DNA of 64,000 nt from Gemmatimonadaceae bacterium (GCA_035606695.1 DATNEW010000003.1:1-64000), one strand, 5' to 3'; numbered from the stretch's first letter, positions 1-64,000 are shown. Notes: generated by a model from the sequence alone, not told the origin. Numbers and translations: made by a program.

Positions 1-14
1 CGCTTCTTTGTCAT
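1..14 (-). CDS. possible start of a leftward gene running off the window
   Basis: An ATG on the minus strand at 14-12 opens the reading frame M-T-K-K-R before the window edge. It lies 67 bp downstream of the hemin ABC ATPase gene on the same strand, so it could be another gene of that operon. Only four codons and part of a fifth are visible and no clear ribosome binding site precedes it, so this is little more than a placeholder. Confidence 0.2.
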
Positions 15-81
15 GGCTCGGTTCTCACACGTTGAACGTACGCCCGAGGACAACACATTCCCAACGAGCCGACGACAGTCC

Positions 82-885
82 TCACAATGAGAAGCGCCAG
101 AAGCCGCGGCCTCCGTCGTCGATGCGCCGGGCCCGCACGCGGAAAATGCGCTCGAGCTCTTCCTGCGGGAGCGACGCGGCATCATCGGTCTCCAACGCCA
201 CACTGCCGCGATCGAGCAACACGAAGTGATCGCCGTACTCGAGCGCGACATTGAAGTCGTGCAGGATCGCGATCACCGTGCACCCGGAATCGAGCAACGA
301 GCGCGCGACGTCGAGCAGATGAATCTGATAATGAACGTCGAGGCTCGTCGTCGGCTCGTCGAGAAACAAGAATCGTCCTGGCCGGCCGCCGCCCCGCGTT
401 GCGTCGCCCGGTGCGTCGTCGCTCCAGATCTGCGCGAGCACGCGAGCGAGTTGAATCTTCTGCTGCTCGCCGCCTGAGAGCGTCGGATACGATTGATCGC
501 GCTTGTCCGTCATTCCCACCAGCTCGATCGCGCGTGCAACGACGTCACGGTCATGGACCGTCGCCACGCGATCGTAATGTGGATAGCGGCCCATCATCAC
601 CACGTCCGCCGCGCGCATTGGAAATGCCAGCTCGACATGCTGTGACAGCACCGCGCGCACGCGCGCCAACTCCATCGTGTCGAACGAGTCGATCGGACGA
701 TCGTCATACAGCACGCTGCCGCTCGTCGGATGCAACAGTCCGGTCGCGATGCGCAGCAGCGTCGACTTTCCCGCGCCATTCGGGCCAAGAATCACGTTGA
801 ACCTGGCGCTCCGAAAGCAGGCGCTCGCATCGTTGAGAATGCGCATGCCGCCTACCGCATAGCTGACGTTCCGAAGCTCAACCAC
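82..885 (-). CDS. hmuV: hemin/iron-complex ABC transporter ATP-binding protein (HmuV-like)
   Basis: This 267-residue cytoplasmic ATPase would power uptake of hemin or a related iron complex through the adjacent permease. It has a Walker A motif (GPNGAGKST, about residues 34-42), the ABC signature LSGGEQQ (about 136-142) and Walker B FLFLDEP (about 172-178), followed by an H-loop (AILHDFN). Length is normal for HmuV/FecE proteins, apart from a Gly/Asp/Arg-rich insert just before Walker B. It starts with GTG and overlaps the permease gene by 8 bp, so the two are translationally coupled. Substrate is inferred from the binding protein; other iron-chelate or cobalamin importers share this ATPase family. 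Confidence 0.85.
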   Translation of the reverse strand: MVELRNVSYAVGGMRILNDASACFRSARFNVILGPNGAGKSTLLRIATGLLHPTSGSVLYDDRPIDSFDTMELARVRAVLSQHVELAFPMRAADVVMMGRYPHYDRVATVHDRDVVARAIELVGMTDKRDQSYPTLSGGEQQKIQLARVLAQIWSDDAPGDATRGGGRPGRFLFLDEPTTSLDVHYQIHLLDVARSLLDSGCTVIAILHDFNVALEYGDHFVLLDRGSVALETDDAASLPQEELERIFRVRARRIDDGGRGFWRFSL

Positions 886-1945
886 GAAAACCTGCCGCTC
901 CCGGACGGCTGTCGCGCAGCAGAATCCACAGGAACACCGGCGCTCCCACCACCGCCGTGATGATGCCCACCGGCAACTCGGCGGGCGCGATGATCACGCG
1001 CGCGATGATGTCGATCGTTTCCATCGACAGCGCGCCGAGCAGCGCCGATGCCGGCAGCAAAAACGTGTAATCCGAGGATCGCCGCATGCGAAGCACGTGC
1101 GGCACCACGAGTCCCACGAACGCGATGACGCCCACCATCGCCGTGGCCGCGGCCACCATGACCGTATTCACGAAGAGCAGACGTCCGATCAATCGCTGGG
1201 GATCGATTCCGAGGAGCGCCGCTTCGTCCTCACCCAGCATCAATGCGTTGAGTGCCTTTCCGGCGCGCAGCGTCCAGACGAAACACACCACGAAGCACAC
1301 GAGCACAATGGTGGTGCCGCGCCAATCCGCGGTGGTGAACGTGCCGAGGTTCCAGAACGTGATGTTGCGCGCTTGCGGATCGCGCGCGATGTACGACAGG
1401 AACCCCGTCCCTGCACCGCACGCGGCGTTCACCGCGATTCCCGCCAGCAGCAACGTGAAGATGTTGACCTTTCGGAACGACGAGGCAACGCGGTACACGA
1501 GCATCGTCGCCGCGAACGCACCGACGAATGCCAGGAGCGGCACGGCGAAGGCGCCGAGGATGGTCGTGAAGGCGAGCATGGTGCCGCTGCCGAGCACGAA
1601 CACGAGCGCCGCGCCGAATGCCGCGCCGGCCGACGTGCCCGCGAGCCCCGGCTCGACGATCGGATTCCGAAACAGTCCTTGCATGAGAGTTCCAGAAACG
1701 CCGAGCACCGCACCGGTCAGCCCGGCGAGGAGGACGCGTGGAAGCCGCAGCTGCAGAAAGACGTTGCGCGCGAGCGTGTCCGTGGTGCCGGCCTCGCGCA
1801 GGCGCAACGCCTCCCCCATGAAGCGCGCCATCTGGCCCGGCGTGAATGAGAACGCGCCGATCCCCGCCGATGCGCAGACCGCGATCGCCAGCAGGATCGC
1901 GAGCACGATGTACGTGCCCGCGAACGAATCTCGAGACGACGTCAC
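878..1945 (-). CDS. hmuU: hemin/iron-complex ABC transporter permease (FecCD family)
   Basis: This inner-membrane permease of about 355 residues belongs to the FecCD/BtuC family. It is strongly hydrophobic, and it carries the family's typical segments: the N-terminal RLPRVLLAGLTGAVLGVSG stretch, the loop LRAGKALNALMLGEDEAALLG, which contacts the ATPase, and VGVIAFVGLVVPHVLR. The frame is open further upstream, but that extension is Arg-rich and overlaps the binding-protein gene. I therefore place the start at GTG 1945, 19 bp after that gene's stop. It is the middle gene of a three-gene leftward operon: binding protein, permease, ATPase. Confidence 0.85.
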   Translation of the reverse strand: MTSSRDSFAGTYIVLAILLAIAVCASAGIGAFSFTPGQMARFMGEALRLREAGTTDTLARNVFLQLRLPRVLLAGLTGAVLGVSGTLMQGLFRNPIVEPGLAGTSAGAAFGAALVFVLGSGTMLAFTTILGAFAVPLLAFVGAFAATMLVYRVASSFRKVNIFTLLLAGIAVNAACGAGTGFLSYIARDPQARNITFWNLGTFTTADWRGTTIVLVCFVVCFVWTLRAGKALNALMLGEDEAALLGIDPQRLIGRLLFVNTVMVAAATAMVGVIAFVGLVVPHVLRMRRSSDYTFLLPASALLGALSMETIDIIARVIIAPAELPVGIITAVVGAPVFLWILLRDSRPGAAGFRG

Positions 1946-1964
1946 CGCGCGACCGCCACTGGCG

Positions 1965-2828
1965 TTACTGATGCAGCCATCCCGCGATCTTTCTGAGACT
2001 CGCCGCCGTGCGCGGTCCGAAATACATGATCTCGGTCTCGTCGACGCGGTAGATGCGCTTCGCCTTGCCGGCCGGCGTCTCGGCGACGCCCGGCATCTCG
2101 GCAAACTTCTCGGCGCTGCCGAGCCGGTCGAAGCCGACGTCGGTGGCGATGATGATGTCGGGCGCCGCCTTCGCGATGAGCTCCGGAGTGAGGCGCATCA
2201 TGCCGCCGACGGAATCGATCGCGTTGACGCCACCGGCCCAGCGAATGATCTGATCGCCGGGCGATCCGCGCTTGATCGCGAGATAGTTGTTCGCGATCTG
2301 CCCCATGTGCATGATCATCACGCGCGGCGGTTTCGCGCCTGCCCATTTCACCGTGTCGGCGAGCGCGCTCTTCATGTCCGCGTTCCATTGCGCAATGACG
2401 CTGTCCGCCTGCTTTTCGTGGTGGAATAGTTGGCCGAGCTGCTTCATGAGGAGCTGCGAGCTGTCCGGTGTATTTCCGGGCGCCATCGTGACGACGGGAA
2501 TGCCGACCTGCTTGACCTGCGTGACGACCGCCGCGGGACCGAGATTGCCGTCGGTGAGGAGCATGGTCGGGTGCATCGACAGGATGCCTTCGGCACTCAG
2601 CGCGCGATGATAGCCGACCGAGGTGAGCTTCGTGATTTGCGGCGGATAGACCGACGTCAGGTCGCGCGCGACCAGCACCGACTCGGCGTGGATGTCGTAT
2701 AAGAATTCGTTGATCTGCTTCGAGACGCAAACGACACGCGCCCCCTGGCCGGCGTCATGGGCGGCGCATGCCGCGCTGAATGCGCTGAGCGCAGTGAGTC
2801 CAGCGATGATGCGTCGGCGAAGGTTCAT
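1965..2828 (-). CDS. hmuT: hemin/iron-complex periplasmic binding protein (HmuT-like)
   Basis: This 287-residue exported protein would capture hemin or an iron chelate outside the inner membrane and hand it to the permease. The N-terminus has RRR, a hydrophobic stretch and a possible lipobox (FSAAC). The mature part has the two-lobed TroA/FepB-type pattern, including VCVSKQINEFLYDI, LTSVGYHRALSAEGILSM and PTMLLTDGNLGP, which resemble HmuT proteins. It is first in the operon. The assignment to hemin rather than another chelate rests on general resemblance. No Fur-like site was recognised upstream. Confidence 0.8.
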   Translation of the reverse strand: MNLRRRIIAGLTALSAFSAACAAHDAGQGARVVCVSKQINEFLYDIHAESVLVARDLTSVYPPQITKLTSVGYHRALSAEGILSMHPTMLLTDGNLGPAAVVTQVKQVGIPVVTMAPGNTPDSSQLLMKQLGQLFHHEKQADSVIAQWNADMKSALADTVKWAGAKPPRVMIMHMGQIANNYLAIKRGSPGDQIIRWAGGVNAIDSVGGMMRLTPELIAKAAPDIIIATDVGFDRLGSAEKFAEMPGVAETPAGKAKRIYRVDETEIMYFGPRTAASLRKIAGWLHQ

Positions 2829-2886
2829 CGGTCACGGGCTGCGAAGGGCGGGGCTGCGGGGTTGCGGGCAGAGCCTCAAATGTACC

Positions 2887-3060
2887 TGTCATTCCGAGCG
2901 AGCGTCAGCGAGCACCATGTCATCCTGAGCGTAGCGAAGGACCCCTTGCTCGGCGGAGTGCTGCATAGGACTCCTCCGTCGGGACGGGGGTCCCTCGACT
3001 CCGGCGCTGCGCGCCTGCGCTCGGGATGACAGCAGAGGAGCGCCTGCGCTCGGGATGACA
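2887..3060. repeat. palindromic dispersed-type repeat (four copies of a TGTCATYCYGAGCG core)
   Basis: The 338-bp gap between the hemin operon and the arsR-type gene holds a palindromic repeat and no credible gene. Two forward copies of the core lie at 2887-2900 and 2918-2931. Two inverted copies lie at 3018-3031 and 3047-3060, within a perfect 21-bp direct repeat (3011-3031 and 3040-3060). Opposite arms could pair into long hairpins. Cores of this kind (CATCCTGAGCG...GCGAAGGA) recur as dispersed intergenic repeats in many environmental genomes. Reading frames across it encode only Arg/Ser-rich repeat translations. Confidence 0.75.
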
Positions 3061-3106
3061 AAAAAGAAGGCGTCGCGCGCCCTCCGCTCGCGTAACGAAC
3101 GGGTGC

Positions 3107-3164
3107 TTGACACCCCGCGCTCATCGCCTTATATAACCACTCAGTTAGATAACCTTTTGGTTAT
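3107..3164 (+). promoter_or_regulatory. sigma-70-type promoter with downstream operator of the arsR-type gene
   Basis: A perfect -35 (TTGACA, 3107-3112) is followed after 17 bp by TATATA (3130-3135). Just downstream of the expected transcription start is a perfect inverted repeat, ATAACC-N4-GGTTAT (3149-3164), ending two bases before the ATG at 3167. A half-site (TAACC) lies at 3134-3138. A dimeric winged-helix regulator such as the ArsR protein itself could bind here and block transcription. No Shine-Dalgarno fits in the short leader. Confidence 0.65.
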
Positions 3165-3166
3165 AT

Positions 3167-3514
3167 ATGTCCCTCGATTCTCTCTCACTCGCCTTCTCCG
3201 CCCTCGCCGACCCCACGCGGCGCGCCATCCTCGCGCGACTCGCCGAAGGCGAATGCACGGCCGGCGAGCTCGCGCGACCATTCTCCATGAGCGGCCCCGC
3301 GGTCTCGAAGCACCTCAAGGTGCTCGAACGGGCCGGCCTCGTTGCCCGCGGCCGCGACGGACAACGGCGGCCACGACGCCTGCGCGCCGCCCCGATCAAG
3401 AAGGTGGCCGAATGGGCGGACAACTACCGCCTCTTCTGGGACGCGAGCTACGAGCGGCTCGACGAATACCTCACGCATCTGATGGAGGAGACGGACGATG
3501 ACGCCTCGAAGTGA
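3167..3514 (+). CDS. ArsR-family winged-helix regulator
   Basis: This 115-residue DNA-binding repressor has the ArsR/SmtB core. FSALADPTRRAILARL is helix 1-2, and EGECTAGELARPFSMSGPAV plus SKHLKVLERAGLV form the recognition helix-turn-helix. A wing follows, though the sequence after it (GQRRPRRLRAAP) is unusually Arg-rich. No metal-binding cysteine pair is seen, so a metal sensor is unlikely. It belongs instead to the subgroup paired with SRPBCC (AHSA1) proteins, and the next gene overlaps it by 17 bp and encodes exactly that. It probably represses its own operon through the inverted repeat at 3149-3164. Confidence 0.85.
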   Translation: MSLDSLSLAFSALADPTRRAILARLAEGECTAGELARPFSMSGPAVSKHLKVLERAGLVARGRDGQRRPRRLRAAPIKKVAEWADNYRLFWDASYERLDEYLTHLMEETDDDASK

Positions 3515-4004
3515 AGCTCGCGCCGTGGCCTCCACGCCGGCGCGCCACGAAACCACCTACGCGACGCCCAGCGACCACGAGCTCGTGATCACGCGCACGT
3601 TCGATGCGCCTCGCTCACTCGTCTGGTCGGTATTCACCGACCCGAAGCACGTCCCCAACTGGCACACCGGCCCAGCCGGATTCACCATGCCCGTGTGCGA
3701 GATCGACCTGCGTGCCGGCGGCGCGTGGCGCTACGTCTGGCGAAACGCGCACGGCCGCGAGTTCGAGGTGAGCGGCACGTATCGCGACGTCGATCCACCC
3801 AATCGCCTCGTCTCCGTCACGATAAAAAACGACGTCGAGCAACCGAGCACCACGACGTTCATCGAGCATAACGGCCGCACGACCGTGACGCTCGCGATTC
3901 TCTTCGCGAGCAAGGAAGCTCGCGACCAGGGTCTCCCTTACGCGAAGATCGGCACAGAACCCGACTACGCGCGCCTGGACGAGTATCTCGCGCACGCCAG
4001 CTGA
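3498..4004 (+). CDS. SRPBCC (AHSA1-like) domain protein
   Basis: This 168-residue protein has the START-like ligand-binding fold of the AHSA1/CalC family. The segments ITRTFDAPRSLVWSVFTDP, VCEIDLRAGGAWRYVW and SGTYRDVDPPNRLVSV are typical; a short polar N-terminal extension of about 25 residues precedes them. Such proteins bind hydrophobic ligands in a deep pocket, but their physiological ligands are mostly unknown. It overlaps the upstream ArsR gene by 17 bp, the usual arrangement for ArsR-SRPBCC pairs, and is probably co-regulated with it. Confidence 0.85.
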   Translation: MTPRSEARAVASTPARHETTYATPSDHELVITRTFDAPRSLVWSVFTDPKHVPNWHTGPAGFTMPVCEIDLRAGGAWRYVWRNAHGREFEVSGTYRDVDPPNRLVSVTIKNDVEQPSTTTFIEHNGRTTVTLAILFASKEARDQGLPYAKIGTEPDYARLDEYLAHAS

Positions 4005-4058
4005 TCGTCCGCACACGCACGCACACACACTCGAACCGACACCGCTGAGGATCATCCC

Positions 4059-4451
4059 ATGAAGATCAAGCTGACGAGCGTTCACGTCGACAACCTGGAC
4101 AAGGCGCTGCACTTCTATACCGACGTGCTGGGCTTCGCGAAGAAAGCCGACTTCTCGAACGGCCCATACCGCTGGCTGACGGTCGTGTCGCCGGATGAGC
4201 CGAACGGCACCGAGTTACAGTTGGCGCTCAACGACAACCCGGCCGCGAAGACCTATCAGCAGGCACTGTTTCAACAGCATCAGCCCGCGGCGCTCTTCTT
4301 CACCGACGACATCAAAGCCGATTACGAGCGCATCAAGAAGGCGGGCGGCGAGTTCATCATGCCGCCAACGGAAACGACCGGCTCCACCATCGCCCAGCTG
4401 AACGACACGTGCGGCAACGTCATTCAGCTCGTCCAACTGGCCCGCTGGTAG
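4059..4451 (+). CDS. VOC-family (glyoxalase/bleomycin-resistance-like) protein
   Basis: This 130-residue protein has the vicinal-oxygen-chelate fold. The N-terminal half is KLTSVHVDNLDKALHFYTD...LGF and the C-terminal half ends STIAQLNDTCGNVIQLVQL. A ribosome binding site (GAGG) lies 8 nt before the ATG. Proteins of this size dimerise to form a metal site. Their activities vary (glyoxalase, dioxygenase, drug binding) and cannot be assigned here. It follows the ArsR-SRPBCC pair by 54 bp on the same strand and probably belongs to that operon. Its 3' end overlaps the convergent membrane-protein gene by 32 bp. Confidence 0.8.
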   Translation: MKIKLTSVHVDNLDKALHFYTDVLGFAKKADFSNGPYRWLTVVSPDEPNGTELQLALNDNPAAKTYQQALFQQHQPAALFFTDDIKADYERIKKAGGEFIMPPTETTGSTIAQLNDTCGNVIQLVQLARW

Positions 4452-4902
4452 TCGTGAGGCCGCGCATTGCGCGCCGATCCGGAACGAGCGCCGCGAACGC
4501 GAGAACGACCCCGCCGGCGAATACCACGGCGAGACCGATCCCGGCGCGCGGCGCAAGCATCGCGTTCGAGGTGTGCACGCGCGTCAATTCTCGGACGCCG
4601 ATGAGCAGCCACACCGCCGCGACGGCGACGCCGACCCCGAGCACGCCGGTCGAACGCCGCGCGAATGCACGCACGCGAGGTTTGGCGCTCAACGCCATCA
4701 CCACCGCCAGCAACAGTGTGATCGTACCGGCCCCAAGCAACAGCCGCCCGTTGATGCCGATCACGCCGCGCAGCGGGACGAGCCCGGCGAAGTACGACAT
4801 CCACGGCAACCACGCGCCGAGCACGATCGCACCGCCGCCCGCGACGGCGAGCAGCGGTGCGACCGACGCCGACCAGCCAAAGACGCGAAATCTTCCACGC
4901 AT
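4420..4902 (-). CDS. small integral membrane protein, unknown function
   Basis: I do not recognise this 160-residue protein. It shows four strongly hydrophobic segments, at about residues 12-38, 50-70, 84-102 and 118-138. Connecting loops are Arg-rich (KPRVRAFARRS; VPDRRAMRG), and the pattern suggests a four-helix inner-membrane protein. It starts 3 bp after the stop of the upstream lipoprotein gene and is almost certainly co-transcribed with it. Its 3' end runs 32 bp into the convergent VOC gene. Confidence 0.6.
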   Translation of the reverse strand: MRGRFRVFGWSASVAPLLAVAGGGAIVLGAWLPWMSYFAGLVPLRGVIGINGRLLLGAGTITLLLAVVMALSAKPRVRAFARRSTGVLGVGVAVAAVWLLIGVRELTRVHTSNAMLAPRAGIGLAVVFAGGVVLAFAALVPDRRAMRGLTTTSGPVGRAE

Positions 4903-4905
4903 CGC

Positions 4906-5526
4906 TCAACGCACCTTGAAGAAGAGGAAGATGTTCGTCTCGATGTCGTCGGTGATATGCACGTTTCCCGGATCGATGTGCTGGAGCCGCCGCACTTCGC
5001 CCAGGTTCTGCGTCGCGACGATGTCGTCCCACGTCGCTTCGTCCTTCACCCCGATCACCTCGAGCACCCACGGCGTTGGCTGGTGATTCATTGGATCGAT
5101 GATGATGTGGCTGTGCGGCGGCAGCGGCGTCTTCTCCGTTCCCGCGCCGAACACGCGGCTCACGTCGACGTCGCTCGGATGCGTGACGCAGTTCCCCGCC
5201 GTCGGGCAATGCAGCGTGCTGTCGGGCGGTTTGAACCCCATCGGCGTCATGACGTAGAGAACCGGAATCGCGGTGTTCGCGGCGGGCTCCGTCTGCGCGG
5301 TATCGCCCAGCTCGCATCCTGACACCGATCCGGCCGACGGCGGATTCTTACACTGAAACGGCGCCGTGTAATCGAATGTCACCACGTCGCCGTCGAACCA
5401 GCCTGGCGTGCTACCGAGGATGGTGCCGGGCGCGACGGGCGCGACGGCGTTGTTGTCGCTGCCGCAGGCGGCGAGCGCGAGTGCTGCGCCGGTCACGGCG
5501 AGCGCGGTGAAAACTTGTCGATGCAT
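4906..5526 (-). CDS. predicted lipoprotein, unknown function
   Basis: This 206-residue secreted protein begins with a lipoprotein signal (hydrophobic segment ending LALAACGS), so it should be lipid-anchored at Cys20 or nearby. The mature part contains four further cysteines (QCKNPP, SGCELG, HCPTAGNC) that could form two disulfides. A His-rich segment, PLPPHSHIIIDPMNH, could bind metal. No family was recognised. It lies directly upstream of the membrane-protein gene ending at 4420. A weak -24/-12-like promoter sequence precedes it on the minus strand. Confidence 0.6.
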   Translation of the reverse strand: MHRQVFTALAVTGAALALAACGSDNNAVAPVAPGTILGSTPGWFDGDVVTFDYTAPFQCKNPPSAGSVSGCELGDTAQTEPAANTAIPVLYVMTPMGFKPPDSTLHCPTAGNCVTHPSDVDVSRVFGAGTEKTPLPPHSHIIIDPMNHQPTPWVLEVIGVKDEATWDDIVATQNLGEVRRLQHIDPGNVHITDDIETNIFLFFKVR

Positions 5527-5582
5527 GAGACTGCCTCAGAGAGTTGGGCTGCGACGCTCATCGCCGCGTGCGCCCCGGTCGG

Positions 5583-5597
5583 GCAGATGACATGCCA
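5583..5597 (-). promoter_or_regulatory. weak sigma-54-like -24/-12 element
   Basis: Read on the minus strand the sequence is TGGCATGTCATCTGC, with GG and GC separated by exactly 10 bases, about 58 nt upstream of the lipoprotein start at 5526. Two or three positions differ from the TGGCAC-N5-TTGC consensus. One such match could occur by chance, and it is recorded mainly because two better matches occur at 29285 and 31031. Confidence 0.25.
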
Positions 5598-5674
5598 ATA
5601 GTTGACACAACAAGTGATTATCGAAGAAGCTTTGTCTTTGTGATAGAATAAAGGCGCGTCTCAGGACGCATCCC

Positions 5675-5700
5675 GTCCGCGGAAAGGGCCGAGCCCACCT
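5675..5700 (+). promoter_or_regulatory. copy 1 of a 26-bp conserved upstream motif
   Basis: The element begins GTCCGCG and ends ACCT, with a palindromic core GGGC-CGA-GCCC. It lies 78 nt upstream of the ankyrin start at 5779. It matches the copies at 22263-22288 and 26901-26926 (both minus strand) at about 20 of 26 positions, in the same orientation relative to the gene. Differences within the core largely preserve base pairing. It could be an operator or a hairpin in the 5' leader. Confidence 0.6.
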
Positions 5701-5778
5701 GATCGATCGTCGCACGTCCACATCCCGATCTTCTTTCTGCCCGGCGTGCGGACACGGGCGCTCGTGAGAGGAGATCAC

Positions 5779-7689
5779 ATGTCTGACCCAGCCTCGCGGC
5801 TCCCGGCGCGTCCGTCGGTAGCGCAACTCCGGAAACAAGCGAAGGAACTGCTGCGTGCCTTTCGTTCGGGCGACGCCGTCGCGCGCGAACGATTTCGCGC
5901 GATCGTTCCGCGGTTCGCCTCGGCGAACGAGAGCGCCGTTCTCGCCGACGCGCAATTCGTGATCGCGCGTGAAGCCGGCTTCCCGAATTGGGCGGAGCTC
6001 GTGCGTCATGCCGAAAGTGTGAATCCCACGCCGACGCGCGGGCCTGCGTTGCCGCTCATTCGGCCGATCGAGATGACCGCTTCGCCGTCGATCACGCTGT
6101 CCGACGGTGACGTCGCGTCATCCGATGAGGTGTATGGCATCTTCGTCGCCGCGCGCGCCGGCGACATGAAAGCGGTGCGGCGCCTCGTGAGCCGGCACCC
6201 CGCGCTCGCCACGCACGAGTACAACTACACGCCGCCGATTCACTTCGCGGTGCGCGAGGGGTTTCTCGACCTCGTGCGGTTCTTTCTCGAGCACGGAGCC
6301 GACCCGGCCTATCGCACGTACCCGTATGGCGACTCGCTGTTGATGATGGCCGAAGATCGCGAGCATCACGACATCGCCTCCCTGATCCGCACGCGGCTCG
6401 CGGCGCAATTCGGCGATGCGCTCGACGCGACGGTCATTCTCGCCGCTGCCAGAGGCGGGGATCTCGCGCGTATCCGTGCCGAGCTCGCGCGTGATCCTCG
6501 GCTCGCCGTTCACGGCGATGAGACTGGAAACACCGCGCTGCACGAGGCGGCGTCCAACGGCCATCTCGAGATCGTCATTGCGCTGCTCGACGCCGGCGCG
6601 CGGGTCGACGCCGTGCGCAGCGACGGCGCGCGTCCGATTCACAATGCCATGGGCCCGAACTGGCGTGCGCAGGTGCCGCCCGAGCGCGCCCGCGCGATTG
6701 CCGACCTCCTCCTGGCGCGCGGGGCCAGGTACACGATGTTCCTCGCCGCGTTGCGCGGTGACGATGAGTACATCAAAAATGCGCTTGCGCGCGACGCATC
6801 GCTCGCGAATGCGGAGGACAGCTGTCATCGCCGGCCGTTGTCGGCGGCGGCCGGCACGCAGAATCTCGAGATGGTGAAGCTGCTCTTGGAACACGGCGCC
6901 GATCCAAGGTTGCCGGAAGTCGGAGCGCCGGGCGGTGCCGCGCTGTGGGACGCTGTCTATCGCAAGCAGTACGAGATGGCGCGGCTGTTACTCGAGCATG
7001 GCGCGAACCCGAACGCGATGGTCGAGTCGAGCGGCACGCCAATGTATCATGCGCGGAAGGACCCTCGCTTCTTCGAGCTGCTGAGCCGCTACGGCGGGAG
7101 GCACGAGACAGATCACGTCGCGACGCTCGGCCGACTGATCGGCGACGATGACCGCGCGGGCGTCGAGACGATGCTGCGCCGCCGGCCGGAGCTCGCCCTC
7201 GAGGATCGCCTGTTCTGGTCCGAGGGTATTCTCTGTGGCCCGTCGAGCGCGGGGAGTCATGAGATGATCCGGCTGTTGTTTCGTTTCGGCGCGCGCGTGC
7301 CCGCGGTGTCGAAGTGGGGCCCAAATTACTACTTCAAGCATTACGAAACTGCAAAGCTGCTGCTCGAGCACGGCATGGATGCGAACCACATGAACTGGCA
7401 TCGCACCACGTTGCTGCATCACTTCGCGTCGAGGGGCGACGGCGCCAAGGTGCGGCTGCTGCTCGATCACGGCGCATCGATCGACGGCGTCGACGAGGAG
7501 TATCGCTCCACGGCGCTCGGCATGGCGTCGCGCTCGGGACAGCGGGAGATTGTCGGTCTGTTGCTCGAGCGTGGCGCGGATCCGTCGGTCGCCGGTGCGT
7601 CGTGGGCGACGCCGCTGGCGTGGGCGAGAAAGAAGGGGCACTCGCACATCGAGACGCTGCTCGTTCAACGCGAATCGACCGCGTCGTGA
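5779..7689 (+). CDS. ankyrin-repeat protein with shared N-terminal module
   Basis: This 636-residue protein has an N-terminal module of about 75 residues (VAQLRKQAKELL...LADAQFVIAREAGFPNWAELVRH). Ankyrin repeats follow to the C-terminus, for example GNTALHEAASNGHLEIVIALLDAGA, LEMVKLLLEHGADP and REIVGLLLERGADPS, at least ten units in total. No signal peptide is seen, so it is probably cytosolic and binds other proteins. The ATG at 5779 is preceded by GAGAGGAG; an upstream in-frame ATG at 5746 lacks a good site. The module recurs in the genes at 21098 and 25504, and all three share an upstream motif. Confidence 0.85.
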   Translation: MSDPASRLPARPSVAQLRKQAKELLRAFRSGDAVARERFRAIVPRFASANESAVLADAQFVIAREAGFPNWAELVRHAESVNPTPTRGPALPLIRPIEMTASPSITLSDGDVASSDEVYGIFVAARAGDMKAVRRLVSRHPALATHEYNYTPPIHFAVREGFLDLVRFFLEHGADPAYRTYPYGDSLLMMAEDREHHDIASLIRTRLAAQFGDALDATVILAAARGGDLARIRAELARDPRLAVHGDETGNTALHEAASNGHLEIVIALLDAGARVDAVRSDGARPIHNAMGPNWRAQVPPERARAIADLLLARGARYTMFLAALRGDDEYIKNALARDASLANAEDSCHRRPLSAAAGTQNLEMVKLLLEHGADPRLPEVGAPGGAALWDAVYRKQYEMARLLLEHGANPNAMVESSGTPMYHARKDPRFFELLSRYGGRHETDHVATLGRLIGDDDRAGVETMLRRRPELALEDRLFWSEGILCGPSSAGSHEMIRLLFRFGARVPAVSKWGPNYYFKHYETAKLLLEHGMDANHMNWHRTTLLHHFASRGDGAKVRLLLDHGASIDGVDEEYRSTALGMASRSGQREIVGLLLERGADPSVAGASWATPLAWARKKGHSHIETLLVQRESTAS

Positions 7690-8876
7690 CCGGGCCCCAC
7701 GTACCGCGCGCGCGGTCGAATCAACTGCCCGAGGGTGTATTGCTCGATCGCATGTCCGATCCACCCGATCGTGCGGCCGATCGCGAACAACGTGAGGCCC
7801 GAGCCCGCCGGCAGGCGCAACACGCGTGAGACGGCGGCGAGGCCGAAGTCAAGTGAGGGACGCGTGCCAAGCGTGTTCGACGCCGCGTCCGCGACGTCGA
7901 GCGCGAACGCAAGCTCGCGCGAGGTGGGATAACGCGCTCGCAGCACATCGAACAATTCGCGTGCTCGCGGATCGCCGTCCGGGTACAGGGGATGGCCGAA
8001 GCCGTGAATCTCCTCACCCTGCCGCAAGCGTTCGGCCACTGCCGAGCGTCCCGAGCGGGCATGGCGCATGGACGCGAGCATCGCCTCGACGCGCTCGGTC
8101 ATGCCGCCATGCCGAACTCCCTCGAGCGCCGAGAGGCCGGCGATCACGGCGGCATAGACACTCGCGCCGGCCGATGCGACACATCTCGCGGTGAATGCCG
8201 AAACGTTGAGCTCGTGATCGGCGCACAGAATGAGCGCGGAGCGCACGACGTCGACTGCTCCGCGCTTCAACCGCCACGCGGCGGCGAGCTCCGCGTCGAT
8301 GCTCGCATTCAGCGCCGGCGCCAGGGTCGCGGCGCGAGTCATCGATGAGAGAATCGTCAATCCGGTCTCCACGACGGCGTCCCGGCGGAAGTCGAATGCA
8401 CGCGCATCACGCGCCGCGGCGGCGGCGAGCAGCGTTTGTGCTCGGAGGACGAACGGAAGATCGCGCGGTAGGTTCGGTGGCCGCGCCGTGGCCACGCGGG
8501 GGGCGGCTGGCTCCTCGAAGCTGCCGGTCCAGAGCAGCGCCGCCACGGCGCCGACCGATCGGCTTCGCGAGAGCTCGATCGCGTCGTGGCCGCGATAGTA
8601 CAGCCGTCCGCCGTCGATGAGCGTGATGGCCGACTCGAGCACGGGGGTGCCCAGGTCGAGAGCGTGCGCGGCGACGGCGCTCGGATCGCGACGCTCCTCG
8701 GCCCGCCGCCGAAGCCGCTCGACGTCCTCGCGCGCATAGAGTCGCTGGCGCGTCGCGCCGCCGCGTGGCCGGGACCGAAGCCGCCCGCGGCTCACGTACG
8801 CGTACAATGTGGCGCGTTTCACACCGAGGCGGCGCGCGGCCTCGGCGGCCGAGAGCCACGCGGCCGGCGCTTTCAT
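7665..8876 (-). CDS. citrate-synthase-like protein fused to an N-terminal helix-turn-helix
   Basis: This 403-residue protein begins with a MerR/excisionase-type helix-turn-helix (residues about 6-57: WLSAAEAARRLGVKRATLYA...LYAREDVERLRRR). A citrate synthase domain follows (from about residue 75). Active-site landmarks are retained: VRHGGM, GFGHPLYPDGDPR, PSLDFGLA with the catalytic Asp, and GWIGHAIEQ...RPRARYVGP. It could be a metabolite-sensing transcription factor, a DNA-associated enzyme, or both. It is divergent from a second citrate synthase gene, across an AT-rich gap of 55 bp with ATTGA repeats. Its 3' end overlaps the convergent ankyrin gene by 25 bp. Confidence 0.8.
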   Translation of the reverse strand: MKAPAAWLSAAEAARRLGVKRATLYAYVSRGRLRSRPRGGATRQRLYAREDVERLRRRAEERRDPSAVAAHALDLGTPVLESAITLIDGGRLYYRGHDAIELSRSRSVGAVAALLWTGSFEEPAAPRVATARPPNLPRDLPFVLRAQTLLAAAAARDARAFDFRRDAVVETGLTILSSMTRAATLAPALNASIDAELAAAWRLKRGAVDVVRSALILCADHELNVSAFTARCVASAGASVYAAVIAGLSALEGVRHGGMTERVEAMLASMRHARSGRSAVAERLRQGEEIHGFGHPLYPDGDPRARELFDVLRARYPTSRELAFALDVADAASNTLGTRPSLDFGLAAVSRVLRLPAGSGLTLFAIGRTIGWIGHAIEQYTLGQLIRPRARYVGPGHDAVDSR

Positions 8877-8900
8877 ATTGATTTATTGATCAACATTGAC
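8877..8900. promoter_or_regulatory. ATTGA repeats / TTGATCAA palindrome between divergent citrate synthase genes
   Basis: Three ATTGA copies start at 8877, 8885 and 8895, and the palindrome TTGATCAA lies at 8886-8893. This short AT-rich island in otherwise GC-rich DNA sits directly upstream of the HTH-citrate synthase start. It is a plausible operator for that protein and for the divergent citrate synthase gene. Confidence 0.45.
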
Positions 8901-8931
8901 TCGAATATGGAGCGGCCGCTACCCATTCGCC

Positions 8932-10044
8932 ATGGGCACCGATACTGGACTCGAGGGCGTCGTCGCCGCGTCGACCCGCCTGAGCCACGTCGACGGCGAG
9001 CGTGGTGAGCTGATCATCGTCGGATATTCGCTCGCCGAGCTGGCCGCGCACGCGACATTCGAGGAGACGACGTGGCTGCTGTGGCACGGCCGCCTTCCCG
9101 CGTCATTCGAGCTCGATGCATTTCGCGCCGAGCTCGCGGAAAAGCGTGCGCTGTCCGAGACCACCCTGTCGCTGCTCCGCGACTGCGCACGCGCGAAGCT
9201 CGACGCCATGGACGCGCTGCGTATGGCGGCGGGAACGATCTCGCTCACGGCCGACGACGCGGTCACGATCGCCGCCGCGATTCCGACGATCGTCGCCACG
9301 TTCTGGCGATATCGCGACGGGCTCGAACCCATCGCGCCCCGGCCCGATCTCTCGCATGCCGCGAACTACTTGTACATGCTGACCGGTCGCGAGCCGGCGG
9401 CGGAGCGCACGCGCGGACTCGAGACCTATCTCAACACCGTCATCGACCACGGGTTGAATGCCTCGACGTTCACGTGCCGCGTGATCACCTCGACCGGCTC
9501 CGATCTCGTCTCGGCGATCGTCGGCGCGATCGGCGCCCTGAAAGGACCGCTGCACGGCGGCGCACCCGGTCCGGCGCTCGAGATGGTGTTCGAGATCGGC
9601 GACGCGTCACGCGCCGAGCCGATCCTGCGCCGCAAGATCGAGAGCGGCGAGCGGCTCATGGGCTTCGGTCATCGCGTGTACAAGGTGCGCGATCCGCGCG
9701 CCGACGTTCTCGCCACCGCGGCCGAGCGCCTCTTCACGCGCGGCGGCGACATGGCGTTGTACCGTTTGGCGCGCGACGTCGAGGGCGTGGCGCTGCGCCT
9801 GCTGGAGGAGTACAAACCCGGACGACGGCTGCAGACGAACGTCGAGTTCTACACCGCGTTGCTGTTGCACGGTCTCGGCCTGGACGTGCCGCTGTTTACG
9901 CCGACGTTCGCGATCGGCCGCGTGAGCGGCTGGATCGGCCATGCGCTCGAGCAGCGGGCGGCGAACCGTCTCATTCGGCCGAGCTCTGCGTACGTCGGGC
10001 CGCGCGACCTGAGGTGGACGCCCCTCACCTCGCGCGTGCGATAG
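8932..10044 (+). CDS. citrate synthase / 2-methylcitrate synthase family protein
   Basis: This roughly 370-residue enzyme should condense acetyl-CoA (or propionyl-CoA) with oxaloacetate. Landmarks are GPLHGGAPG, MGFGHRVYKVRDPRAD, LFTPTFAIGRVSGWIGHALEQ and RPSSAYVGP. In the segment usually written NVDFYS the catalytic Asp is Glu (TNVEFYTALL), a variant also known in some functional citrate synthases as far as I recall. I chose ATG 8932 (MGTDTGLEGV, the typical N-terminus). An in-frame TTG at 8896 and ATG codons further in are alternatives, and no strong ribosome binding site decides. It is divergent from the HTH-fused paralogue, which may regulate it. Confidence 0.85.
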   Translation: MGTDTGLEGVVAASTRLSHVDGERGELIIVGYSLAELAAHATFEETTWLLWHGRLPASFELDAFRAELAEKRALSETTLSLLRDCARAKLDAMDALRMAAGTISLTADDAVTIAAAIPTIVATFWRYRDGLEPIAPRPDLSHAANYLYMLTGREPAAERTRGLETYLNTVIDHGLNASTFTCRVITSTGSDLVSAIVGAIGALKGPLHGGAPGPALEMVFEIGDASRAEPILRRKIESGERLMGFGHRVYKVRDPRADVLATAAERLFTRGGDMALYRLARDVEGVALRLLEEYKPGRRLQTNVEFYTALLLHGLGLDVPLFTPTFAIGRVSGWIGHALEQRAANRLIRPSSAYVGPRDLRWTPLTSRVR

Positions 10045-10050
10045 CTCGCA

Positions 10051-10069
10051 GGCCGGACACTTTCCGGCC
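10051..10069 (+). terminator. hairpin after the citrate synthase gene
   Basis: A perfect 7-bp stem (GGCCGGA / TCCGGCC) with a 5-nt loop begins 7 nt after the citrate synthase stop codon. There is no downstream T run, so it would be a weak or factor-assisted terminator, or an mRNA-stabilising hairpin. Confidence 0.5.
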
Positions 10070-10233
10070 CTGGGACGATGACGGCGATCGCGATACCGCT
10101 TGCGTAGCGGCCCCGGCGGTTCCGCGAGCCACGCAAATCGTGCGGACCCGGCGGTGCTGGTCTGAAACGTGACGCATCTAACAGAAAGGCGTTGGACCGT
10201 CTGTTATCCATCGCGGCCCCCGATCAGGATGGA

Positions 10234-10752
10234 ATGATGGCATTATGGAAAGAAGCAACCGTGACACAGAAGGAATCGTCGGAGCCCGCGCCCGACGCCA
10301 CGGCCAAGAGCGATCTCGGCTTCGCCGCCGATCTCGGCTCGACGCCGCGACGTCCCGCCGCGCGCGAAGGCCGCGACATTCGTGAGGTCAAGGACTCGGT
10401 GCTCGGCACCGAGATCACTATCACCGGACGTATTGAAGGTGCAGGCAGCGTTCGCATCGCCGGGCGCTTCGAAGGCGACGTGAACATTCAGGGCGACTTG
10501 ACGGTCGAAGCGGGCGCCAAGCTCACCGGCAGTATTCGCGCGAATGCGGTCTCGATCGCCGGCGAAGTCGAAGGGAACATCGACAGCGCGGCGCGCGTCG
10601 AGCTGCAGTCGACCGGTGTGCTCAATGGTGATCTCAAGGCGGGCACGCTCGTCGTCGCCGCCGGCTCGAAGATGCGCGGACGCTCTGAATTCGGATGGGG
10701 CGACGAATCTTCATCGACCGCGCTGACGCTCGGCACGCGCCAACTCTTGTGA
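10234..10752 (+). CDS. bactofilin-family cytoskeletal protein
   Basis: This protein of about 172 residues contains a bactofilin (DUF583, polymer-forming) domain in its C-terminal two thirds. The repeated beta-helix turns read ITGRIEGAGSVRIAGRFEGD, LTVEAGAKLTGSIRANAVS and GEVEGNIDSAARVELQSTG. Bactofilins polymerise without nucleotide into filaments that position cell-envelope enzymes. The N-terminal part of about 50 residues is polar and probably disordered. The start is uncertain: ATG 10234, the adjacent ATG 10237 (one codon later), or GTG 10261, which has AAAGAAG nearby. The next gene overlaps its stop codon, so the two are translationally coupled. Confidence 0.85.
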   Translation: MMALWKEATVTQKESSEPAPDATAKSDLGFAADLGSTPRRPAAREGRDIREVKDSVLGTEITITGRIEGAGSVRIAGRFEGDVNIQGDLTVEAGAKLTGSIRANAVSIAGEVEGNIDSAARVELQSTGVLNGDLKAGTLVVAAGSKMRGRSEFGWGDESSSTALTLGTRQLL

Positions 10753-11123
10753 GTGGACTTCGTCGCCCGCCCGTCGGGGCGACGCGCACGTGTCCGCACT
10801 GTCGCGCGGTGATTCTGCAAAGCGCCAGCGTGTGTCCGTCGTGTCGCAAACACTTGCGATTCGACCCCGCGACCGACGGCACGAACGCAGAGCCGAGCTT
10901 TTCACCGCTGCGCGTGGAAGGCGCGATCCGTCGCCCGGCGGCCGGAGAGGGGTGGGAGTACGCCGTGATGGTCACCGTCAGCAACGAGCGCGGCGAAGAG
11001 CTGGTTCGCCAGCTCGTCGCCGTTGGAGCAATTCCGTCGGGCGAGCTGCGTCGCTTCACGTTCGCCGTCGAAGTGTTCACCGCGGAGGAGACGCCGGCGC
11101 CCGCGTCATCCACGCCGCTCTGA
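10749..11123 (+). CDS. zinc-ribbon protein coupled to bactofilin
   Basis: This protein of about 124 residues has an N-terminal zinc ribbon (CPHCRAVIL...CPSCRKHLRF, Cys4). A beta-rich domain of about 70 residues follows (WEYAVMVTVSNERGEELVRQLVAVGAIPSG), which I do not recognise; its pattern suggests an Ig-like or FxLD-type sandwich. The start is taken as GTG 10749, overlapping the bactofilin TGA as GTGA, a typical coupled start. It probably works with the bactofilin, perhaps as an adaptor on the filament. That role is inferred only from position. Confidence 0.65.
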   Translation: MSGLRRPPVGATRTCPHCRAVILQSASVCPSCRKHLRFDPATDGTNAEPSFSPLRVEGAIRRPAAGEGWEYAVMVTVSNERGEELVRQLVAVGAIPSGELRRFTFAVEVFTAEETPAPASSTPL

Positions 11124-11129
11124 CGAGGG

Positions 11130-12413
11130 TCACGACACCAAGCTTCTGCCGCGCGTTTCAGGAAGCAGAAACGCGGCGAGACCCATGAGGCTGTACGCGA
11201 TCGTGGCGAAGATCGCGATCGCGCGCGACAACGGCATGGTCGCCGAGATGTAGCCGACGAGCGCGGGAAACGTCGCGCCAATGCCGCGGCCAAAGTTGTA
11301 CGCGAAGCCCATCGCCGAGCCGCGCACGCGGGTCGGAAAAAGCTCGGCGAAGAATGCGCCCATGCCGGCGAAATACCCCGACACCACGAAGCCGAGCGGA
11401 AAGCCGAGCAGCCACAGCACGTTGTTCGTGAGCGGCGCGCGGGTGTAGATGAGCGTCATGACGAGCGCACCGCCGGCAAAGAGCAAGAACAACATCCGCC
11501 GTCCGATGCGATCCGCGAGCCACGCGCCCGTGAGATACCCGGCGAACGCACCGGCGATGAGAAAACCCAAATAGCTCGTCGAGCCGACGATCGTCAGGTG
11601 CCGTTCGGTCTGAAGAAAGATCGGCAGCCACGTATTGATCGCGTAATAGCCGCCCTGCGCGCCGGTGCCGAGGAGCGCGGCGAGCAGCGTGGTCTTGCGC
11701 AGCTTCGGCGAAAAAATCTCCCAGATCGACGCCATCGATTCCCGGCGCGCGGCCACGACGACAGGCGGCTCCTCGACGAAGCGCCGGATGAACACCACGT
11801 ACAGCGCCGGCACGAAGCCGAGCGCGAACATCCACCGCCACGCCTGCTGTTCCGGCACGAGTGAATAGACGATCGCCTGAAGCAGCACCGCGCTTCCCCA
11901 CCCCACCGCCCATCCGGATTGAACGCATCCGACGGCTCGGCCGCGATAGCGCGGGCGAATCGTTTCGCTCATCAGCGCCGCGGCGGCCGTCCACTCGCCG
12001 CCAAACCCAAAGCCGAGCAGCGCGCGGAAGAGCGCGAGCTGCATGAAGCTTTGCGCAACGGCCGAGAGAAGACTGAACACGGTGAACCACAGCACCGTGA
12101 TCTGCACGGCGCGCACGCGGCCCATGCGGTCCGAAATGTGGCCGGCAGCCCAGCCGCCGACCGCCGAGCAGAGGAGCGTCGCGCTGACGGTAAGTCCCGC
12201 GGCGCCGCGATCGACATGCCATAGTGCGATGACGCTGCCCAGAACGAGCGTGTAGATCGTGAAGTCGAGACCGTCGAGTGCATAGCCCAGGGCACACGCC
12301 AGCATCGTTCGGCGTTCGGTGATCGTCATCGCGCGATAGAAGGCGACCATTCCCGAATCGTCGCGATCCACGCCGATGCTCGCCGATGGTTCTGCCTCGG
12401 TGGCCTCGGTCAT
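11130..12413 (-). CDS. MFS transporter
   Basis: This 427-residue protein is a major facilitator superfamily permease with about 12 membrane helices. The first-half signature is seen as GHISDRMGRVRAVQITVLWFTV, and the second-half repeat as LADRIGRRMLFLLFAGG. RALLGFGFGGEWTAAAALMSE resembles the sugar/organic-acid group (sialate/aromatic acid:H+ symporter-like), but the substrate cannot be assigned. It is divergent from the FAH-family gene, 46 bp away. TACGTT lies 7 nt before its ATG, with no Shine-Dalgarno, as for other possible leaderless genes here. Confidence 0.85.
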   Translation of the reverse strand: MTEATEAEPSASIGVDRDDSGMVAFYRAMTITERRTMLACALGYALDGLDFTIYTLVLGSVIALWHVDRGAAGLTVSATLLCSAVGGWAAGHISDRMGRVRAVQITVLWFTVFSLLSAVAQSFMQLALFRALLGFGFGGEWTAAAALMSETIRPRYRGRAVGCVQSGWAVGWGSAVLLQAIVYSLVPEQQAWRWMFALGFVPALYVVFIRRFVEEPPVVVAARRESMASIWEIFSPKLRKTTLLAALLGTGAQGGYYAINTWLPIFLQTERHLTIVGSTSYLGFLIAGAFAGYLTGAWLADRIGRRMLFLLFAGGALVMTLIYTRAPLTNNVLWLLGFPLGFVVSGYFAGMGAFFAELFPTRVRGSAMGFAYNFGRGIGATFPALVGYISATMPLSRAIAIFATIAYSLMGLAAFLLPETRGRSLVS

Positions 12414-12420
12414 GGAGACG

Positions 12421-12426
12421 AACGTA
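12421..12426 (-). promoter_or_regulatory. TANNNT hexamer before the MFS start
   Basis: TACGTT on the minus strand ends 7 nt before the ATG at 12413. A -10 element at this distance would start the mRNA at or next to the initiation codon. See the leaderless-gene finding. Confidence 0.35.
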
Positions 12427-12447
12427 CGGCGCGCGAGCAGTCCACGC

Positions 12448-12453
12448 TATCAT
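12448..12453 (+). promoter_or_regulatory. TANNNT hexamer before the FAH-family start
   Basis: TATCAT ends 6 nt before the ATG at 12460, with no Shine-Dalgarno between. It is consistent with a leaderless transcript. Confidence 0.4.
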
Positions 12454-12459
12454 TCATCC

Positions 12460-13392
12460 ATGCGACTCATCTCGTTCGCCACTGCCGAATCAGGCTGGAC
12501 GTCGCCGCGCATGGGCATCATCCTGCGAACCAACGGCGCGGATAACGGCTACCGGCTCGATTGCGAGAAACTGTTCGCGCCCGCCGACCGTCCGACGAAT
12601 CCGCTCGCGTGGTTCGACATGGACGCGCGCTGGTTTCAGACCGCGCGGGACACGGCGCTCCGCCTGGAGCGCGACGAGCGCGCGCTCGAGGACGCAGGTG
12701 ACAAAGGTTGGCTCGTGCGGAGCGAGGACGCCTACTGGTTCGCGCCGGTTCCGCGGCCGGGCAAGATCGTGTGCATCGGGCTGAACTACCGCGACCATGC
12801 CGCGGAGCTTGGCATTGCCGTCCCGACGCTGCCGACGATCTTCTCCAAGTTCCCGAGTTGCGTGATCGCACCGGGAGAACAGGTGGTCATTCCCGAGGGC
12901 AGCGAGCAGGTGGATTACGAGGCGGAGCTCGCGGTGGTGATCGGGCGGCGCGCATCGCGCGTCAGCGCCGATCGCGCATACGATCACGTGCTCGGGTACA
13001 CCGCGTTCAACGATGTGACCGCACGCGATTTTCAGTTCAGCGACGTGCAGTGGCAACGTGGGAAATCGTGCGACACGTTCGCGCCGATGGGTCAAACGAT
13101 CGCCACCACCGATGAGATTCCCGACCCGCATACGCTCCGCGTGACGATGCGCGTCAACGGCGCGCTGATGCAGGATTCGAACACGAGCCAGATGATCTTC
13201 GGCGTGCCGGCGCTGATCGAATTCGTATCGCGAAGCATCACGCTCGAGCCGGGCGACGTCATTGCGACGGGCACGCCGGCCGGCGTCGGGTATGGGCGCA
13301 AGCCTCCCGTTTTCGTACAGGCGGGCGACGTCATGGAAGTCGCGATCGAGGGGGTCGGGGGTCTCGACAATCCGGTCGTCGCGGCGGGCTGA
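12460..13392 (+). CDS. fumarylacetoacetate hydrolase (FAH) family protein
   Basis: This roughly 310-residue enzyme has a C-terminal FAH catalytic domain. KIVCIGLNYRDHAAELG starts it, and the metal site is formed by E-A-E (DYEAELAVVIGRRA) and a downstream Asp (DVQWQRGKSCDTFAPMGQ). LEPGDVIATGTPAGVGYG is diagnostic. The N-terminal part (about 80 residues) is the usual small FAH_N-like domain. Members hydrolyse or decarboxylate 2-oxo acid products of aromatic-ring or sugar-acid breakdown; the substrate here is unknown. ATG 12460 gives MRLISFATAES, a normal N-terminus. It is divergent from the MFS gene, which may move a related substrate. Confidence 0.85.
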   Translation: MRLISFATAESGWTSPRMGIILRTNGADNGYRLDCEKLFAPADRPTNPLAWFDMDARWFQTARDTALRLERDERALEDAGDKGWLVRSEDAYWFAPVPRPGKIVCIGLNYRDHAAELGIAVPTLPTIFSKFPSCVIAPGEQVVIPEGSEQVDYEAELAVVIGRRASRVSADRAYDHVLGYTAFNDVTARDFQFSDVQWQRGKSCDTFAPMGQTIATTDEIPDPHTLRVTMRVNGALMQDSNTSQMIFGVPALIEFVSRSITLEPGDVIATGTPAGVGYGRKPPVFVQAGDVMEVAIEGVGGLDNPVVAAG

Positions 13393-13404
13393 GTCCCGTT
13401 CACA

Positions 13405-13986
13405 TTACGGCGACCGGGGCCGACTATCCGGCGGGATGATTCCGTTCATCCGCGCGTATTCGACCATCTGGCCGTAATGGTCGAATGAGTGAGCGATGGC
13501 GTCGATGGCGAACGACAAGCGGTTTCGTTGCCAGGCGCTGGATGTCGCAACCGGCGCCGTCACGTTCGCCGGCTCGATCGAGCCGACAGCGTGATGCAAC
13601 GCGGCGAACGAGCCTTTGAGATATCTCATGATCTGTGCCTTGGTCCGAACGGAGTCGGGGCCGCGTTCGTCCGACATGTCGCCGCTCGGCGTCTCTCCGA
13701 GGATCAGCGCCGCCGCGCGATAGTTGTTCGCGGCGAGATGTTTCACCTGATCGCCGAACGAACGCACGCCCTCGAACTCGCCGAAGCGGCTTGGCGGCGC
13801 GAATGCGTACTTGCTCGCCGGCAACGCATCGGCGAGCGGTACGAGGTGCTGCTCGGTGTTTCCGATCCATGAGTCCACGGTCTCGGCGATCGTGCCTTGG
13901 CGTGACGGTTGGCTCGTCTGTGACGCGCCAGTCGCGGCGCTGAGGGATAAGAGTGCGATCGCGAGCGAGAGACGGGCGTCGAGCAT
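13405..13986 (-). CDS. exported DinB-like protein
   Basis: This roughly 193-residue protein has a signal peptide (MLDARLSLAIALLSLSAATGAS) followed by a DinB/YfiT-like four-helix bundle. Helical segments include TIAETVDSWIGNTEQHLVPL, SFGDQVKHLAANNYRAAALI and AIDAIAHSFDHYGQMVEYAR, whose His residues sit where DinB proteins hold a divalent metal. Exported DinB-like proteins of this type are frequent in this group of bacteria and their role is unknown. ATG 13986 has a GGAGA site; the open frame upstream overlaps the MerR gene and is not used. Confidence 0.75.
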   Translation of the reverse strand: MLDARLSLAIALLSLSAATGASQTSQPSRQGTIAETVDSWIGNTEQHLVPLADALPASKYAFAPPSRFGEFEGVRSFGDQVKHLAANNYRAAALILGETPSGDMSDERGPDSVRTKAQIMRYLKGSFAALHHAVGSIEPANVTAPVATSSAWQRNRLSFAIDAIAHSFDHYGQMVEYARMNGIIPPDSRPRSP

Positions 13987-14120
13987 CGAATCTCCGGGAA
14001 GTGAGAAAGCCGCCGATGAGTCCCGCGAGCTTAGCACTTCAAGCCGGCTTGAACGCAAGCTCCGGCGCGCGCCGATCCCGAACGATCGCCGCGCTCCTCG
14101 ACCGCTCGGGCCGTCTGCCC

Positions 14121-14126
14121 TACACT
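14121..14126 (+). promoter_or_regulatory. TANNNT hexamer before the MerR-family start
   Basis: TACACT ends 6 nt before GTG 14133. Transcription would begin at the initiation codon. Confidence 0.4.
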
Positions 14127-14132
14127 TCCCTC

Positions 14133-14543
14133 GTGACCCAATGGACCATTTCCCAGGTCGGGCGGCGTGTCGGCTTGAGGCCATCCGCCATTCGCTATTA
14201 CGAGGAGATCGGCGTCGTCGAGCCGCCCGCGCGCGTCGGCGGTCAGCGTCGTTACGACGACACCGCGGTCGAGCGCCTGATCGTGGTTCAGCGAGCGCGC
14301 ACGCTGGGATTTTCCCTCGACGAGATTCGCGCGCTGTTTCATGAATTCCCTGACGACGCGCCACCGGCCGAGCGTTGGAAGCAGCTCGCGCAGCGAAAGC
14401 TCGCGCAGTTGGCCGAGCTTTCGGCGCGGATTGCCGAGCGAGAGCAACTCCTGCGGCAGCAGGGCGCCTGTGGATGTTCGTCGCTCGAGGAGTGCGGGCG
14501 GTGTCTCATGGAAGCCGAGGGCGCCGGCCCGCGGACCCCGTAA
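14133..14543 (+). CDS. MerR-family regulator with SoxR-like C-terminal cysteines
   Basis: This 136-residue regulator has a MerR DNA-binding domain (WTISQVGRRVGLRPSAIRYYEEIGVV, about residues 4-29), a dimerisation helix (residues about 80-115) and a cysteine cluster near the C-terminus. The cluster is C-x-C-x5-C-x2-C (ACGCSSLEECGRC). SoxR uses C-x2-C-x-C-x5-C for its [2Fe-2S] cluster. Here the first SoxR cysteine is missing and an extra one follows, so this may bind a different metal or cluster. GTG 14133 is chosen because upstream codons overlap the DinB-like gene and do not fit the family. The target is unknown. Confidence 0.85.
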   Translation: MTQWTISQVGRRVGLRPSAIRYYEEIGVVEPPARVGGQRRYDDTAVERLIVVQRARTLGFSLDEIRALFHEFPDDAPPAERWKQLAQRKLAQLAELSARIAEREQLLRQQGACGCSSLEECGRCLMEAEGAGPRTP

Positions 14544-14560
14544 GGTCCCTGCACGTTTGC

Positions 14561-14589
14561 TTGACACGCCGGACGGTCCGACGTATCGT
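14561..14589 (+). promoter_or_regulatory. sigma-70-type promoter of the PadR/ADOP operon
   Basis: TTGACA (14561-14566), 17 bp, then TATCGT (14584-14589). The start of the padR-type gene lies 33 nt downstream. Confidence 0.6.
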
Positions 14590-14622
14590 GCGGCACTTCC
14601 TGCCGGAATCCAGTAGGAGAGC

Positions 14623-14955
14623 ATGCCCGCTTCGCACCCTGACGTCCTTCGCGGCACCCTCGACCTCCTCGTCCTGCAAACGCTCGCCCGCGAGCCGATG
14701 CACGGCTGGGGCATTGGGCAGCGCATTGAAGACTCGTCCCGCGGCGTGCTGGGCATCAATCAGGGATCGCTCTATCTCGCCCTGCAACGTCTCGAGCAGC
14801 GCGGCTGCGTGGCCACGGAGTGGCAGGCCAGCGAGAACAACCGGCGCGCGAAGTACTACCGCCTCACGGCGAAGGGCCGCCGCCTGCTGAACGAGGAAAC
14901 CGCGTCGTGGCGGCAGTACGTCACCGCCGTCGAATGGGTCCTTCGGACGACATGA
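14623..14955 (+). CDS. PadR-family regulator
   Basis: This 110-residue regulator has a PadR winged-helix domain (VLRGTLDLLVLQTLAREPMHGWGIGQRI, then LGINQGSLYLALQRLEQRG, then YYRLTAKGRRLL). The C-terminal dimerisation helix is short, as in the compact PadR-s2 group. It has an AGGAGA ribosome binding site. The ADOP permease gene starts 10 bp after its stop, a standard pairing; it probably represses the pair, but ligand and operator are unknown. Confidence 0.9.
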   Translation: MPASHPDVLRGTLDLLVLQTLAREPMHGWGIGQRIEDSSRGVLGINQGSLYLALQRLEQRGCVATEWQASENNRRAKYYRLTAKGRRLLNEETASWRQYVTAVEWVLRTT

Positions 14956-14965
14956 GGATACTCGA

Positions 14966-17626
14966 ATGCTCGACCGACTGCGTTACGCGCTGACCGCCAT
15001 GCTCCGCCGCCGCCGCGTCGAGCGGGACCTGGACGACGAGATTCGCGACCACATCGAGCGCGAGACCGAGAAGAATTTGACGCGCGGCATGGCGCCGGCG
15101 GACGCCCGGCGCGCGGCGCTCGTCGCGTTTGGTGGACGCGAGCAGCTCAAGGAGTCGCATCGCGATGCGCGCGGCACGCGGTGGCTGGACGACTTCGTCG
15201 CGGACATGCGCCACGGTGTGCGCATGTTCGCGGCGAACCCGGCGCTCACCGCCGCCGCCGTGGCGACGCTCGCTCTTGGCGTCGGGGCAAACACCGCGAT
15301 CTTCACCGCCGTCAGCGCCGCGCTGTTGCGGCCGCTGCCATTCCAGAATCCGGATCGTCTCGTCATGGTTGGCGAGAACAATCGCGAGTTCGTCTGGCAC
15401 ATGGCGGACGCCGCGCCGGCGAACTACCTCGACTGGCGCGCGCGCGTTCCGGCGTTCGCCGACGTGATGGCGTACGGCGACGGTCCCGCGTCGGTCACGT
15501 TGCTGGTGAACGGCGCGCCGCGGCTCGCACCCATCGTCGGCGTCACCGGCAACTTCTTCTCGGTGCTTGGCGTCGGCATGCAGCTCGGCCGTGCATTTCG
15601 CGACGAGGAGACGTGGAGCGGGCATCCGTTCGTCGTGATCATCAGCGATCGCTTATGGCGCGAACAGTTCGGCGGCAAACCGTCCGTTGTCGGCACGTTC
15701 GTGTCCGTCAGCGGGAAGATGGCGGAAATCGTCGGCGTCGCGAAGCCCGGTTTCACCTTCCCGCGACCCGAGGTCGACGTCTGGTTGCCGCTGGGCTGGA
15801 CGGTGAAACAACGCGCGAACATCTCGTTTCGGCGTGCGCACTATTTGCGGGTCGTCGCACGGCTGCGCGATGGCGTCACGGCCGACGAAGCAAGCATCCA
15901 GCTTCGCTCCGTCGCCGACGCGCTCAAGCGGGAATATCCGGAGACGAATCGCATCATGGACGCGGAGCTCGTCCCGCTGCATCGCTTCCTCGTCGGCGAC
16001 TCGCGGCTTCCGCTGCTCGTGCTCCTTGGCGCCGTGACGCTGCTGCTTCTCATCGCGTGCGTGAACGTCGGCAATCTGCTGCTCGTGCGAGCGGCGAACC
16101 GGGAGCGCGAGATGGCGGTGCGCGCCGCGCTCGGCGCGGGGCGCTCGCGGCTCGTTCGGCAAGCGTTCGCCGAAAGCGTCGTGCTGTCGTGTGCCGGTGG
16201 TGTTCTGGGACTCGTCCTCGCGTGGTGGGGAACGCGCGTGCTCGTACGTCTGGCGCCGCGGGGCGACGGCATGCTGCCGATGGCGAACGTCGGCATCGAT
16301 TGGCGTGTCGCGCTGTACGCGCTCGCGGTGACGCTTGGCGCCGGCCTGCTGTTTGGCATCGCGCCGGCGATCTGGGCCTCGCGACGGTCGCCGAACGACG
16401 TGCTGTCGGGCGCCGGCGGCAGCGGCCGCTCGAGCACGCGCGGCGTTCGTGCGCGCCGCGGCGGCGAGCGTCTCGCGGCGATCGAAGTGGCGATCGCGCT
16501 CGCCCTCACGGCGGGCGCGGCACTGCTCGTTCGCAGTTATGAGAATCTTCAGAATGTGAACGTCGGCTTCGAGTCGGCCAACGTGCTCGAAGCCACGGTG
16601 CAATTGCCGGCGCGCTATGACAGCCAGACCAAGATCGTCCGTTTCGCCGACGAGGTCATGACACGGGCGCGGGCGCTGCCCGGTGTCGTCGACGTCGGCG
16701 TCGCGAATCAACTCCCGTTGACACGGCCCAGCTGGAGCAGTGCGTTCAGTATCGAGGGACCGTCGGCGGGGCACTTCGGCGCGAGCCTGCTGCATCGCGA
16801 GGTGTCGGCGGACTACTACAAGACGATGCGCGTCCCGCTGATCCGCGGCCGCACGTTCACCGCATCGGATCGCGGACTGCCGTTCTACGTCGTGATCAAC
16901 GAGTCCTTCGCGCGCGCGTACTTCAAGGGAAGCGATCCCGTCGGCCAGCGAATCACGTTCGACAAGGCGCCCGATTCGACGTCGCTGTGGCGAACGATCG
17001 TCGGCGTGGTCGGCGACGAACATCAGGCGACACCGGGCACACCGACCGACATCGAAGTGGATGCGCCGATCACGCAGGAACCGTCGCATCAGCTCGCGTT
17101 CGTGGTGCGCACACGCGGTGAGCCGTTAGCCGTTGCCCCGGGCATGCGGCACGCGATCGGCGACGTCGATCGACTCCTCGCGATCGAGAGCATCCGGTCC
17201 ATGGACGGCATTCGCGCCGAGTCCATGGCGCGTGACAGATTTCTCATGATGCTACTGTCGATGTTCGGCATCGTCGGACTCGCGCTCGCCGCGGTCGGCG
17301 TCTATGGCGTGATCGCGCAGCTCGCCCGGGCTCGCACGCGCGAGATGGGCATTCGCATCGCCCTCGGCGCGAATCCGCGCGAGGTGCAGTGGCTGATCGT
17401 GCGCCGAGGGATGGGCATTGCGATGTTCGGTGTGATCGCCGGCTGCGCATTGTCGCTCGCCGGGGCGCGGGCGATGACGAAGCTCGTCTTCGGCGTGGCG
17501 CCGACCGATCCGCCAACGCTCGGCGCCGCCGTGGCGATCATTCTGGCGTCGACGTTGCTGGCGTCGTGGCTTCCGGCGCTTCGGTCGGGACACGTGGACC
17601 CCGCGACCGTGCTGCGGGAGGACTGA
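14966..17626 (+). CDS. ADOP-type ABC permease (duplicated FtsX/MacB domains)
   Basis: This 886-residue membrane protein starts with a cytoplasmic permease-prefix domain (RRRRVERDLDDEIRDHIERE...RRAALVAFGG). It then has two MacB-type halves, each a periplasmic core plus FtsX permease helices. The first permease helices read LGAVTLLLLIACVNVGNLLLVRAANREREMAVRAALG and the second LALAAVGVYGVIAQLARARTREMGIRIALG. ADOP proteins act as large MacB-like transporters or mechanotransducers, probably with an ATPase encoded elsewhere. The PadR regulator gene precedes it by 10 bp. Substrates are unknown. Confidence 0.9.
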   Translation: MLDRLRYALTAMLRRRRVERDLDDEIRDHIERETEKNLTRGMAPADARRAALVAFGGREQLKESHRDARGTRWLDDFVADMRHGVRMFAANPALTAAAVATLALGVGANTAIFTAVSAALLRPLPFQNPDRLVMVGENNREFVWHMADAAPANYLDWRARVPAFADVMAYGDGPASVTLLVNGAPRLAPIVGVTGNFFSVLGVGMQLGRAFRDEETWSGHPFVVIISDRLWREQFGGKPSVVGTFVSVSGKMAEIVGVAKPGFTFPRPEVDVWLPLGWTVKQRANISFRRAHYLRVVARLRDGVTADEASIQLRSVADALKREYPETNRIMDAELVPLHRFLVGDSRLPLLVLLGAVTLLLLIACVNVGNLLLVRAANREREMAVRAALGAGRSRLVRQAFAESVVLSCAGGVLGLVLAWWGTRVLVRLAPRGDGMLPMANVGIDWRVALYALAVTLGAGLLFGIAPAIWASRRSPNDVLSGAGGSGRSSTRGVRARRGGERLAAIEVAIALALTAGAALLVRSYENLQNVNVGFESANVLEATVQLPARYDSQTKIVRFADEVMTRARALPGVVDVGVANQLPLTRPSWSSAFSIEGPSAGHFGASLLHREVSADYYKTMRVPLIRGRTFTASDRGLPFYVVINESFARAYFKGSDPVGQRITFDKAPDSTSLWRTIVGVVGDEHQATPGTPTDIEVDAPITQEPSHQLAFVVRTRGEPLAVAPGMRHAIGDVDRLLAIESIRSMDGIRAESMARDRFLMMLLSMFGIVGLALAAVGVYGVIAQLARARTREMGIRIALGANPREVQWLIVRRGMGIAMFGVIAGCALSLAGARAMTKLVFGVAPTDPPTLGAAVAIILASTLLASWLPALRSGHVDPATVLRED

Positions 17627-17776
17627 GCTCCGGCGGTTCGCGCCGCAATGCGGGTTGACGCCGACGTCGTTCGGTCGCGCGCGACGGCGTGGCGGTTGGC
17701 GACGGCTGCCGTAGCGATCAGCGCGGCCATTCGCCGCCGGGACGACGCAATGCGCGCGCGATCACAGCATGCGCGT

Positions 17777-17804
17777 GACGGCGGTCACGGGTGTGACCGC
17801 CGTC
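17777..17804 (+). terminator. perfect hairpin between ADOP and DUF4382 genes
   Basis: A 12-bp perfect stem (GACGGCGGTCAC / GTGACCGCCGTC) with loop GGGT lies 150 bp after the ADOP stop. No T run follows. It is a terminator-like structure, or an operator for a dimeric protein; the rest of the 279-bp gap holds nothing I recognise. Confidence 0.45.
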
Positions 17805-17905
17805 GCTGTTTCCGGGATCAACGCGCACGAGATTCGCGTACTTCACTGGCAACGATCGTCACATCGACGCATCAACCAGACGCATCAATCCGCAGGAGAC
17901 GAGCG

Positions 17906-18574
17906 ATGAAACAGTTCCGCGTTGCGCTTTGCGTGGCCGCCGCGGCAGCGGCATTCACTATCCCGTTGGCGTGCTCCGATTCGGGAACGCCCACGGACAC
18001 CGCCAGCGGCTCCGGGACCGTCGTCGTCAATCTCACTGACGCGCCCTTCTCCACCGACTCCGTTCGCAGCGTCGACATCTTCGTGCTGCGCGTCGACGCG
18101 CGTCAGTCAGACGCAGATTCCGCGACGACCGATCATGCGCTGTCGAGCGACAGTGCGTCCTCGAATGGTTGGAAGACCATCGCGGCGCCGAACGCATCGT
18201 TCAACTTGCTCGCGCTTCAAAGCGGCGTCATCGCCCCGCTCGGACAGACGACGCTCGCCGCGGGCACCTATAACGGCTTCCGTCTCGTCATCGACCCAAC
18301 GCGCTCGAGCGTGACGCTCAAGAATGGAACGAAGCTCACCAACAGCAGCTCGCCCAACGTGACGTTCCCGGGCGCCGCGCAGTCCGGCCTCAAGATCATT
18401 CCGTCGCAGCCCGTGACCATCGCCTCGGGCGCGACCACGACGCTGCTCGTCGACTTCGACGTCAACAACAGTTTTGTCCAGCGCGGCAATACCATCGCGC
18501 AGAACGGGTTGCTCTTCAAGCCGGTGATCAAAGCGACGATCACGAATAAGACGACAGCGAACGCGGGAACGTAG
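17906..18574 (+). CDS. DUF4382-like lipoprotein
   Basis: This 222-residue protein has a lipoprotein signal (FTIPLACSDSG). The mature part matches the DUF4382 pattern: GTVVVNLTDAPFSTDSVRSV and VDIFVLRVDARQ, then LLALQSGVIAPLGQTTLAAGTYNGFRLVID, and a C-terminal LVDFDVNNSFVQRG. Such proteins are beta-sandwich surface lipoproteins of unknown function. A good ribosome binding site (CAGGAGAC) lies 6 nt before the ATG. It is convergent with the next ADOP gene. Confidence 0.8.
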   Translation: MKQFRVALCVAAAAAAFTIPLACSDSGTPTDTASGSGTVVVNLTDAPFSTDSVRSVDIFVLRVDARQSDADSATTDHALSSDSASSNGWKTIAAPNASFNLLALQSGVIAPLGQTTLAAGTYNGFRLVIDPTRSSVTLKNGTKLTNSSSPNVTFPGAAQSGLKIIPSQPVTIASGATTTLLVDFDVNNSFVQRGNTIAQNGLLFKPVIKATITNKTTANAGT

Positions 18575-18618
18575 CAACCGATTACGCGTCGGACAATCGC
18601 TCGACGGCTAGCGACAGG

Positions 18619-21081
18619 TCAGTCGGCGCGCAGCGCTTCCGCGGGATCGACTCGCGCGGCACGGCGCGCCGGCAGCCAGGCGGCGATCGACGCCGTGACG
18701 ACGAGCGCCAGCACCGCGCCGCCAAGCGTCAGCGGATCCGTGGGCGAGACGCCGTAGAGCAACGAGCGAAGCAGCGGCGCGACAACGGCGAACAGCACGA
18801 GGCCGGCACCCGCCCCGATCACGACGAGCGCGAGTCCGCGCATCGCCACGGTTTGCGCCAACTGCCGCGGGTCGGCACCCAGCGCGATGCGCACTCCGAA
18901 TTCTCGCGTGCGCAACGCGACCATATACGCCATCACGCCATACAGTCCGATGGCTCCGAGCAGCAGCGTGATGATGGCCGCCGCGCTCATCAGCGTCAGC
19001 GCGAACGAGAGTCGCGCCATCGACGCACGAACGACGTCGGTCATCAGCTCGACGTTGAAGATCGGCACCGTCGGGTCGAGATCGCGTACGATTTTTCTAA
19101 TCGACGGCAACACCGCCGTCGGCGACCCCGACGTCTTCACGACGAGCGCCATCATGCGGCGAGCCCTCGGCTCGACTGAATCCAACGGCACCACCTGCGG
19201 CACATAGAGTGTCGCGGACGGCTGCGCGCCGAGGTCACGATCGCGCACGTCGCCGGCGACGCCGATGATGGTGTACGAGGGTCCGGCAGGCACCGACACG
19301 ATTCGCCTCCCCACCGCGGCGCGGCCCGTCGGATCGTGCCACAGCGTTTCCGCGGCGCGCCGGCTGATCACGGCTTCGCCGTCACGCTGAACGCTCAAGG
19401 TCTGAAAGCTTCGGCCGGCGAGCAGCGGAATGTTCATCGCCGCGAAATAGCCGTCGTCGATCGCGTTCGTCGAAAGCGAGGACTGCCGTCCCTCCTCTTC
19501 CATGCGGAACGACTGCTGATGCGTCTCTCCGTCGCCCAGCGGCAATCGTTCGGTGAGACCAGCGGCGCGAACGTTGGGAAGGTCTCGAACCGCCGCGGTG
19601 AGGCGCGCATGAAACCGGACCGCGCCCGAGTCGCTGTAGCGCGCGAACGGCAGCTGCATCCAGACGGTAATCACATTTCGTGTATCGAAGCCCGGACGCT
19701 CGTCGTAGAGCCGGCGAAACGTGCGCAGGAGCAACGCCGATCCCGCGAGCACCACGAGCGCCACCGCGATCTGCGTGGCGGCGATGCCCATGCGCAGCCG
19801 CTGTCGCGCTTTGCTTGCGGTGTCGCTGCGCCCGCCATCGCGCAGACTGATCGACAGATTCGCGCGCCGAATGCGAAACGCCGGTACGATGCTGCACAAG
19901 CACGCGCTCGCGATCGCCACCACGACGACGAACACAGTCGTCACGCTGCCGACATGCAACTCGGCCAGCCGGGGAACGTCCGCCGGTCCGAACGACACGA
20001 GCGCACTCACCGCGACCCACGCCGCCGCGACCGCAATCGCGCCCGCCGCCGCACACAGCACGACCGCTTCACCGAGGAAGTGCGTGAGAATCCGCAGCCG
20101 GCTTGCGCCGAGTGCTTCGCGCACCGCGAGCTCGAGCTGGCGGCCATCCGCGCGGATGAGCATGAGGTTCGTGACGTTCGCGCACGCGACGAGCAGCACG
20201 AGCCCCGCCGCGGCGGCGAGAATCCACAGCGTGCGCGCGATGCCGCTCGTCATCTCGTCGCGCAGCGGCGTGACGACGGGAGTGACGCCCGTCTGGTCCA
20301 GCCAGGTGATCGTCGGCGTTCCCGATTCGAGAAGTGGAAAGAGCTCGACGACGCGCGGCAGGACCGTCGCGAGATCGCGCTGCGCCACCGCCGTCGTCGC
20401 GCCGTCGACGAGACGCCCGACCGCCGAATAACTGAAGTCGCCGAGCGAGGCGCCGGCCCGATCGAGCTTGGAGGGAAGCCACACGCGAGTCGCGGCGTCC
20501 GGAAACCGGAAGCGCTCCGGCATCACACCAACGATGATCCTCGCGACACTATTGGCGTAGAGGATCTTCCCGATGACGTCGCGGTCTGCGTGGAACCGCT
20601 GCCTCCACACCGATTCGCTGATGATGGCGGCGTCCGGCCCATGCCCACGATCTTCGTCGACCGTGAACGAGGCGCGGCCGAGAAGCGGGGGCACCTGCAA
20701 CATGGAGAGCGTGGACGTCGTGACCCACGTCGCGGTGACGCGCTCCGCCTGGTCATCGCTCCCGCGCGTCCAGATGTTGGCATTTCCAGTTCTATAAAAC
20801 CCGATGTCCTGGAGGCGCCGTGAGAATCGCTTGAACGCGAAGTACGCGCCGGCCGGCTGCTGGATGCGCCGAAGCTCGGGCGATCGCGCATCCATGCCGA
20901 CGCTGACCAGACGATCGGAGTGCCCGAACGGGAGGGGCGCGAGCAGCACACCGTAGACGATGGCGAACATCGCCGCGACAGAACCGAGCCCGAGGACGAG
21001 CGTCAACGTCGCCGTCGTGGTGAAGACCGGCGTGCGCTTCAAGGATCTGAGAGCGTGTTTCAACCAGCTCGGCAGATTCAT
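18619..21081 (-). CDS. ADOP-type ABC permease
   Basis: This 820-residue permease has the duplicated MacB/FtsX layout. The first half runs MNLPSWLKHALRSLKRTPVF...TLTLVLGLGSVAAMFAIVYGVLL to VLLVACANVTNLMLIRADGRQLELAVREALG. The second ends AIGLYGVMAYMVALRTREFGVRIALGADPRQL. It lacks the N-terminal prefix domain of the permease at 14966. It starts 16 bp after the module-TIGR03067-like gene, so they form one operon. No ATPase gene is nearby; transport substrate unknown. Confidence 0.9.
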   Translation of the reverse strand: MNLPSWLKHALRSLKRTPVFTTTATLTLVLGLGSVAAMFAIVYGVLLAPLPFGHSDRLVSVGMDARSPELRRIQQPAGAYFAFKRFSRRLQDIGFYRTGNANIWTRGSDDQAERVTATWVTTSTLSMLQVPPLLGRASFTVDEDRGHGPDAAIISESVWRQRFHADRDVIGKILYANSVARIIVGVMPERFRFPDAATRVWLPSKLDRAGASLGDFSYSAVGRLVDGATTAVAQRDLATVLPRVVELFPLLESGTPTITWLDQTGVTPVVTPLRDEMTSGIARTLWILAAAAGLVLLVACANVTNLMLIRADGRQLELAVREALGASRLRILTHFLGEAVVLCAAAGAIAVAAAWVAVSALVSFGPADVPRLAELHVGSVTTVFVVVVAIASACLCSIVPAFRIRRANLSISLRDGGRSDTASKARQRLRMGIAATQIAVALVVLAGSALLLRTFRRLYDERPGFDTRNVITVWMQLPFARYSDSGAVRFHARLTAAVRDLPNVRAAGLTERLPLGDGETHQQSFRMEEEGRQSSLSTNAIDDGYFAAMNIPLLAGRSFQTLSVQRDGEAVISRRAAETLWHDPTGRAAVGRRIVSVPAGPSYTIIGVAGDVRDRDLGAQPSATLYVPQVVPLDSVEPRARRMMALVVKTSGSPTAVLPSIRKIVRDLDPTVPIFNVELMTDVVRASMARLSFALTLMSAAAIITLLLGAIGLYGVMAYMVALRTREFGVRIALGADPRQLAQTVAMRGLALVVIGAGAGLVLFAVVAPLLRSLLYGVSPTDPLTLGGAVLALVVTASIAAWLPARRAARVDPAEALRAD

Positions 21082-21097
21082 CGTGGCTCGCCCGAGC

Positions 21098-22171
21098 TCA
21101 CTTGCGCTTCCATTGGCTGAGCGTCATTCCCTCCCCGCCGGCAGGCGGGAACTCCGCCGGTCGCTCGCGTCCCGGCGCGGCCATCAGAAAACACACCTCG
21201 TCGCCGATCCACTGCATGATGCCTTTGCTCACTTTGCCCGTGTCGCGCCCGTGGACATGGAGATAATCGATGGCAATCGGTGTCGCGCTCTCGTCGATGC
21301 GCATCTTCACGTGCAACATGGTTTGTCCGCCGAACACGACCTTCGCTTCGTTGCGCGTCCCGGTGCGCGACCCGTACGCCAGCCAGTCGGCCCGCATCTC
21401 GTCGCCGTTGGTGACGAGCCGAACAGGAATCCACGTGCCTTCGAGTCGCGCAAGTATCGGGCTCGACTCGATCGCGAAGTCCGCGGGATCGACGGGCGGT
21501 AACGGAGCGGCGCTCGCGGCTTCCCCGTCCGGCGCGGTACCACCGGTGACTCCGGCCGGACGGGCCGGCGAGGCACGACGCAGCCGCTCCAGCGCATGTC
21601 CGCTTCCTGCCGTCGTCGCAAACGACGTCGGACGCGACGAACCGACCAGGCCGAGACAGATGGTGAGGCGATCATCGTCGAGCGCGAACAATCCGTACGC
21701 GTGATTTCCGGCCTCGGGACCCTCGACGAACGTGATGTCGATCTGCATCGGCGTCGTCAGCGTGTCGATGCTGAATCGGCCGTCATAGGTGGCCTCGGGC
21801 GACTCCATCCGAAACAGATCGCCGTCCATGAGAAGTTTCGAATCCCCGAACGCCGCGCCGGGCATGTTGCCGCCGTCGATCTGCAACGACTCGAAATGCC
21901 ACTCGCCTTGCAGTGCCCGCAGCTGCTCGACATGCCGAACGAGCTGCGGCCAACTGGCGAACCCGCTCTGTCGCGCGATGACGGACTGCGCGTCGGCCAG
22001 GCGAAATCCCGCCGCGCGCGTTTGCGCGACGGACATGCCGCCGGCCTTCGGCAGATGTGCGATGAATGCCCGCGCGGCCGAAGCGTCGCCGGCGCGAAGC
22101 TCGGCGAGCAACGTTTTTGCCTGGCCGCGAAAGTGGTCCAGGTTGGGGCGGGTCGTCAGCTGATGCGTCAC
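21098..22171 (-). CDS. N-terminal module plus TIGR03067-like domain protein
   Basis: This roughly 357-residue protein opens with the module shared with the two ankyrin proteins (NLDHFRGQAKTLLAEL...RLADAQSVIARQSGFASWPQLVRH). A beta-rich part follows (LQGEWHFESLQIDGGNMP...GLFALDDDRLTICLG), which resembles the TIGR03067/lipocalin-like domain common in planctomycetes. A second such unit is near the C-terminus (LARLEGTWIPVRLVTNGDEM...GKVSKGIMQWIGDEVCFLM). GTG 22171 is chosen because GGAGG lies just upstream. The ADOP permease gene follows after 16 bp. A conserved motif lies 91 nt upstream. Confidence 0.75.
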   Translation of the reverse strand: MTHQLTTRPNLDHFRGQAKTLLAELRAGDASAARAFIAHLPKAGGMSVAQTRAAGFRLADAQSVIARQSGFASWPQLVRHVEQLRALQGEWHFESLQIDGGNMPGAAFGDSKLLMDGDLFRMESPEATYDGRFSIDTLTTPMQIDITFVEGPEAGNHAYGLFALDDDRLTICLGLVGSSRPTSFATTAGSGHALERLRRASPARPAGVTGGTAPDGEAASAAPLPPVDPADFAIESSPILARLEGTWIPVRLVTNGDEMRADWLAYGSRTGTRNEAKVVFGGQTMLHVKMRIDESATPIAIDYLHVHGRDTGKVSKGIMQWIGDEVCFLMAAPGRERPAEFPPAGGEGMTLSQWKRK

Positions 22172-22262
22172 GAAGCCTCCATGCCGAGCCTGGGGTCCGC
22201 AATCAGGCTGCACGAAGGTCGTGGCCTAACCGACGAGCGCACATACATGCGCGAGCATGCGA

Positions 22263-22288
22263 AGGTGAGTTGAACTCTTCCCGCGGAC
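22263..22288 (-). promoter_or_regulatory. copy 2 of the 26-bp conserved upstream motif
   Basis: Read on the minus strand it begins GTCCGCG and ends ACCT, with the palindromic core GAGTT-C-AACTC. It lies 91 nt upstream of GTG 22171. It matches copy 3 at 22 of 26 positions. One core difference (A-T for G-C) is compensated on the other side of the palindrome. Confidence 0.65.
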
Positions 22289-22382
22289 CCGGAGGCTTCC
22301 TTCAAGCCGCCCCGATCATACGTCGGATGGTCACGGGTGGCAAGAATTGCTTCGCCACCGCTCGGTGCGACGCACCATTCGC

Positions 22383-22442
22383 TTGACCCCGCCCCGCGCG
22401 ACGGGTAGCCTACGGGATCATTTTCTGTGTAACTACATCACA
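22383..22442 (+). promoter_or_regulatory. promoter and possible operator of the marR-type gene
   Basis: TTGACC (22383-22388), 17 bp, then TAGCCT (22406-22411). A TGTG-N9-CACA inverted repeat (22426-22442) lies between the expected mRNA start and the ATG, where the MarR protein could bind to repress itself. Confidence 0.4.
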
Positions 22443-22906
22443 TGTCCGGATCCGCCACGAAAGCCTCGGGCGCCACAGCCAAATGCGCCGCCGGTACGCT
22501 CCGCCGCGCCACGCGCTCCATCTCGCGCGTGTATGACGCGCGCCTCGCGCCCGCCGGACTCACCGCGACGCAGTTCTCATTGCTGAGCGCTGTCCAACGG
22601 CGCCGTGGACCGGTTCGCCTGACCGAGTTGGCCGACGAATTGGTGTTCGAGCGGACGTCCCTCTACCGGAACCTCACGCCGCTCGCGCGCGAGGGACTGA
22701 TCACGCTCAGCAACGCCGGCGGTCGCGCGCGGCAGGTGGCCCTGTCGGCGAAGGGTGTTCGGCGCATCGCGCAGGCGCTGCCGCTGTGGACCGCCGCGCA
22801 GGAGGATTTTCTCGAACGGTTCGGGCGCGGTCCGTGGAACGAGCTTGCCGAGCAGCTCGTCGAGATCGTCGACATCGCGCGGGCCATGCCGGGCGCGGAC
22901 GGCTGA
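22442..22906 (+). CDS. MarR-family regulator
   Basis: This 154-residue regulator has the MarR winged-helix core: TATQFSLLSAVQRRRGPVRLTELADEL, then FERTSLYRNLTPLAREGLI, then the wing ARQVALSAKGVRRIAQA. N- and C-terminal helices form the dimer interface. No operon partner is obvious: it is convergent with an ADOP gene, 20 bp away, and divergent from the module gene at 22171. It may control itself or one of these neighbours. Ligand unknown. Confidence 0.85.
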   Translation: MSGSATKASGATAKCAAGTLRRATRSISRVYDARLAPAGLTATQFSLLSAVQRRRGPVRLTELADELVFERTSLYRNLTPLAREGLITLSNAGGRARQVALSAKGVRRIAQALPLWTAAQEDFLERFGRGPWNELAEQLVEIVDIARAMPGADG

Positions 22907-22926
22907 TTGGTTTCGCGACGAGCGCC

Positions 22927-25452
22927 CTAGTCCTGCCGAAGCGCCTGCATCGGCGAAATTCGGAGCGCCGCAGACGCGGGAACGAGCGTCGCGACCGTCC
23001 CGACGAGCATGAGGAACACCGCGATCGCGGCGAGTCCCAGAACGCCGAGCGACGGCAACGGCAGCGTCCAGCTGTTGATGAGGCCCGACTCGCCGATCGC
23101 CAGCACGAGGCCGATCGCCAGTCCAATCCCGACGAGCCGCAGCTCGCCGCGCATGACGAACTTCAGAACGTCCGCGGGCCTTGCGCCAACGGCCATGTGC
23201 ACCGCGATCTCACGCCGCCGCTGCTCCACGCCGAACGCGACGACGCCGTACAGGCCGACCACCGCGAGCGCGAGTCCGAGCAACGCGATCGCGCCGGTGA
23301 TGCCGGCGCCGTACCGGAACGGAACGATCTGCTGATCGTGTAACGCCGACAGCGGAGTGATCGTGAGCGGCGCGTTCGGGTCCACCTGCGCGGCGATGTC
23401 CGCGATCGTGCGCGACGCATTGACGGCTCCGGCATCCATGCGCGCGAGAATCGGCATGTCGAGCGACGCGAAGTCCGCGGCGACCGCCGGCGTATAGAGG
23501 TATCCCTCATCGTCCGGATCCCACAGCATGACACTGTGCGCATCGGCAACGACGCCCACGACTTGCTGCGGCGCGCTCAACTCGCCGTTCGCGTCAACCG
23601 AGCGAAACGTATTGCCGACGGCACGACGACCCGGCCACAGCGCGCGCGCCGCGGCCTGCGTGACGATGGCGACCGAGGTGCCGGATGCACTGTCCGCGCT
23701 CGTGAAGGCGCGCCCATCGACGATGCGCTGGCCGATGACGTCGAAATAGTTCGGCGTAACGATGTTGTGCGAGAGAACGTGGGGGCGTGCGTCGTTCGAT
23801 GCTTCACTGGAACGAATACGCGTCACGCGCCAACTGCTGAACGGCGGGAACGCCGCGCGCGCGACGACGGCGACACCGGGTGCGCGCGCGATTCGCGCGT
23901 CGAGCGTCGCCCGGTCGGACGCGATCGTCGCCGGCAGATGGTCCGCCGGAGCGATCCCGAACTCCACGAATGCAACATGCTCGGGATTGAGACCGGAATT
24001 CGACGACGCGAAGCGCTGCACGCCGCGCGTGAGAATGCCTGCCGCCGCGATGAGCACGACGGACCCCGCGACCTGCGCGGCGATCAACCAATCGCGGACC
24101 TTCGAACGACGCAGCCTCCCGCCCACGGCGGTGTCGTCGCCTTTGAGCATGCCGCTGAGATTCAACGAAGTCGCCTGCAGCGCGGGCACGAGGCCAAACG
24201 TCATCGAGCTCACGCACGCGAGCACCACCGTGTACGCGACGACGCGCCAGCTCGGCGCGAGCGTCAGCGCGAGCGTCAGCGCGAGTGAGCCGAGTGTCGG
24301 CGGCACGAAGCTCAGGTAGGATCGCGAGACGATCTTCACGGTCCAGTCGGCGAGCACGAACCCGAGAATCGCGCCGGCGACGGCGATGAGCAAACTCTCA
24401 GTCAATAACTGTTGAATCAACCGGCCGCGCGAGGCGCCCAGGGACAGACGGACGGCGATCTCGCGACGACGAACGAGCGCGCGACAAAGCAGCAGGTTCG
24501 CCAGGTTGGCGCATGCGATGACCAGCACGAGTCCCACCACGAACAGCGCGGGCGTCAGTATCAACAGCGTGTTCGACGTTGGAGGAATCATCGACGCTCT
24601 GGGTTCGACGGTGACGCCCACGATTCGCTCGAGCGCCGCGCGGGTTCCCTTGGGCGCCGGCGGCTCGGCGACGAATCCGGACAGCTCCGCCCGCGCCTGG
24701 CGCGGCGTGTAGCCTGAACGAAGTCTTGCGTGCAGCGTGATGAATCGATTCGTCGGATCGAGCAGGCGTCCCGGCGTCGCGCCGATGCGTTCGGCTTGCG
24801 GCAGCGTCATCCAGATGTCCGGCACCAACGGGTTGATGCCGATGAACGTCGGCGCGGCGACGCCAACCACGGTGACGTATGCCCCGTTCACGATGAGTGA
24901 GCGTCCGATCGCGTCCCGCGAGCCGCCGAACATGCGTTGCCAATACGCGTCGCTGATCACGGCCACCGGACCACCGTCGGTTCGTTCATCCGCCGTCGAC
25001 AACACGCGACCTGCCGATGCCGAACCGCCGAGCGCCGTGAAGTAATCTCCGGTCACGAGCCCGACGCTGCTCGCCGTCGCGAGAGTGGTCGCGCTCGGCT
25101 TGATCGCCACGGGCTGAGCGAAGTATCCGATGACCTGTTCGATACTCCGCGCGTTCGCCGAGAGCGCGACGACCTCCGGATACGAGAAGCGAATGTTCTG
25201 GAGTCCGCGGCCATCGAGCGTCAAGAGCCGGACGAGCTGTTCCGGACGCGCGACCGGAAGCGGCCGCCACATGAACGTGTCGATGAGCGTGAAAAACCCT
25301 GCGTTGATGCCGATCGCGATTCCGACCGCGCCGATGGCGATGGCCGCGAAACCGGGCGAGCCACGGAGCATGCGCGTGGCGTAGCGGATGTCCTGCCCGA
25401 GCTGCTCGAACCAGCGGAGGCTCCGCTCGCCGGTACGCGTCCATACGTGCAT
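22927..25452 (-). CDS. ADOP-type ABC permease
   Basis: This 841-residue permease has two MacB/FtsX halves. Landmarks are SPGFAAIAIGAVGIAIGINAGFFTL at the N-terminus, LVLVIACANLANLLLCRALVRRREIAVRLSLGAS in the first permease part, and LALAVVGLYGVVAFGVEQRRREIAVHMAVGA in the second. The conserved ending SPMQALRQD is present. The full prefix domain is absent. It lies 51 bp downstream of the ankyrin gene ending at 25504, probably one operon. It is the second case in this window of a module-bearing gene placed before an ADOP gene. Confidence 0.9.
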   Translation of the reverse strand: MHVWTRTGERSLRWFEQLGQDIRYATRMLRGSPGFAAIAIGAVGIAIGINAGFFTLIDTFMWRPLPVARPEQLVRLLTLDGRGLQNIRFSYPEVVALSANARSIEQVIGYFAQPVAIKPSATTLATASSVGLVTGDYFTALGGSASAGRVLSTADERTDGGPVAVISDAYWQRMFGGSRDAIGRSLIVNGAYVTVVGVAAPTFIGINPLVPDIWMTLPQAERIGATPGRLLDPTNRFITLHARLRSGYTPRQARAELSGFVAEPPAPKGTRAALERIVGVTVEPRASMIPPTSNTLLILTPALFVVGLVLVIACANLANLLLCRALVRRREIAVRLSLGASRGRLIQQLLTESLLIAVAGAILGFVLADWTVKIVSRSYLSFVPPTLGSLALTLALTLAPSWRVVAYTVVLACVSSMTFGLVPALQATSLNLSGMLKGDDTAVGGRLRRSKVRDWLIAAQVAGSVVLIAAAGILTRGVQRFASSNSGLNPEHVAFVEFGIAPADHLPATIASDRATLDARIARAPGVAVVARAAFPPFSSWRVTRIRSSEASNDARPHVLSHNIVTPNYFDVIGQRIVDGRAFTSADSASGTSVAIVTQAAARALWPGRRAVGNTFRSVDANGELSAPQQVVGVVADAHSVMLWDPDDEGYLYTPAVAADFASLDMPILARMDAGAVNASRTIADIAAQVDPNAPLTITPLSALHDQQIVPFRYGAGITGAIALLGLALAVVGLYGVVAFGVEQRRREIAVHMAVGARPADVLKFVMRGELRLVGIGLAIGLVLAIGESGLINSWTLPLPSLGVLGLAAIAVFLMLVGTVATLVPASAALRISPMQALRQD

Positions 25453-25503
25453 GGTCTGACTCCGTTGGGTTACCGGATAGTACGAGGGGAAGGCAGAATG
25501 GAT

Positions 25504-26805
25504 TCAGCGCGTCACCAGCTTCAGAATTTCCGGCCGTCCGAGAAACTCGGCCCAACCAATGGCGTCGCTGTCGTGTCGCGTATCGCGAATGGTCGGATCG
25601 GCCCCGGCGTCCAGAAGCGCGCGCACGACGTCGACCTGATTCCCGAGCACGGCGAGGTGCAATGGCGCAACGTCCGAATCCCAGTGACTCCAGCGCGTGT
25701 TCGGATCCGCACCGTGGTCGAGGAGCCACTTCACCCCCCGGAGATCTCCGCGCTTCGACATCAGATGCAACGCGCCGGCCGCGGGCTCGAGGAGCGCGCG
25801 ATTGTCCGCGACGAGCCGCTCCGCCATGTCCCAGTCGCCGAGCGACAGCGCGGCGAGAAGATCCATTGCCGTGCCGTTCATCGGGCGATTCCCGCGACGC
25901 GCGCTCGTCAGCTCGGCGGCGGTCATCGCGCGAATCGCTTCCATGACCGGCCGGTCGATCAATGCATTGCGTGCGTGCGCCGCGGCGGGAGCACCGGATG
26001 CGTCGCCGGCGAGCGGATCGGCGCCAAGCTCGATGAGCAGCGACACCATGCGAGGGCGATTCGCGTTCACCGCGAAGTGCAGCGGCAGGCGGTTGTTCTC
26101 GTTGCGGCTCATGCGACGTCTGAGCACCGACGGATCGGCGGCGACGATGCGGCGCACTTCATCTTCCAGGTCCAGCGCGATCGCCGAGAAGATGTGGTGT
26201 CGCGCGCCGCGGCTGATCAGGAAATCGACCACCTCGCGATGCGCTCGATCGTCGCATCCCTCCCAACACGACGCCCAGCCGATCACTTCGAGCTCGTGAT
26301 CGTCGCCGTGGCCGACGACGTCGCCACCGGCGTCGGCAAGCCGGCGCACGACATCGAGCTCGCCGCCGGCCGCCGCCCAGTGCATGGCGTACGTGTTGTC
26401 GCCCTTTTCGCGCGCGTTGACGTCGGCGCCGCGTTTCAACAAGAGATCGGTCGTGCCGAGGTGTCGCGCCGCGAGATGGAGCAGCGTCTGCTCATACGGG
26501 TCGAGGCGAACGCTCAGTTTTTCGGGATGCGCATCGAGCAGCTCGGCGAGTTTCGCGTTGTCGCCTTCGCGCGCGGCCGCCGCGAGTTGTCCATCGATCG
26601 AGCGTGAATCGATATGGGCTTTGAGCGCGCGCCAACTCGCGAAGCCGTAGCGTTTCGCGAGATCGAATTGCGCGTCGGCGAGCTTCGCCGCGGCATTCGA
26701 CCGTTGGAGCTCCGCCAGGCGCCGCTTGGCGTGCTTCCGAAGCCAGTCGAGGTTGGGCGCGTCGGGCAATGACGCAGCCGCCGATGGGTGGTCCTGCTCG
26801 GACAT
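25504..26805 (-). CDS. ankyrin-repeat protein with shared N-terminal module
   Basis: This 433-residue protein starts with a shortened form of the shared module (NLDWLRKHAKRRLAEL...KLADAQFDLAKRYGFASWRALKAH), which lacks about 20 residues in the middle compared with the other two. Ankyrin-like repeats follow, including QTLLHLAARHLGTTDLLLKRGADVN, NTYAMHWAAAGGELDVVRRLADAGG and NQVDVVRALLDAGADPTIRD. It has no export signal. A GGAGG ribosome binding site lies upstream of the ATG. It is probably co-transcribed with the ADOP permease that follows. The shared upstream motif lies 95 nt before the start. Confidence 0.85.
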   Translation of the reverse strand: MSEQDHPSAAASLPDAPNLDWLRKHAKRRLAELQRSNAAAKLADAQFDLAKRYGFASWRALKAHIDSRSIDGQLAAAAREGDNAKLAELLDAHPEKLSVRLDPYEQTLLHLAARHLGTTDLLLKRGADVNAREKGDNTYAMHWAAAGGELDVVRRLADAGGDVVGHGDDHELEVIGWASCWEGCDDRAHREVVDFLISRGARHHIFSAIALDLEDEVRRIVAADPSVLRRRMSRNENNRLPLHFAVNANRPRMVSLLIELGADPLAGDASGAPAAAHARNALIDRPVMEAIRAMTAAELTSARRGNRPMNGTAMDLLAALSLGDWDMAERLVADNRALLEPAAGALHLMSKRGDLRGVKWLLDHGADPNTRWSHWDSDVAPLHLAVLGNQVDVVRALLDAGADPTIRDTRHDSDAIGWAEFLGRPEILKLVTR

Positions 26806-26900
26806 GGCACCTCCATTCCTGGTGGAAGGGGCGAGCCCTTCGTGCCGCCCATGGTCCGCAGTGAGGGCGAGGAATAGAAGCCGATATGAGAATGCTAAAG

Positions 26901-26926
26901 AGGTGGGTTGAACCCTTTACGCGGAC
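26901..26926 (-). promoter_or_regulatory. copy 3 of the 26-bp conserved upstream motif
   Basis: On the minus strand the element starts GTCCGCG and ends ACCT, with the palindromic core GGGTT-C-AACCC. It lies 95 nt upstream of the ankyrin start at 26805. Nothing else was recognised in the surrounding 197-bp gap. Confidence 0.65.
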
Positions 26927-27002
26927 CGTCGGCCGCCCCGGCGGCCATGGGGTTAACGCTAGGTCCGATGCGGCGCGACGGCAAGCCGGCGTGCGGTCTC
27001 AG

Positions 27003-29240
27003 TTACGGCAAGATCGTGTCGATGAGCGCCCGAAATCGGTCGCGCACACCTGCACTGAGGGACTCGAGCGGCGGTTGTCGTATGAGATGCAACGTCCCAC
27101 GCTTCTGAACGATCTCGCCGTGCGATTCTCCCTTTTCCGTTCGCCAGAAGCGTAACGTCGCCGTCGCTCCGCCGATGCGGACGCGCTCCAGAATCACTTC
27201 GGGCATCCACTCGGGCAGCACCGGATCGATGACCATCATCGACAACGGCGCGACAGGCTGCAAGCCAAGCAGCGATTGCAGCAGCATGGGAAACGTGGAC
27301 GCATTCCACAGTTGCGGCGTGTTCGCTCGCGGGTACGCGCCGGGCGTCGGATACTCACTTCGCGCGTAGCCGCCGACGGTTTCGGGAATTCGAAATCCGC
27401 CGTACAACGTCGCGAGATCGAACAACCCCTTCGAGAGCTCGCTCGCCCGCTCGTCGAATCCAAAACGCCGAAGGCCGAACACGATCGTCGCGTTCTCGAC
27501 GGCCCACACGGCGCCGAGGTGATAGTCCACGGGGTTATAGGAGCGGTCCGTGGCCGACAGGGTGCGGACGCCCCAGCCGCTGAAGAGATCGGGCGCGAAC
27601 ATGCGCCCGACGACGCGCGGCAGATGCTCGTCGTCGATGATTCCCGTGGCGATACACTGCCCGACGTTCGACGTCAGCGCCGGCACGAGCGCCTTCGACG
27701 GATCGCGCGCGAGCGCGAAGAAGTCGTGCTCGGGCATCCACCAGTCGCGGTTAAAGCGCGCTTTAAGATCCTGCGCGGAGTGCCAATACGCCTTCGCATC
27801 GTCACGCGCGCCGCGCGCCCACGCGAGTGCCGCCATCAACTGTTGCGCGCCGAACCAGTACCCCTGCAGCTCGCAGGTGCCGAGCGGCGACGGTACCGGC
27901 GTTCCATCCGGATACAGAACGGCGTTGCCGCTGTCCTTCCATCCTTGATTCTTCGTGCCCTCGCGCGATTTCGTCTGGTACTCGAAATACCCGTCGCCGT
28001 CGCGATCGCCGCGCTCGCGCGCCCAATCCATGATGCGCCGCGCGACGTCCCAGTGCCGCGCGAGGAACTGCTCGTCGCCCGACCACGCGAACGCATGCGC
28101 GAGCGCGATGACGAACATCATCGGACTCGCGTAGTCGGCGTAATAGGCGGAGTACGGATTGATGTTCAGCCGCGCGAGCGGCCCCTGGCGCACTTGATAT
28201 GGAATGCGTCCCGGTTCCTCGTCGTGCCAATCGTCGATACGCGTACTTTGGAGCCGCCCCAGTCGAGTGAGCGATGCGTCGGCCAACTCGCCCCGGTCGA
28301 TGAATGCGGCTTGCCACGCCGCGGTGAACGCATCGCGGCCGAACAACGCCGGATACAGCGGCATGCCGGCTTGCGGCGCGAGCCATTCGTCGCGGCCACC
28401 CTGCAGCAGTGCAAACGACGCCAGATCTGAAACGTTCGCGCGGACGATCTCTTCGACGATCGTGTTCGCCGGCACTTTGATGCGGACGAGATTGTCGCGC
28501 CACGTCCGCCAGACTCGTTCGCGCTCGCCGATCGTCGCCTCGTCGTATGGCTCGAGGTAGTCGACCGGTTCGACGCGAAGCGTGACGACGACTCGCTCTT
28601 GCGGCGCAAGTGTGACGGCCGCATCGAAGCCGGCGTCGTGCGCAGTCCACGCGGCACCTGATACACGGACGCTGGTGGCGTATGGCAGCTCGTCGTGATC
28701 GTACGCGAAATCCAATGTCTCGCCGTCCGCGCGGCGTGTGACTGCCGCTTCTTGCTGGCGAGCACCGCCCAGCGCCTCCTGAATGTCGGCGAAGTCGGCG
28801 TCGACGAGCCATCGCAAATCAAACGATACGGTCTGGCGCGGCGCGCGATTCGTGATCGTCGCTTCGACGTCGAGCGAGGCAATGCCCACGCGATACGCGA
28901 GCCGAATGTCGATCGCGCGTTGCGGAATGCCGTGCTCGTCGACCGGCGTCTCGTCCTGCGACTGGCCGGTGCCTCCGCCTCCATACGTCGAGATCTCGGG
29001 AAACGCGAACGCGAAACACAGCTGCTGCGGGTCGACGAGCGCGTCCTCACACACCCACGGTTGCTCGTTATTGATGAGCAAACGAAGCGTGCTCAGGTAG
29101 CGCGCTTCGCGAAAATAATAGCCGGCGATCTGTAGCGTTTCGGTGCATTCACCGTGGTGGTCCACGATCAGCAATGACTGGCCGTGCCAGGCGTAGCGCT
29201 CGGTCGGACGGATGCACGCGCGCGTCGAAGTGTTCGGCAT
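27003..29240 (-). CDS. glycogen-debranching-type glycosidase (amylo-alpha-1,6-glucosidase family)
   Basis: This roughly 745-residue protein has an N-terminal beta-sandwich (about residues 1-270; LLIVDHHGECTETLQIAGYYFREARYLSTL) of the GDE_N type. An (alpha/alpha)6 barrel follows, with landmarks MPLYPALFGRDAFTAAWQAAF, GDRDGDGYFEYQTKSREG and KNQGWKDSGNAV, GYWFGAQQLMAALAWARG and GGFRIPETVGGY. The GRDAF and KNQGWKDS segments are typical of GH63/GH133-like debranching enzymes. No signal peptide is seen at ATG 29240, so it may act on intracellular oligosaccharides. The open frame continues 18 codons upstream without a better start. It is divergent from the SDR gene. Confidence 0.8.
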   Translation of the reverse strand: MPNTSTRACIRPTERYAWHGQSLLIVDHHGECTETLQIAGYYFREARYLSTLRLLINNEQPWVCEDALVDPQQLCFAFAFPEISTYGGGGTGQSQDETPVDEHGIPQRAIDIRLAYRVGIASLDVEATITNRAPRQTVSFDLRWLVDADFADIQEALGGARQQEAAVTRRADGETLDFAYDHDELPYATSVRVSGAAWTAHDAGFDAAVTLAPQERVVVTLRVEPVDYLEPYDEATIGERERVWRTWRDNLVRIKVPANTIVEEIVRANVSDLASFALLQGGRDEWLAPQAGMPLYPALFGRDAFTAAWQAAFIDRGELADASLTRLGRLQSTRIDDWHDEEPGRIPYQVRQGPLARLNINPYSAYYADYASPMMFVIALAHAFAWSGDEQFLARHWDVARRIMDWARERGDRDGDGYFEYQTKSREGTKNQGWKDSGNAVLYPDGTPVPSPLGTCELQGYWFGAQQLMAALAWARGARDDAKAYWHSAQDLKARFNRDWWMPEHDFFALARDPSKALVPALTSNVGQCIATGIIDDEHLPRVVGRMFAPDLFSGWGVRTLSATDRSYNPVDYHLGAVWAVENATIVFGLRRFGFDERASELSKGLFDLATLYGGFRIPETVGGYARSEYPTPGAYPRANTPQLWNASTFPMLLQSLLGLQPVAPLSMMVIDPVLPEWMPEVILERVRIGGATATLRFWRTEKGESHGEIVQKRGTLHLIRQPPLESLSAGVRDRFRALIDTILP

Positions 29241-29284
29241 GCGCCTCACGCGTCGGCAGGAAACAAGCCAGTGACAGACCCAGC

Positions 29285-29300
29285 TGGCACACACCTCGCA
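29285..29300 (+). promoter_or_regulatory. sigma-54 (-24/-12) promoter of the SDR gene
   Basis: TGGCACACACCTCGCA has GG and GC separated by exactly 10 bases and differs from TGGCAC-N5-TTGCW at one position. The predicted transcription start (about 29311) lies just before the GGAGGG ribosome binding site (29315-29320) of the SDR gene at 29328. Confidence 0.5.
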
Positions 29301-29327
29301 AGCGGCGGCCAGCTGGAGGGTTGTGGA

Positions 29328-30383
29328 ATGAGCATACGTTTACGGCCGCTGGCGGAGCAGGTCGTCGTCGTCACCGGCGCGTCGAGCGGCATCGGCTTGG
29401 TCACGGCAACGAAGTTTGCGGCGGCCGGCGCGCGCGTGATGCTCGCCGCGCGCAACGAACGGGATCTCGAGGCGGCCGTCACGCGGATTCGCCGCGATGG
29501 CGGGCGGGCGGTGTATCTCGCCACCGACGTCTCCGACGCGGAGCAAGTCGAACGACTCGGCGATGCGGCCATCGCGGAGTTCGGCGACCTCGATACGTGG
29601 GTCAACAACGCCGGCGTATCGATCTATGGTCGCTCGACCGAGATCCCCCTCGCCGACATGCGGCGACAGTTCGACGTGAACTATTGGGGCCAGGTGCACG
29701 GTATGCTCACCGCCGTGCGATTGATGCGCCGCCGCGGCGGAGCGCTCATCAACGTCGCCAGCGCCGTCGCCGACCGCGCCATTCCGCTGCAAGGCAACTA
29801 CTGCGCGACGAAACACGCCATCAAGGGATTCACCGACACGCTGCGCATGGAGCTCGAGGAAGAAGACATTCCGATCTCCGTCACCCTCGTGAAACCAGGG
29901 AGCATCGACACGCCGCTCTTCGCGAAAGCGAAGTCGTTTCTCGGCGTCGAGCCGCAGCCGATACCACCGGTGTATGCACCGGAAGTCGTCGCCCGCGCGA
30001 TTCTCGCGGCGGCGCAGCGGCCCATTCGAGACGTCATCGCCGGCGGCATGGGCAAGGTCGTCAGCCTGGGCGAAAAACTGTCGCCGCGACTCACCGACCG
30101 ATACATGGAACGCACCACGTTCGACTCGCAGGCGACCACCGAAGCGCTGCAGCAGGGCCGAACCGACAACCTGTATGAGCCGGTCGAACATGATGGCGGC
30201 GAGCGCGGACACTTCGACGGCCGCGTGCACGAGCACAGCGCGTACACCGAAGCGGTGCTGCATCCGAAGGCGGCGACCGCGATCGCGGCGGGCGGCGCGG
30301 TCGCGGCGTTGATGCTGAAGCGTCGCCTCGCCAGGGGACATGCCGAGGCCGAATCACAACCCGAACCGCCGCGAGCGGACTAA
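29328..30383 (+). CDS. short-chain dehydrogenase/reductase with C-terminal extension
   Basis: This roughly 351-residue SDR oxidoreductase has the NAD(P)-binding TGASSGIG (about residues 16-23), the NNAG motif (WVNNAGVSIYG), and the catalytic Tyr/Lys in YCATK, with the Ser in INVASAVAD. This core is followed by about 100 residues unlike classical SDRs, ending with a short hydrophobic segment (TAIAAGGAVAALML) and RRLARG, possibly a membrane anchor. Substrate unknown. ATG 29328 has a GGAGGG site; the upstream open frame overlaps the divergent glycosidase gene. The DUF2231 gene follows after 11 bp. Confidence 0.85.
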   Translation: MSIRLRPLAEQVVVVTGASSGIGLVTATKFAAAGARVMLAARNERDLEAAVTRIRRDGGRAVYLATDVSDAEQVERLGDAAIAEFGDLDTWVNNAGVSIYGRSTEIPLADMRRQFDVNYWGQVHGMLTAVRLMRRRGGALINVASAVADRAIPLQGNYCATKHAIKGFTDTLRMELEEEDIPISVTLVKPGSIDTPLFAKAKSFLGVEPQPIPPVYAPEVVARAILAAAQRPIRDVIAGGMGKVVSLGEKLSPRLTDRYMERTTFDSQATTEALQQGRTDNLYEPVEHDGGERGHFDGRVHEHSAYTEAVLHPKAATAIAAGGAVAALMLKRRLARGHAEAESQPEPPRAD

Positions 30384-30394
30384 CCGGAGGATTC

Positions 30395-30892
30395 ATGGAA
30401 GCACGCGCCAAACTGCTGGGTCATCCGATTCACCAAATGCTCATCGTGTTTCCGCTCGGTTTGCTCACGACCGCGGTCATCTTCGATCTCATTCATCTCG
30501 CGATGCATGATCCAACGTGGTCGATGATCTCGTATTGGATGATCGGCGCCGGCGTGATCGGCGGCTTGTGCGCGGCGTTGTTCGGCCTCATCGACTGGAT
30601 GAAGATCCCGAGTGGAACGCGCGCCCATCGCGTCGGCCTGTGGCACGGCCTGGGCAACGTTTGCGTCGTGGTATTCTTCGCCATCAGTTGGTTTCTGCGG
30701 CGGGCGGATCCGAGCAATCCTTCCGCGCTCGCGATCGTGTTGCTGCTCATTGGCGGAGGCTTGAGCCTCGTGACGTCATGGCTCGGCGGAGAGCTCGTCG
30801 GGCGCCTGGGCGTCGGCGTAGACGATGGCGCGAATCTCGATGCGCCGAGCTCCCTGACTGGTCCCGCCTCGCGTTCCAGCGGTCGTCGCTGA
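30395..30892 (+). CDS. DUF2231-family membrane protein
   Basis: This 165-residue protein has the DUF2231 hallmark start (LLGHPIHQMLIVFPLGLLTTAVIFDLIHL) and four predicted membrane helices, with GLIDWMKIPSGTRAHRVGLWHGLGN in the middle. The conserved His residues suggest cofactor or metal binding in the membrane, but no activity is established for the family. It lies 11 bp after the SDR gene and probably shares its sigma-54-type promoter. A strong inverted repeat follows 45 bp after the stop. Confidence 0.85.
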   Translation: MEARAKLLGHPIHQMLIVFPLGLLTTAVIFDLIHLAMHDPTWSMISYWMIGAGVIGGLCAALFGLIDWMKIPSGTRAHRVGLWHGLGNVCVVVFFAISWFLRRADPSNPSALAIVLLLIGGGLSLVTSWLGGELVGRLGVGVDDGANLDAPSSLTGPASRSSGRR

Positions 30893-30936
30893 TCGCCACC
30901 TCGGGCAAGTTCCCTCCCGCGCGGAATTGAAGGCAT

Positions 30937-30964
30937 CGAACGGCGAAGCGTGATTCGCCGTTCG
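30937..30964 (+). promoter_or_regulatory. 28-bp inverted repeat upstream of the 31-43 kb cluster
   Basis: Perfect 11-bp arms (CGAACGGCGAA / TTCGCCGTTCG) with a 6-nt spacer lie about 106 nt upstream of the start predicted from the -24/-12 element at 31031. That is the usual distance for the enhancer of a sigma-54 activator. It could equally be a terminator hairpin for the DUF2231 gene, or serve both roles. Confidence 0.5.
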
Positions 30965-31030
30965 CGACCGCGTTGCGCCCCAAGCGAACCACACTTCGCG
31001 GCGCCCCACGAAAAATCAACGACTTACGTG

Positions 31031-31046
31031 TGGCACTCCGGCTGCT
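31031..31046 (+). promoter_or_regulatory. sigma-54 (-24/-12) promoter of the 31-43 kb cluster
   Basis: TGGCACTCCGGCTGCT has GG and GC 10 bases apart and differs from TGGCAC-N5-TTGCW at one position. The predicted mRNA would start near 31057, giving a leader of about 50 nt that contains the GGAGGAG site before ATG 31107. A sigma-54 activator is encoded within the same cluster. Confidence 0.6.
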
Positions 31047-31106
31047 TTAACGCGGGTCCGACGGATGACCCCGTCCGCGTCCCACATCCCAGCCCCGGAG
31101 GAGATC

Positions 31107-32108
31107 ATGCACGACGTGGATCGCACGCTCCGCGAGTTCGAAGGAAACGAGATGGAGTTCGAAGCGTTGGAAGCGGAAACCGGCGAAAACGAGCAGTTCC
31201 TCGGCGACATTCTCGGTGGAATACTCGGAGGAGAGATGGAAACCGGCGAGACTTTCGAAGCAGAACAGAGCTTTCTTGGCGAAGCGGAGTACGAGACCCA
31301 AGGCTTCCTCGGTGAAGCCGAAGCCGTCTTCGACGAAGTACAAGAGATGGAGTTGGCGGGCGAGCTGCTCGAAGTCGCGAACGAAGCCGAGTTGGAATAC
31401 TTCCTCGGAAACCTGATCAAGGGCGCGGGCAAGGCGATCGGCGGATTCGTGAAAAGTCCCGTGGGCAAAGCGCTCGGCGGCGCGTTGAAGGGCGTCGCGA
31501 AGAAGGCACTGCCCATCGCGGGCGCGGCGCTCGGCAACATGGTGCTGCCGGGTGTTGGTGGCGCGATCGGCGGCAAGCTCGCCTCGGCCGCCGGCAACAT
31601 GTTCGGTCTCGAGCTCGAAGGGTTGAGCCCACAGGATCGCGAGTTCGAGGTCGCCAAGCGATTCGTGCGGTTCGCCGGCGCGGCCGCGGGCAAGGCGGCG
31701 CGTACGCCGCCGCACGTGCATCCCGCGCGCGCCGCGAAGACGGCCGTCGTCGCCGCCGCGCGTCGTCATGCGCCGGGGCTGTTGCAGCCCACGCGTCACA
31801 ACGTCAGCGTCGCGCGTCGTCGCCATCATTCGAACGGACGCCCGGTGAGCGGGCCCGCTTCGAACAGCGTGTCAGCACCGATCAATATTCCGGGCGCGCC
31901 GCAGTCGCCCATCTTCCGCGGCGTCATCAGTGGCGTCACGAATCAGTATTCGCCGTCTGTCTCGCGTCCGTACACGGTGCCGTCGGCCCAGACGCCGAGC
32001 TACGCCGATGATGGATACGGCGCGGACGACGCCGGCGGATATTCGGCGGGCGCGCGTACCGGGCGTTGGTATCGCCGCGGTCGCCGCATCGTGCTGGTCG
32101 GAGCCTGA
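31107..32108 (+). CDS. acidic / glycine-zipper protein, first gene of the unknown cluster
   Basis: No function recognised. The 333-residue protein has three zones. Residues 1-100 are very acidic with repeated FLG(D/E) steps (at about 31, 57, 67 and 99). Residues 101-170 are Gly/Ala-rich and cationic, with GxxxG spacing (IKGAGKAIGGFVKSPVGKAL, LPGVGGAIGGKLASAAG), like glycine-zipper or amphipathic membrane-active peptides. The C-terminal half is basic, with many Ala, Pro, Ser and Tyr, ending RRGRRIVLVGA. There is no classical signal peptide. It could be a structural protein, a precursor or an effector. GGAGGAG precedes ATG 31107, the chosen start. Confidence 0.75.
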   Translation: MHDVDRTLREFEGNEMEFEALEAETGENEQFLGDILGGILGGEMETGETFEAEQSFLGEAEYETQGFLGEAEAVFDEVQEMELAGELLEVANEAELEYFLGNLIKGAGKAIGGFVKSPVGKALGGALKGVAKKALPIAGAALGNMVLPGVGGAIGGKLASAAGNMFGLELEGLSPQDREFEVAKRFVRFAGAAAGKAARTPPHVHPARAAKTAVVAAARRHAPGLLQPTRHNVSVARRRHHSNGRPVSGPASNSVSAPINIPGAPQSPIFRGVISGVTNQYSPSVSRPYTVPSAQTPSYADDGYGADDAGGYSAGARTGRWYRRGRRIVLVGA

Positions 32109-32116
32109 GGCTTCAC

Positions 32117-33472
32117 ATGGCGAGCTCCCCCGCGTCCATCTTTCTCGCGCAAGAGGCGCGCGCGATGCTCACCCGGCTCGCTCGCGTGAAGCCGTTCGCG
32201 CTGATCATGCCGTCCGTTCCCTCCGCATCGGTATCGGTCGCCGCACAGAGTGCGATCGAGAGCTACCTGGCGGAGGGCCGACGGGAGTTGCGCGGACGAC
32301 TTCTGCGGTTTCTGCAATGGATTGGCGGGCCTGCCGGACGCACGGCAAGCCCCGCCGATCTGCAGCGCCGCTTCACGTTCTTGCGTCTTCGCTTCAACGT
32401 CGTTCTGAATCACTTCAACATCTTCGCCGACGTGCTCGCCCAGCGCGCCGAGCATGAGACGGGCGTCTTCTGTGGCGGCTTGGACGTGTTGGCGGGCGAC
32501 GCCCTCGCGTTGCCGAACGTGCAGCTCCCGGAAGATCCGCCAATCATCTGCTATCTCGAGCGGGATCCGGGCGCCGCGATTCGGCGGGCGCGCACGCGTC
32601 TGCCGGGCGGCGGCGAGAACCCGGTGGCGGTCATCAAGATTCCGCGCGAGCGGATGGTGTCGTCGGGTGTCGCCTCGAGTCTGGTGCACGAAGTCGGACA
32701 CCAGGGCGCCGCGCTGCTCAAGCTCAACGAATCGCTGCGCGTCGCCCTGCAAGCGAAGCAGCGCACCGCGTCGCAGCTCGACCAGCTCACGTGGTCGATG
32801 TGGGAGCGGTGGATCTCGGAGATCGTCGCCGATCTCTGGTCGGTGTCGCGCGTCGGCATCGCGTCTACGCTCGGTCTCATGGGCGTGGTCAGCTTGCCGA
32901 AGGCATTCGTCTTTCGCGTGAACGTCGACGATCCGCATCCGCCGCCGTGGATTCGCGTGCGCCTGAGCTGCGCGATGGGTGCGGCGCTGTATCCGCATCC
33001 GCAGTGGGAGCGGCTCTCCGAGCTCTGGGGATCGCTGTACCCGCTGAGTGAATCGAGCGACACGCAGCACGGTGTGTTCGTGATGCTCGAGCGCAAGAAG
33101 CGCGAGCTGATCGAGTTGATGCTCGACCATCGGCCGGCGACGCTGCGCGGCCGGTCGCTGCGCGACGTGATGCAATCGACCGAACGGCAGCCGGTGCACC
33201 TCCGGCGCCTGTATGAGAACTGGAAAGGCCGGCCGGTGGCCATGCGTGACAACGCGCCGACGCTCGTCTTTGCGGCGATCGGGCAGGCGCGGGCCGACGG
33301 GAGATTGTCTCCCGAACGCGAAAGTGAAACGCTCGCGTACCTGCTCACCTATTGGGCATTGCGGGGCACGCTGGACGTCGCCGAGGTGTGCGCGACGGAC
33401 TTCGGCGTCAGACAAGGCTGGCGCCACGCTCCGATCCACGTACCGCGATCGGCGGCCATCGCCGCCGTCTGA
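32117..33472 (+). CDS. gluzincin-like HEVGH metalloprotein, unknown substrate
   Basis: I do not recognise the family of this 451-residue protein. A zinc-protease motif is clear: VHEVGHQGAALL (His191, Glu192, His195), followed 40 residues later by SEIVADLW, whose Glu235 matches the third ligand of gluzincins (ExxAD). The segments around it are largely helical. It starts 9 bp after the acidic protein gene and is probably co-transcribed. No export signal is visible, so it may act in the cytosol, perhaps on a product of the same cluster. Its catalytic activity is inferred from the motif. Confidence 0.7.
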   Translation: MASSPASIFLAQEARAMLTRLARVKPFALIMPSVPSASVSVAAQSAIESYLAEGRRELRGRLLRFLQWIGGPAGRTASPADLQRRFTFLRLRFNVVLNHFNIFADVLAQRAEHETGVFCGGLDVLAGDALALPNVQLPEDPPIICYLERDPGAAIRRARTRLPGGGENPVAVIKIPRERMVSSGVASSLVHEVGHQGAALLKLNESLRVALQAKQRTASQLDQLTWSMWERWISEIVADLWSVSRVGIASTLGLMGVVSLPKAFVFRVNVDDPHPPPWIRVRLSCAMGAALYPHPQWERLSELWGSLYPLSESSDTQHGVFVMLERKKRELIELMLDHRPATLRGRSLRDVMQSTERQPVHLRRLYENWKGRPVAMRDNAPTLVFAAIGQARADGRLSPERESETLAYLLTYWALRGTLDVAEVCATDFGVRQGWRHAPIHVPRSAAIAAV

Positions 33473-33487
33473 GGAGGATAGACAGGT

Positions 33488-35284
33488 ATGACCACTCCGC
33501 AGCAGGACATCAGCAAGCTCGAGGTCACGCTTCCCGACGTGCAGCGCGTCGATGTGATTCGCAGCGGCCGGCCGTTCACCCGGGACAGTCTGCTCTGGGA
33601 GATCATCAAGGATCGGTCGGCGGCGGTGTCGTTCACCAGGTATTCGGCATTCGTCGACGACGTGTTCAGCGGCAAGCGCCCGGAGCACGTGATCGGACAG
33701 CGGCCGGTGAGCACCGCCGACGCCCTGCACCGCGCCGAGGCGATCGCGCAAGCGCAGGATGTGCTCGCGCGCAGCGAGGACGTCGACGAGCGCGACGAGG
33801 CGCAGCGGTTCCTCGAGTCCGAATCGCTCGAGGACGCGAAGAATCCGTCATCGAGCAACTCGAGCCGCGTCGACATCTTCAAGCCGAAGGATGCGCAGGG
33901 CAGTCAGTTCGCGATGAATCCCGAGATCAACTCACATCAGTACTTCTTCAACGGCGACGCGTACTCGCTGCTGAAGTCGGCGACCGAGGCGTTCGTGTTT
34001 CACGAAGCCGGACGGCTCGAGGACCTCGGGAGCGAGAACCCGCTGATGGAGCCGCCGACGACGTATCTGTCGGACGACTTCATCCGGCGCTTCCGCACCG
34101 AGTATCTCACGGCGCTGCGCACGGAATCGGGACCGGCGGGCGTGTTGCCGTATCTCGAAATCATCCGCTCCAATCTCGCGGAGCTGCCGATCAAGGCCGG
34201 CATGGCCCTCGGCGTCGCGCCGCAGATGTACGGCATTCTTCGTTCGCGCGTCACGAGCCCCCCGTTGATCGAGCTCCTGTGGAATTACTGGCAGGAGCAA
34301 GGGTTGCTCGTGCAGACGATGAACCTGATCTCGCTGCGGTTCCAGAACGTGCGGCGCGGCCGCGGAGTCGATCCGCTCGCGTCGCTCGAGCTCGATCCGC
34401 TGCGTCCGCTCAGCAACATCCTCTGGGGCTACATCCAGGACGAGATCAACCGCCTCACGGTGTCGCGGAGGGCATATGAGTATGCTCATGGCCTGGGACT
34501 GCAGCTCGTCGGGCGCGCGGTGCCTGAGATGCATCCGGCCGACGTCCGCACGCAGTTCCTGCCGGCGTTCCACGACCTGCTGCGCCTGTGCTGGATCTTC
34601 TTCCGCGAGGACGACGACAAGATGGTGGTCGCCGACGCGTTCCCGCTGTTGAACGCGCTGCGCGAAATGCATTTCGTCGTGTCCGAGGGCGCACACAACC
34701 AGTTCGGCGATCTGCCGATCCGGGCCCGTGTGGAAATGCTCATGCAGCAATGGATTCTCGCGCGGCCGGAAATGCGCGAGTTCCTGCGCGGCCGCACGAT
34801 GGTGCCCTACCCCGAGCGCTGGATGGATCGCGTCGACGCGATGAAGGCGCTACAGGGCTGGAACGATGCGTCGGTCATCAACTACAACGATCTCGCGATG
34901 TTCGGCGAGCAGATCATCCTCGGCGTGCGCTACGGGAGTTGGAGCACGACGACCGATCAGAACCAGGCCGCGAACTGGGCGCGCGCGTGGCGTCCGGCCA
35001 TTCAGCGGTACACACATGCGCTCAAGATCGTGTCCGGCATCGACCTGTCGATCGCCGGCGCCGTCGAAGTGCGCACGGATGCGGAACGGCTCGCGCAAGG
35101 CGCGCCGGGGGGACGTACGCCGTACCCCGGCGGCACGATGAAGCGCGTGCCGGCGCCGGTCGAACAGCCGGCGTTAGCGCCGCGTCCGGGAGCGGACAAG
35201 GTATTGCGTCCCGTGTCGGTGAGTCAGCCGGCCACGGCGCGCGTCATCAATACGCCGTCAACGCCGCCCACTCGCGTGCGGTAA
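33488..35284 (+). CDS. large unknown protein of the 31-43 kb cluster (598 aa)
   Basis: I do not recognise this 598-residue protein. It has an N-terminal disordered part (residues about 95-135; Ser/Glu/Asp-rich). A long, mostly helical, aromatic-rich core follows (YLEIIRSNLAELPIKAGMAL, LLWNYWQEQGLLVQTMNLIS, LLRLCWIFFREDDDKMVV). The tail is Pro/Thr-rich and probably unstructured. There is no signal peptide or membrane helix and no catalytic motif. The 466-residue protein at 41607 has a similar style (long helical core, low-complexity tail), and the two could be paired structural proteins. The gene starts 15 bp after the HEVGH gene. Confidence 0.65.
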   Translation: MTTPQQDISKLEVTLPDVQRVDVIRSGRPFTRDSLLWEIIKDRSAAVSFTRYSAFVDDVFSGKRPEHVIGQRPVSTADALHRAEAIAQAQDVLARSEDVDERDEAQRFLESESLEDAKNPSSSNSSRVDIFKPKDAQGSQFAMNPEINSHQYFFNGDAYSLLKSATEAFVFHEAGRLEDLGSENPLMEPPTTYLSDDFIRRFRTEYLTALRTESGPAGVLPYLEIIRSNLAELPIKAGMALGVAPQMYGILRSRVTSPPLIELLWNYWQEQGLLVQTMNLISLRFQNVRRGRGVDPLASLELDPLRPLSNILWGYIQDEINRLTVSRRAYEYAHGLGLQLVGRAVPEMHPADVRTQFLPAFHDLLRLCWIFFREDDDKMVVADAFPLLNALREMHFVVSEGAHNQFGDLPIRARVEMLMQQWILARPEMREFLRGRTMVPYPERWMDRVDAMKALQGWNDASVINYNDLAMFGEQIILGVRYGSWSTTTDQNQAANWARAWRPAIQRYTHALKIVSGIDLSIAGAVEVRTDAERLAQGAPGGRTPYPGGTMKRVPAPVEQPALAPRPGADKVLRPVSVSQPATARVINTPSTPPTRVR

Positions 35285-35286
35285 GG

Positions 35287-36471
35287 GTGCAACCCGAGGC
35301 AGCGCGGGTGATCGCCGATTTCACGTCGTCGTTGTATCTGGGAATCGGCCACCCACGCGACGCGCTCGCGGAGTGGCGGCAACTCACTACCGGCGCGCCC
35401 GCCGTTCTCGGCGAGCCGCCGGTGGTAAGACGCGTGGCGGAGGAGTTTGCACGACTGGTTGGATTCGACGCGGCCCTCGCGGCCACATCGACGTTGCACA
35501 TCGCGTGGGACCTCGCGGAGTTGATCGGGTCGATGAACGCCGCGGTGCTCGTGGATCACTCGGCGTATCCAACACTGCGCATCGCCGCGGAGTTGGCGCG
35601 CGCACGCGGTGCGCCGGTGCGCCGCTTCTCGGGCCACGATCCCATGACGCTTCGCGATGCCGTCGGCCGTCTCGGCCGGCGCGACGCGCGGCGACCCGTG
35701 GTGGTGATCACTGATGGATTCTGTCCGATGTGCCGGCGCGTCGCACCGATCGCCGGATTCGCCAACGTCGTACGCGACACAGGCGAGGGAGGCTTCGTGG
35801 TCGTCGATGATACACAGGCACTCGGCATTCTCGGTGAGCATCCAAGCGTCGCGCAGCCATATGGCCGCGGCGGCGCGGGAACGCTTGCCTGGAGCGGCTG
35901 CCCTCGCGATCGCGTGATGCTCGTCGCGTCGCTGGCGAAAGGATTCGGTGCGCCACTGGCCATGGTCGCCGCGAGCGACAATCTCCTCGAACGCTTTGCG
36001 GCGGAGAGCAAGTCGCGCACGCATTGCAGTCCGCCGTCGATCGCGGATCTGCACGCGGCCGAGCGTGCGTTGGCGATCAATCGCACGCACGGCGATCGCT
36101 TGCGCGATCGGCTTCTCGCTGTGGTTCGCGAATTCCGCGCGTCGCTCGCCGCCGCCGGCGCGCGACTCGAGCCGGGCTTGTTTCCCATTCAGTCGATTCA
36201 TGCTCCACGAGGCGACGGCGCCGTCGCGCTTCACGCGCTGCTCGCTCGGCGCGCGGTTCGGGCGGTGCTCGCGAACGGACGGCGCCGTGCGCGCGTGATG
36301 TTCGTGCTCACCGCCAAGCATTCATCCAACGATATTCGTCGCGCCGCAGCGTCGGTCCAGCCGACCGTCGAATCGTCAGCGTCAAACGCGTCAAGCGCGT
36401 CGAACGCGTCCATCGCGGGCGGCACCAGACAGTTCGGCGACGCGCGCGAGCGTGCGGCCACGTGGCGCTGA
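35287..36471 (+). CDS. PLP-dependent enzyme, fold type I (AONS/aminotransferase-like)
   Basis: This roughly 394-residue protein resembles the alpha-oxoamine synthase group (8-amino-7-oxononanoate synthase, glycine C-acetyltransferase) and related aminotransferases. Asp174 in VVVDDTQALGILG would hold the pyridine nitrogen, and Lys218 in ASLAKGFGAPLAM would bind PLP. The His that follows the Asp in typical synthases (DDAHG) is Gln here, so activity may differ. A Ser/Asn/Ala-rich tail follows the fold. The start is uncertain: GTG 35287, 2 nt after the previous stop, or GTG 35308 with GAGG upstream. The M20 gene overlaps its 3' end by 10 bp. Confidence 0.7.
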   Translation: MQPEAARVIADFTSSLYLGIGHPRDALAEWRQLTTGAPAVLGEPPVVRRVAEEFARLVGFDAALAATSTLHIAWDLAELIGSMNAAVLVDHSAYPTLRIAAELARARGAPVRRFSGHDPMTLRDAVGRLGRRDARRPVVVITDGFCPMCRRVAPIAGFANVVRDTGEGGFVVVDDTQALGILGEHPSVAQPYGRGGAGTLAWSGCPRDRVMLVASLAKGFGAPLAMVAASDNLLERFAAESKSRTHCSPPSIADLHAAERALAINRTHGDRLRDRLLAVVREFRASLAAAGARLEPGLFPIQSIHAPRGDGAVALHALLARRAVRAVLANGRRRARVMFVLTAKHSSNDIRRAAASVQPTVESSASNASSASNASIAGGTRQFGDARERAATWR

Positions 36472-37913
36472 TCGACCGCGTGCTCGCGTACACCAACGCG
36501 CATCGCCAGCGCTTCGTGCGCGAGTTGACCGAGCTCGTTCGCTTTCCGAGCGTGAGCGCGGATCCCGCGCACGCCAAGGATGTGCGCGCCTGCGCGTCGT
36601 GGCTCGCCGCCCACCTCGCTTCGATCGGCGCGACGGGCGCGCGTGTCGTCGAGACGAACGGCCATCCCATCGTCGTCGCGGTGCTCCGTGCGTCGCACCC
36701 GGATCGGCCAACGGTGCTCGTCTACGGTCACTACGACGTGCAGCCCGCGGAGCGCGCGACAGAATGGACGAGCCCACCATTCGCCCCGGTCGTCCGCGAC
36801 GGTTCGCTGTTTGGCCGCGGTTCATGCGACGACAAGGGCCAGCTGTTCACGCATCTCAAAGCGCTCGAGGCCTGGATGCGCGTGGCCGGCGACGTTCCGG
36901 TGAACGTGATCTGCATGATCGAAGGCGAGGAAGAGATCGGCAGCGCCGCTCTGCGTTCCTTTCTCACCGAGAATCGCTTGGCACTCCGCGCCGACGTTGC
37001 GCTCATGAGCGACATGCTCATGCGCGGCCCCGACCGCCCGACGATCACGTACGCCGTTCGCGGCGAGATCGCCATGGAGATCGAGCTGCGCGGCACCGAT
37101 CGCGATCTCCACTCCGGGCAATTCGGCGGCGCGATCCACGACCCGGCGCAGGCGCTCGCCGAGCTGCTGGCGAGCTTGCACGACGCACGCGGGCGCATTG
37201 CCGTACCCGGTTTCTACGACCGCGTTCGGCCGGTGAGCGCGGCTGAGCGCCGCTACATGGCGCGCGTCGCGCCGGATGATAAGGAAATTCTCATGTCTGC
37301 CGGCGCGGGGCTCGGTTGGGGCGAACGTGGCTTTTCACTATATGAACGAACCACGTCGCGGCCATCGCTGTCGATCAACGGCATCAGCGCGGGCTACACC
37401 GGCACCGGCCACAAAGCGGTGATCCCGGCGCGCGCCTCGGCCAAGCTGAGCGCGCGCCTCGTCCCCGATCAGGTTCCCGACGAGATCCTCGCGCTGCTCA
37501 CGCGGCATCTGGAGCACGCGACCCCGCCGACGATGCGCATCTCGGCCACGACGCTGCTCTCGGTTCCACCGGCGCAGGTCGATCTCGATTCGGCGGTGAT
37601 GCGCGCCGCGCGCGAATCGTGCGCAGCCGCCTTCGGTCGAGCGCCCGTCTTCGTGCGGCTCGGCGGAACGATTCCGATCGTGAGCACGCTTGAGGCACTC
37701 GGTATTCCGGCCGTCATGATTGGCTTTGCCCTGCCGGACGACCGCATTCACGCAAGCGACGAACATTTCGAGCTCGCCAACTTCCATCGCGGCATCGCCA
37801 CCTCGGCGCGATTCCTCGGCCTGCTCGGGCAGGCGGGAGTATTAGAAAATGATCATCGACTGTCATTGCCACGCCGGCAAGGGCGACGGCCTCACAGCGC
37901 CGTGGGACACTGA
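36462..37913 (+). CDS. M20-family metallopeptidase
   Basis: This roughly 483-residue cytosolic enzyme is a di-zinc M20 peptidase close to the CNDP/dipeptidase group. Metal ligands lie in YGHYDVQPA (His), GRGSCDDKGQ (bridging Asp) and IEGEEEIGS (catalytic Glu and ligand Glu). The dimerisation domain carries DLHSGQFGGAIHDP and GYTGTGHKAVIPARASAKLS, and a late His lies in HASDEHFEL. It would cleave dipeptides or N-acylated amino acids. It starts with GTG inside the PLP gene (10-bp overlap), and its own 3' end overlaps the amidohydrolase by 65 bp, so the three genes are tightly coupled. Confidence 0.85.
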   Translation: MALIDRVLAYTNAHRQRFVRELTELVRFPSVSADPAHAKDVRACASWLAAHLASIGATGARVVETNGHPIVVAVLRASHPDRPTVLVYGHYDVQPAERATEWTSPPFAPVVRDGSLFGRGSCDDKGQLFTHLKALEAWMRVAGDVPVNVICMIEGEEEIGSAALRSFLTENRLALRADVALMSDMLMRGPDRPTITYAVRGEIAMEIELRGTDRDLHSGQFGGAIHDPAQALAELLASLHDARGRIAVPGFYDRVRPVSAAERRYMARVAPDDKEILMSAGAGLGWGERGFSLYERTTSRPSLSINGISAGYTGTGHKAVIPARASAKLSARLVPDQVPDEILALLTRHLEHATPPTMRISATTLLSVPPAQVDLDSAVMRAARESCAAAFGRAPVFVRLGGTIPIVSTLEALGIPAVMIGFALPDDRIHASDEHFELANFHRGIATSARFLGLLGQAGVLENDHRLSLPRRQGRRPHSAVGH

Positions 37914-38706
37914 CGCGCCGCTCGAGAAGTATCTCGAGCGGGCGGCGCGCGCCGGAATCGAACGAACGGTGCTGTTCGCGGCGTTTCATTCGGATTACGC
38001 CGTCGCGAATGCCGAAGTTGCGCGGATCGTCGCGAGCCGCCCCGATCGCTTCTTCGGATTCGTGTTCGTGGATTCGGTGCGCGACCGTGGCCGCATTCGC
38101 GCGCTGGTCGAAACCGGTGTGCGGCGCTATGGGTTTTGCGGCATCAAGGTCCATCGGTATCACGGCGACATGACGCGCGAAGTTTGCGACTGCGCGCGTG
38201 AATTTCGGCTGCCAATTCTGTACGACGTCATGGGCAAGGTCGCGACCATCGAGATGTTTGCGACACGATATCCGGACGTGCCCTTCATCATTCCGCACTT
38301 GGGCAGCTTCAAGGACGACTGGCGCGCGCATCTCGCCATCATCGACCATCTGGTTCGGCATCCGAACGTCCATACGGATACATCGGGCGTATTGCGCTTC
38401 GACATGATCGAAGAGGCCGTGGCGCGCGCGGGGGCGCACAAGGTTTTGTTCGGCTCCGATGGACCATGGCTCCATCCCGGCGTCGAGCTCGCGAAAGTGC
38501 GCGAGCTGCGGCTGCCGATCGAGCAGGAGCGGCTCATCACCGGCGGCAATCTTCTGCGTCTCATCATGCCGGCGGTGCGGCGCATTCCGCATCTCATCGC
38601 GCGAACGGGGCGTCATGTTCGCCGCGCGGCCGCCGTTGCGCCGCTGAACCTGCCGTCCCCCGCTCCCATCGGCGTCGATCGCGAGATGGTCGCGGAGCAG
38701 TTGTAA
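37849..38706 (+). CDS. amidohydrolase family 2 (metal-dependent hydrolase/decarboxylase)
   Basis: This 285-residue protein is a TIM-barrel metal-dependent enzyme. It begins MIIDCHCHAGKGDG, containing the HxH metal motif. KVHRYHGD, IIPHLGSF and VLFGSDGPWLHPG supply the later His and Asp ligands. The superfamily includes ACMS decarboxylase and various hydrolases, so substrate is open. The gene overlaps the M20 gene by 65 bp, an unusually long overlap, which leaves either a coupled start or a longer-than-needed M20 tail. It is convergent with the sigma-54 activator, 4 bp away. Confidence 0.8.
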   Translation: MIIDCHCHAGKGDGLTAPWDTDAPLEKYLERAARAGIERTVLFAAFHSDYAVANAEVARIVASRPDRFFGFVFVDSVRDRGRIRALVETGVRRYGFCGIKVHRYHGDMTREVCDCAREFRLPILYDVMGKVATIEMFATRYPDVPFIIPHLGSFKDDWRAHLAIIDHLVRHPNVHTDTSGVLRFDMIEEAVARAGAHKVLFGSDGPWLHPGVELAKVRELRLPIEQERLITGGNLLRLIMPAVRRIPHLIARTGRHVRRAAAVAPLNLPSPAPIGVDREMVAEQL

Positions 38707-38710
38707 AGTG

Positions 38711-40159
38711 TCAGAGCTCGGCGAGTGGATCCGGCGATTGCCGCTTGGCGGCGCGGCGCATCTGAAGCGCTCGATCCGTCACGCCCAGTCGGCGTGCGGC
38801 GCTCTGCAAATTGCCTTCGACTTCGACGGCGATCTCGATCGCCAGCTCGGTCGCGGCGTGGCTGATTTCTTTCATCCCGGCGCCTTGCGCGACGGCGCGG
38901 CGCACCGCGCGCTCGAACGTCTCGTCGCGCCAGTCGCCAGGCAGCGCGACATCCGGCCGCTCGTCGGGCGGAATGTCGCCGACCGTGATCGGCCCGGGAC
39001 CGACGTGCCGCTGCATGATGCGCGACACGAGCTGCCGAAGATCGCGCACGTTGCCGGGATACGACCGGCGGCAGAGGTACTCGCGGACAGTGTCGTCGAG
39101 CGGCGGCGTCGATCCGTCGCGCGTCATCTGCCCCACGAAATGCTGCGCGAGCGGAACGATGTCCTCAGCGCGCTCGCGAAGCGGCGGCAGTCGCACGACG
39201 ACGCTTGCCAACCGGTAGTAAAGATCACTGCGAAACTTGCCCTCCTCGACTTCGCGCGGCAGGTCGCGATTCGTCGCCGACACGAGCCGGAACGACGTCT
39301 CACGCCACACGTTGCTGCCGAGTCGTTTGTAGGTTCGCTCCTGCACGGCGCGCAACAACTCCGGTTGAAGCCTGAGCGGAAGCTCGCCGATCTCGTCGAG
39401 AAACAGCGTTCCGCCGTCGGCGATCGCAAACGCTCCCTCGCGCGCGTCGACCGCGCCGGTAAACGCGCCGCGCACGTGACCGAACAATTCGCTTCCCGAC
39501 AGCTCGGGCGCGATCGCGCCGCAGTCGACAACGATGAGTCCACGTTTGTTTTGTCGCGTATCGAGCGCGTGAATCAGGCGTGCCGCCAGCTCCTTGCCGG
39601 TTCCGGTTTCGCCGAGGATGAGTACCGGGCCGTCGGCGAAGCGCGCCGCTTCGACGAGCCGCCGAGCGACGAGCGTCCACGCGTGACCCGTCCCAACGAG
39701 ATTGTCGCGCACCATCGGCGACTCGACGCAGCGATCGACTTCGTCCCACCGCGCGACACGCGCGACGATTTCCGCGGCGGTGTTTCGCTCCTGCGACCAC
39801 ACGAGCAGGTCCGACGCGCCCTCGCGCACCAGTCGCCACGAGGTGTCGCGGCCGATCGCCGCCTGATCGACGGCGATGGCGATGACGCGCCCCAAGCCGC
39901 CACGACTGACTTCGCGCAGGCGCTCATGGAGCGCCGGCGAGTCGGTGTCGAAGAAAATGAGACCGGTCGCATGGGCCGGCATGTCGTCCGACGGCGCGAC
40001 GAGGCGCATGCCCGCATGCGACAGCGCGTCGAGCAACGGCTTCGCCGCCACGCCGGAAGCAGTCCCAACGAACTGATGCCACACCGCCGGCCTTGGCATG
40101 TCGTTGCCGAGGATCGCGAACTTCGGATCCGGTCGTGGGTGGCGGCTCGATGCCTCCAA
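38711..40159 (-). CDS. sigma-54-dependent transcriptional activator (NtrC family)
   Basis: This 482-residue activator has a receiver-like N-terminal domain, a central AAA+ domain and a Fis-type helix-turn-helix. The AAA+ part carries Walker A GETGTGKE, the sigma-54 contact GAFTGA, Walker B LFLDEIGEL and the Arg finger region FRSDLYYRL. The DNA-binding end is LAIEIAVEVEGNLQSAARRLGVTDRAL. In the receiver-like part, FFDTDSP may supply an Asp, but the usual Lys is missing (DLLVWSQ), so phosphorylation control is doubtful. It lies within the 31-43 kb cluster and is the obvious candidate for the -24/-12 promoter at 31031. Confidence 0.9.
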   Translation of the reverse strand: MEASSRHPRPDPKFAILGNDMPRPAVWHQFVGTASGVAAKPLLDALSHAGMRLVAPSDDMPAHATGLIFFDTDSPALHERLREVSRGGLGRVIAIAVDQAAIGRDTSWRLVREGASDLLVWSQERNTAAEIVARVARWDEVDRCVESPMVRDNLVGTGHAWTLVARRLVEAARFADGPVLILGETGTGKELAARLIHALDTRQNKRGLIVVDCGAIAPELSGSELFGHVRGAFTGAVDAREGAFAIADGGTLFLDEIGELPLRLQPELLRAVQERTYKRLGSNVWRETSFRLVSATNRDLPREVEEGKFRSDLYYRLASVVVRLPPLRERAEDIVPLAQHFVGQMTRDGSTPPLDDTVREYLCRRSYPGNVRDLRQLVSRIMQRHVGPGPITVGDIPPDERPDVALPGDWRDETFERAVRRAVAQGAGMKEISHAATELAIEIAVEVEGNLQSAARRLGVTDRALQMRRAAKRQSPDPLAEL

Positions 40160-40304
40160 TCGCGCCGTCGCGGTGGACCTAGGACTGCGGCATTGCGATG
40201 TACTGCGTCGAGCGCACGCGGGGCCCTATTCTCGGGGCAAAGTGCGGATGCGTCAAGAGAAAACACTTCGCGCAATCGGCTTGGATACACTCCGTTGAAT
40301 CATT

Positions 40305-40323
40305 TCGCGACACGATGTTGCGA
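40305..40323. promoter_or_regulatory. 19-bp inverted repeat between divergent regulator genes
   Basis: TCGCGACA-CGA-TGTTGCGA (one mismatch) lies 40 bp before the NarL-type gene, in the 203-bp gap shared with the sigma-54 activator gene. It is a possible operator for one of the two. No clear promoter was recognised in this gap. Confidence 0.4.
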
Positions 40324-40362
40324 GATCGTGATTCACCTCACCTCTGAACGCGAGTTTGTCGC

Positions 40363-41052
40363 ATGAGCGGCGCGCATCGAGTGCTGATCCTCAGCGGAGT
40401 GCGCCTGTTCTGCGAGGGACTGGCGCTGCGATTGAGCGAACATAAACAACTGAGCGTCGTCGGCTTCGCGACGTCGCTGCACGACGCGCACGAACAAATG
40501 CGTACCCTCCGCCCCGACGTCGTGCTCGTTGACGCGTCGGCGCAGGATTTTCTTCGCATCGTCAGCAGCCTGCGCGAGCTGTGCAACGCGGTGATCATCG
40601 CGTTCGCCGTTGGCGACGAGGAGACCGAAGCCATCGCGTGCGCGGAAGTCGGTGTAAACGCCTTCATCGAGCGCGACGCGTCCGTCGAGGACCTGGTGCG
40701 CGCGATCACCGAATGCACGCGCGGTGAAATGACGCTCTCGCCCCGGTTGGTCGGCGCGCTGTTCCGCCGCGTGGGATTCCTGGCGCGCATGGCGAGCGGC
40801 GCCCCGGCGACCGCGCTCACCTTGCGCGAGGCGCAGATCTACTCGCTGCTGCGTCAGGGCTTCGCCAACAAGGACATCGCCTCACGCCTCGGGATCAGTC
40901 TCCCGACGGTGAAGAACCATGTCCGGCGCGTGCTCGAGAAGCTGGGCGTCCATCGTCGGAGCGAAGCAGCCGCGCTTCCGCGGACTGGTCCTTCGCTGCC
41001 CATGACAAGCCGCACCTCGATGGATCGGCCCAGTTCCACGACTGCGCCTTAA
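40363..41052 (+). CDS. NarL/LuxR-type response regulator, atypical receiver
   Basis: This 229-residue regulator has a receiver domain (residues 1-120) and a LuxR-type helix-turn-helix (about 148-205; LTLREAQIYSLLRQGFANKDIASRLGI). The phospho-acceptor Asp is kept (VLVDAS, about residue 57). The usual acidic pair after strand 1 is Ser-Gly (LILSGVRLF), and the conserved Lys is Arg (IERDAS). Such receivers often work without phosphorylation. No histidine kinase gene is nearby. It is divergent from the sigma-54 activator and upstream of two unknown genes, which it may control. Confidence 0.85.
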   Translation: MSGAHRVLILSGVRLFCEGLALRLSEHKQLSVVGFATSLHDAHEQMRTLRPDVVLVDASAQDFLRIVSSLRELCNAVIIAFAVGDEETEAIACAEVGVNAFIERDASVEDLVRAITECTRGEMTLSPRLVGALFRRVGFLARMASGAPATALTLREAQIYSLLRQGFANKDIASRLGISLPTVKNHVRRVLEKLGVHRRSEAAALPRTGPSLPMTSRTSMDRPSSTTAP

Positions 41053-41143
41053 TGCTCTGGTTGGCGTTTCGAAAAGTCGTACCATGGCCAGCGCCAACCG
41101 CACCGCACCAATCGCACTGTCTTCCGCCATCGAGGAGGAGCGC

Positions 41144-41521
41144 ATGAGCAAGTTGGATCGCCCGGATCGGGTGACGAGCCACGTCGGAAAGCTCATCGAG
41201 AAGCACGGTCTCACGGCCGCCGAGCAGGAAGAGATTCTAGCCGCGCTCGAGGAGCGGGCCGCGACCATCGCGCAGCGTCGCAAAGAGCAGGCACGGGAAC
41301 GGGCCAACGACCGAGACAACGACGACGACTGTGATCCGTGCCTCGAGTATCTCGACAATCCACTCGCCGAGCTGCGCGTGCTGGTCCTGTCGCAGCCGGG
41401 CGCGGGCGAGCAGCCGGAGTATCTCATGGGCGACAACATCCGGCGCGTACGCGAGTGCGAGCTGCTCAACATCACGACGGATGTGATCGAGGGCGAAGCG
41501 GCACAGGTCTGCGATCGCTGA
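41144..41521 (+). CDS. small unknown protein of the 31-43 kb cluster
   Basis: I do not recognise this 125-residue protein. It begins with a helical, charged segment (VGKLIEKHGLTAAEQEEILAALEERAATIAQRRKEQ), probably a coiled coil. An acidic stretch with DDDCDPC follows, then a short mixed alpha/beta part (LAELRVLVLSQPGAG...VRECELLNITTDVIEGEA). Four Cys are present. GAGGAGGAG lies directly before ATG 41144, which decides the start over ATG 41084. It precedes the 466-residue unknown gene by 85 bp. Confidence 0.6.
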   Translation: MSKLDRPDRVTSHVGKLIEKHGLTAAEQEEILAALEERAATIAQRRKEQARERANDRDNDDDCDPCLEYLDNPLAELRVLVLSQPGAGEQPEYLMGDNIRRVRECELLNITTDVIEGEAAQVCDR

Positions 41522-41606
41522 CGCCGCCGCATCCACTGAATTCACTGGAGTTTCATCACTCACTGCTGAACAATCTGGCGGCCGTGCGCCGCGGGAGAGT
41601 CGACGC

Positions 41607-43007
41607 ATGTTCAGGAATCTCGTTGCGAACGTGGGCGGCGGAGTCAACAACGCGAATACCGTGTTGACCGGCTACACGCCGCTCCAGCTCGCGAACTATC
41701 TCGAATTGACGTGGAACGCGCCGCGCTCGCGCGCGCGTGTGTGGCGACTCCCCGCCGTGCAGGGCGGCGGCGCGGTCGGGCGTCTGGGCGTGAGCCGGCG
41801 CATGGCGCGCAACGTCGCGGAGATGTGGGCGCCGCGCCCGCCGATCAACCCAGCGCTCATCGGCGCGCCGACGTTCTGGAGTCATCTCATCTACGCGTAC
41901 ATGATCGAGAATACCGGTATTGTCGAAATTTTTCGGCGTGTGCTGCAGTCATGGATCTCCGACGAGAAATTGCCGCCCCCGTCGATCGAGACGCAGTATT
42001 GGATTCGCGCGAGCGAAGATCTCTTCTTCAAGAACCCCTCGCCGTATTTCCACTCGCTGGCGAGCAGTCTCCGCCCCGATCCCGACAGCATTCGCGTGAA
42101 CGCGTACAAGCGGCTGCTTGGTGTCGAGCTCGGCCACAACTTTACCGGGAACGGCACGGGTCGCGCCCCGGCGATCGCGAACACCGAGTTCATGATGGTG
42201 TTCGAACGCCTGCTGCATGAAGTCTGGAATGGGTACGTCTACCGCGCCCCGGCTGCGGGGCCGAACGCCGCGGACGTTCAGGCCATGGAGTATCTGTGCC
42301 GCACGCTGCGCTGCATGATGCTCGACCGTCGCACGAACGGCGCGCTCATGCGCGAGGAGTTCGAGGCGGTAAGCCTGTTGTCCTGGTTCCACCTCGCCGT
42401 CGAATACGACACGTTCATCGTCGATAATCTCGACGCGCAGTCGACGCGCGCGGCAAGCCGGCTGCATCGCATCGGCGCGCTCGTCGGGGTGACGCCGGCC
42501 GCCGCATCCGACGCGTACTTCCAGCTTGCCGACGCGCTGTCGACGGCCCTGATCTCGATCGAGAGTGGCCTCGTGGAACTGGCGCTGCAAGCCAACGTGC
42601 CCGCGCTGTCGGACCCCGCGGTGAGCCCGCTCGCGAACGTCTTTCAAACAATCATCACGTACTGGCCGCTCATGACGGGCCGCGCCTTGAAGGCGCCACT
42701 TGCCACCGGGTGGGCGGTGCCGGTGCAGTTCCTCGGCGGCAGCGGTGGCAGCATCAACGTACGCGGCGAGCTTCCTGCGCCGACCGACGCAACGGCTGCA
42801 GCGCCCTCGAACGTGTATGCGATCCAGCAGCCGACAGGCGCGGCCGCGCCGGCACCCGCGAAGGCGGCGGCCGCACCTGCGCCGGCGACGGTCAATGGCC
42901 CTCCCGCGCAGCGCATCGTGAAGCTGATCGCCGAGAACCGGTCATCGTCGTTCGTCGGCATCAACCGCGTCGCGCGCACGGAAACGACGACGCAGTTGAT
43001 CAGTTGA
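41607..43007 (+). CDS. large unknown protein of the 31-43 kb cluster (466 aa)
   Basis: I do not recognise this 466-residue protein. The core (about residues 20-360) is predominantly helical and rich in aromatic residues (TFWSHLIYAYMIENTGIVEIFRR cut here as two helices; YWPLMTGRALKAP). The C-terminal 80 residues are Ala/Pro-rich (a linker), ending with VGINRVARTETTTQLIS. No signal peptide, membrane helix or catalytic motif is seen. Its layout recalls the 598-residue protein of the same cluster, but homology cannot be shown by eye. A strong hairpin 46 bp downstream ends the cluster. Confidence 0.6.
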   Translation: MFRNLVANVGGGVNNANTVLTGYTPLQLANYLELTWNAPRSRARVWRLPAVQGGGAVGRLGVSRRMARNVAEMWAPRPPINPALIGAPTFWSHLIYAYMIENTGIVEIFRRVLQSWISDEKLPPPSIETQYWIRASEDLFFKNPSPYFHSLASSLRPDPDSIRVNAYKRLLGVELGHNFTGNGTGRAPAIANTEFMMVFERLLHEVWNGYVYRAPAAGPNAADVQAMEYLCRTLRCMMLDRRTNGALMREEFEAVSLLSWFHLAVEYDTFIVDNLDAQSTRAASRLHRIGALVGVTPAAASDAYFQLADALSTALISIESGLVELALQANVPALSDPAVSPLANVFQTIITYWPLMTGRALKAPLATGWAVPVQFLGGSGGSINVRGELPAPTDATAAAPSNVYAIQQPTGAAAPAPAKAAAAPAPATVNGPPAQRIVKLIAENRSSSFVGINRVARTETTTQLIS

Positions 43008-43052
43008 TCAGCTGACCGGCTGACGGGTTTGATCGGCTGCACGGATTTTTCG

Positions 43053-43086
43053 CGATCGAGCCGGCGGAATGATGCCGGCTCGATCG
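43053..43086 (+). terminator. strong hairpin ending the unknown cluster
   Basis: Perfect 13-bp arms (CGATCGAGCCGGC / GCCGGCTCGATCG) with an 8-nt loop lie 46 bp after the stop of the last cluster gene. There is no T run downstream, although ATTTTT lies just upstream, so on the minus strand it would look like a canonical terminator. Confidence 0.6.
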
Positions 43087-43184
43087 TGACCGCTCAGTGA
43101 GTGATCTTCTTATACGAACGCTGAACCTCCGTCATTCATCGTTCCCTTACAGAAGGCATACGCTGTGTTGCGCGGCCGAGCGCC

Positions 43185-43190
43185 TATCAT
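43185..43190 (+). promoter_or_regulatory. TANNNT hexamer before the DUF2911 gene
   Basis: TATCAT ends 7 nt before ATG 43198, with no Shine-Dalgarno between. It is consistent with a leaderless mRNA. Confidence 0.4.
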
Positions 43191-43197
43191 AGAAGTC

Positions 43198-44337
43198 ATG
43201 CGCGCCTCACTCATCGCCGCTCTTGTTCTCGTCCCGTTGTCGCTCGCCGCGCAACGGACCTCGTTCGTCACCACACTCGGCCACGATACGCTGTCGTTCG
43301 AGCAGTACACGCGAACCGGCGACACGATCACCGGCGACTGGGTGACGACGTACGGCGGCATCATGTACCATCACTACGTCATCACGCTGCGCCCCGACGG
43401 CACCGTCGCGCGCTATCATCTCGCGTTGCACCGCGTCAACGGAAAGCCGGTCGGCTCGGTGGACATGCAGTTCGACGCCGACTCGGCGACGATCACCACG
43501 ACCGATCCCGACAAGGTTCAACGCGTCGCGGCAGCGAATGCCTTTCCCGTGTTCGCCGGCACCGTCGCGCCATACGAGGTGATCGCGCGGTTCGCGCGCG
43601 CACACAATCGCGATTCGTCGGTCACGCGCATCCTGCCGGCATTCAGCAGCTACCGCACCGGCGAAGCTCCACTCGTTTTCTTCGCGGGCGACTCGGCGTG
43701 GCTCGGCAATCCGGCGGCGCCACGCTATGCGCGTATCGATCGCAGCGGTCGCATCGAGGGCATCAGCGCGCGTGCGACAACGACCCGCGGCGAGACTCGA
43801 CGCACTGCCGATTACGATCTGGCGTCGATCATCTCGCACTTTCCGGATATTCCGCCCGACAAGAACATCGTCGGCGCTCCCGGCATTTCGCCGCGCGATA
43901 CCGCACGCGGCCAGCTTGGGCGCGCGACGATCTCGGTTGACTACGGTCGCCCCGCCGTGCGCGGTCGCGACGTGTTCGCCCGCGGCGTGCTTGGCGACAC
44001 CCTATGGCGAGTCGGCGCGAACGCCGCGACCCAGTTCACGACCGATCGCGATCTGAAATTCGGCGAATCGACGCTCCGCGCCGGTACGTACTCGATGTGG
44101 ATGCGGGTCACTCCCGACGACTCGCGCTTCGAGCTCGTATTCAACAGCCAGATCGGGCAATGGGGTACGGAGCACCATGCCGATCGCGACGTTCTCACGG
44201 TTCCGCTTCGGCGACTCAAAGGCAGTGCCCCAGTCGAGCGGCTGACCATCACGCTGCCGCAATCCGGCGAGAAATCAGGCGCGATGCGCATCGTGTGGGG
44301 AACGACGGTGCTGGCGACGCCCGTCTCAGTTCCCTGA
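43198..44337 (+). CDS. exported DUF2911-domain protein
   Basis: This roughly 379-residue protein has a signal peptide (ASLIAALVLVPLSLAAQ), a beta-rich N-terminal part (FEQYTRTGDTITGDWVTTYG), and a C-terminal DUF2911 domain. The latter is recognised from ISVDYGRPAVRGRDVF, LWRVGANAATQFTTDRDL and LRAGTYSMWMRV. DUF2911 proteins are periplasmic or surface proteins of unknown role, frequent in Bacteroidota and Gemmatimonadota. ATG 43198 is preferred to TTG 43165 because it begins the signal peptide. Confidence 0.8.
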   Translation: MRASLIAALVLVPLSLAAQRTSFVTTLGHDTLSFEQYTRTGDTITGDWVTTYGGIMYHHYVITLRPDGTVARYHLALHRVNGKPVGSVDMQFDADSATITTTDPDKVQRVAAANAFPVFAGTVAPYEVIARFARAHNRDSSVTRILPAFSSYRTGEAPLVFFAGDSAWLGNPAAPRYARIDRSGRIEGISARATTTRGETRRTADYDLASIISHFPDIPPDKNIVGAPGISPRDTARGQLGRATISVDYGRPAVRGRDVFARGVLGDTLWRVGANAATQFTTDRDLKFGESTLRAGTYSMWMRVTPDDSRFELVFNSQIGQWGTEHHADRDVLTVPLRRLKGSAPVERLTITLPQSGEKSGAMRIVWGTTVLATPVSVP

Positions 44338-44433
44338 TCCACGGGTCGAAAACGACGCGGGCCTGACCGCGCTTGCCTGTCTGGTGTCCTCATTTTAGGT
44401 TAATATATGGGGACCAATCCAGACCTGTAACTG

Positions 44434-45648
44434 ATGATTCTCGAAGTACTTCGCATCGCCGCCGCCGCGCTCCGGGCCAACCTGCTCCGCTCGCTGCTCA
44501 CCATGCTCGGCATCATCATCGGCGTCGCCGCGGTCATCGCCATGGTCGCGCTCGGCGGCGGTGCCCAACAGTCCGTTCAGGATCGCATCGCCAAGCTCGG
44601 TACGACGACGCTCCAGATCGACGCCACCTGGATTCGCACCGGCGGCGTTCAGCTCAACACCCGCCGGCGTCTCACGATCGACGACGCGCACGAGATCGAA
44701 GAGCGCGCGCCGCACATCGTCGCGGTCCAACCGCAGCAGGACAAGATGCTCCAGCTGCAATGGGGCAACAAGAACGCGAATCTTCGCGTCATCGGCGCGT
44801 CGCCCAACTTTCTCATCGTCCGCAACTATCAGATCGACATCGGGCGCATGTTCACGCCGGCCGAGAGCCGCGGCATGCAGCGCGTCGCGGTGCTGGGCGC
44901 GGGCGCGCTCACGCAGCTCGGCGTCAATGATCCGTACGCCATCCTCGGCCAGCATGTACGGATCGGCGGCATTCTGTTCACGGTCATCGGCACGCTACGC
45001 GCGAAGGGAGCCGGCGGTGGGTTCGGCAGTCCCGACGACCAGATCGTGATTCCCTACTTCACGGGGCGGTGGCGCGTCTTCAAGACCGATTGGGTGAACG
45101 ACATCTTCGCGCTCGCGACGAACGAAGCGGATCTGCCGAGCGCGATGAGCGAGATCCGCCTCGCGATGCGCCGCTCGCATCGCCTGCGCGGCGATCAGCC
45201 GGACGATTTCCGCATTCGCAACCAGGCGGATTTCCTCGAGACGCTCGACGACGCGACGAGTACCCTCACCGCCTTGCTCGCGGGCATCGCGGGCGTATCG
45301 CTGCTCGTCGGCGGCATCGGCATCATGAACATCATGCTCGTGTCGGTCACCGAGCGCACGCGCGAGATCGGCATTCGCAAAGCACTCGGCGCGACGAAGA
45401 CGAACATCCTCCTGCAATTCCTCGCCGAGTCGACGGCGTTGTGCCTGATGGGTGGTGTGATCGGCTTTGGGCTCGGCATTGGCGGCGCGATCGCGATGCG
45501 CGACGGATTCGGCTGGAGTACGCAAGTGGACGCCGCGTCGCTCGGTCCTGCGTTCATGTTCGCGACGGCGGTCGGCGTGGTCTTCGGCGTGTGGCCGGCG
45601 CGGCGCGCGGCCGGGCTCAATCCGATCGAGGCACTGCGGTACGAGTGA
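44434..45648 (+). CDS. MacB-like ABC transporter permease
   Basis: This 404-residue inner-membrane protein has the single-copy MacB permease layout. An N-terminal membrane helix (LLRSLLTMLGIIIGVAAVIAMVALG) is followed by a periplasmic MacB core (about residues 45-260) and three FtsX helices. LLVGGIGIMNIMLVSVTERTREIGIRKALGA is diagnostic. MacB/LolC-type permeases export lipoproteins, peptides or drugs, or transmit force, and need an ATPase and often a membrane-fusion protein; neither gene is visible here. TAATAT at 44401-44406 may be its -10. The S10 peptidase gene follows after 40 bp. Confidence 0.85.
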   Translation: MILEVLRIAAAALRANLLRSLLTMLGIIIGVAAVIAMVALGGGAQQSVQDRIAKLGTTTLQIDATWIRTGGVQLNTRRRLTIDDAHEIEERAPHIVAVQPQQDKMLQLQWGNKNANLRVIGASPNFLIVRNYQIDIGRMFTPAESRGMQRVAVLGAGALTQLGVNDPYAILGQHVRIGGILFTVIGTLRAKGAGGGFGSPDDQIVIPYFTGRWRVFKTDWVNDIFALATNEADLPSAMSEIRLAMRRSHRLRGDQPDDFRIRNQADFLETLDDATSTLTALLAGIAGVSLLVGGIGIMNIMLVSVTERTREIGIRKALGATKTNILLQFLAESTALCLMGGVIGFGLGIGGAIAMRDGFGWSTQVDAASLGPAFMFATAVGVVFGVWPARRAAGLNPIEALRYE

Positions 45649-45688
45649 GACACAACACCGACAACTTCGAACTCACGGAGAACATGGT

Positions 45689-47275
45689 ATGCTGAAACTT
45701 CTGTGCTCGTTCGGCGCAGCAGCGAGCCTTGCGTTCGCGGCGACCGCCGGTGCTCAACGTCCGAGCAATGCGCCGGGAGGCCGCGGTGGCGGCGCGGCGA
45801 ATGCGTCCGCCGAATCGACGGACGAGGGCGTCGCCGCGGTCGAGCACATCTCGACCACGCATCACACCGTCGTCATCAACGGCAAGACGATTCCATATAC
45901 GGCGAACGCCGGCACCATGGTGATTCGCGACGACAACGGGAAGCCGAAGGGTACGGTATTCTACATTTCTTATACGAAGGATCAGACGGAACCGACCACG
46001 CGTCCCGTCACGTTCTTCTTCAACGGCGGACCCGGCTCGGCCTCGGTGTGGCTCGACATGGGCTTGATGGCGCCGCGGCACCCGGAGATGGGACCGAACG
46101 GTGCGCAGCCCGCGCCGCCGTACGACCTCGTCGACAATCCCTATTCGCCGCTCGACGTCACCGATCTCGTGCAGATCGATGCCATGATGACCGGCTATTC
46201 ACGGCCGGCGCCGGGCGTGAAGGTGTCGGACTTCACCGGCGCCACGAACGACATCAAGATGTTCGGCCAATTCATTCGTAACTATCTGGACAAGTACAAT
46301 CGCTGGGCCTCGCCCAAATTCCTTTTCGGAGAGAGCTACGGCACGTTCCGGTCGGCGGGACTGGCGTCCGAGCTCCAGAGCGGCGAAGGCATCGAGCTCA
46401 ACGGCATCATGCTCCTCGGGACGGTGCTCGACTTCGCAAACATTCAGCCGTCGTCCACGAACGATCTCGCGTACGAGTGCTATCTGCCCACGTACGCGGC
46501 GACAGCGTGGTATCACAAGAAGCTGTCCCCTGACATGCAGAAGCTCTCGCTCGAGCAGGTGGTGCAGCAGGCGCGCGCGTTCGCGTTCGGCGACTACATG
46601 ACGACGCTGGCGAAGGGCAACACGCTCAGCGCGGCGCAGCGGACCGCGGCGGCGCAGCAACTCGCGAGGTACACGGGCCTTACTCCGCAGTTTATCGAAG
46701 CCACCAACCTGCGAGTCGATCCCGGCGTCTACCGCACGGAACTTCTCCGCGGGCAGCGCGAAACCGTCGGCCGCTACGACAGCCGCATGATCGGTCTCAA
46801 CGGCAACGCGTCCAGCCAACGCCAGGATTACGATCCGTCCGACGTCGCGCCGACCGGTGCGTTCATGTCGGCGTTCATGCGCTTCCTGCGCGGCGATCTC
46901 GGATATACGAGCGACCTTCAGTACTATCTCGGCGGCCGCGCGGGCCGGTGGGATTACTCGAGCCTCACCGGTTTCGGGAATCTCGGCAGCGGCTATCCGA
47001 GCGAATCAGAGGCGCTGCGCACCGCGATGGCGAAGGATCCCTACCTCCACGTGATGGTCGGCGCCGGCTATTACGACATGGCGACCCCATTCGCGAATGC
47101 CGAGTACACGTTCGATCATCTCGGCTACGATCAGACGTATCGCGATCGCGTGCAATTCAAGTATTACAAGAGCGGCCACATGGCGTATCTGAATCAGGAG
47201 TCGGCGCGACAGCTCAAGTCGGACATCGCGAGTTTCATTCAGTCGACGGAGCATCCGGCGAACCTGACGCCCTGA
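45689..47275 (+). CDS. exported S10-family serine carboxypeptidase
   Basis: This roughly 528-residue protein has a signal peptide (LLCSFGAAASLAFAATAGAQ) and a Gly/Asn-rich linker, then an alpha/beta-hydrolase domain of the S10 carboxypeptidase family. VTFFFNGGPGSASVWLDMG forms the oxyanion region. The nucleophile Ser is in FGESYGTFRSAG, the Asp in GAGYYDMATPF and the His in YKSGHMAYL. It would remove C-terminal amino acids from peptides in the periplasm or outside. ATG 45689 follows CGGAG by 8 nt. It may be co-transcribed with the MacB-like gene. Confidence 0.85.
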   Translation: MLKLLCSFGAAASLAFAATAGAQRPSNAPGGRGGGAANASAESTDEGVAAVEHISTTHHTVVINGKTIPYTANAGTMVIRDDNGKPKGTVFYISYTKDQTEPTTRPVTFFFNGGPGSASVWLDMGLMAPRHPEMGPNGAQPAPPYDLVDNPYSPLDVTDLVQIDAMMTGYSRPAPGVKVSDFTGATNDIKMFGQFIRNYLDKYNRWASPKFLFGESYGTFRSAGLASELQSGEGIELNGIMLLGTVLDFANIQPSSTNDLAYECYLPTYAATAWYHKKLSPDMQKLSLEQVVQQARAFAFGDYMTTLAKGNTLSAAQRTAAAQQLARYTGLTPQFIEATNLRVDPGVYRTELLRGQRETVGRYDSRMIGLNGNASSQRQDYDPSDVAPTGAFMSAFMRFLRGDLGYTSDLQYYLGGRAGRWDYSSLTGFGNLGSGYPSESEALRTAMAKDPYLHVMVGAGYYDMATPFANAEYTFDHLGYDQTYRDRVQFKYYKSGHMAYLNQESARQLKSDIASFIQSTEHPANLTP

Positions 47276-47303
47276 TTCGGCGTGAGTCGGAAACGCAATG
47301 CGC

Positions 47304-47526
47304 ACGCGGACTAACGCCGACACTGCACGGGCTCACGCGGACGACACCAGAAACTACTCAACTACGCGCACGCGGTGAGATCTGAGCCAAATGTGCGCGC
47401 GTATTTCTACGACTAGAGCATGAACAAAAGATTCGGTTCGTTGTTGCTTCAGTACCCTGCGCCCCGCCATTCTGGTTTTATGGTGTTGTCCGCGTGAGCC
47501 CGTGCAGTGTCAGCGTTAGTCCGCGT
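47304..47526. mobile_element. MITE-like element with 46-bp terminal inverted repeats
   Basis: The gap between the convergent S10 and M6-type genes is mostly filled by two near-identical inverted arms of 46 bp (47304-47349 and 47481-47526), differing at about two or three positions. A 131-bp centre without any gene separates them. Each arm contains GGACTAACG and CACTGCACGGGCTCACGCGG. The size and symmetry fit a miniature inverted-repeat element. A bidirectional terminator is less likely because the loop is so long. No target-site duplication could be defined. Confidence 0.5.
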
Positions 47527-47536
47527 ACGCTCTGTT

Positions 47537-50500
47537 CTACTTGATCGTCCCGACACACGCACTCCCTACAGGCAGTCCCACGAGCTTGGCGAGGATGTAC
47601 TGCACGTCTACGGCCTCGACTTTTCCGTTGCAGTTGGCATCGCCGTTCGGGTTGATGACGAGCGGCGTGCCCGGCCCGGGGAAGCCGACGATGGAGCGCA
47701 CGAGCAGCAAGGCGTCGGCGCTCGTGAGCCGCCCATCGAGATTCACGTCGCCCCGCAGCGCTCCGGGAATCACCTCCGCCTTCGCCGAGTTCAATCCCAA
47801 TGACGAAGCGAAGTCGGTGCCGCCGGGCGTCTTTGCCGATGTGAACGTCGGCGTGATCGAGGTGGTCTTGCCGATGTTCGACGCCGAGAAGTGAAAGTAG
47901 AGCTGCGCGAGCGGCACGCTACCCGATTTTCCGGCCGGGTCGGTCGCGCTCAGTGACACGCGCGCCTTGTTCGATTGCGTCGACGCCGGCTTCGCGAAGC
48001 CGCCGGACACGCCGGCTGCCGAGTCGAGTTGCACGACCGTGGAATCCCAATCGACGATCGCCGCATACGAGCCAAGTGTCTGGTTGAGCGGGCCGACGTT
48101 CACACTGAGCGTCGTCGCGAATTGGTAGTTGAGCACCCCGCCGACCGAGTCGACGTCGAACCCCGCGGCCGCCACAGTCTTCACCGGGCCGCCGCCGACG
48201 AAGATCGTATTGACGATCGACGCGCCGCGTGCGTTGCTGCCGGCGCTCACGGTGATCGTGTCGACGTACACGCCTGCGGCGAGGCCGGATGGACTGATGG
48301 TCCATCGGAGCGTCGTTGGTCCAGTGCCGGACGCGGTCGCGAGCGTCGTGAACGAACGGCGCTTGGTCGCGGTCCATGCGGTCGTCGACGCGTTGATACC
48401 GACGACGAAGAGGTTCACCGAGTCGGTCACCGACGTCGTCGACTGTGCGGCAATGCTGTCGATGTGCGCAGTCTGACCGAGCGACAACTGCGTGCCCGGC
48501 AGAATGACGAGCGTGTCGAATAGCGTGGCTGTGGCGTGGCCGTCGAGTGAGGCGATGGGAAGGACATTGGCGTAACGGCCGGGCGCGAGCCCCGTGAGAA
48601 CTCTCTCATAACGCACCCACCCGCGCCCTCGACCGCCAAATTGCGGCAATCCGGTACCGGGCGGCAGCGCCACACGCAACGGCGCTGGTGCGCCGCCCGG
48701 GGTCGTCTCGCCGCTCGCGGTAAGCAGAATGCTCGCCGCCCACTGCAACGTGTCGGCTCCGGGACCGACCGGCACCACGAGAACGGAATCGACACTCGAG
48801 CTGAGTCCTTGCGCAATGGTATCCGCGCGCGCCGCCGACGAGAGCTGAAGCCCGGCCGTCGCCGACGGATTGTAGACCACGAGCGTGTCGATGAGCCGTT
48901 GTTGCTTTTGACTCGACGCGGATTGCGTCGATCCACCTGGAAAAGGACCGACGATCAACAGCGTGTCGATGTACGTACCCGGCTCGAGATGAATGCCGCG
49001 CAGCGTATCCTGGGCAATCCACTGGAAGTACGCCGTGGCGTTTCCGGTGGCGGCATACGTATTGGCGAATCCGCCGCGTTCGACGGGAACGAGGAATCGG
49101 GGCGAGCGGTTGCCGGTCGTGAGCGTCCATGACGCACGTGTCGCCCACAGTCCGCTGAAGCTCACCGCGATGGAATCGGGCTTCGACAGTCCGCCCGCCA
49201 GGATGGAGTCCCGGCGCCCGGTGGTCGAGAGGGCGTATTGCACCGGCGGCACCACGAGCAGCGAATCGAAGAACACCGCCGAGTCGGTTGGGTTCGCGGT
49301 GAGCTTGACCGTGATCGTGTCGACGTACCAGCCGGTTGCCGTCGTCGAGAGCGTGACCATGGGCCAGATGGCCACGCCATTACCCGTGCCCGTCAACGTC
49401 ACCAGATTCTGCGATCCCGACGCGAACCCGAAGTTTTTCCTCCGCGTCGCCGTCCACTGCGCCGACGCACCGCCGGCGCCGGCGATCCGCACGAGCGTCG
49501 AGTCATTGTGCCCGACGCCGGCGAAGTTCGAATCGACGTGCGCGACCGCGCTCAGTCCAACGTGCAGCGCTGTCCCCGGCGTCACCACGAGCGTGTCGAT
49601 GTACTGGTGCACGCTCGTCGCGGCGGTGCTGGTGATGTTTAGAGTATCGTAATACGTGCCTGGTGCGAGCTGCGCCACGTTGCGCTGGAACCGCAGCGTT
49701 CCGGAACCGCAACCGGTGGGCGTCAGGACCTGCAGCCACTGTCCCCCGCTCTGCTGATTCGCGGCCGCCCACGTCGCGCCCCCGGGCCCGCTGGCGGTGA
49801 TGTCGATCGCATCGCTCGCTGACGCGATTCCCTCAGCCACCGTGCTCTTCGAGCCGGTGCGCGATAACGCGAAGTTGCGGCCGAATCCGTTGTGGATCGT
49901 CACCTGCGCACTGGTGCCCGTGATCGAGACGACCGAAATGCTGATGGCGTGCGCCTTGTCAACGAACGACTCGCCGGACTGCAGGACCGCGCCGTGGTCG
50001 TTCGGATTTCCATTGCCGTCCCGGTCCTGCACGTTGAACGACTGGGAGCTCAGGCACGCGAACACCGTGCAGCGTTGGTGGACGACGACTCCCTCGAGCG
50101 GCGTATCACGATCGAATCCCGCGTGCTGGCGCAGCTCGACTGTGTAGTACGGATCCGACGCGCTGTCGCTCGAGCCAAGCGGGATGACCGCGAGCAGATA
50201 GTTGGTATTGCCCGCGGGCGTCGCCGCGCGCTCGAGCGTGATCGTGCTCGAGGCGCCAGTCGCGACGAACCGCCGCGCGACGGGGATGTATCCGAGCAGG
50301 TCCTTCTGCGGCTGCGCCGCTTCCGCGCCGAAGTTGATCCCGCTTTCCGTGTACGCGGTCGCGTTGCTCATGATGTCCCAATCCGACGTGTACCCGAACC
50401 CGTCGTCCGTGGATGAGTGAAAGAGCGACAGCGCGTGGCCAAACTCGTGCGCGTGGCTGCCCATATCCGATTGGGGAGAGGCTTGATAGCCGCTGACTGT

Positions 50501-51295
50501 CGTGCCAAACGCCTTCGTCACGCCGCGAACCGTCGAACTGTCGGCGTACCCGCCCAGCTCGACCGGGTAGAAAATCCCCAACTCGTACGCCACGACGTCG
50601 TACTTCGAGACGTCGACGCTCGCCGGAATCAACGCTTCACACGCCGGAATGAATGTGGCCAACTGCAGCGTCCCGCCGGACTCGTACGACGCCGCCGTTC
50701 CGGGCACGGTGATCCAGTCGAGAACGTCCCCGGTGACGTTCAGCTGTCCGTACGAGCTCTCCTGCCAGAACGCGGCGACGCTCATCGGACCGTTGAACCA
50801 CAGGCTCTGGAAATCCTGCACGCTGCCGAACGGCGTTGGGCTATCCGATGTGCGACACGGCAGCACCAACACACGGCGCGTGGTCCACATCGGCGTGCCC
50901 GGCACCGTCGTGATGAATCGCGCGCCGCCACTCGGCTGAATCGACGTCACGTGTCCGTCGGACATCGTCGAAAGCGTCGCGCGTAGACCGCGCAGCCGAT
51001 TCACGCCGCCAACGCGTTTGACCGTCGCGCTGTCGAGATGCACCTCGTACGATCGCCGCGTGGCGCGGTCGAAGACGTACGTCAGCGGTGTCGCCGTATG
51101 GTGCTTGAAGTCGTCCGCCCACAGCACACTGATCGGGCCACTCATTGATGCCGGCACCGCGACGCGCCGCGACGGGCTTTCGCCGCTCACTTGCGCGCGA
51201 GCCGTGCGCGCGAACGTCGACATGGCGACCACCCCGGCTGCCGCAGCCGCCGAGGCCGCGACGAATGCGCGTCTTCGAATCGACATTGTCGTCAT
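47537..51295 (-). CDS. giant exported M6-like metalloprotease with cohesin-like domain and dockerin
   Basis: This 1252-residue protein has a twin-arginine-type signal (SIRRRAFVAAS...ARTARA). An M6-like protease domain follows, with HEFGHALSLFH (His283, Glu284, His287, His293) and GYTSDWDIMS. About five beta-sandwich repeats of about 100 residues follow, each ending like YVDTITV. A cohesin-like domain comes next (TTLSVNVGPLNQTLGSYAAI). The C-terminal type I dockerin has two Ca loops (GDVNLDGRLTSADALLL and GDANCNGKVEAVDVQYIL). ATG 51295 overlaps the upstream TGA as ATGA. The dockerin suggests docking onto a cohesin, perhaps that of the upstream lipoprotein. Confidence 0.8.
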   Translation of the reverse strand: MTTMSIRRRAFVAASAAAAAGVVAMSTFARTARAQVSGESPSRRVAVPASMSGPISVLWADDFKHHTATPLTYVFDRATRRSYEVHLDSATVKRVGGVNRLRGLRATLSTMSDGHVTSIQPSGGARFITTVPGTPMWTTRRVLVLPCRTSDSPTPFGSVQDFQSLWFNGPMSVAAFWQESSYGQLNVTGDVLDWITVPGTAASYESGGTLQLATFIPACEALIPASVDVSKYDVVAYELGIFYPVELGGYADSSTVRGVTKAFGTTVSGYQASPQSDMGSHAHEFGHALSLFHSSTDDGFGYTSDWDIMSNATAYTESGINFGAEAAQPQKDLLGYIPVARRFVATGASSTITLERAATPAGNTNYLLAVIPLGSSDSASDPYYTVELRQHAGFDRDTPLEGVVVHQRCTVFACLSSQSFNVQDRDGNGNPNDHGAVLQSGESFVDKAHAISISVVSITGTSAQVTIHNGFGRNFALSRTGSKSTVAEGIASASDAIDITASGPGGATWAAANQQSGGQWLQVLTPTGCGSGTLRFQRNVAQLAPGTYYDTLNITSTAATSVHQYIDTLVVTPGTALHVGLSAVAHVDSNFAGVGHNDSTLVRIAGAGGASAQWTATRRKNFGFASGSQNLVTLTGTGNGVAIWPMVTLSTTATGWYVDTITVKLTANPTDSAVFFDSLLVVPPVQYALSTTGRRDSILAGGLSKPDSIAVSFSGLWATRASWTLTTGNRSPRFLVPVERGGFANTYAATGNATAYFQWIAQDTLRGIHLEPGTYIDTLLIVGPFPGGSTQSASSQKQQRLIDTLVVYNPSATAGLQLSSAARADTIAQGLSSSVDSVLVVPVGPGADTLQWAASILLTASGETTPGGAPAPLRVALPPGTGLPQFGGRGRGWVRYERVLTGLAPGRYANVLPIASLDGHATATLFDTLVILPGTQLSLGQTAHIDSIAAQSTTSVTDSVNLFVVGINASTTAWTATKRRSFTTLATASGTGPTTLRWTISPSGLAAGVYVDTITVSAGSNARGASIVNTIFVGGGPVKTVAAAGFDVDSVGGVLNYQFATTLSVNVGPLNQTLGSYAAIVDWDSTVVQLDSAAGVSGGFAKPASTQSNKARVSLSATDPAGKSGSVPLAQLYFHFSASNIGKTTSITPTFTSAKTPGGTDFASSLGLNSAKAEVIPGALRGDVNLDGRLTSADALLLVRSIVGFPGPGTPLVINPNGDANCNGKVEAVDVQYILAKLVGLPVGSACVGTIK

Positions 51296-51942
51296 CGATG
51301 ATTCCGTCGCGTCAGCGTCGCCGAACTCGCGGTCGCAGCGCTCGCGGTCGCAGCGCTCGCGGTCGCAGCGCTCGCAGTCGCGCCGGCGGTCTTGTCCTCG
51401 AACTTCGACGTCGTCAACTCGCGAATGATGAGCGTCGCGCCGCTCAACCCGCCGGTCTTCTTCACGGTGAACGTCATGCCCGCCAGCGTGTCGTTGCTGA
51501 ACGACGTCGCGGCGCCGGCGATCTGCACGCTGAGCGGCGTTCCGGAGTTCATCGCGACGATGCCGTCCGTCGTGCGAGTCACCTGGCCCGCGTATGCGAG
51601 TGCGGATGTGTCGAGCGCGACGACGGCCGAGAAACTGCCGACGGTGGCCGATGCCGCGTCCCGTTTGGCCACGAGCCAAACCGTTGCCTGGCTGCCCGCC
51701 GCCGGAGCCGCCGACGGTTGCGCGAGCACCAGCGTGTACGCCGCATTGGGATTCGACGGCGGCGTTGGCGGCGTCGGAGTCGGCGTTGGGGTCGGCGTCG
51801 GTGTAGCCGTAGGCTGCTGGCTTTGCGTCGGCGAGCTTGGCCCGTCCGTCGAGCCGCCGCAGCCGGCGACGAGCAAGGCACCCGCTACCGCGACGACGGC
51901 GACGATGGTCGCGACGTCGCCCACTCCCATGCGATCGGTCAT
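51292..51942 (-). CDS. cohesin-like lipoprotein
   Basis: This 216-residue protein starts with a lipoprotein signal (ALLVAGCGGS), followed by a linker of TPTPTP repeats. A domain of about 130 residues looks like a cohesin (AAYTLVLAQPSAAPAAGSQA, ATVGSFSAVVALDTSALAYAG, LAGMTFTVKKTGGLSGATLI). The tail consists of ATASA repeats. It should sit on the cell surface or outer membrane. It is translationally coupled to the dockerin-bearing protease gene (ATGA overlap), so it may be the anchor for that protease. Cohesin assignment is by pattern, and confidence is moderate. Confidence 0.65.
   Translation of the reverse strand: MTDRMGVGDVATIVAVVAVAGALLVAGCGGSTDGPSSPTQSQQPTATPTPTPTPTPTPPTPPSNPNAAYTLVLAQPSAAPAAGSQATVWLVAKRDAASATVGSFSAVVALDTSALAYAGQVTRTTDGIVAMNSGTPLSVQIAGAATSFSNDTLAGMTFTVKKTGGLSGATLIIRELTTSKFEDKTAGATASAATASAATASAATASSATLTRRNHR
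51326..51385. repeat. 15-bp tandem repeat (three perfect copies plus one degenerate)
   Basis: The unit CTCGCGGTCGCAGCG is repeated at 51326, 51341 and 51356, with a divergent copy at 51371. It encodes the ATASA repeats in the C-terminal tail of the cohesin-like lipoprotein. Copy number changes would keep the frame. Confidence 0.85.
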
Positions 51943-51988
51943 GCGTCACTCTGCGTGATTGACATGACCGGCATGCTACGCGCCGTCC

Positions 51989-52016
51989 GTTAATCGCTAG
52001 TTAACCGGCAGTTAAC
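51989..52016 (-). promoter_or_regulatory. three GTTAA repeats at 11-bp spacing upstream of the protease operon
   Basis: GTTAAT at 51989 and GTTAAC at 52000 and 52011 are spaced exactly 11 bp apart. They lie just upstream of a possible -10 (TAGCAT on the minus strand, 51978-51973), so they would cover the -35 region. Direct repeats with one helical turn spacing are typical of OmpR/PhoB-type response regulators. The remaining part of this 226-bp gap shows nothing else. Confidence 0.45.
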
Positions 52017-52168
52017 TGCAGGTTGGCGGCGAGTTTCCGTCGTCGAGGCCTCGATCCTGCCGCGGCGGCTATATTGAACGACCGCATCGACTACTCACAT
52101 CCATCGCCGCGATCGATCGTCACGATCGCCACGATCGACTCCGCGCCGGACACCTGCGTGACACCCGC

Positions 52169-52474
52169 GTGACACCTGCCCTCCTGCGCGTCCTCGCCCG
52201 CGTCCTCGCCCGCGTCCTGCCCCGCGACTTCCGCGAACGGGTGTTCGAGCCGGCGCTCGCTGACCTTCGGCGCGAGGAGCAGTCACGTCACTCCACGCTC
52301 GCGAGAGTGATCGGCCGCGCGACCTTCATCGCGGAATGCCTGCGGCTCGCGGCGCCACTCCTCGTTTGGCGGCGGGGGCAGTTCACCCGGCTCGCCATCG
52401 CGCTCGCGGCGATCGCCGTCCTCGTCGCATTCGTGATCCAACGGCAGCATTACATCGCCGTTCCCACCCCGTGA
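52169..52474 (+). CDS. small membrane protein resembling an ADOP prefix domain
   Basis: This 101-residue protein begins LLRVLARVLARVLPRDFRER, then VFEPALADLRREE. This resembles the prefix domain (RxFRERxxxE) found at the front of some ADOP permeases. A single hydrophobic helix (LAIALAAIAVLVAFVI) lies near the C-terminus. The GTG start has no clear ribosome binding site, and the N-terminal coding region contains a 12-bp tandem repeat, so the gene is somewhat uncertain. The PadR gene follows 37 bp downstream, the same neighbour as for ADOP at 14623; it may be the remnant of an ADOP gene. Confidence 0.5.
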   Translation: MTPALLRVLARVLARVLPRDFRERVFEPALADLRREEQSRHSTLARVIGRATFIAECLRLAAPLLVWRRGQFTRLAIALAAIAVLVAFVIQRQHYIAVPTP

Positions 52475-52489
52475 GTCGGTATTAAATTG

Positions 52490-52508
52490 ACATAATGTCG
52501 CATTACAT
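52490..52508 (+). promoter_or_regulatory. operator of the padR-type gene
   Basis: ACATAATGTCGCATTACAT, containing TAATG-TCG-CATTA, ends 3 nt before the ATG at 52512. A nearly identical 19-bp element lies upstream of the convergent DoxX gene (53304-53322). TATTAA at 52480-52485 is a plausible -10, which places the operator right at the mRNA start. Confidence 0.6.
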
Positions 52509-52511
52509 CAT

Positions 52512-52832
52512 ATGGCCACGAATCTCCCGCGTTTGACCCACCTGCAGTTTCTCGTCGTGTCCGAGCTGCAGCGGGGCATCGCACGCGGTCGGGATCTGCG
52601 CGATCAGCTTCGATCGGCCGGCGTGCGCCAGAGCGGTCCGGCGTTCTATCAGATGATGGCGGTGCTCGAAGACGCGGGCTTCGTGATTGGGCGATACGAG
52701 CAACAGGTGATCGACGGACAAATCATCCGCGAGCGATACTACACGGTTTCCGCGAGCGGAAGAAAGGCGGCCGACGGGTCGCGCGCGTTCTACGCCCGCG
52801 CGACCGCGCGTCATCGGCCCGGGCTCGCATAG
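52512..52832 (+). CDS. PadR-like winged-helix regulator
   Basis: This 106-residue regulator has a winged-helix fold (THLQFLVVSELQRGIARGRDLRDQL, then SGPAFYQMMAVLEDAGFVIGRYEQQ, then YYTVSASGRKA). It fits the PadR family or the related PF03551-like group, though it lacks the usual dimerisation helices. Its 3' end overlaps the convergent DoxX gene by 22 bp. The same operator-like sequence precedes both genes, so it probably represses itself and DoxX. Confidence 0.75.
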   Translation: MATNLPRLTHLQFLVVSELQRGIARGRDLRDQLRSAGVRQSGPAFYQMMAVLEDAGFVIGRYEQQVIDGQIIRERYYTVSASGRKAADGSRAFYARATARHRPGLA

Positions 52833-53212
52833 GACGGAGGCCGTTGCCACCGGTCCCGCCAGCGCACCACTCCGATCGCCGCGACGACGACGAGATACGT
52901 CAGAGGCGTGGCACCCCAACCGAGCGCTCCTCCCGGATGCAAGAGCAGTGTGGCGAGCGCCGTCGCCATGACCGTCCCCACCAGCACCGCGGCGTACTTG
53001 GCGAGCCCGGGAGCGAGGAGCGCGAGCGCACCGGCTAGCTCCAGCACGCCGACCATCGGCGAGAGCCACGCCGGGTAACCCCAGCCGACAAAAAGCGACT
53101 GCCAGTGTTGGGGCTGAAGCAACTTCGTTATTCCGGCCGCGCCGACGCCGAACGCGACGACGACCGTGGCGACCCAGAGAAGAATCGTTCCCGCCTTCGT
53201 GTGTTGTCGCAT
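52811..53212 (-). CDS. DoxX-family membrane protein
   Basis: This roughly 133-residue protein has four predicted membrane helices and the DoxX pattern (TILLWVATVVVAFGVGAAGITKL, then GWGYPAWLSPMVGVLELAGALALL, then YAAVLVGTVMATALATLLLHPG). DoxX-like proteins are small quinone-pool-associated or stress-related membrane proteins of largely unknown function. ATG 53212 follows GAGGAG by 6 nt; upstream open frame lacks the fold. Regulation by the adjacent PadR-like protein is suggested by the shared 19-bp element. Confidence 0.8.
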   Translation of the reverse strand: MRQHTKAGTILLWVATVVVAFGVGAAGITKLLQPQHWQSLFVGWGYPAWLSPMVGVLELAGALALLAPGLAKYAAVLVGTVMATALATLLLHPGGALGWGATPLTYLVVVAAIGVVRWRDRWQRPPSYASPGR

Positions 53213-53288
53213 CGTGACTCCTCGCGGACATGACTGGCACGGACACGCCGGTCTACCGATCGTCGGCCGACACGAACGCGCACCGTCT

Positions 53289-53322
53289 ACATAATGTGAC
53301 AAAACATAAGTCGGCATTATGT
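53289..53322 (-). promoter_or_regulatory. operator region of the DoxX gene
   Basis: ACATAATG (53289-53296) and CATTATGT (53315-53322) form an inverted repeat. The inner 53304-53322 part reproduces the 19-bp element at 52490-52508 with one insertion and one deletion. It lies 77 bp upstream of the DoxX start. Confidence 0.6.
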
Positions 53323-53376
53323 TAGTGGGCAAGAGATCGACGGCGCGGGAACGTCCCCACCGTCCCCTCCCGCCGG

Positions 53377-55407
53377 CTACTTGACCCGGACGAACACCGT
53401 GCCGTGACGCGGAACGACCGTCGTGAAGCTGTCGGCGAACGCCCCCAAGTCGCGCTGACGCCACAGATCGCGCACGGCGTGACGCCCGGTGATGCCGAGA
53501 TCGCGCCACGCGACGCTGACCGGCATGTCCATCTCGTCGCGATTGAACAAGCCGACGGCGAGCGAACCGTCGCTCAACGGCCGCGCCCACGCCTCGAGCT
53601 CATCGTGCTTCGACACGCGATCCGCCGCCTTGCCGAGTGGATCCTGGTGCACCGCGAGCACCTCGTCATTCGTCACCAGATTGAGCTCGAAGTCATCCAT
53701 CTGCGTGAGATCGTTGCCGAGCAGCAGCGGCGCCGCGAGCAGCGTCCAGAGTGTGATGTGCACGTACTGCTCGTTCGGCGTGAGCCGTGAGTCGCGCAGC
53801 CGCGGTCCCCAACCAACCTTGCCGATGACGAGCATGTCGGGATCGTTCCAGTGCCCGGGCTGCGCGTACTTCGAGTGTCCGACCTGCTGAAAGCCAATAC
53901 CGTTCATGCTTTCCCACGTGTCGGTAATGTCGCCCGTCGTACGCCACGAGTTGCCCGCGATGCCCGGCTCCGCGCCCCATTCCCACACATTGCCCCAACC
54001 ATACTGGCACAACGAATAGATGATGTCGCGCGGCACCTGATCGAGCGCGGCGCGACCCACCTGATACGGCCGCTCGAGCACCGCGAGCTGTGTGTTGGTT
54101 TCGCCCGGCGCGAGGACGTCGCTGTAGCCGCACCAATCGTACTTCAGATAGTCGACACCCCAGTTCGCGAACGTTAGAAAATCCTGATGCTCGTGCTGCC
54201 AACTCGCTTCCAGGCGCTGGCAGGTGGTGGGACCGGGGCCGGAGTAAATGCCGAACTTGAGGCCCTTCGCGTGGATGTAGTCGCCGAGTGCCTTCATGTT
54301 CGGAAATTTCTTGTTCGTGAGAATGGTGCCGTCGTCCGCGCGCACCGGGCCTTCGTACAACGGATCGGTTTCGCGGCGGCTCCGCTCCCACCCGTCGTCG
54401 AGATTGACGTACGTCCAGCCGTGGTCGGCGAGGCCCGTCGAAACCATCGCGTCCGCGGCGACGCGCGCGAGGGAGTCACTCACCGCGCGGCCGAATGCAT
54501 TCCAGCTGTTCCATCCCATCGCCGGCGTCAGCGCCAACTGTCCCTCGGCCACGAAGACAAAGTCCTTCGATGCCGAACCGCGCGCGTTTCGCGCCGTGAA
54601 CGTTACCGGGTATCGGCCGCGCGTCGCGATCACACCGTGAATGATGCCGGTAGCCGCGTCGAGCGTGAGGCCCGTTGGCAGGCCGCGCGCGCCGAACGTC
54701 ATCGGCCGTTCCCCGGTCACCGGCATTCGATAGATGACTTCATGCCCCGGCGAAACGCCAGTGAGCGACGGACCGTTGATGCGCGGCGCCGGACCAGATT
54801 TCGGCGTGAGGATTACCCGAGGCTCGACAGGAATGTCGATCGCTGTCGGCGCATTTCCCGAAACCGTAAAGCGCGCGTCGGCCCAGTCGGCGGAAATCGG
54901 GCGGCTCCCGTCGACGGGTTTCACCTGCAACACGAGCGTCTGGATGCCGTGCACGTCGACGTTCATCGCTTCGGGCGCGTCGCCACGGACGAGTGGCTTG
55001 CTCACCTGCAGCACGCGGCCGTCGCCGACGACGCGAAAGATGATCGGTGTCGGCGCCGGCGCGTTCGCGGGTGGATTGCCCGCTGATGCATTGTCATCCG
55101 CGCCGACCATCGCGGTGAATCGCTCGGCGCCGCCCGAGAGCCGGACGAAGATGACGCTCGTCGCGCGCGTGCCGACGCCGTCGGCGAATTCCCTGCCCCC
55201 TATGCGAATGGCCGCGCCATCGATCGACCTGTTCGCCTGCGCGACGTTCCGCGCGGCGGTGCCGCCACGGCCTCCGACGATTTGCACCTTCATCTTCGCG
55301 AGGTCGAGCGACGAGAGCGAAACATCCCCGACGTGCGTGCGATGACGGCCGGGTACGATTGCGAGCGAAAGCGCGACGAGCCGCGCGGAACGGCGGGCGA
55401 CAAGCAT
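53377..55407 (-). CDS. exported GH27 alpha-galactosidase with NPCBM domain
   Basis: This 676-residue protein has a signal peptide, then an NPCBM domain (LSSLDLAKMKVQIVGGRGG...IDGAAIRIGGREFADGVGT). An Ig-like putative-Ig domain follows (RMPVTGERPMTFGARGLPTG...LDAATGIIHG). The GH27 barrel starts LTPAMGWNSWNAFG. The nucleophile Asp is in VDYLKYDWCGY, and the acid/base Asp is expected in RTTGDITDTWESM. It should release galactose from galactosides outside the cytoplasm. It is the last gene of the galT-galK operon, 39 bp after galK. Confidence 0.9.
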   Translation of the reverse strand: MLVARRSARLVALSLAIVPGRHRTHVGDVSLSSLDLAKMKVQIVGGRGGTAARNVAQANRSIDGAAIRIGGREFADGVGTRATSVIFVRLSGGAERFTAMVGADDNASAGNPPANAPAPTPIIFRVVGDGRVLQVSKPLVRGDAPEAMNVDVHGIQTLVLQVKPVDGSRPISADWADARFTVSGNAPTAIDIPVEPRVILTPKSGPAPRINGPSLTGVSPGHEVIYRMPVTGERPMTFGARGLPTGLTLDAATGIIHGVIATRGRYPVTFTARNARGSASKDFVFVAEGQLALTPAMGWNSWNAFGRAVSDSLARVAADAMVSTGLADHGWTYVNLDDGWERSRRETDPLYEGPVRADDGTILTNKKFPNMKALGDYIHAKGLKFGIYSGPGPTTCQRLEASWQHEHQDFLTFANWGVDYLKYDWCGYSDVLAPGETNTQLAVLERPYQVGRAALDQVPRDIIYSLCQYGWGNVWEWGAEPGIAGNSWRTTGDITDTWESMNGIGFQQVGHSKYAQPGHWNDPDMLVIGKVGWGPRLRDSRLTPNEQYVHITLWTLLAAPLLLGNDLTQMDDFELNLVTNDEVLAVHQDPLGKAADRVSKHDELEAWARPLSDGSLAVGLFNRDEMDMPVSVAWRDLGITGRHAVRDLWRQRDLGAFADSFTTVVPRHGTVFVRVK

Positions 55408-55446
55408 GGTAAATCCAGTCGATGTAAGGACGCCGCGAATATAGTC

Positions 55447-56571
55447 CTACGTCGCCTGCGTCGCGACCAATCGGGCGCCGCCGCACGGACGCGCGGCGAA
55501 CGCGCCGGCACCAGCATGTTCGCGACGAAGCGCAGCCGCCACGTCGCGTACGAATCCATCCGCGTCGCCGGCGCGAACGAGTGCAACCGCGCAACCGCCG
55601 AACCCCCCGCCCGTCATGCGCGCGCCGAGGCATGCCGCGTGTGCACGCGCGATCTCGACCGCGCGGTCCAGCGCCGGCCCTGACACTTCATACAGATCAC
55701 GCAGCGACACGTGCGATGCATTCATCATCTCACCGGCACGCGCGACGTCGCCGCGCTCGATCGCGTTCGCGAACTCGAGCACGCGTGCATTCTCCGCGAC
55801 GACGTGCCTCGCGCGGCGCATGTCGGTGGCCTCGAGCGATGTTGACGATCGCTCGAGCTGGTCGAGCGTGGCATCGCGCAACGCCCGGAGACCCAGCGCC
55901 GCCGCCGCGCGTTCGCAAGCGGCGCGTCGATCGGCGAACTCCGTCGACGCCAGCTTTCGCCGAACGCCCGTGTCAAGCACGACGATCGCTAGATCATCCG
56001 GGATTGCCACCGGACGCGCATTGAAAGAACGACAATCGATGAGCAGTGCCGAGCCTTCGTTCGCAAGCGCCGCAACCATCTGATCCATGACGCCGCAGGG
56101 AGTGCCGACGAACTCGTTCTCGACACGCTGCGCCGTGCGCGCCGCGTCAAGCGCGTTCCACTGCGTGTGCATCATCGCCGCGGCGGCACGCAGCACCGCC
56201 AGCTCCAGCGCCGCGGACGACGAGAGCCCAGCTCCCACCGGCACGTCGCTGTCGATGACGAGATCGCAACCATGCGAAAGGCCGCTCGCTTCGATCGCGC
56301 CGGCAACGTAGGCAAACCAGCTGGCGCGATCGACGGATCGTAGCTCGCGAATATCGGTGGAACACTCCTCGTCGAACGACCGCGACCACGCACGCAGGAC
56401 GTTGTCGTCCCGGCGGCGGAAGGCGACGCGCACTCCGAGGTGGATCGCCATCGGCAGCACAAAACCCTCGTTGTAATCGGTGTGCTCGCCGATGAGGTTC
56501 ACGCGCCCGGGCGCGAACGCCAGCTCACACGTCCCGCCATATCGCTGCTCGAATTCGTCCCGCGGAGTCAT
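55447..56571 (-). CDS. galK: galactokinase
   Basis: This roughly 374-residue GHMP kinase phosphorylates galactose at C1. It has the galactokinase signature (APGRVNLIGEHTDYNEGFVLPMA cut at 20: GRVNLIGEHTDYNEGF), the ATP-binding PVGAGLSSSAA, and the motif MTGGGFGGCAV. The start is ATG 56571, whose ATGA overlaps the galT stop codon by 4 bases, so the two are coupled. Galactose from the downstream alpha-galactosidase would feed into this Leloir pathway. No galE or galM is visible in the window. Confidence 0.92.
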   Translation of the reverse strand: MTPRDEFEQRYGGTCELAFAPGRVNLIGEHTDYNEGFVLPMAIHLGVRVAFRRRDDNVLRAWSRSFDEECSTDIRELRSVDRASWFAYVAGAIEASGLSHGCDLVIDSDVPVGAGLSSSAALELAVLRAAAAMMHTQWNALDAARTAQRVENEFVGTPCGVMDQMVAALANEGSALLIDCRSFNARPVAIPDDLAIVVLDTGVRRKLASTEFADRRAACERAAAALGLRALRDATLDQLERSSTSLEATDMRRARHVVAENARVLEFANAIERGDVARAGEMMNASHVSLRDLYEVSGPALDRAVEIARAHAACLGARMTGGGFGGCAVALVRAGDADGFVRDVAAALRREHAGAGAFAARPCGGARLVATQAT

Positions 56572-57596
56572 GACGAGGGCGAAACGTGCTGCTCGCGCAA
56601 CCGCACGGCCGCGACTTCCGGTGTAAGGTCGCGCTGGGGTTCGGCCGCCAGCTCGTACCCGACGAGGAACTTGCGCACCGTCGCCGAACGAAGCAGCGGT
56701 GGAAAGATCTCGATGTGTAGCCGCCATGAGTCGTCGCGCGCCGCCGTCGGCGCCTGAAACCAGCACATCGAGTACGGCGTATCCGTCGCGAAGACGCTGT
56801 CGTAGCGGCTCGAGATCTGTCCGAGGGCGAGTGCGAGCGAATCGCGCTCATCGCCATCACACTCGGCGAGTGTGCCGACGCGGCGCGACGGAATGAGCAT
56901 TGTCTGATACGGCCACACCGCCCAGAACGGCACGACGACGCTCCACCGCTCGTCGCTCCAGATCACTCGCCGGCCGTCCGCCAGTTCGGCACGGACGTAG
57001 TCACCGAGCAGGTCGGCGTCGTGCGAGTCGCGATACGCGCGCTGGGTGTTGCGCTTTCGAGCGGGCAGCGTAGGCACATGTTCCGTCGCCCAGATCTGCG
57101 CGTGGGGATGCGGATTGCTGCAGCCCATCGCCAAGCCCTTGTTCTCGAACACCTGGACGTACGCGACGTCGGCGCGCGCGGCGAGGGATTGCGACTCGTC
57201 GGCCAATGTGTCGATGACGGCGCGAACGTCCGGCGCCGGCATCCGCGCGAGCGTCACATCGTGGCGAGGTGAGTAGCACACCACGCGGCAAACGCCACGT
57301 TCCGGCGCCGATCGAAACAGATCGCCCTCGGCCGCCTTGGCCGCGGACGTCGGCTCGAGCGCCGGAAAATCATTGTCGAACGCGAACGTCGCATCGTAGC
57401 GCGGGTTGGTGCGGCCCGATGCACGACGGTTGCCGGGACACAGATAGCACGAAGCATCGTAGTGTCGCGTCTCGACCGGCTGTTCCGGCTCGACCTGCCC
57501 TTGCCACGGCCGTGCGAGGCGCTGTGGTGAGACGAGCACCCACTCGTCGAGCAAGGGGTTGTACCGGCGATGCGTGGACGCGAGCTCCGAGGCCAT
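56568..57596 (-). CDS. galT: galactose-1-phosphate uridylyltransferase
   Basis: This roughly 342-residue HIT-superfamily enzyme transfers UMP between UDP-glucose and galactose-1-phosphate. The start region RRYNPLLDEWVLVSPQRLARPWQG is typical, and CYLCPGNRR supplies zinc-type cysteines. The active-site His is in NPHPHAQIWA (usual HPHxQ), and WRLHIEIFPPLLRS is the C-terminal half. ATG 57596 is chosen because it yields the family N-terminus; the longer open frame overlaps the cupin gene. It is first in the galT-galK-GH27 operon. Confidence 0.92.
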   Translation of the reverse strand: MASELASTHRRYNPLLDEWVLVSPQRLARPWQGQVEPEQPVETRHYDASCYLCPGNRRASGRTNPRYDATFAFDNDFPALEPTSAAKAAEGDLFRSAPERGVCRVVCYSPRHDVTLARMPAPDVRAVIDTLADESQSLAARADVAYVQVFENKGLAMGCSNPHPHAQIWATEHVPTLPARKRNTQRAYRDSHDADLLGDYVRAELADGRRVIWSDERWSVVVPFWAVWPYQTMLIPSRRVGTLAECDGDERDSLALALGQISSRYDSVFATDTPYSMCWFQAPTAARDDSWRLHIEIFPPLLRSATVRKFLVGYELAAEPQRDLTPEVAAVRLREQHVSPSS

Positions 57597-57663
57597 GGGT
57601 AACGGTACACCTCGCGGGAACGCGTCGCCACCTGACAAGTCGCCAGGGGCGCCGGGGACGCTC

Positions 57664-58221
57664 TTAGAGATCCCTAAACTTGCGGTACCGGCCGGTCGCG
57701 CGTCCGATCGCACGCAATACCGGAAACACGATGGCGCGCACCGGGCGCGGAATGGCCGCCAATTCGTTCTCCTCGGCGAAGTGGTGGAGCAAGAACGCCA
57801 GGTCGAAGAGACCCGGGCGCCTTCCACCGTGCTCGGCGAACGAGCGATAGAGGGCCGCGATGAATGCCTCGAAGCGCATCGGGGGCGAAATCCGGCCCGT
57901 GCACCGCATCAGGGTATCCCCCGCGTTCCAGAATCGGTGCGCGACGCCCGCTGGGAACACCACTGTCATACCGGGCTCCGCGGTCCGCACCGGGCCGCCG
58001 TCGATGACGTAGGCGAGCGTGCCTTCGACTACCGTCAGCTCCTCGACCTGGTGCGGGTGCCGGTGCATCGCCGGTCCGCGGCCGGGAACAACCTCGCTCT
58101 CGGCGTGCATCCACTCGCGGTCGCCGTCGCGAGTCACGCCGAGAATCGTGATGCGCTCGCCTCCGCCGTCGTAGGTGCGTGGCGGGTCGGCCGCTCCGAG
58201 CCCTGGCAAGACGTGGTGCAT
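57664..58221 (-). CDS. cupin-domain protein
   Basis: This 185-residue protein has a single cupin barrel. The first motif reads GPAMHRHPHQVEELTVVEG, with metal-binding His and Glu. The second reads GMTVVFPAGVAHRFWNAG. About 70 helical residues follow (FEAFIAALYRSFAEHGG...), which are not part of the cupin fold. Function unknown; such proteins sometimes act as small oxygenases or binding proteins. It is divergent from the TetR gene, sharing the GTGTAAA/TTTACAC operator. Confidence 0.8.
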   Translation of the reverse strand: MHHVLPGLGAADPPRTYDGGGERITILGVTRDGDREWMHAESEVVPGRGPAMHRHPHQVEELTVVEGTLAYVIDGGPVRTAEPGMTVVFPAGVAHRFWNAGDTLMRCTGRISPPMRFEAFIAALYRSFAEHGGRRPGLFDLAFLLHHFAEENELAAIPRPVRAIVFPVLRAIGRATGRYRKFRDL

Positions 58222-58246
58222 CAGCGCGACTCCGTGGACTTGACGC

Positions 58247-58268
58247 GTGTAAAGTTTACACGTGTAAA
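58247..58268. promoter_or_regulatory. operator shared by cupin and tetR-type genes
   Basis: GTGTAAA-G-TTTACAC (58247-58261) and the directly following GTGTAAA (58262-58268) give two overlapping inverted repeats in the 88-bp divergent gap. It is a plausible TetR operator controlling both genes. Confidence 0.65.
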
Positions 58269-58296
58269 GTACGCTGCGCCGCGTCGGGCGTCAATG

Positions 58297-58302
58297 TAGA
58301 TT
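58297..58302 (+). promoter_or_regulatory. TANNNT hexamer before the TetR start
   Basis: TAGATT ends 7 nt before ATG 58310. It is consistent with a leaderless transcript. Confidence 0.35.
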
Positions 58303-58309
58303 GCCCGGC

Positions 58310-58897
58310 ATGCCCCGCCGCTCGACCACCGACACCCATCAACGTCTACTCGACGCCGGCCGCGCGCTCGCCGAGCGGGTCGGCGCCGCCGAGCTCACAC
58401 TCGAGGCCGTGGCGCGCGAAGCGCGCGTCTCCCGGCAAACGGTCTATCTGCACTTCAAGTCACGCGCGCGCTTCTTCTTCGCGCTCGCCGACGCGACCGG
58501 CGCCGACGCGGTCTTCGGCGCCGCGGAGGCGCTCGTCCGTGACGCGCCAACGGCCGACGCGGCGCTGCGCCGCCTGATCGAGCTCCGCGCCGCGCGGTCC
58601 GCCGTCTCGTACAAGCTCACGGCCGCGTTTCACGCCGTGGCCCACGCCGATCCCGAGATGGCGGGACTTTGGGACAAGCGCCAGGTGCGCCGCCTCCACG
58701 TCTTTCGCGCGCTCGCGCGGCGGTTCCACGCGGAGCGCCGGTTGCGTCGCGGCATGTCGGTGGACGATGCCGCCGCCCTGATGTGGGCGAGCCTGTCATT
58801 CGAGAACTGGTACTATCTCGTGCACGCGAACAAGTGGCCGGCCCGCCGGTTCGTCGCGCGCACGCACCAGATGCTGGTGCGCGCGCTTACCGCGTAA
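58310..58897 (+). CDS. TetR-family regulator
   Basis: This roughly 195-residue repressor has an N-terminal TetR DNA-binding domain (TTDTHQRLLDAGRALAERVG, ELTLEAVAREARVSRQTVYLHFKSRARFF). The helical ligand-binding part runs to the C-terminus, with the typical DDAAALMWASLSFENWYYLV near the end. ATG 58310 (MPRRSTTDTHQR) is preferred to TTG 58301. It probably binds the GTGTAAA repeats and represses itself and the cupin gene. Ligand unknown. It ends 15 bp before the convergent molybdenum hydroxylase gene. Confidence 0.88.
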   Translation: MPRRSTTDTHQRLLDAGRALAERVGAAELTLEAVAREARVSRQTVYLHFKSRARFFFALADATGADAVFGAAEALVRDAPTADAALRRLIELRAARSAVSYKLTAAFHAVAHADPEMAGLWDKRQVRRLHVFRALARRFHAERRLRRGMSVDDAAALMWASLSFENWYYLVHANKWPARRFVARTHQMLVRALTA

Positions 58898-58912
58898 CGT
58901 GCGCGAACCCGC

Positions 58913-61060
58913 TCACGACCACGTCAGGCTTCCATCAGCGATCGGCAATGTGCGCACGCGAACACCCGTCGCGGCGAAGATCGCGTTGCAGACCGCCGGT
59001 GCCGCGGCCGGAAGTCCAGGCTCGCCCAATCCGGTCGGCGACGCATCGGACTTGATGAATTCGACGTCGACGATCGGCGGCGCGTGTTTCATCCTCAACA
59101 TGCGATAGTCGTTGAAATTCGTCTGCGCGACGCCGCCATGCTCGATGGTGATCTTCTGAAACCACGCCGCGCTGATGCCGTCGAGCATTGCGCCCTGCAC
59201 CTGACTCTCCGCTGCGCTCAGGTTGATGATGGTGCCGGCATCGACGACGGAAGTCAGTTTCTTGATCGCGAGCTCGCCCTGGCGGCTCACCGCCACGTCG
59301 GCGACGATCGCGACGTAAGCGCCCATCGTATGCGTGATCGCGAAACCCTGGCCCTCACCCCGCGGACGCGACTTGCCCCAACCCGCCTTCTCGGTGGCGC
59401 GCTTCAGGACTGCGGTCATCTTCGCCGCGTCGAACCCACGACTTCCGGCGGGCGGAGCCGCGGCGAGCAGATCGAGCGTGAACGCGAGCGGATCGCGGCC
59501 GGCGGCGTGCGCAAGCTCGTCGACGAACGACTGCGTCGCCCATGTGTTGCCGTTGTCACCAGGCGCGCGCCAATAGCCCGTCGGAATGCCCGCGGGCAGT
59601 TTGCTCGACTTCACCTCCGAACCCGGAATCGCGATGAACGGAAAGCCGCCGGCGCTCATGTCGCCGGGACCGCCCTGCATCTTCACGAACGCATCGTGCA
59701 GCGCGACGACCTTCCCCGCTCCATCGAGGCCCGCGGTGAAATAGTGCCAGCCGTTCGAGCGATAATTGTCGTGCGCAAAGTCGTGCTCGCGCTTCCACAT
59801 CAGCTTCACCGGCGTGCCCTCGAGCTTCTTCGCGATCGCGGCCGCCTCGAGAGAAAACTCATTGCTCCCGCGGCGCCCAAACCCGCCGCCGAGTCGCGTG
59901 ATGTGGACGATGACATTGCTCGGCGAAAGGCCAAGTCCCCGTGCGACGAGCCCTTGCCCGACCGAAGGAATCTGCGTCGGCGTCCACATCTCCATGACGC
60001 CGTTCTGGAAGACCGCGGTGCAGTTTTGTGGCTCGAGCGTGGCGTGCGCGAGGAACGGGTAGTGATATGTCGCCTCGACGACTTTCGCGCCGGCGGGAAT
60101 CGGCGGCGCCGCGTTCGCCTTCGCGAGCTGCTCCGCCTGCTTCGCCATCTCCGCGCTGTTCTGACTCGCGACAGCGCCTTCGTTCCACTGCACTTGGAGC
60201 GCGTCGGTGGCGCTGAACGCGTTCCACGTCGAGTCGGCGATGATAGCGACCCCTGGCACCAGCCCCTCGATGCCTTCGAGCACGAAGGCATCCCGCACTC
60301 CGGGGCGTTTCTTCACGGTGTCGAGGTTGGCGCTCACCACAGTGCCGCCGAACACGCGGCACTTCGTGTACGTCGCGTAGAGCATGCCGGGGCGCTTGAC
60401 GTCGATCCCGAACAGCGGTGCGCCTGTTACAATTTTCTGATTGTCGACGCCGGGAACGCGCGTCCCGATCAGCTTGAAGTTTTTGGAATCCTTGACGTTC
60501 GCGTTCGGTGGCGGAGTCAGCGTAGCCGCCTTTGCGGCCAGCTCTCCGTAGGTCGCGCGGCGGTTCGACGGCGCATGAATCACCACGCCGTTCTCCGTCG
60601 TCAACTCCTGCATCGGCACGCGCCACGTCTCGGTGGCCGCCATCAGGAGCATGGTGCGCGCGACGGCACCGGCACGGCGCATGGTGGAGTAGTTCGTGGG
60701 CGTCGACATGCTGCCGACCGACATCTGGCGCCCGTACGCTGGATTCAGGTCTCCCTGTACCACCGTGACCTGCTCCCACGGCACGTCGAGCTCCTCGGCC
60801 ACGATCATCGGGAGCGACGTCTTGATGCCCTGGCCCATTTCCGAGTTGGGCGCGATGATCGAGACCGCGCCGCTTGATGAAATGCTCACGAAGGCGTTTG
60901 GCGCAAACGTCTCAGCCCCGCTGTGCACCGTTTCGGCGAAGGCGGCAGAATCACCGATGCCGAAATACGTCCCGACGAGCAAGCCACCACCCGCGAGCGC
61001 GCTGACCTTGAGAAATGCGCGGCGATCGACCGGAGCCGAGGACTCGACGGGGCGTTTCAT
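58913..61060 (-). CDS. molybdenum hydroxylase large subunit (isoquinoline 1-oxidoreductase beta-like)
   Basis: This roughly 715-residue protein has a twin-arginine signal ([20 protein letters not shown]), so the folded enzyme is exported to the periplasm. It belongs to the xanthine oxidase family, IorB-type, with duplicated molybdopterin-binding parts. Landmarks are [39 protein letters not shown] and [20 protein letters not shown], then [19 protein letters not shown]. It would hydroxylate an aldehyde or N-heterocycle. The start ATG 61060 overlaps the stop of the small-subunit gene as ATGA. A cytochrome partner gene is not visible. Confidence 0.88.
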
Positions 61061-61548
61061 GACCGGCCTCCCTGCGCGTGCGCGGTGCTCGTCGCGAGCT
61101 CGGCAGCTCGCTTGATGCCGGCGCGAATGCGCGTGTACGAGGCGCACCGACACAGGTTCCCGGTCATCATCGCATCGATGTCGGCGTCGCTGGGATGTGG
61201 CTTTTGCTTGAGCAACGCCGCCGCGGTCATGATCTGCCCCGCCTGGCAGTAGCCGCATTGCGGCACGTCGACTTCACACCACGCCTGCTGCAACGGATGC
61301 TTTCCGGCGGGATCGAGTCCCTCGATCGTGGTGATCTCGGCGCGCCCGACATCCGAGACGGGCGTCTGGCACGCGCGCGTCGGCCTGCCGTCGAGATGGA
61401 TGGTACAGGCACCACACTCGCCGATCCCGCACCCGTACTTCGTGCCGACCAATCCTAACGAGTCGCGCAGCACCCACAGCATCGGAGTGTCTTCGGTGAC
61501 GTCGACGGTGTGCGACTGGCCGTTGACGCGGAGCGTGTATTGACTCAT
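61057..61548 (-). CDS. molybdenum hydroxylase [2Fe-2S] subunit (IorA-like)
   Basis: This 163-residue protein carries both iron-sulfur clusters. The plant-ferredoxin-type cluster has Cys in [20 protein letters not shown]. The second cluster has [12 protein letters not shown] and [12 protein letters not shown]. It moves electrons from the molybdenum site of the large subunit. It lacks a signal and is probably exported together with the Tat-signal-bearing large subunit. Genes are coupled by a 4-bp overlap. Confidence 0.92.
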
Positions 61549-61592
61549 GGGCGCGGGAGGTGGCGGGTAAGACGACGGAGGTGCCCAACCAT

Positions 61593-61625
61593 TCTATACT
61601 ATAGAGCGGTTGGGGACCGTGTCAA
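61593..61625 (-). promoter_or_regulatory. promoter of the molybdenum hydroxylase operon
   Basis: On the minus strand TTGACA (61625-61620) is followed after 16 bp by TATAGT (61603-61598). The -10 lies inside a 13-bp palindrome, TCTATA-C-TATAGA (61593-61605), a possible operator. The small-subunit start at 61548 is about 45 nt downstream. Confidence 0.6.
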
Positions 61626-61716
61626 AAGCCGGCGCCGGCGCCGACGGTCAGGTACGATGCGAACGGTGCGCCGACGATCCCCGCCGGCGCACCGCGATCC
61701 GCTCGGACCTCGGACC

Positions 61717-62019
61717 TCAAGGAATTGGTACGAGGTCCAGTGTGAGTCCATGCGGCGCGATCTTCGCCGCCGCCGCGTTGATCGGAATGTACAGGTAGCC
61801 CTGCAGCTGGCTGAACGCGAGCTCGAAGTGTGCTCCGCCGGGGAGATTCACCGTCGCCGGAATCCCCGTCGGAATGCTGCGACCGCCGCCCCGGGCGAAC
61901 TCCGCCGGCTGCGCGGCCGAGCGAGCCGAGGACGCGACGGGCGCCGTGGCATCGCTGCATGCGGTGAAACCGATCAGCACAACGGCCCCACAGAACGTCG
62001 ATCGAATGAACGAGCGCAT
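61717..62019 (-). CDS. small predicted lipoprotein
   Basis: I do not recognise this 100-residue protein. A lipoprotein signal (VVLIGFTACSDAT) leads to a short mature part of about 80 residues, with an Ala/Ser-rich linker and a beta-rich end (TVNLPGGAHFELAFSQLQGY...IPINAAAAKIAPHGLTLDL). It lies 51 bp after the poly-glycine lipoprotein gene on the same strand and is probably co-transcribed with it. Confidence 0.6.
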   Translation of the reverse strand: MRSFIRSTFCGAVVLIGFTACSDATAPVASSARSAAQPAEFARGGGRSIPTGIPATVNLPGGAHFELAFSQLQGYLYIPINAAAAKIAPHGLTLDLVPIP

Positions 62020-62070
62020 CCCTGCCTCCGAAGATGTAAGAGAATTGAAATGATGTGAGATGCTGCTGAT

Positions 62071-62376
62071 TCAGCTCTTCGGCGGAAGCGTCGGCGCAAC
62101 GGTGCACGAGATGATCGTCGAACCATTCACGACAGCGGATGTGCAGAGGCTTCCACCGCCGCCTCCGCCACCCCCACCGCCCCCGCCGCCACCACCACCG
62201 CCTCCTCCTCCACCGCCGCCACCGACCTGTCCTGTTGAATCTGTGCTCGGCGAACCCTTCGCGAACGCAGCCGATCCAGTCGGCTGTCGCCCAATGGGAG
62301 ACGAGATGTCACTGCACCCGGCGACGAGCGCGCCGAGGAGCAGGAGTCCAGCGAGGGATTGCAGGCGAGAGTTCAT
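62071..62376 (-). CDS. small lipoprotein with a poly-glycine tract
   Basis: This 101-residue protein has a lipoprotein signal (GLLLLGALVAGCSDIS), then about 25 residues, a run of about 24 consecutive glycines, and a short end with two cysteines (SLCTSAVVNGSTIISCTVAP). The glycine tract is coded by mixed GGN codons (about 62148-62223), so it was not made only by recent slippage of a pure repeat. It may act as a flexible spacer. ATG 62376 begins the signal. No function known. Confidence 0.55.
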   Translation of the reverse strand: MNSRLQSLAGLLLLGALVAGCSDISSPIGRQPTGSAAFAKGSPSTDSTGQVGGGGGGGGGGGGGGGGGGGGGGGGSLCTSAVVNGSTIISCTVAPTLPPKS

Positions 62377-62571
62377 TGGAAGCGGGATTTGAGGAAGGCG
62401 GCACCATCGCTTGCCGAGCCGGCAAGCACTTCCCGCGCCCGCGATACAGCGATGGTTGCCTTCGTCTAAGCGCATACCGCGATGATCGTTATGCGCGAGA
62501 TGCGTAATTCGATCACCGAGAACGCCTGTCTCGTTTCGCGGCCAACGCGTATCGTTTCACGCCAGCGCGAG

Positions 62572-62594
62572 CGTGTTAACGTTTTCTTAACACG
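62572..62594 (-). terminator. perfect 8-bp hairpin downstream of the 62613 gene
   Basis: CGTGTTAA / TTAACACG with a 7-nt loop lies 18 bp after the stop of the gene at 62613. There is no T run beyond it. It could terminate that gene or be an operator for the lipoprotein genes; nothing else was recognised in this 236-bp gap. Confidence 0.4.
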
Positions 62595-62612
62595 ACAACG
62601 AGTAACTGCCCG

Positions 62613-63656
62613 CTATTCCGGCGTTCCTTCGCCGGCGGCATCGGGCTCGCCGTCCTCCGCTCGCATCGCCTTCTCGAAACCCCGAGCGATGCGAGCCAGC
62701 GTCGCGGGATCGTTGCGCTGGAATCCTTCGATCACTTCCGCGCTCAGCGGCTCACAGCCCAGGGCCTTCAGCAAGAGCCTCGACAGCGCGAGATGTCCGA
62801 ACTCACGCTCGCCGAGAAACTCCGCCAGGCGGTCGTCCGCGCGAATCCAACCATCGGGACCGACCAACCCGTGCGATCGGACGTACTCTCTCAACTGCGC
62901 GATCAACTGCTGCCCGTTCCCGCGCGTGACCTTGAACAGCGCGCGACCACTCTCCGGCACATCGGCGTCTTGAAGCGCCAGCGCGAACTCGGCCCAGAAC
63001 GCGTTCGGCTCGGCTTGCAGCGCCGCCATCGCTTGTTCGTAGGTCGGCGACTGCAGAGCGGGATGCGACGCGGGTACCGCGTCGGACGCACTGTCTTCGC
63101 CCCAAACCCGCTGCAACGTCGCCGCGGCCGGATCGCCCGCCAACTCGCCGCGCGCGACATAGCGGTAGCCGAGAAATGAGAGCGTCGGAGGCAACGCGAG
63201 TATCGCCTGCATCGCGCGATGGCGATCGACTTCCAGAACAAATTGCGAATGGTCGGCGTGCAGCACCCGGCGTAGCTCGCGGATTTGACCGCGCACGCCG
63301 AACGCCGTGCACAACTGCTTCGCATCGCCGCCAGCAGGAGGCAGATTCTCGCCTTCGAAGTATCCCGGGTTCGAGTCGTATCGATCGAGCAACGTGCCCG
63401 ACGCCGCCAACAGCAACGTCAAGGTGTCGTCGTCGTGATTGCAGGCGGCGAGTGCCGAGCAATGAAGCCGGTCGGACAGCGCAATCGTGAGTTGCTCCAA
63501 AGCGTGAATGTCCTGATCGTCGCACGCTTTGTCGAACACCACGACGTCCCCCGCATCGGACGCGACCCACGCATCGCGGCGGAGATGCGTGAGCGCGGCG
63601 ACGGCGGCCGCGGTGTCGGCGGCGCGCAGCGTGATGTTTGCGTAGAAGTTTCCCAT
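62613..63656 (-). CDS. unknown protein (347 aa)
   Basis: I do not recognise this 347-residue protein. It begins MGNFYANITLRAADTAAAVAALTHLRRDAWV, an alpha/beta pattern like small immunity-type or Ig-like uncharacterised proteins. The second half is helical (FWAEFALALQDADVPESGRALF, LIAQLREYVRSHGLVGPDGWIRADDRL). No signal, membrane helix or catalytic motif is seen. AAGGA precedes the ATG. The 124-bp gap to the next gene contains nothing I recognise. Confidence 0.6.
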   Translation of the reverse strand: MGNFYANITLRAADTAAAVAALTHLRRDAWVASDAGDVVVFDKACDDQDIHALEQLTIALSDRLHCSALAACNHDDDTLTLLLAASGTLLDRYDSNPGYFEGENLPPAGGDAKQLCTAFGVRGQIRELRRVLHADHSQFVLEVDRHRAMQAILALPPTLSFLGYRYVARGELAGDPAAATLQRVWGEDSASDAVPASHPALQSPTYEQAMAALQAEPNAFWAEFALALQDADVPESGRALFKVTRGNGQQLIAQLREYVRSHGLVGPDGWIRADDRLAEFLGEREFGHLALSRLLLKALGCEPLSAEVIEGFQRNDPATLARIARGFEKAMRAEDGEPDAAGEGTPE

Positions 63657-63780
63657 CCGATTCCTTTGGCCGCGCTCGTCGCGTATGAGATGGCCGCGCC
63701 GTCTCGATCAATCCCGCAGTCGCGCTACGGGTTCTTCGGCTTCTTCGGCGCTCGGCGCCGCGTGTGACGCAGATGCTGCG

Positions 63781-64000
63781 CTAACTCGGCTTGCTTCCCA
63801 GCGCGCAGATCCAGCCGTGCGTGCGCTCCTCGAGTACTTCGACGTCGCGATACCCGGCGCCCTCGAGCGCTCGAGCATGCTCGGCGCGCGTGAGATAGCG
63901 TGCGCCGAGCAGCGCCATTACCGGCCAGAATAGGAAGTCGAGGCGCTTGCCGCGGTACGCTTCGGCGAGAATCATCAGTCGCCCGCCCGGCTTGAGCACG
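63781..64000 (-). CDS. methyltransferase, C-terminal part, truncated by the window edge
   Basis: The visible C-terminal 73 residues include LKPGGRLMILAEAYRGKRLD and LTRAEHARALEGAGYRDVEV, which match the post-motif region of class I SAM-dependent methyltransferases. The N-terminal SAM-binding part lies beyond the window. Substrate unknown. Confidence 0.7.
   Translation of the reverse strand, partial: VLKPGGRLMILAEAYRGKRLDFLFWPVMALLGARYLTRAEHARALEGAGYRDVEVLEERTHGWICALGSKPS

Follow-up and report, generated by a model that had tools for sequence, protein, structure and literature searches.

The question raised by this locus is what kind of signal is formed by a 26-bp sequence that occurs three times in the window (the whole 64,000-nucleotide stretch of Gemmatimonadaceae DNA analysed here), each time upstream of a gene whose product shares an N-terminal module. 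The earlier note which drew attention to the sequence offered two answers, a conserved leader structure and a DNA operator of a common regulator. The observations that it reported are borne out: the copies lie exactly at 5675-5700 (+), 22263-22288 (-) and 26901-26926 (-); all are 26 nt long, start with GTCCGCG and end with CACCT; they agree pairwise at 19, 21 and 22 positions; they end 78, 91 and 95 nt upstream of the start codons (ATG at 5779, GTG at 22171 and ATG at 26805 for copies 1, 2 and 3); and the arms of the central palindrome do covary (GGGC-CGA-GCCC, GAGTT-C-AACTC and GGGTT-C-AACCC). The motif is beyond chance, because the strict pattern GTCCGCNNNAAGN9CACCT, with zero mismatches, is confined to the three window sites in the 5.9-Mb genome and a looser pattern gives clear homologues across the phylum. 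Among 298 phylum genomes the latter finds many near-identical copies with the covarying palindrome, for example GTCCGCGGGAAGGACCGAGTCCACCT and GTCCGCGGAAAGGGATCATCCCACCT.

Comparison of the sequences indicates that the motif belongs to a structured mRNA leader of about 130 nt, of which it forms the 5' half. From 5' to 3' this leader consists of a hairpin (P0), the strand GTCCGC, the element GG-N-AAG, a second hairpin (P2, the palindrome just described), CACC, a variable stretch, an anti-Shine-Dalgarno (anti-SD) strand, a third hairpin (P3), the Shine-Dalgarno (SD) sequence and the start codon. The loop of P3 holds GCGGAC, and the complementarity of GTCCGC to it implies that P3 is engaged in a pseudoknot. 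Around P3, the SD sequence and the anti-SD strand are paired in a long hairpin, for instance between GATCTTCTTTC and GAGAGGAGATC (copy 1) or CTTCTATTCC and GGAATGGAGG (copy 3); all window copies have this pairing. The earlier description took in neither the anti-SD/SD helix nor hairpins P0 and P3, nor the GCGGAC partner that lies downstream of each copy. The features are as follows, with evidence beyond the sequence itself given in brackets.

5644-5649, plus strand: -10-like box TAGAAT, with no clear -35 (offset -31, within the peak over 173 loci)
5648-5781, plus strand: leader RNA copy 1, whole covariance-model match, overlapping the start codon (model R2, 93.8 bits, E 2.4e-12 in its own genome; model R1, E 9.4e-19)
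5656-5669, plus strand: P0 hairpin GCGTC-TCAG-GACGC (helix 1 of both covariation sets)
5675-5680, plus strand: pseudoknot 5' strand GTCCGC (covariation helix 2; compensatory variants)
5686-5696, plus strand: P2 hairpin GGGC-CGA-GCCC (covariation helix 3, 99.5% paired, 3 of 4 pairs covarying)
5727-5737, plus strand: anti-SD strand GATCTTCTTTC, pairing with 5766-5776 (helices 4-6 of the 100-locus set, helix 4 of the many-phyla set)
5739-5759, plus strand: P3 hairpin GCCCG...CGGGC, with the pseudoknot 3' strand GCGGAC in its loop at 5748-5753 (covariation helices 2 and 7)
5766-5776, plus strand: SD strand GAGAGGAGATC, sequestered by 5727-5737 in 11 pairs that include G-U (fold)
5779-7689, plus strand: module and ankyrin-repeat protein of 636 aa, module at 5782-6018
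22315-22343, minus strand: promoter-like TTGCCA (22343-22338), 17 nt, TATGAT (22320-22315), for copy 2 (173-locus promoter survey)
22169-22315, minus strand: leader RNA copy 2, whole model match (R2, 76.1 bits, E 2.1e-9)
22294-22308, minus strand: P0 hairpin GGCTT-GAAGG-AAGCC
22263-22288, minus strand: motif copy 2, with pseudoknot 5' strand GTCCGC (22288-22283), P2 GAGT-TCA-ACTC and CACCT (strict pattern)
22187-22223, minus strand: anti-SD strand CACGACCTTC (22223-22214) and P3 AGCCTG/CAGGCT (22209-22187), with GCGGAC at 22200-22195 (fold)
22169-22180, minus strand: SD strand GGAGGCTTCGTG, GTG start included
21098-22171, minus strand: module protein 2, with no Pfam hit, module at 21920-22165
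26956-26984, minus strand: promoter-like TTGCCG (26984-26979), 17 nt, TAGCGT (26961-26956), for copy 3
26803-26953, minus strand: leader RNA copy 3, model match at 26825-26953 (R2, 63.2 bits, E 3.2e-7)
26931-26946, minus strand: P0 hairpin GGCCGC-CGGG-GCGGCC
26901-26926, minus strand: motif copy 3, with pseudoknot 5' strand GTCCGC (26926-26921), P2 and CACCT (strict pattern)
26847-26880, minus strand: anti-SD strand CTTCTATTCC (26880-26871) and P3 GCCC/GGGC (26868-26847), with GCGGAC at 26859-26854
26840-26826, minus strand: extra hairpin of copy 3, AAGGGCTCGCCCCTT, past which the leader runs to the start codon
26810-26819, minus strand: SD strand GGAATGGAGG, 10 positions paired with the anti-SD strand
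25504-26805, minus strand: module and ankyrin-repeat protein of 433 aa, module at 26605-26775

The case for this structure rests on comparison between leaders, since the minimum-free-energy fold of any one leader says little (z from -0.2 to -2.2). The covariance model R1 was built from 23 loci; its listed matches number 106 and are spread over 59 of the 249 phylum genomes. In 100 aligned R1 matches, 91.2% of the cells are paired and 24 of the 31 pairs have changed on both sides, with the qualification that the nested helices were part of R1 and their pairing counts are therefore biased towards the model. Cells with a double change number 436, compared to 133 in shuffles of these loci; none of 500 shuffles reaches the observed value on any covariation measure, and pairing falls to 39-47% if the 3' partner is slid by one to three columns. 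The covariation in a second alignment set, which covers many phyla, agrees with these results. The SD strand belongs to a covarying helix, and the anti-SD:SD duplex, with a median of -19.2 kcal/mol, makes a stable SD hairpin in many loci; the unpaired core, P2 and the pseudoknot are more conserved than the SD helix.

The pseudoknot was left out of the model, yet it is 99.8% paired in the 100 loci. It is nearly invariant, and the changes that are seen in it are mostly on both sides: ACCCGC/GCGGGT (three loci, L164, L171 and L175), ATCCGC/GCGGAT (L178), GTCCAC/GTGGAC (L179), GCCCGC/GCGGGT with one G-U pair in a Variovorax paradoxus replicon (L391) and TTGCTGC/GCAGCAA in a Phycisphaeraceae locus (L395). 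At one further locus (L157) the pseudoknot is altered but incompletely matched (GCGGGG). The variants are separate rewritings of one predicted contact. An extension of the pseudoknot helix was considered and rejected, the pair that flanks GTCCGC/GCGGAC being present in 70 of 176 cases (40%), with 38% expected.

The position of the motif relative to the promoter was surveyed over 173 leaders. TANNNT boxes peak at -35 to -30 relative to GTCCGC (110 of the 173 loci; the number in control windows is 8-13). The maximum for TTGAC is at -60 to -54, which corresponds to a 17-nt spacer. This placement of the promoter elements would put P0 at about +1, and the motif most likely lies inside the predicted leader, downstream of the promoter. 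Compensatory structure, location in a 5' UTR (the transcription start being predicted) and overlap with the ribosome-binding site, the properties that mark a cis-regulatory leader, are thus found together.

The leader is spread over at least ten bacterial groups. When species genomes were scanned with a spaced pattern of 22 bases, at least 80 loci were found, and among the pattern matches listed the covariance model confirms 78 of 80; the two for which there is no model match (L244 and L291) were rejected. By record title, the loci listed come from Gemmatimonadetes, Acidobacteria, Verrucomicrobia, Planctomycetes, Armatimonadetes, Latescibacteria, Sorangium and Bdellovibrionales, with actinobacterial carriers (Amycolatopsis, Nonomuraea, Kribbella, Actinomadura) and alpha-, beta- and gammaproteobacterial ones (Bosea, Burkholderia, Paraburkholderia, Rudaea, Fulvimonas) also among them. 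In a plasmid collection, four records have the leader and its gene (Burkholderia arboris, Methylosinus, Variovorax and Ancylobacter). Culturable carriers include Paraburkholderia phenazinium and Variovorax paradoxus VAI-C, and Gemmatirosa kalamazoonensis has the gene too. The module stands behind 78 of 81 model matches among those listed, the others being a weak second hit, a match cut by a contig end and one further locus (L243).

The link between leader and module is close to one to one. The earlier count of exactly three module genes in the window is correct, and genome-wide there are five hits to the module profile and five to the RNA model, every module gene having one of the leaders beside it. 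Both are present in 54 of the 249 phylum genomes, the leader only in 5, the module only in 8 and neither in 182 (Fisher p 6e-40). If a strong module gene is defined as one that scores 70 bits or more, then 70 of 74 such genes in the 249 phylum genomes have a leader; of the four that do not, one is separated from a more distant upstream leader by a DinB-like gene (G129), one keeps only the leader's 3' part (L221) and two are without any leader. In 40 of the genomes with listed pattern loci, drawn from about ten groups, the figure is 71 of 74, two of the three exceptions starting at or near a contig end, and the median distance from the leader to the start of the aligned module is 4 nt. Combined over both sets, the strong module genes with a leader number 141 of 148, and the module is detected downstream of 194 of 207 leaders, adjacency being judged by distance. 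The leaders for which no module is called mostly precede module remnants or frameshifted or weak modules, or are chance hits; two matches at unrelated genes (L181 and L182, E 0.005-0.009) were treated as chance. One genome (G319) has 16 leaders. At one Phycisphaeraceae locus (L407) the leader stands before a gene for an ankyrin protein that has a lipoprotein-type signal but lacks the module, and a family of proteins of about 230 aa ('MPNIENLRKQAK') has a related module and no leader, so the module is not always in need of the RNA. Constant adjacency to the genes of one domain, as in an autogenous leader, is what is found. Two outcomes that the earlier note had named as damaging to its proposal, many copies without a module link and lack of conservation upstream of orthologues, were both looked for; nearly all copies elsewhere are tied to module genes, and relatives in many phyla have the motif conserved upstream of them.

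The proteins that follow the leader have diverse C-terminal parts. Ankyrin repeats are found in 64 of 75 full proteins, and the other parts include LRR, TPR, glyoxalase, methyltransferase, SnoaL, Imm1 and DHBP synthase; module fusions behind the leader include one with a complete DHBP synthase (E 9e-73) in a Bdellovibrionales genome and one with a methyltransferase in an Acidimicrobiales genome. The module itself is predicted to be a helical domain (pLDDT 83). Compared to the PDB, its predicted fold gives nothing below E 1 in Foldseek and a best VIA Z of 2.1, neither of them informative, so that RNA binding by the module draws no support from structure. Weak sequence matches liken it to Pfam PF20066 Glyoxalase_8 (17 of 54 modules, best E 7.8e-5) and NCBIfam PRK05973 (19 of 54, best E 3e-8), but most of these matches are weak and the first module of the window has none; the cut-off comparison for PF20066 covered this first member alone. 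Loss of a conserved lysine in leaderless genes was considered as a sign of RNA binding and rejected, because a leaderless subfamily keeps the lysine.

These results make it highly probable that the leader is a cis-acting structured RNA which sequesters the SD sequence. Since it hides the ribosome-binding site, it probably controls the amount of protein made. In the mechanism that we propose, transcription would start at P0, as the promoter position suggests, and the RNA would fold into P0, P2 and the long hairpin that pairs SD with anti-SD around P3. The P3 loop would pair with GTCCGC and thereby tie the hairpin to the conserved 5' core (GG-N-AAG, P2 and CACC). The folded state, whose pairing is supported by covariation, would block the ribosome-binding site, and some signal may act through the conserved core. 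The module protein is the most likely candidate for that signal, and it would bind its own leader and tune its own translation, as ribosomal proteins do. The best overall explanation, which we hold with modest confidence, is a leader for translational control in cis with putative autogenous control by the module protein; the autogenous step considered by itself, in which the module protein would bind its own leader and adjust its own synthesis, is evenly balanced in our estimate. A more tentative proposal, which we rate slightly lower again, is that leader and N-terminal module form a single portable unit across roughly ten phyla or major groups, the module putatively setting its own translation whichever effector it carries.

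A small-molecule or ion riboswitch, in which P0, P2 and the pseudoknot would form an aptamer, the ligand would stabilize either the fold that blocks the SD or the alternative to it, and the ankyrin/module proteins would belong to the ligand's pathway, is the main rival and a real possibility, if a rather doubtful one. The conserved core with unpaired invariant bases, the pseudoknot and the SD hairpin are the architecture of a translational riboswitch, the phylogenetic spread is very wide, a leader is retained before the ankyrin gene that has no module, and one gene family under one riboswitch would give much the same link. Riboswitch classes, however, usually govern several unrelated genes of one pathway, whereas the matches here lie almost exclusively before genes for one module; the link holds even when the module is fused to unrelated enzymes, and no Rfam riboswitch matches. 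It is because the constant partner of the leader is the N-terminal module, whatever effector follows, that autogenous control is favoured over a riboswitch. An RNA thermometer, or an unregulated SD-occluding structure that merely sets a low basal translation, would account for the stable hairpin around the SD at many loci, but it would have no need for the invariant unpaired core, P2 or the pseudoknot, all of which are more conserved than the SD helix, and we regard it as improbable.

Mere descent, in which leader and module belong to one inherited gene family and the leader's function is not tied to the module, seems quite improbable: the ankyrin repeats common to most of the proteins mean that one old gene family would explain much of the link, but the compensatory changes call for selection on RNA structure in each lineage, and leader and module persist where the remainder of the protein is another enzyme. 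The operator for a common regulator that the earlier note had also entertained would fit a short palindrome that keeps its position upstream of a set of genes. It was rejected as extremely improbable, because the motif lies downstream of the promoter elements and the paired parts vary freely with pairing kept, including a contact 60-90 nt apart, which would be unexpected of DNA recognition. The other reading, a conserved leader structure, is strengthened by the RNA pairing, the compensatory changes and the position inside the predicted transcript.

If autogenous control of a portable unit is correct, then the leader would define a novel kind of autogenous leader, one that lies outside the translation machinery, and if the module binds RNA, it would found a new family of RNA-binding domains, in an unusual system where regulatory RNA and protein domain move together. 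The strict link to the module offers a direct way into two questions, what the leader senses and what a large, uncharacterised family of bacterial ankyrin-repeat proteins does. It is also of consequence that a strongly covarying regulatory RNA is missing from Rfam 15 although it occurs in Gemmatimonadota, Acidobacteriota, Actinomycetota, several proteobacterial classes, Verrucomicrobiota, Planctomycetota, Armatimonadota and other groups. Rfam 15 gives no match at the gathering threshold in the window and none at E up to 5 over 5500-27100, and at six leader loci of other phyla it gives sub-threshold matches alone, all outside the leaders. A search that covered open-access literature found no description of the leader.

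Among known systems, translational pseudoknot riboswitches such as SAM-II and preQ1 combine a conserved core with a pseudoknot, and their SD is occluded in the folded state. The present leader differs from riboswitches of this type in sequence and topology, has no match in Rfam and is not associated with a metabolic gene set. The purS motif is a proposed cis-regulatory RNA in which a loop forms the anti-SD (PMC11109978); its gene and taxa are unrelated to those described here, where the anti-SD is instead the long 5' strand of a hairpin. The autogenous leaders of ribosomal proteins, such as S15 and L1, resemble the present system in that a structured 5' leader lies beside the gene of one domain, translation is controlled near the SD and many phyla are involved. 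Here, in contrast, the protein is not ribosomal, its module is fused to unrelated C-terminal domains, binding is putative, and many paralogous copies per genome are possible, as in the genome with 16 leaders. A structured leader with a hidden SD is a known kind of element; new are the class as such, how widely it occurs and its association with one module across unrelated proteins.

The highest module and leader count was seen in the 7.1-Mb genome of Gemmatimonadetes isolate SI074_bin69 (G319), with 18 module matches and 16 leaders. The leader is also found upstream of a gene that fuses the module to an enzyme:

1887-2747, minus strand, Bdellovibrionales (locus L318): fusion of the module and a complete DHBP synthase

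A related module (sequence MPNIENLRKQAK..LADAQELVAR) forms the N-terminus of a family of proteins of about 230 amino acids that occurs in several groups, and the leader is absent from the loci of this family (L396-L399, L402-L405).

Three loci depart from the usual pair of a leader and an intact module gene next to it:

G303:C227, 156-306, plus strand (L407): full leader
G129:C1:3133700-3135700 (L238): leader, DinB-like gene and module gene, in that order
G000:C4:31132-31405 (L091), outside the window: fifth leader of the own genome

The only clear case of a leader without its module is L407, where the downstream ankyrin protein carries a lipoprotein-type signal sequence and lacks the module. 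The DinB-like gene of L238 is apparently an insertion between leader and module. At L091 the leader is intact and the downstream module gene is broken, its reading frame departing from the module after about 45 residues.

Other genes of the window include:

7665-8876, minus strand: fusion of an N-terminal MerR-like HTH and a citrate synthase domain
18619-21081, minus strand: MacB/FtsX-type permease
22927-25452, minus strand: MacB/FtsX-type permease

The two permeases are encoded next to the module genes of the window and in the space between them.
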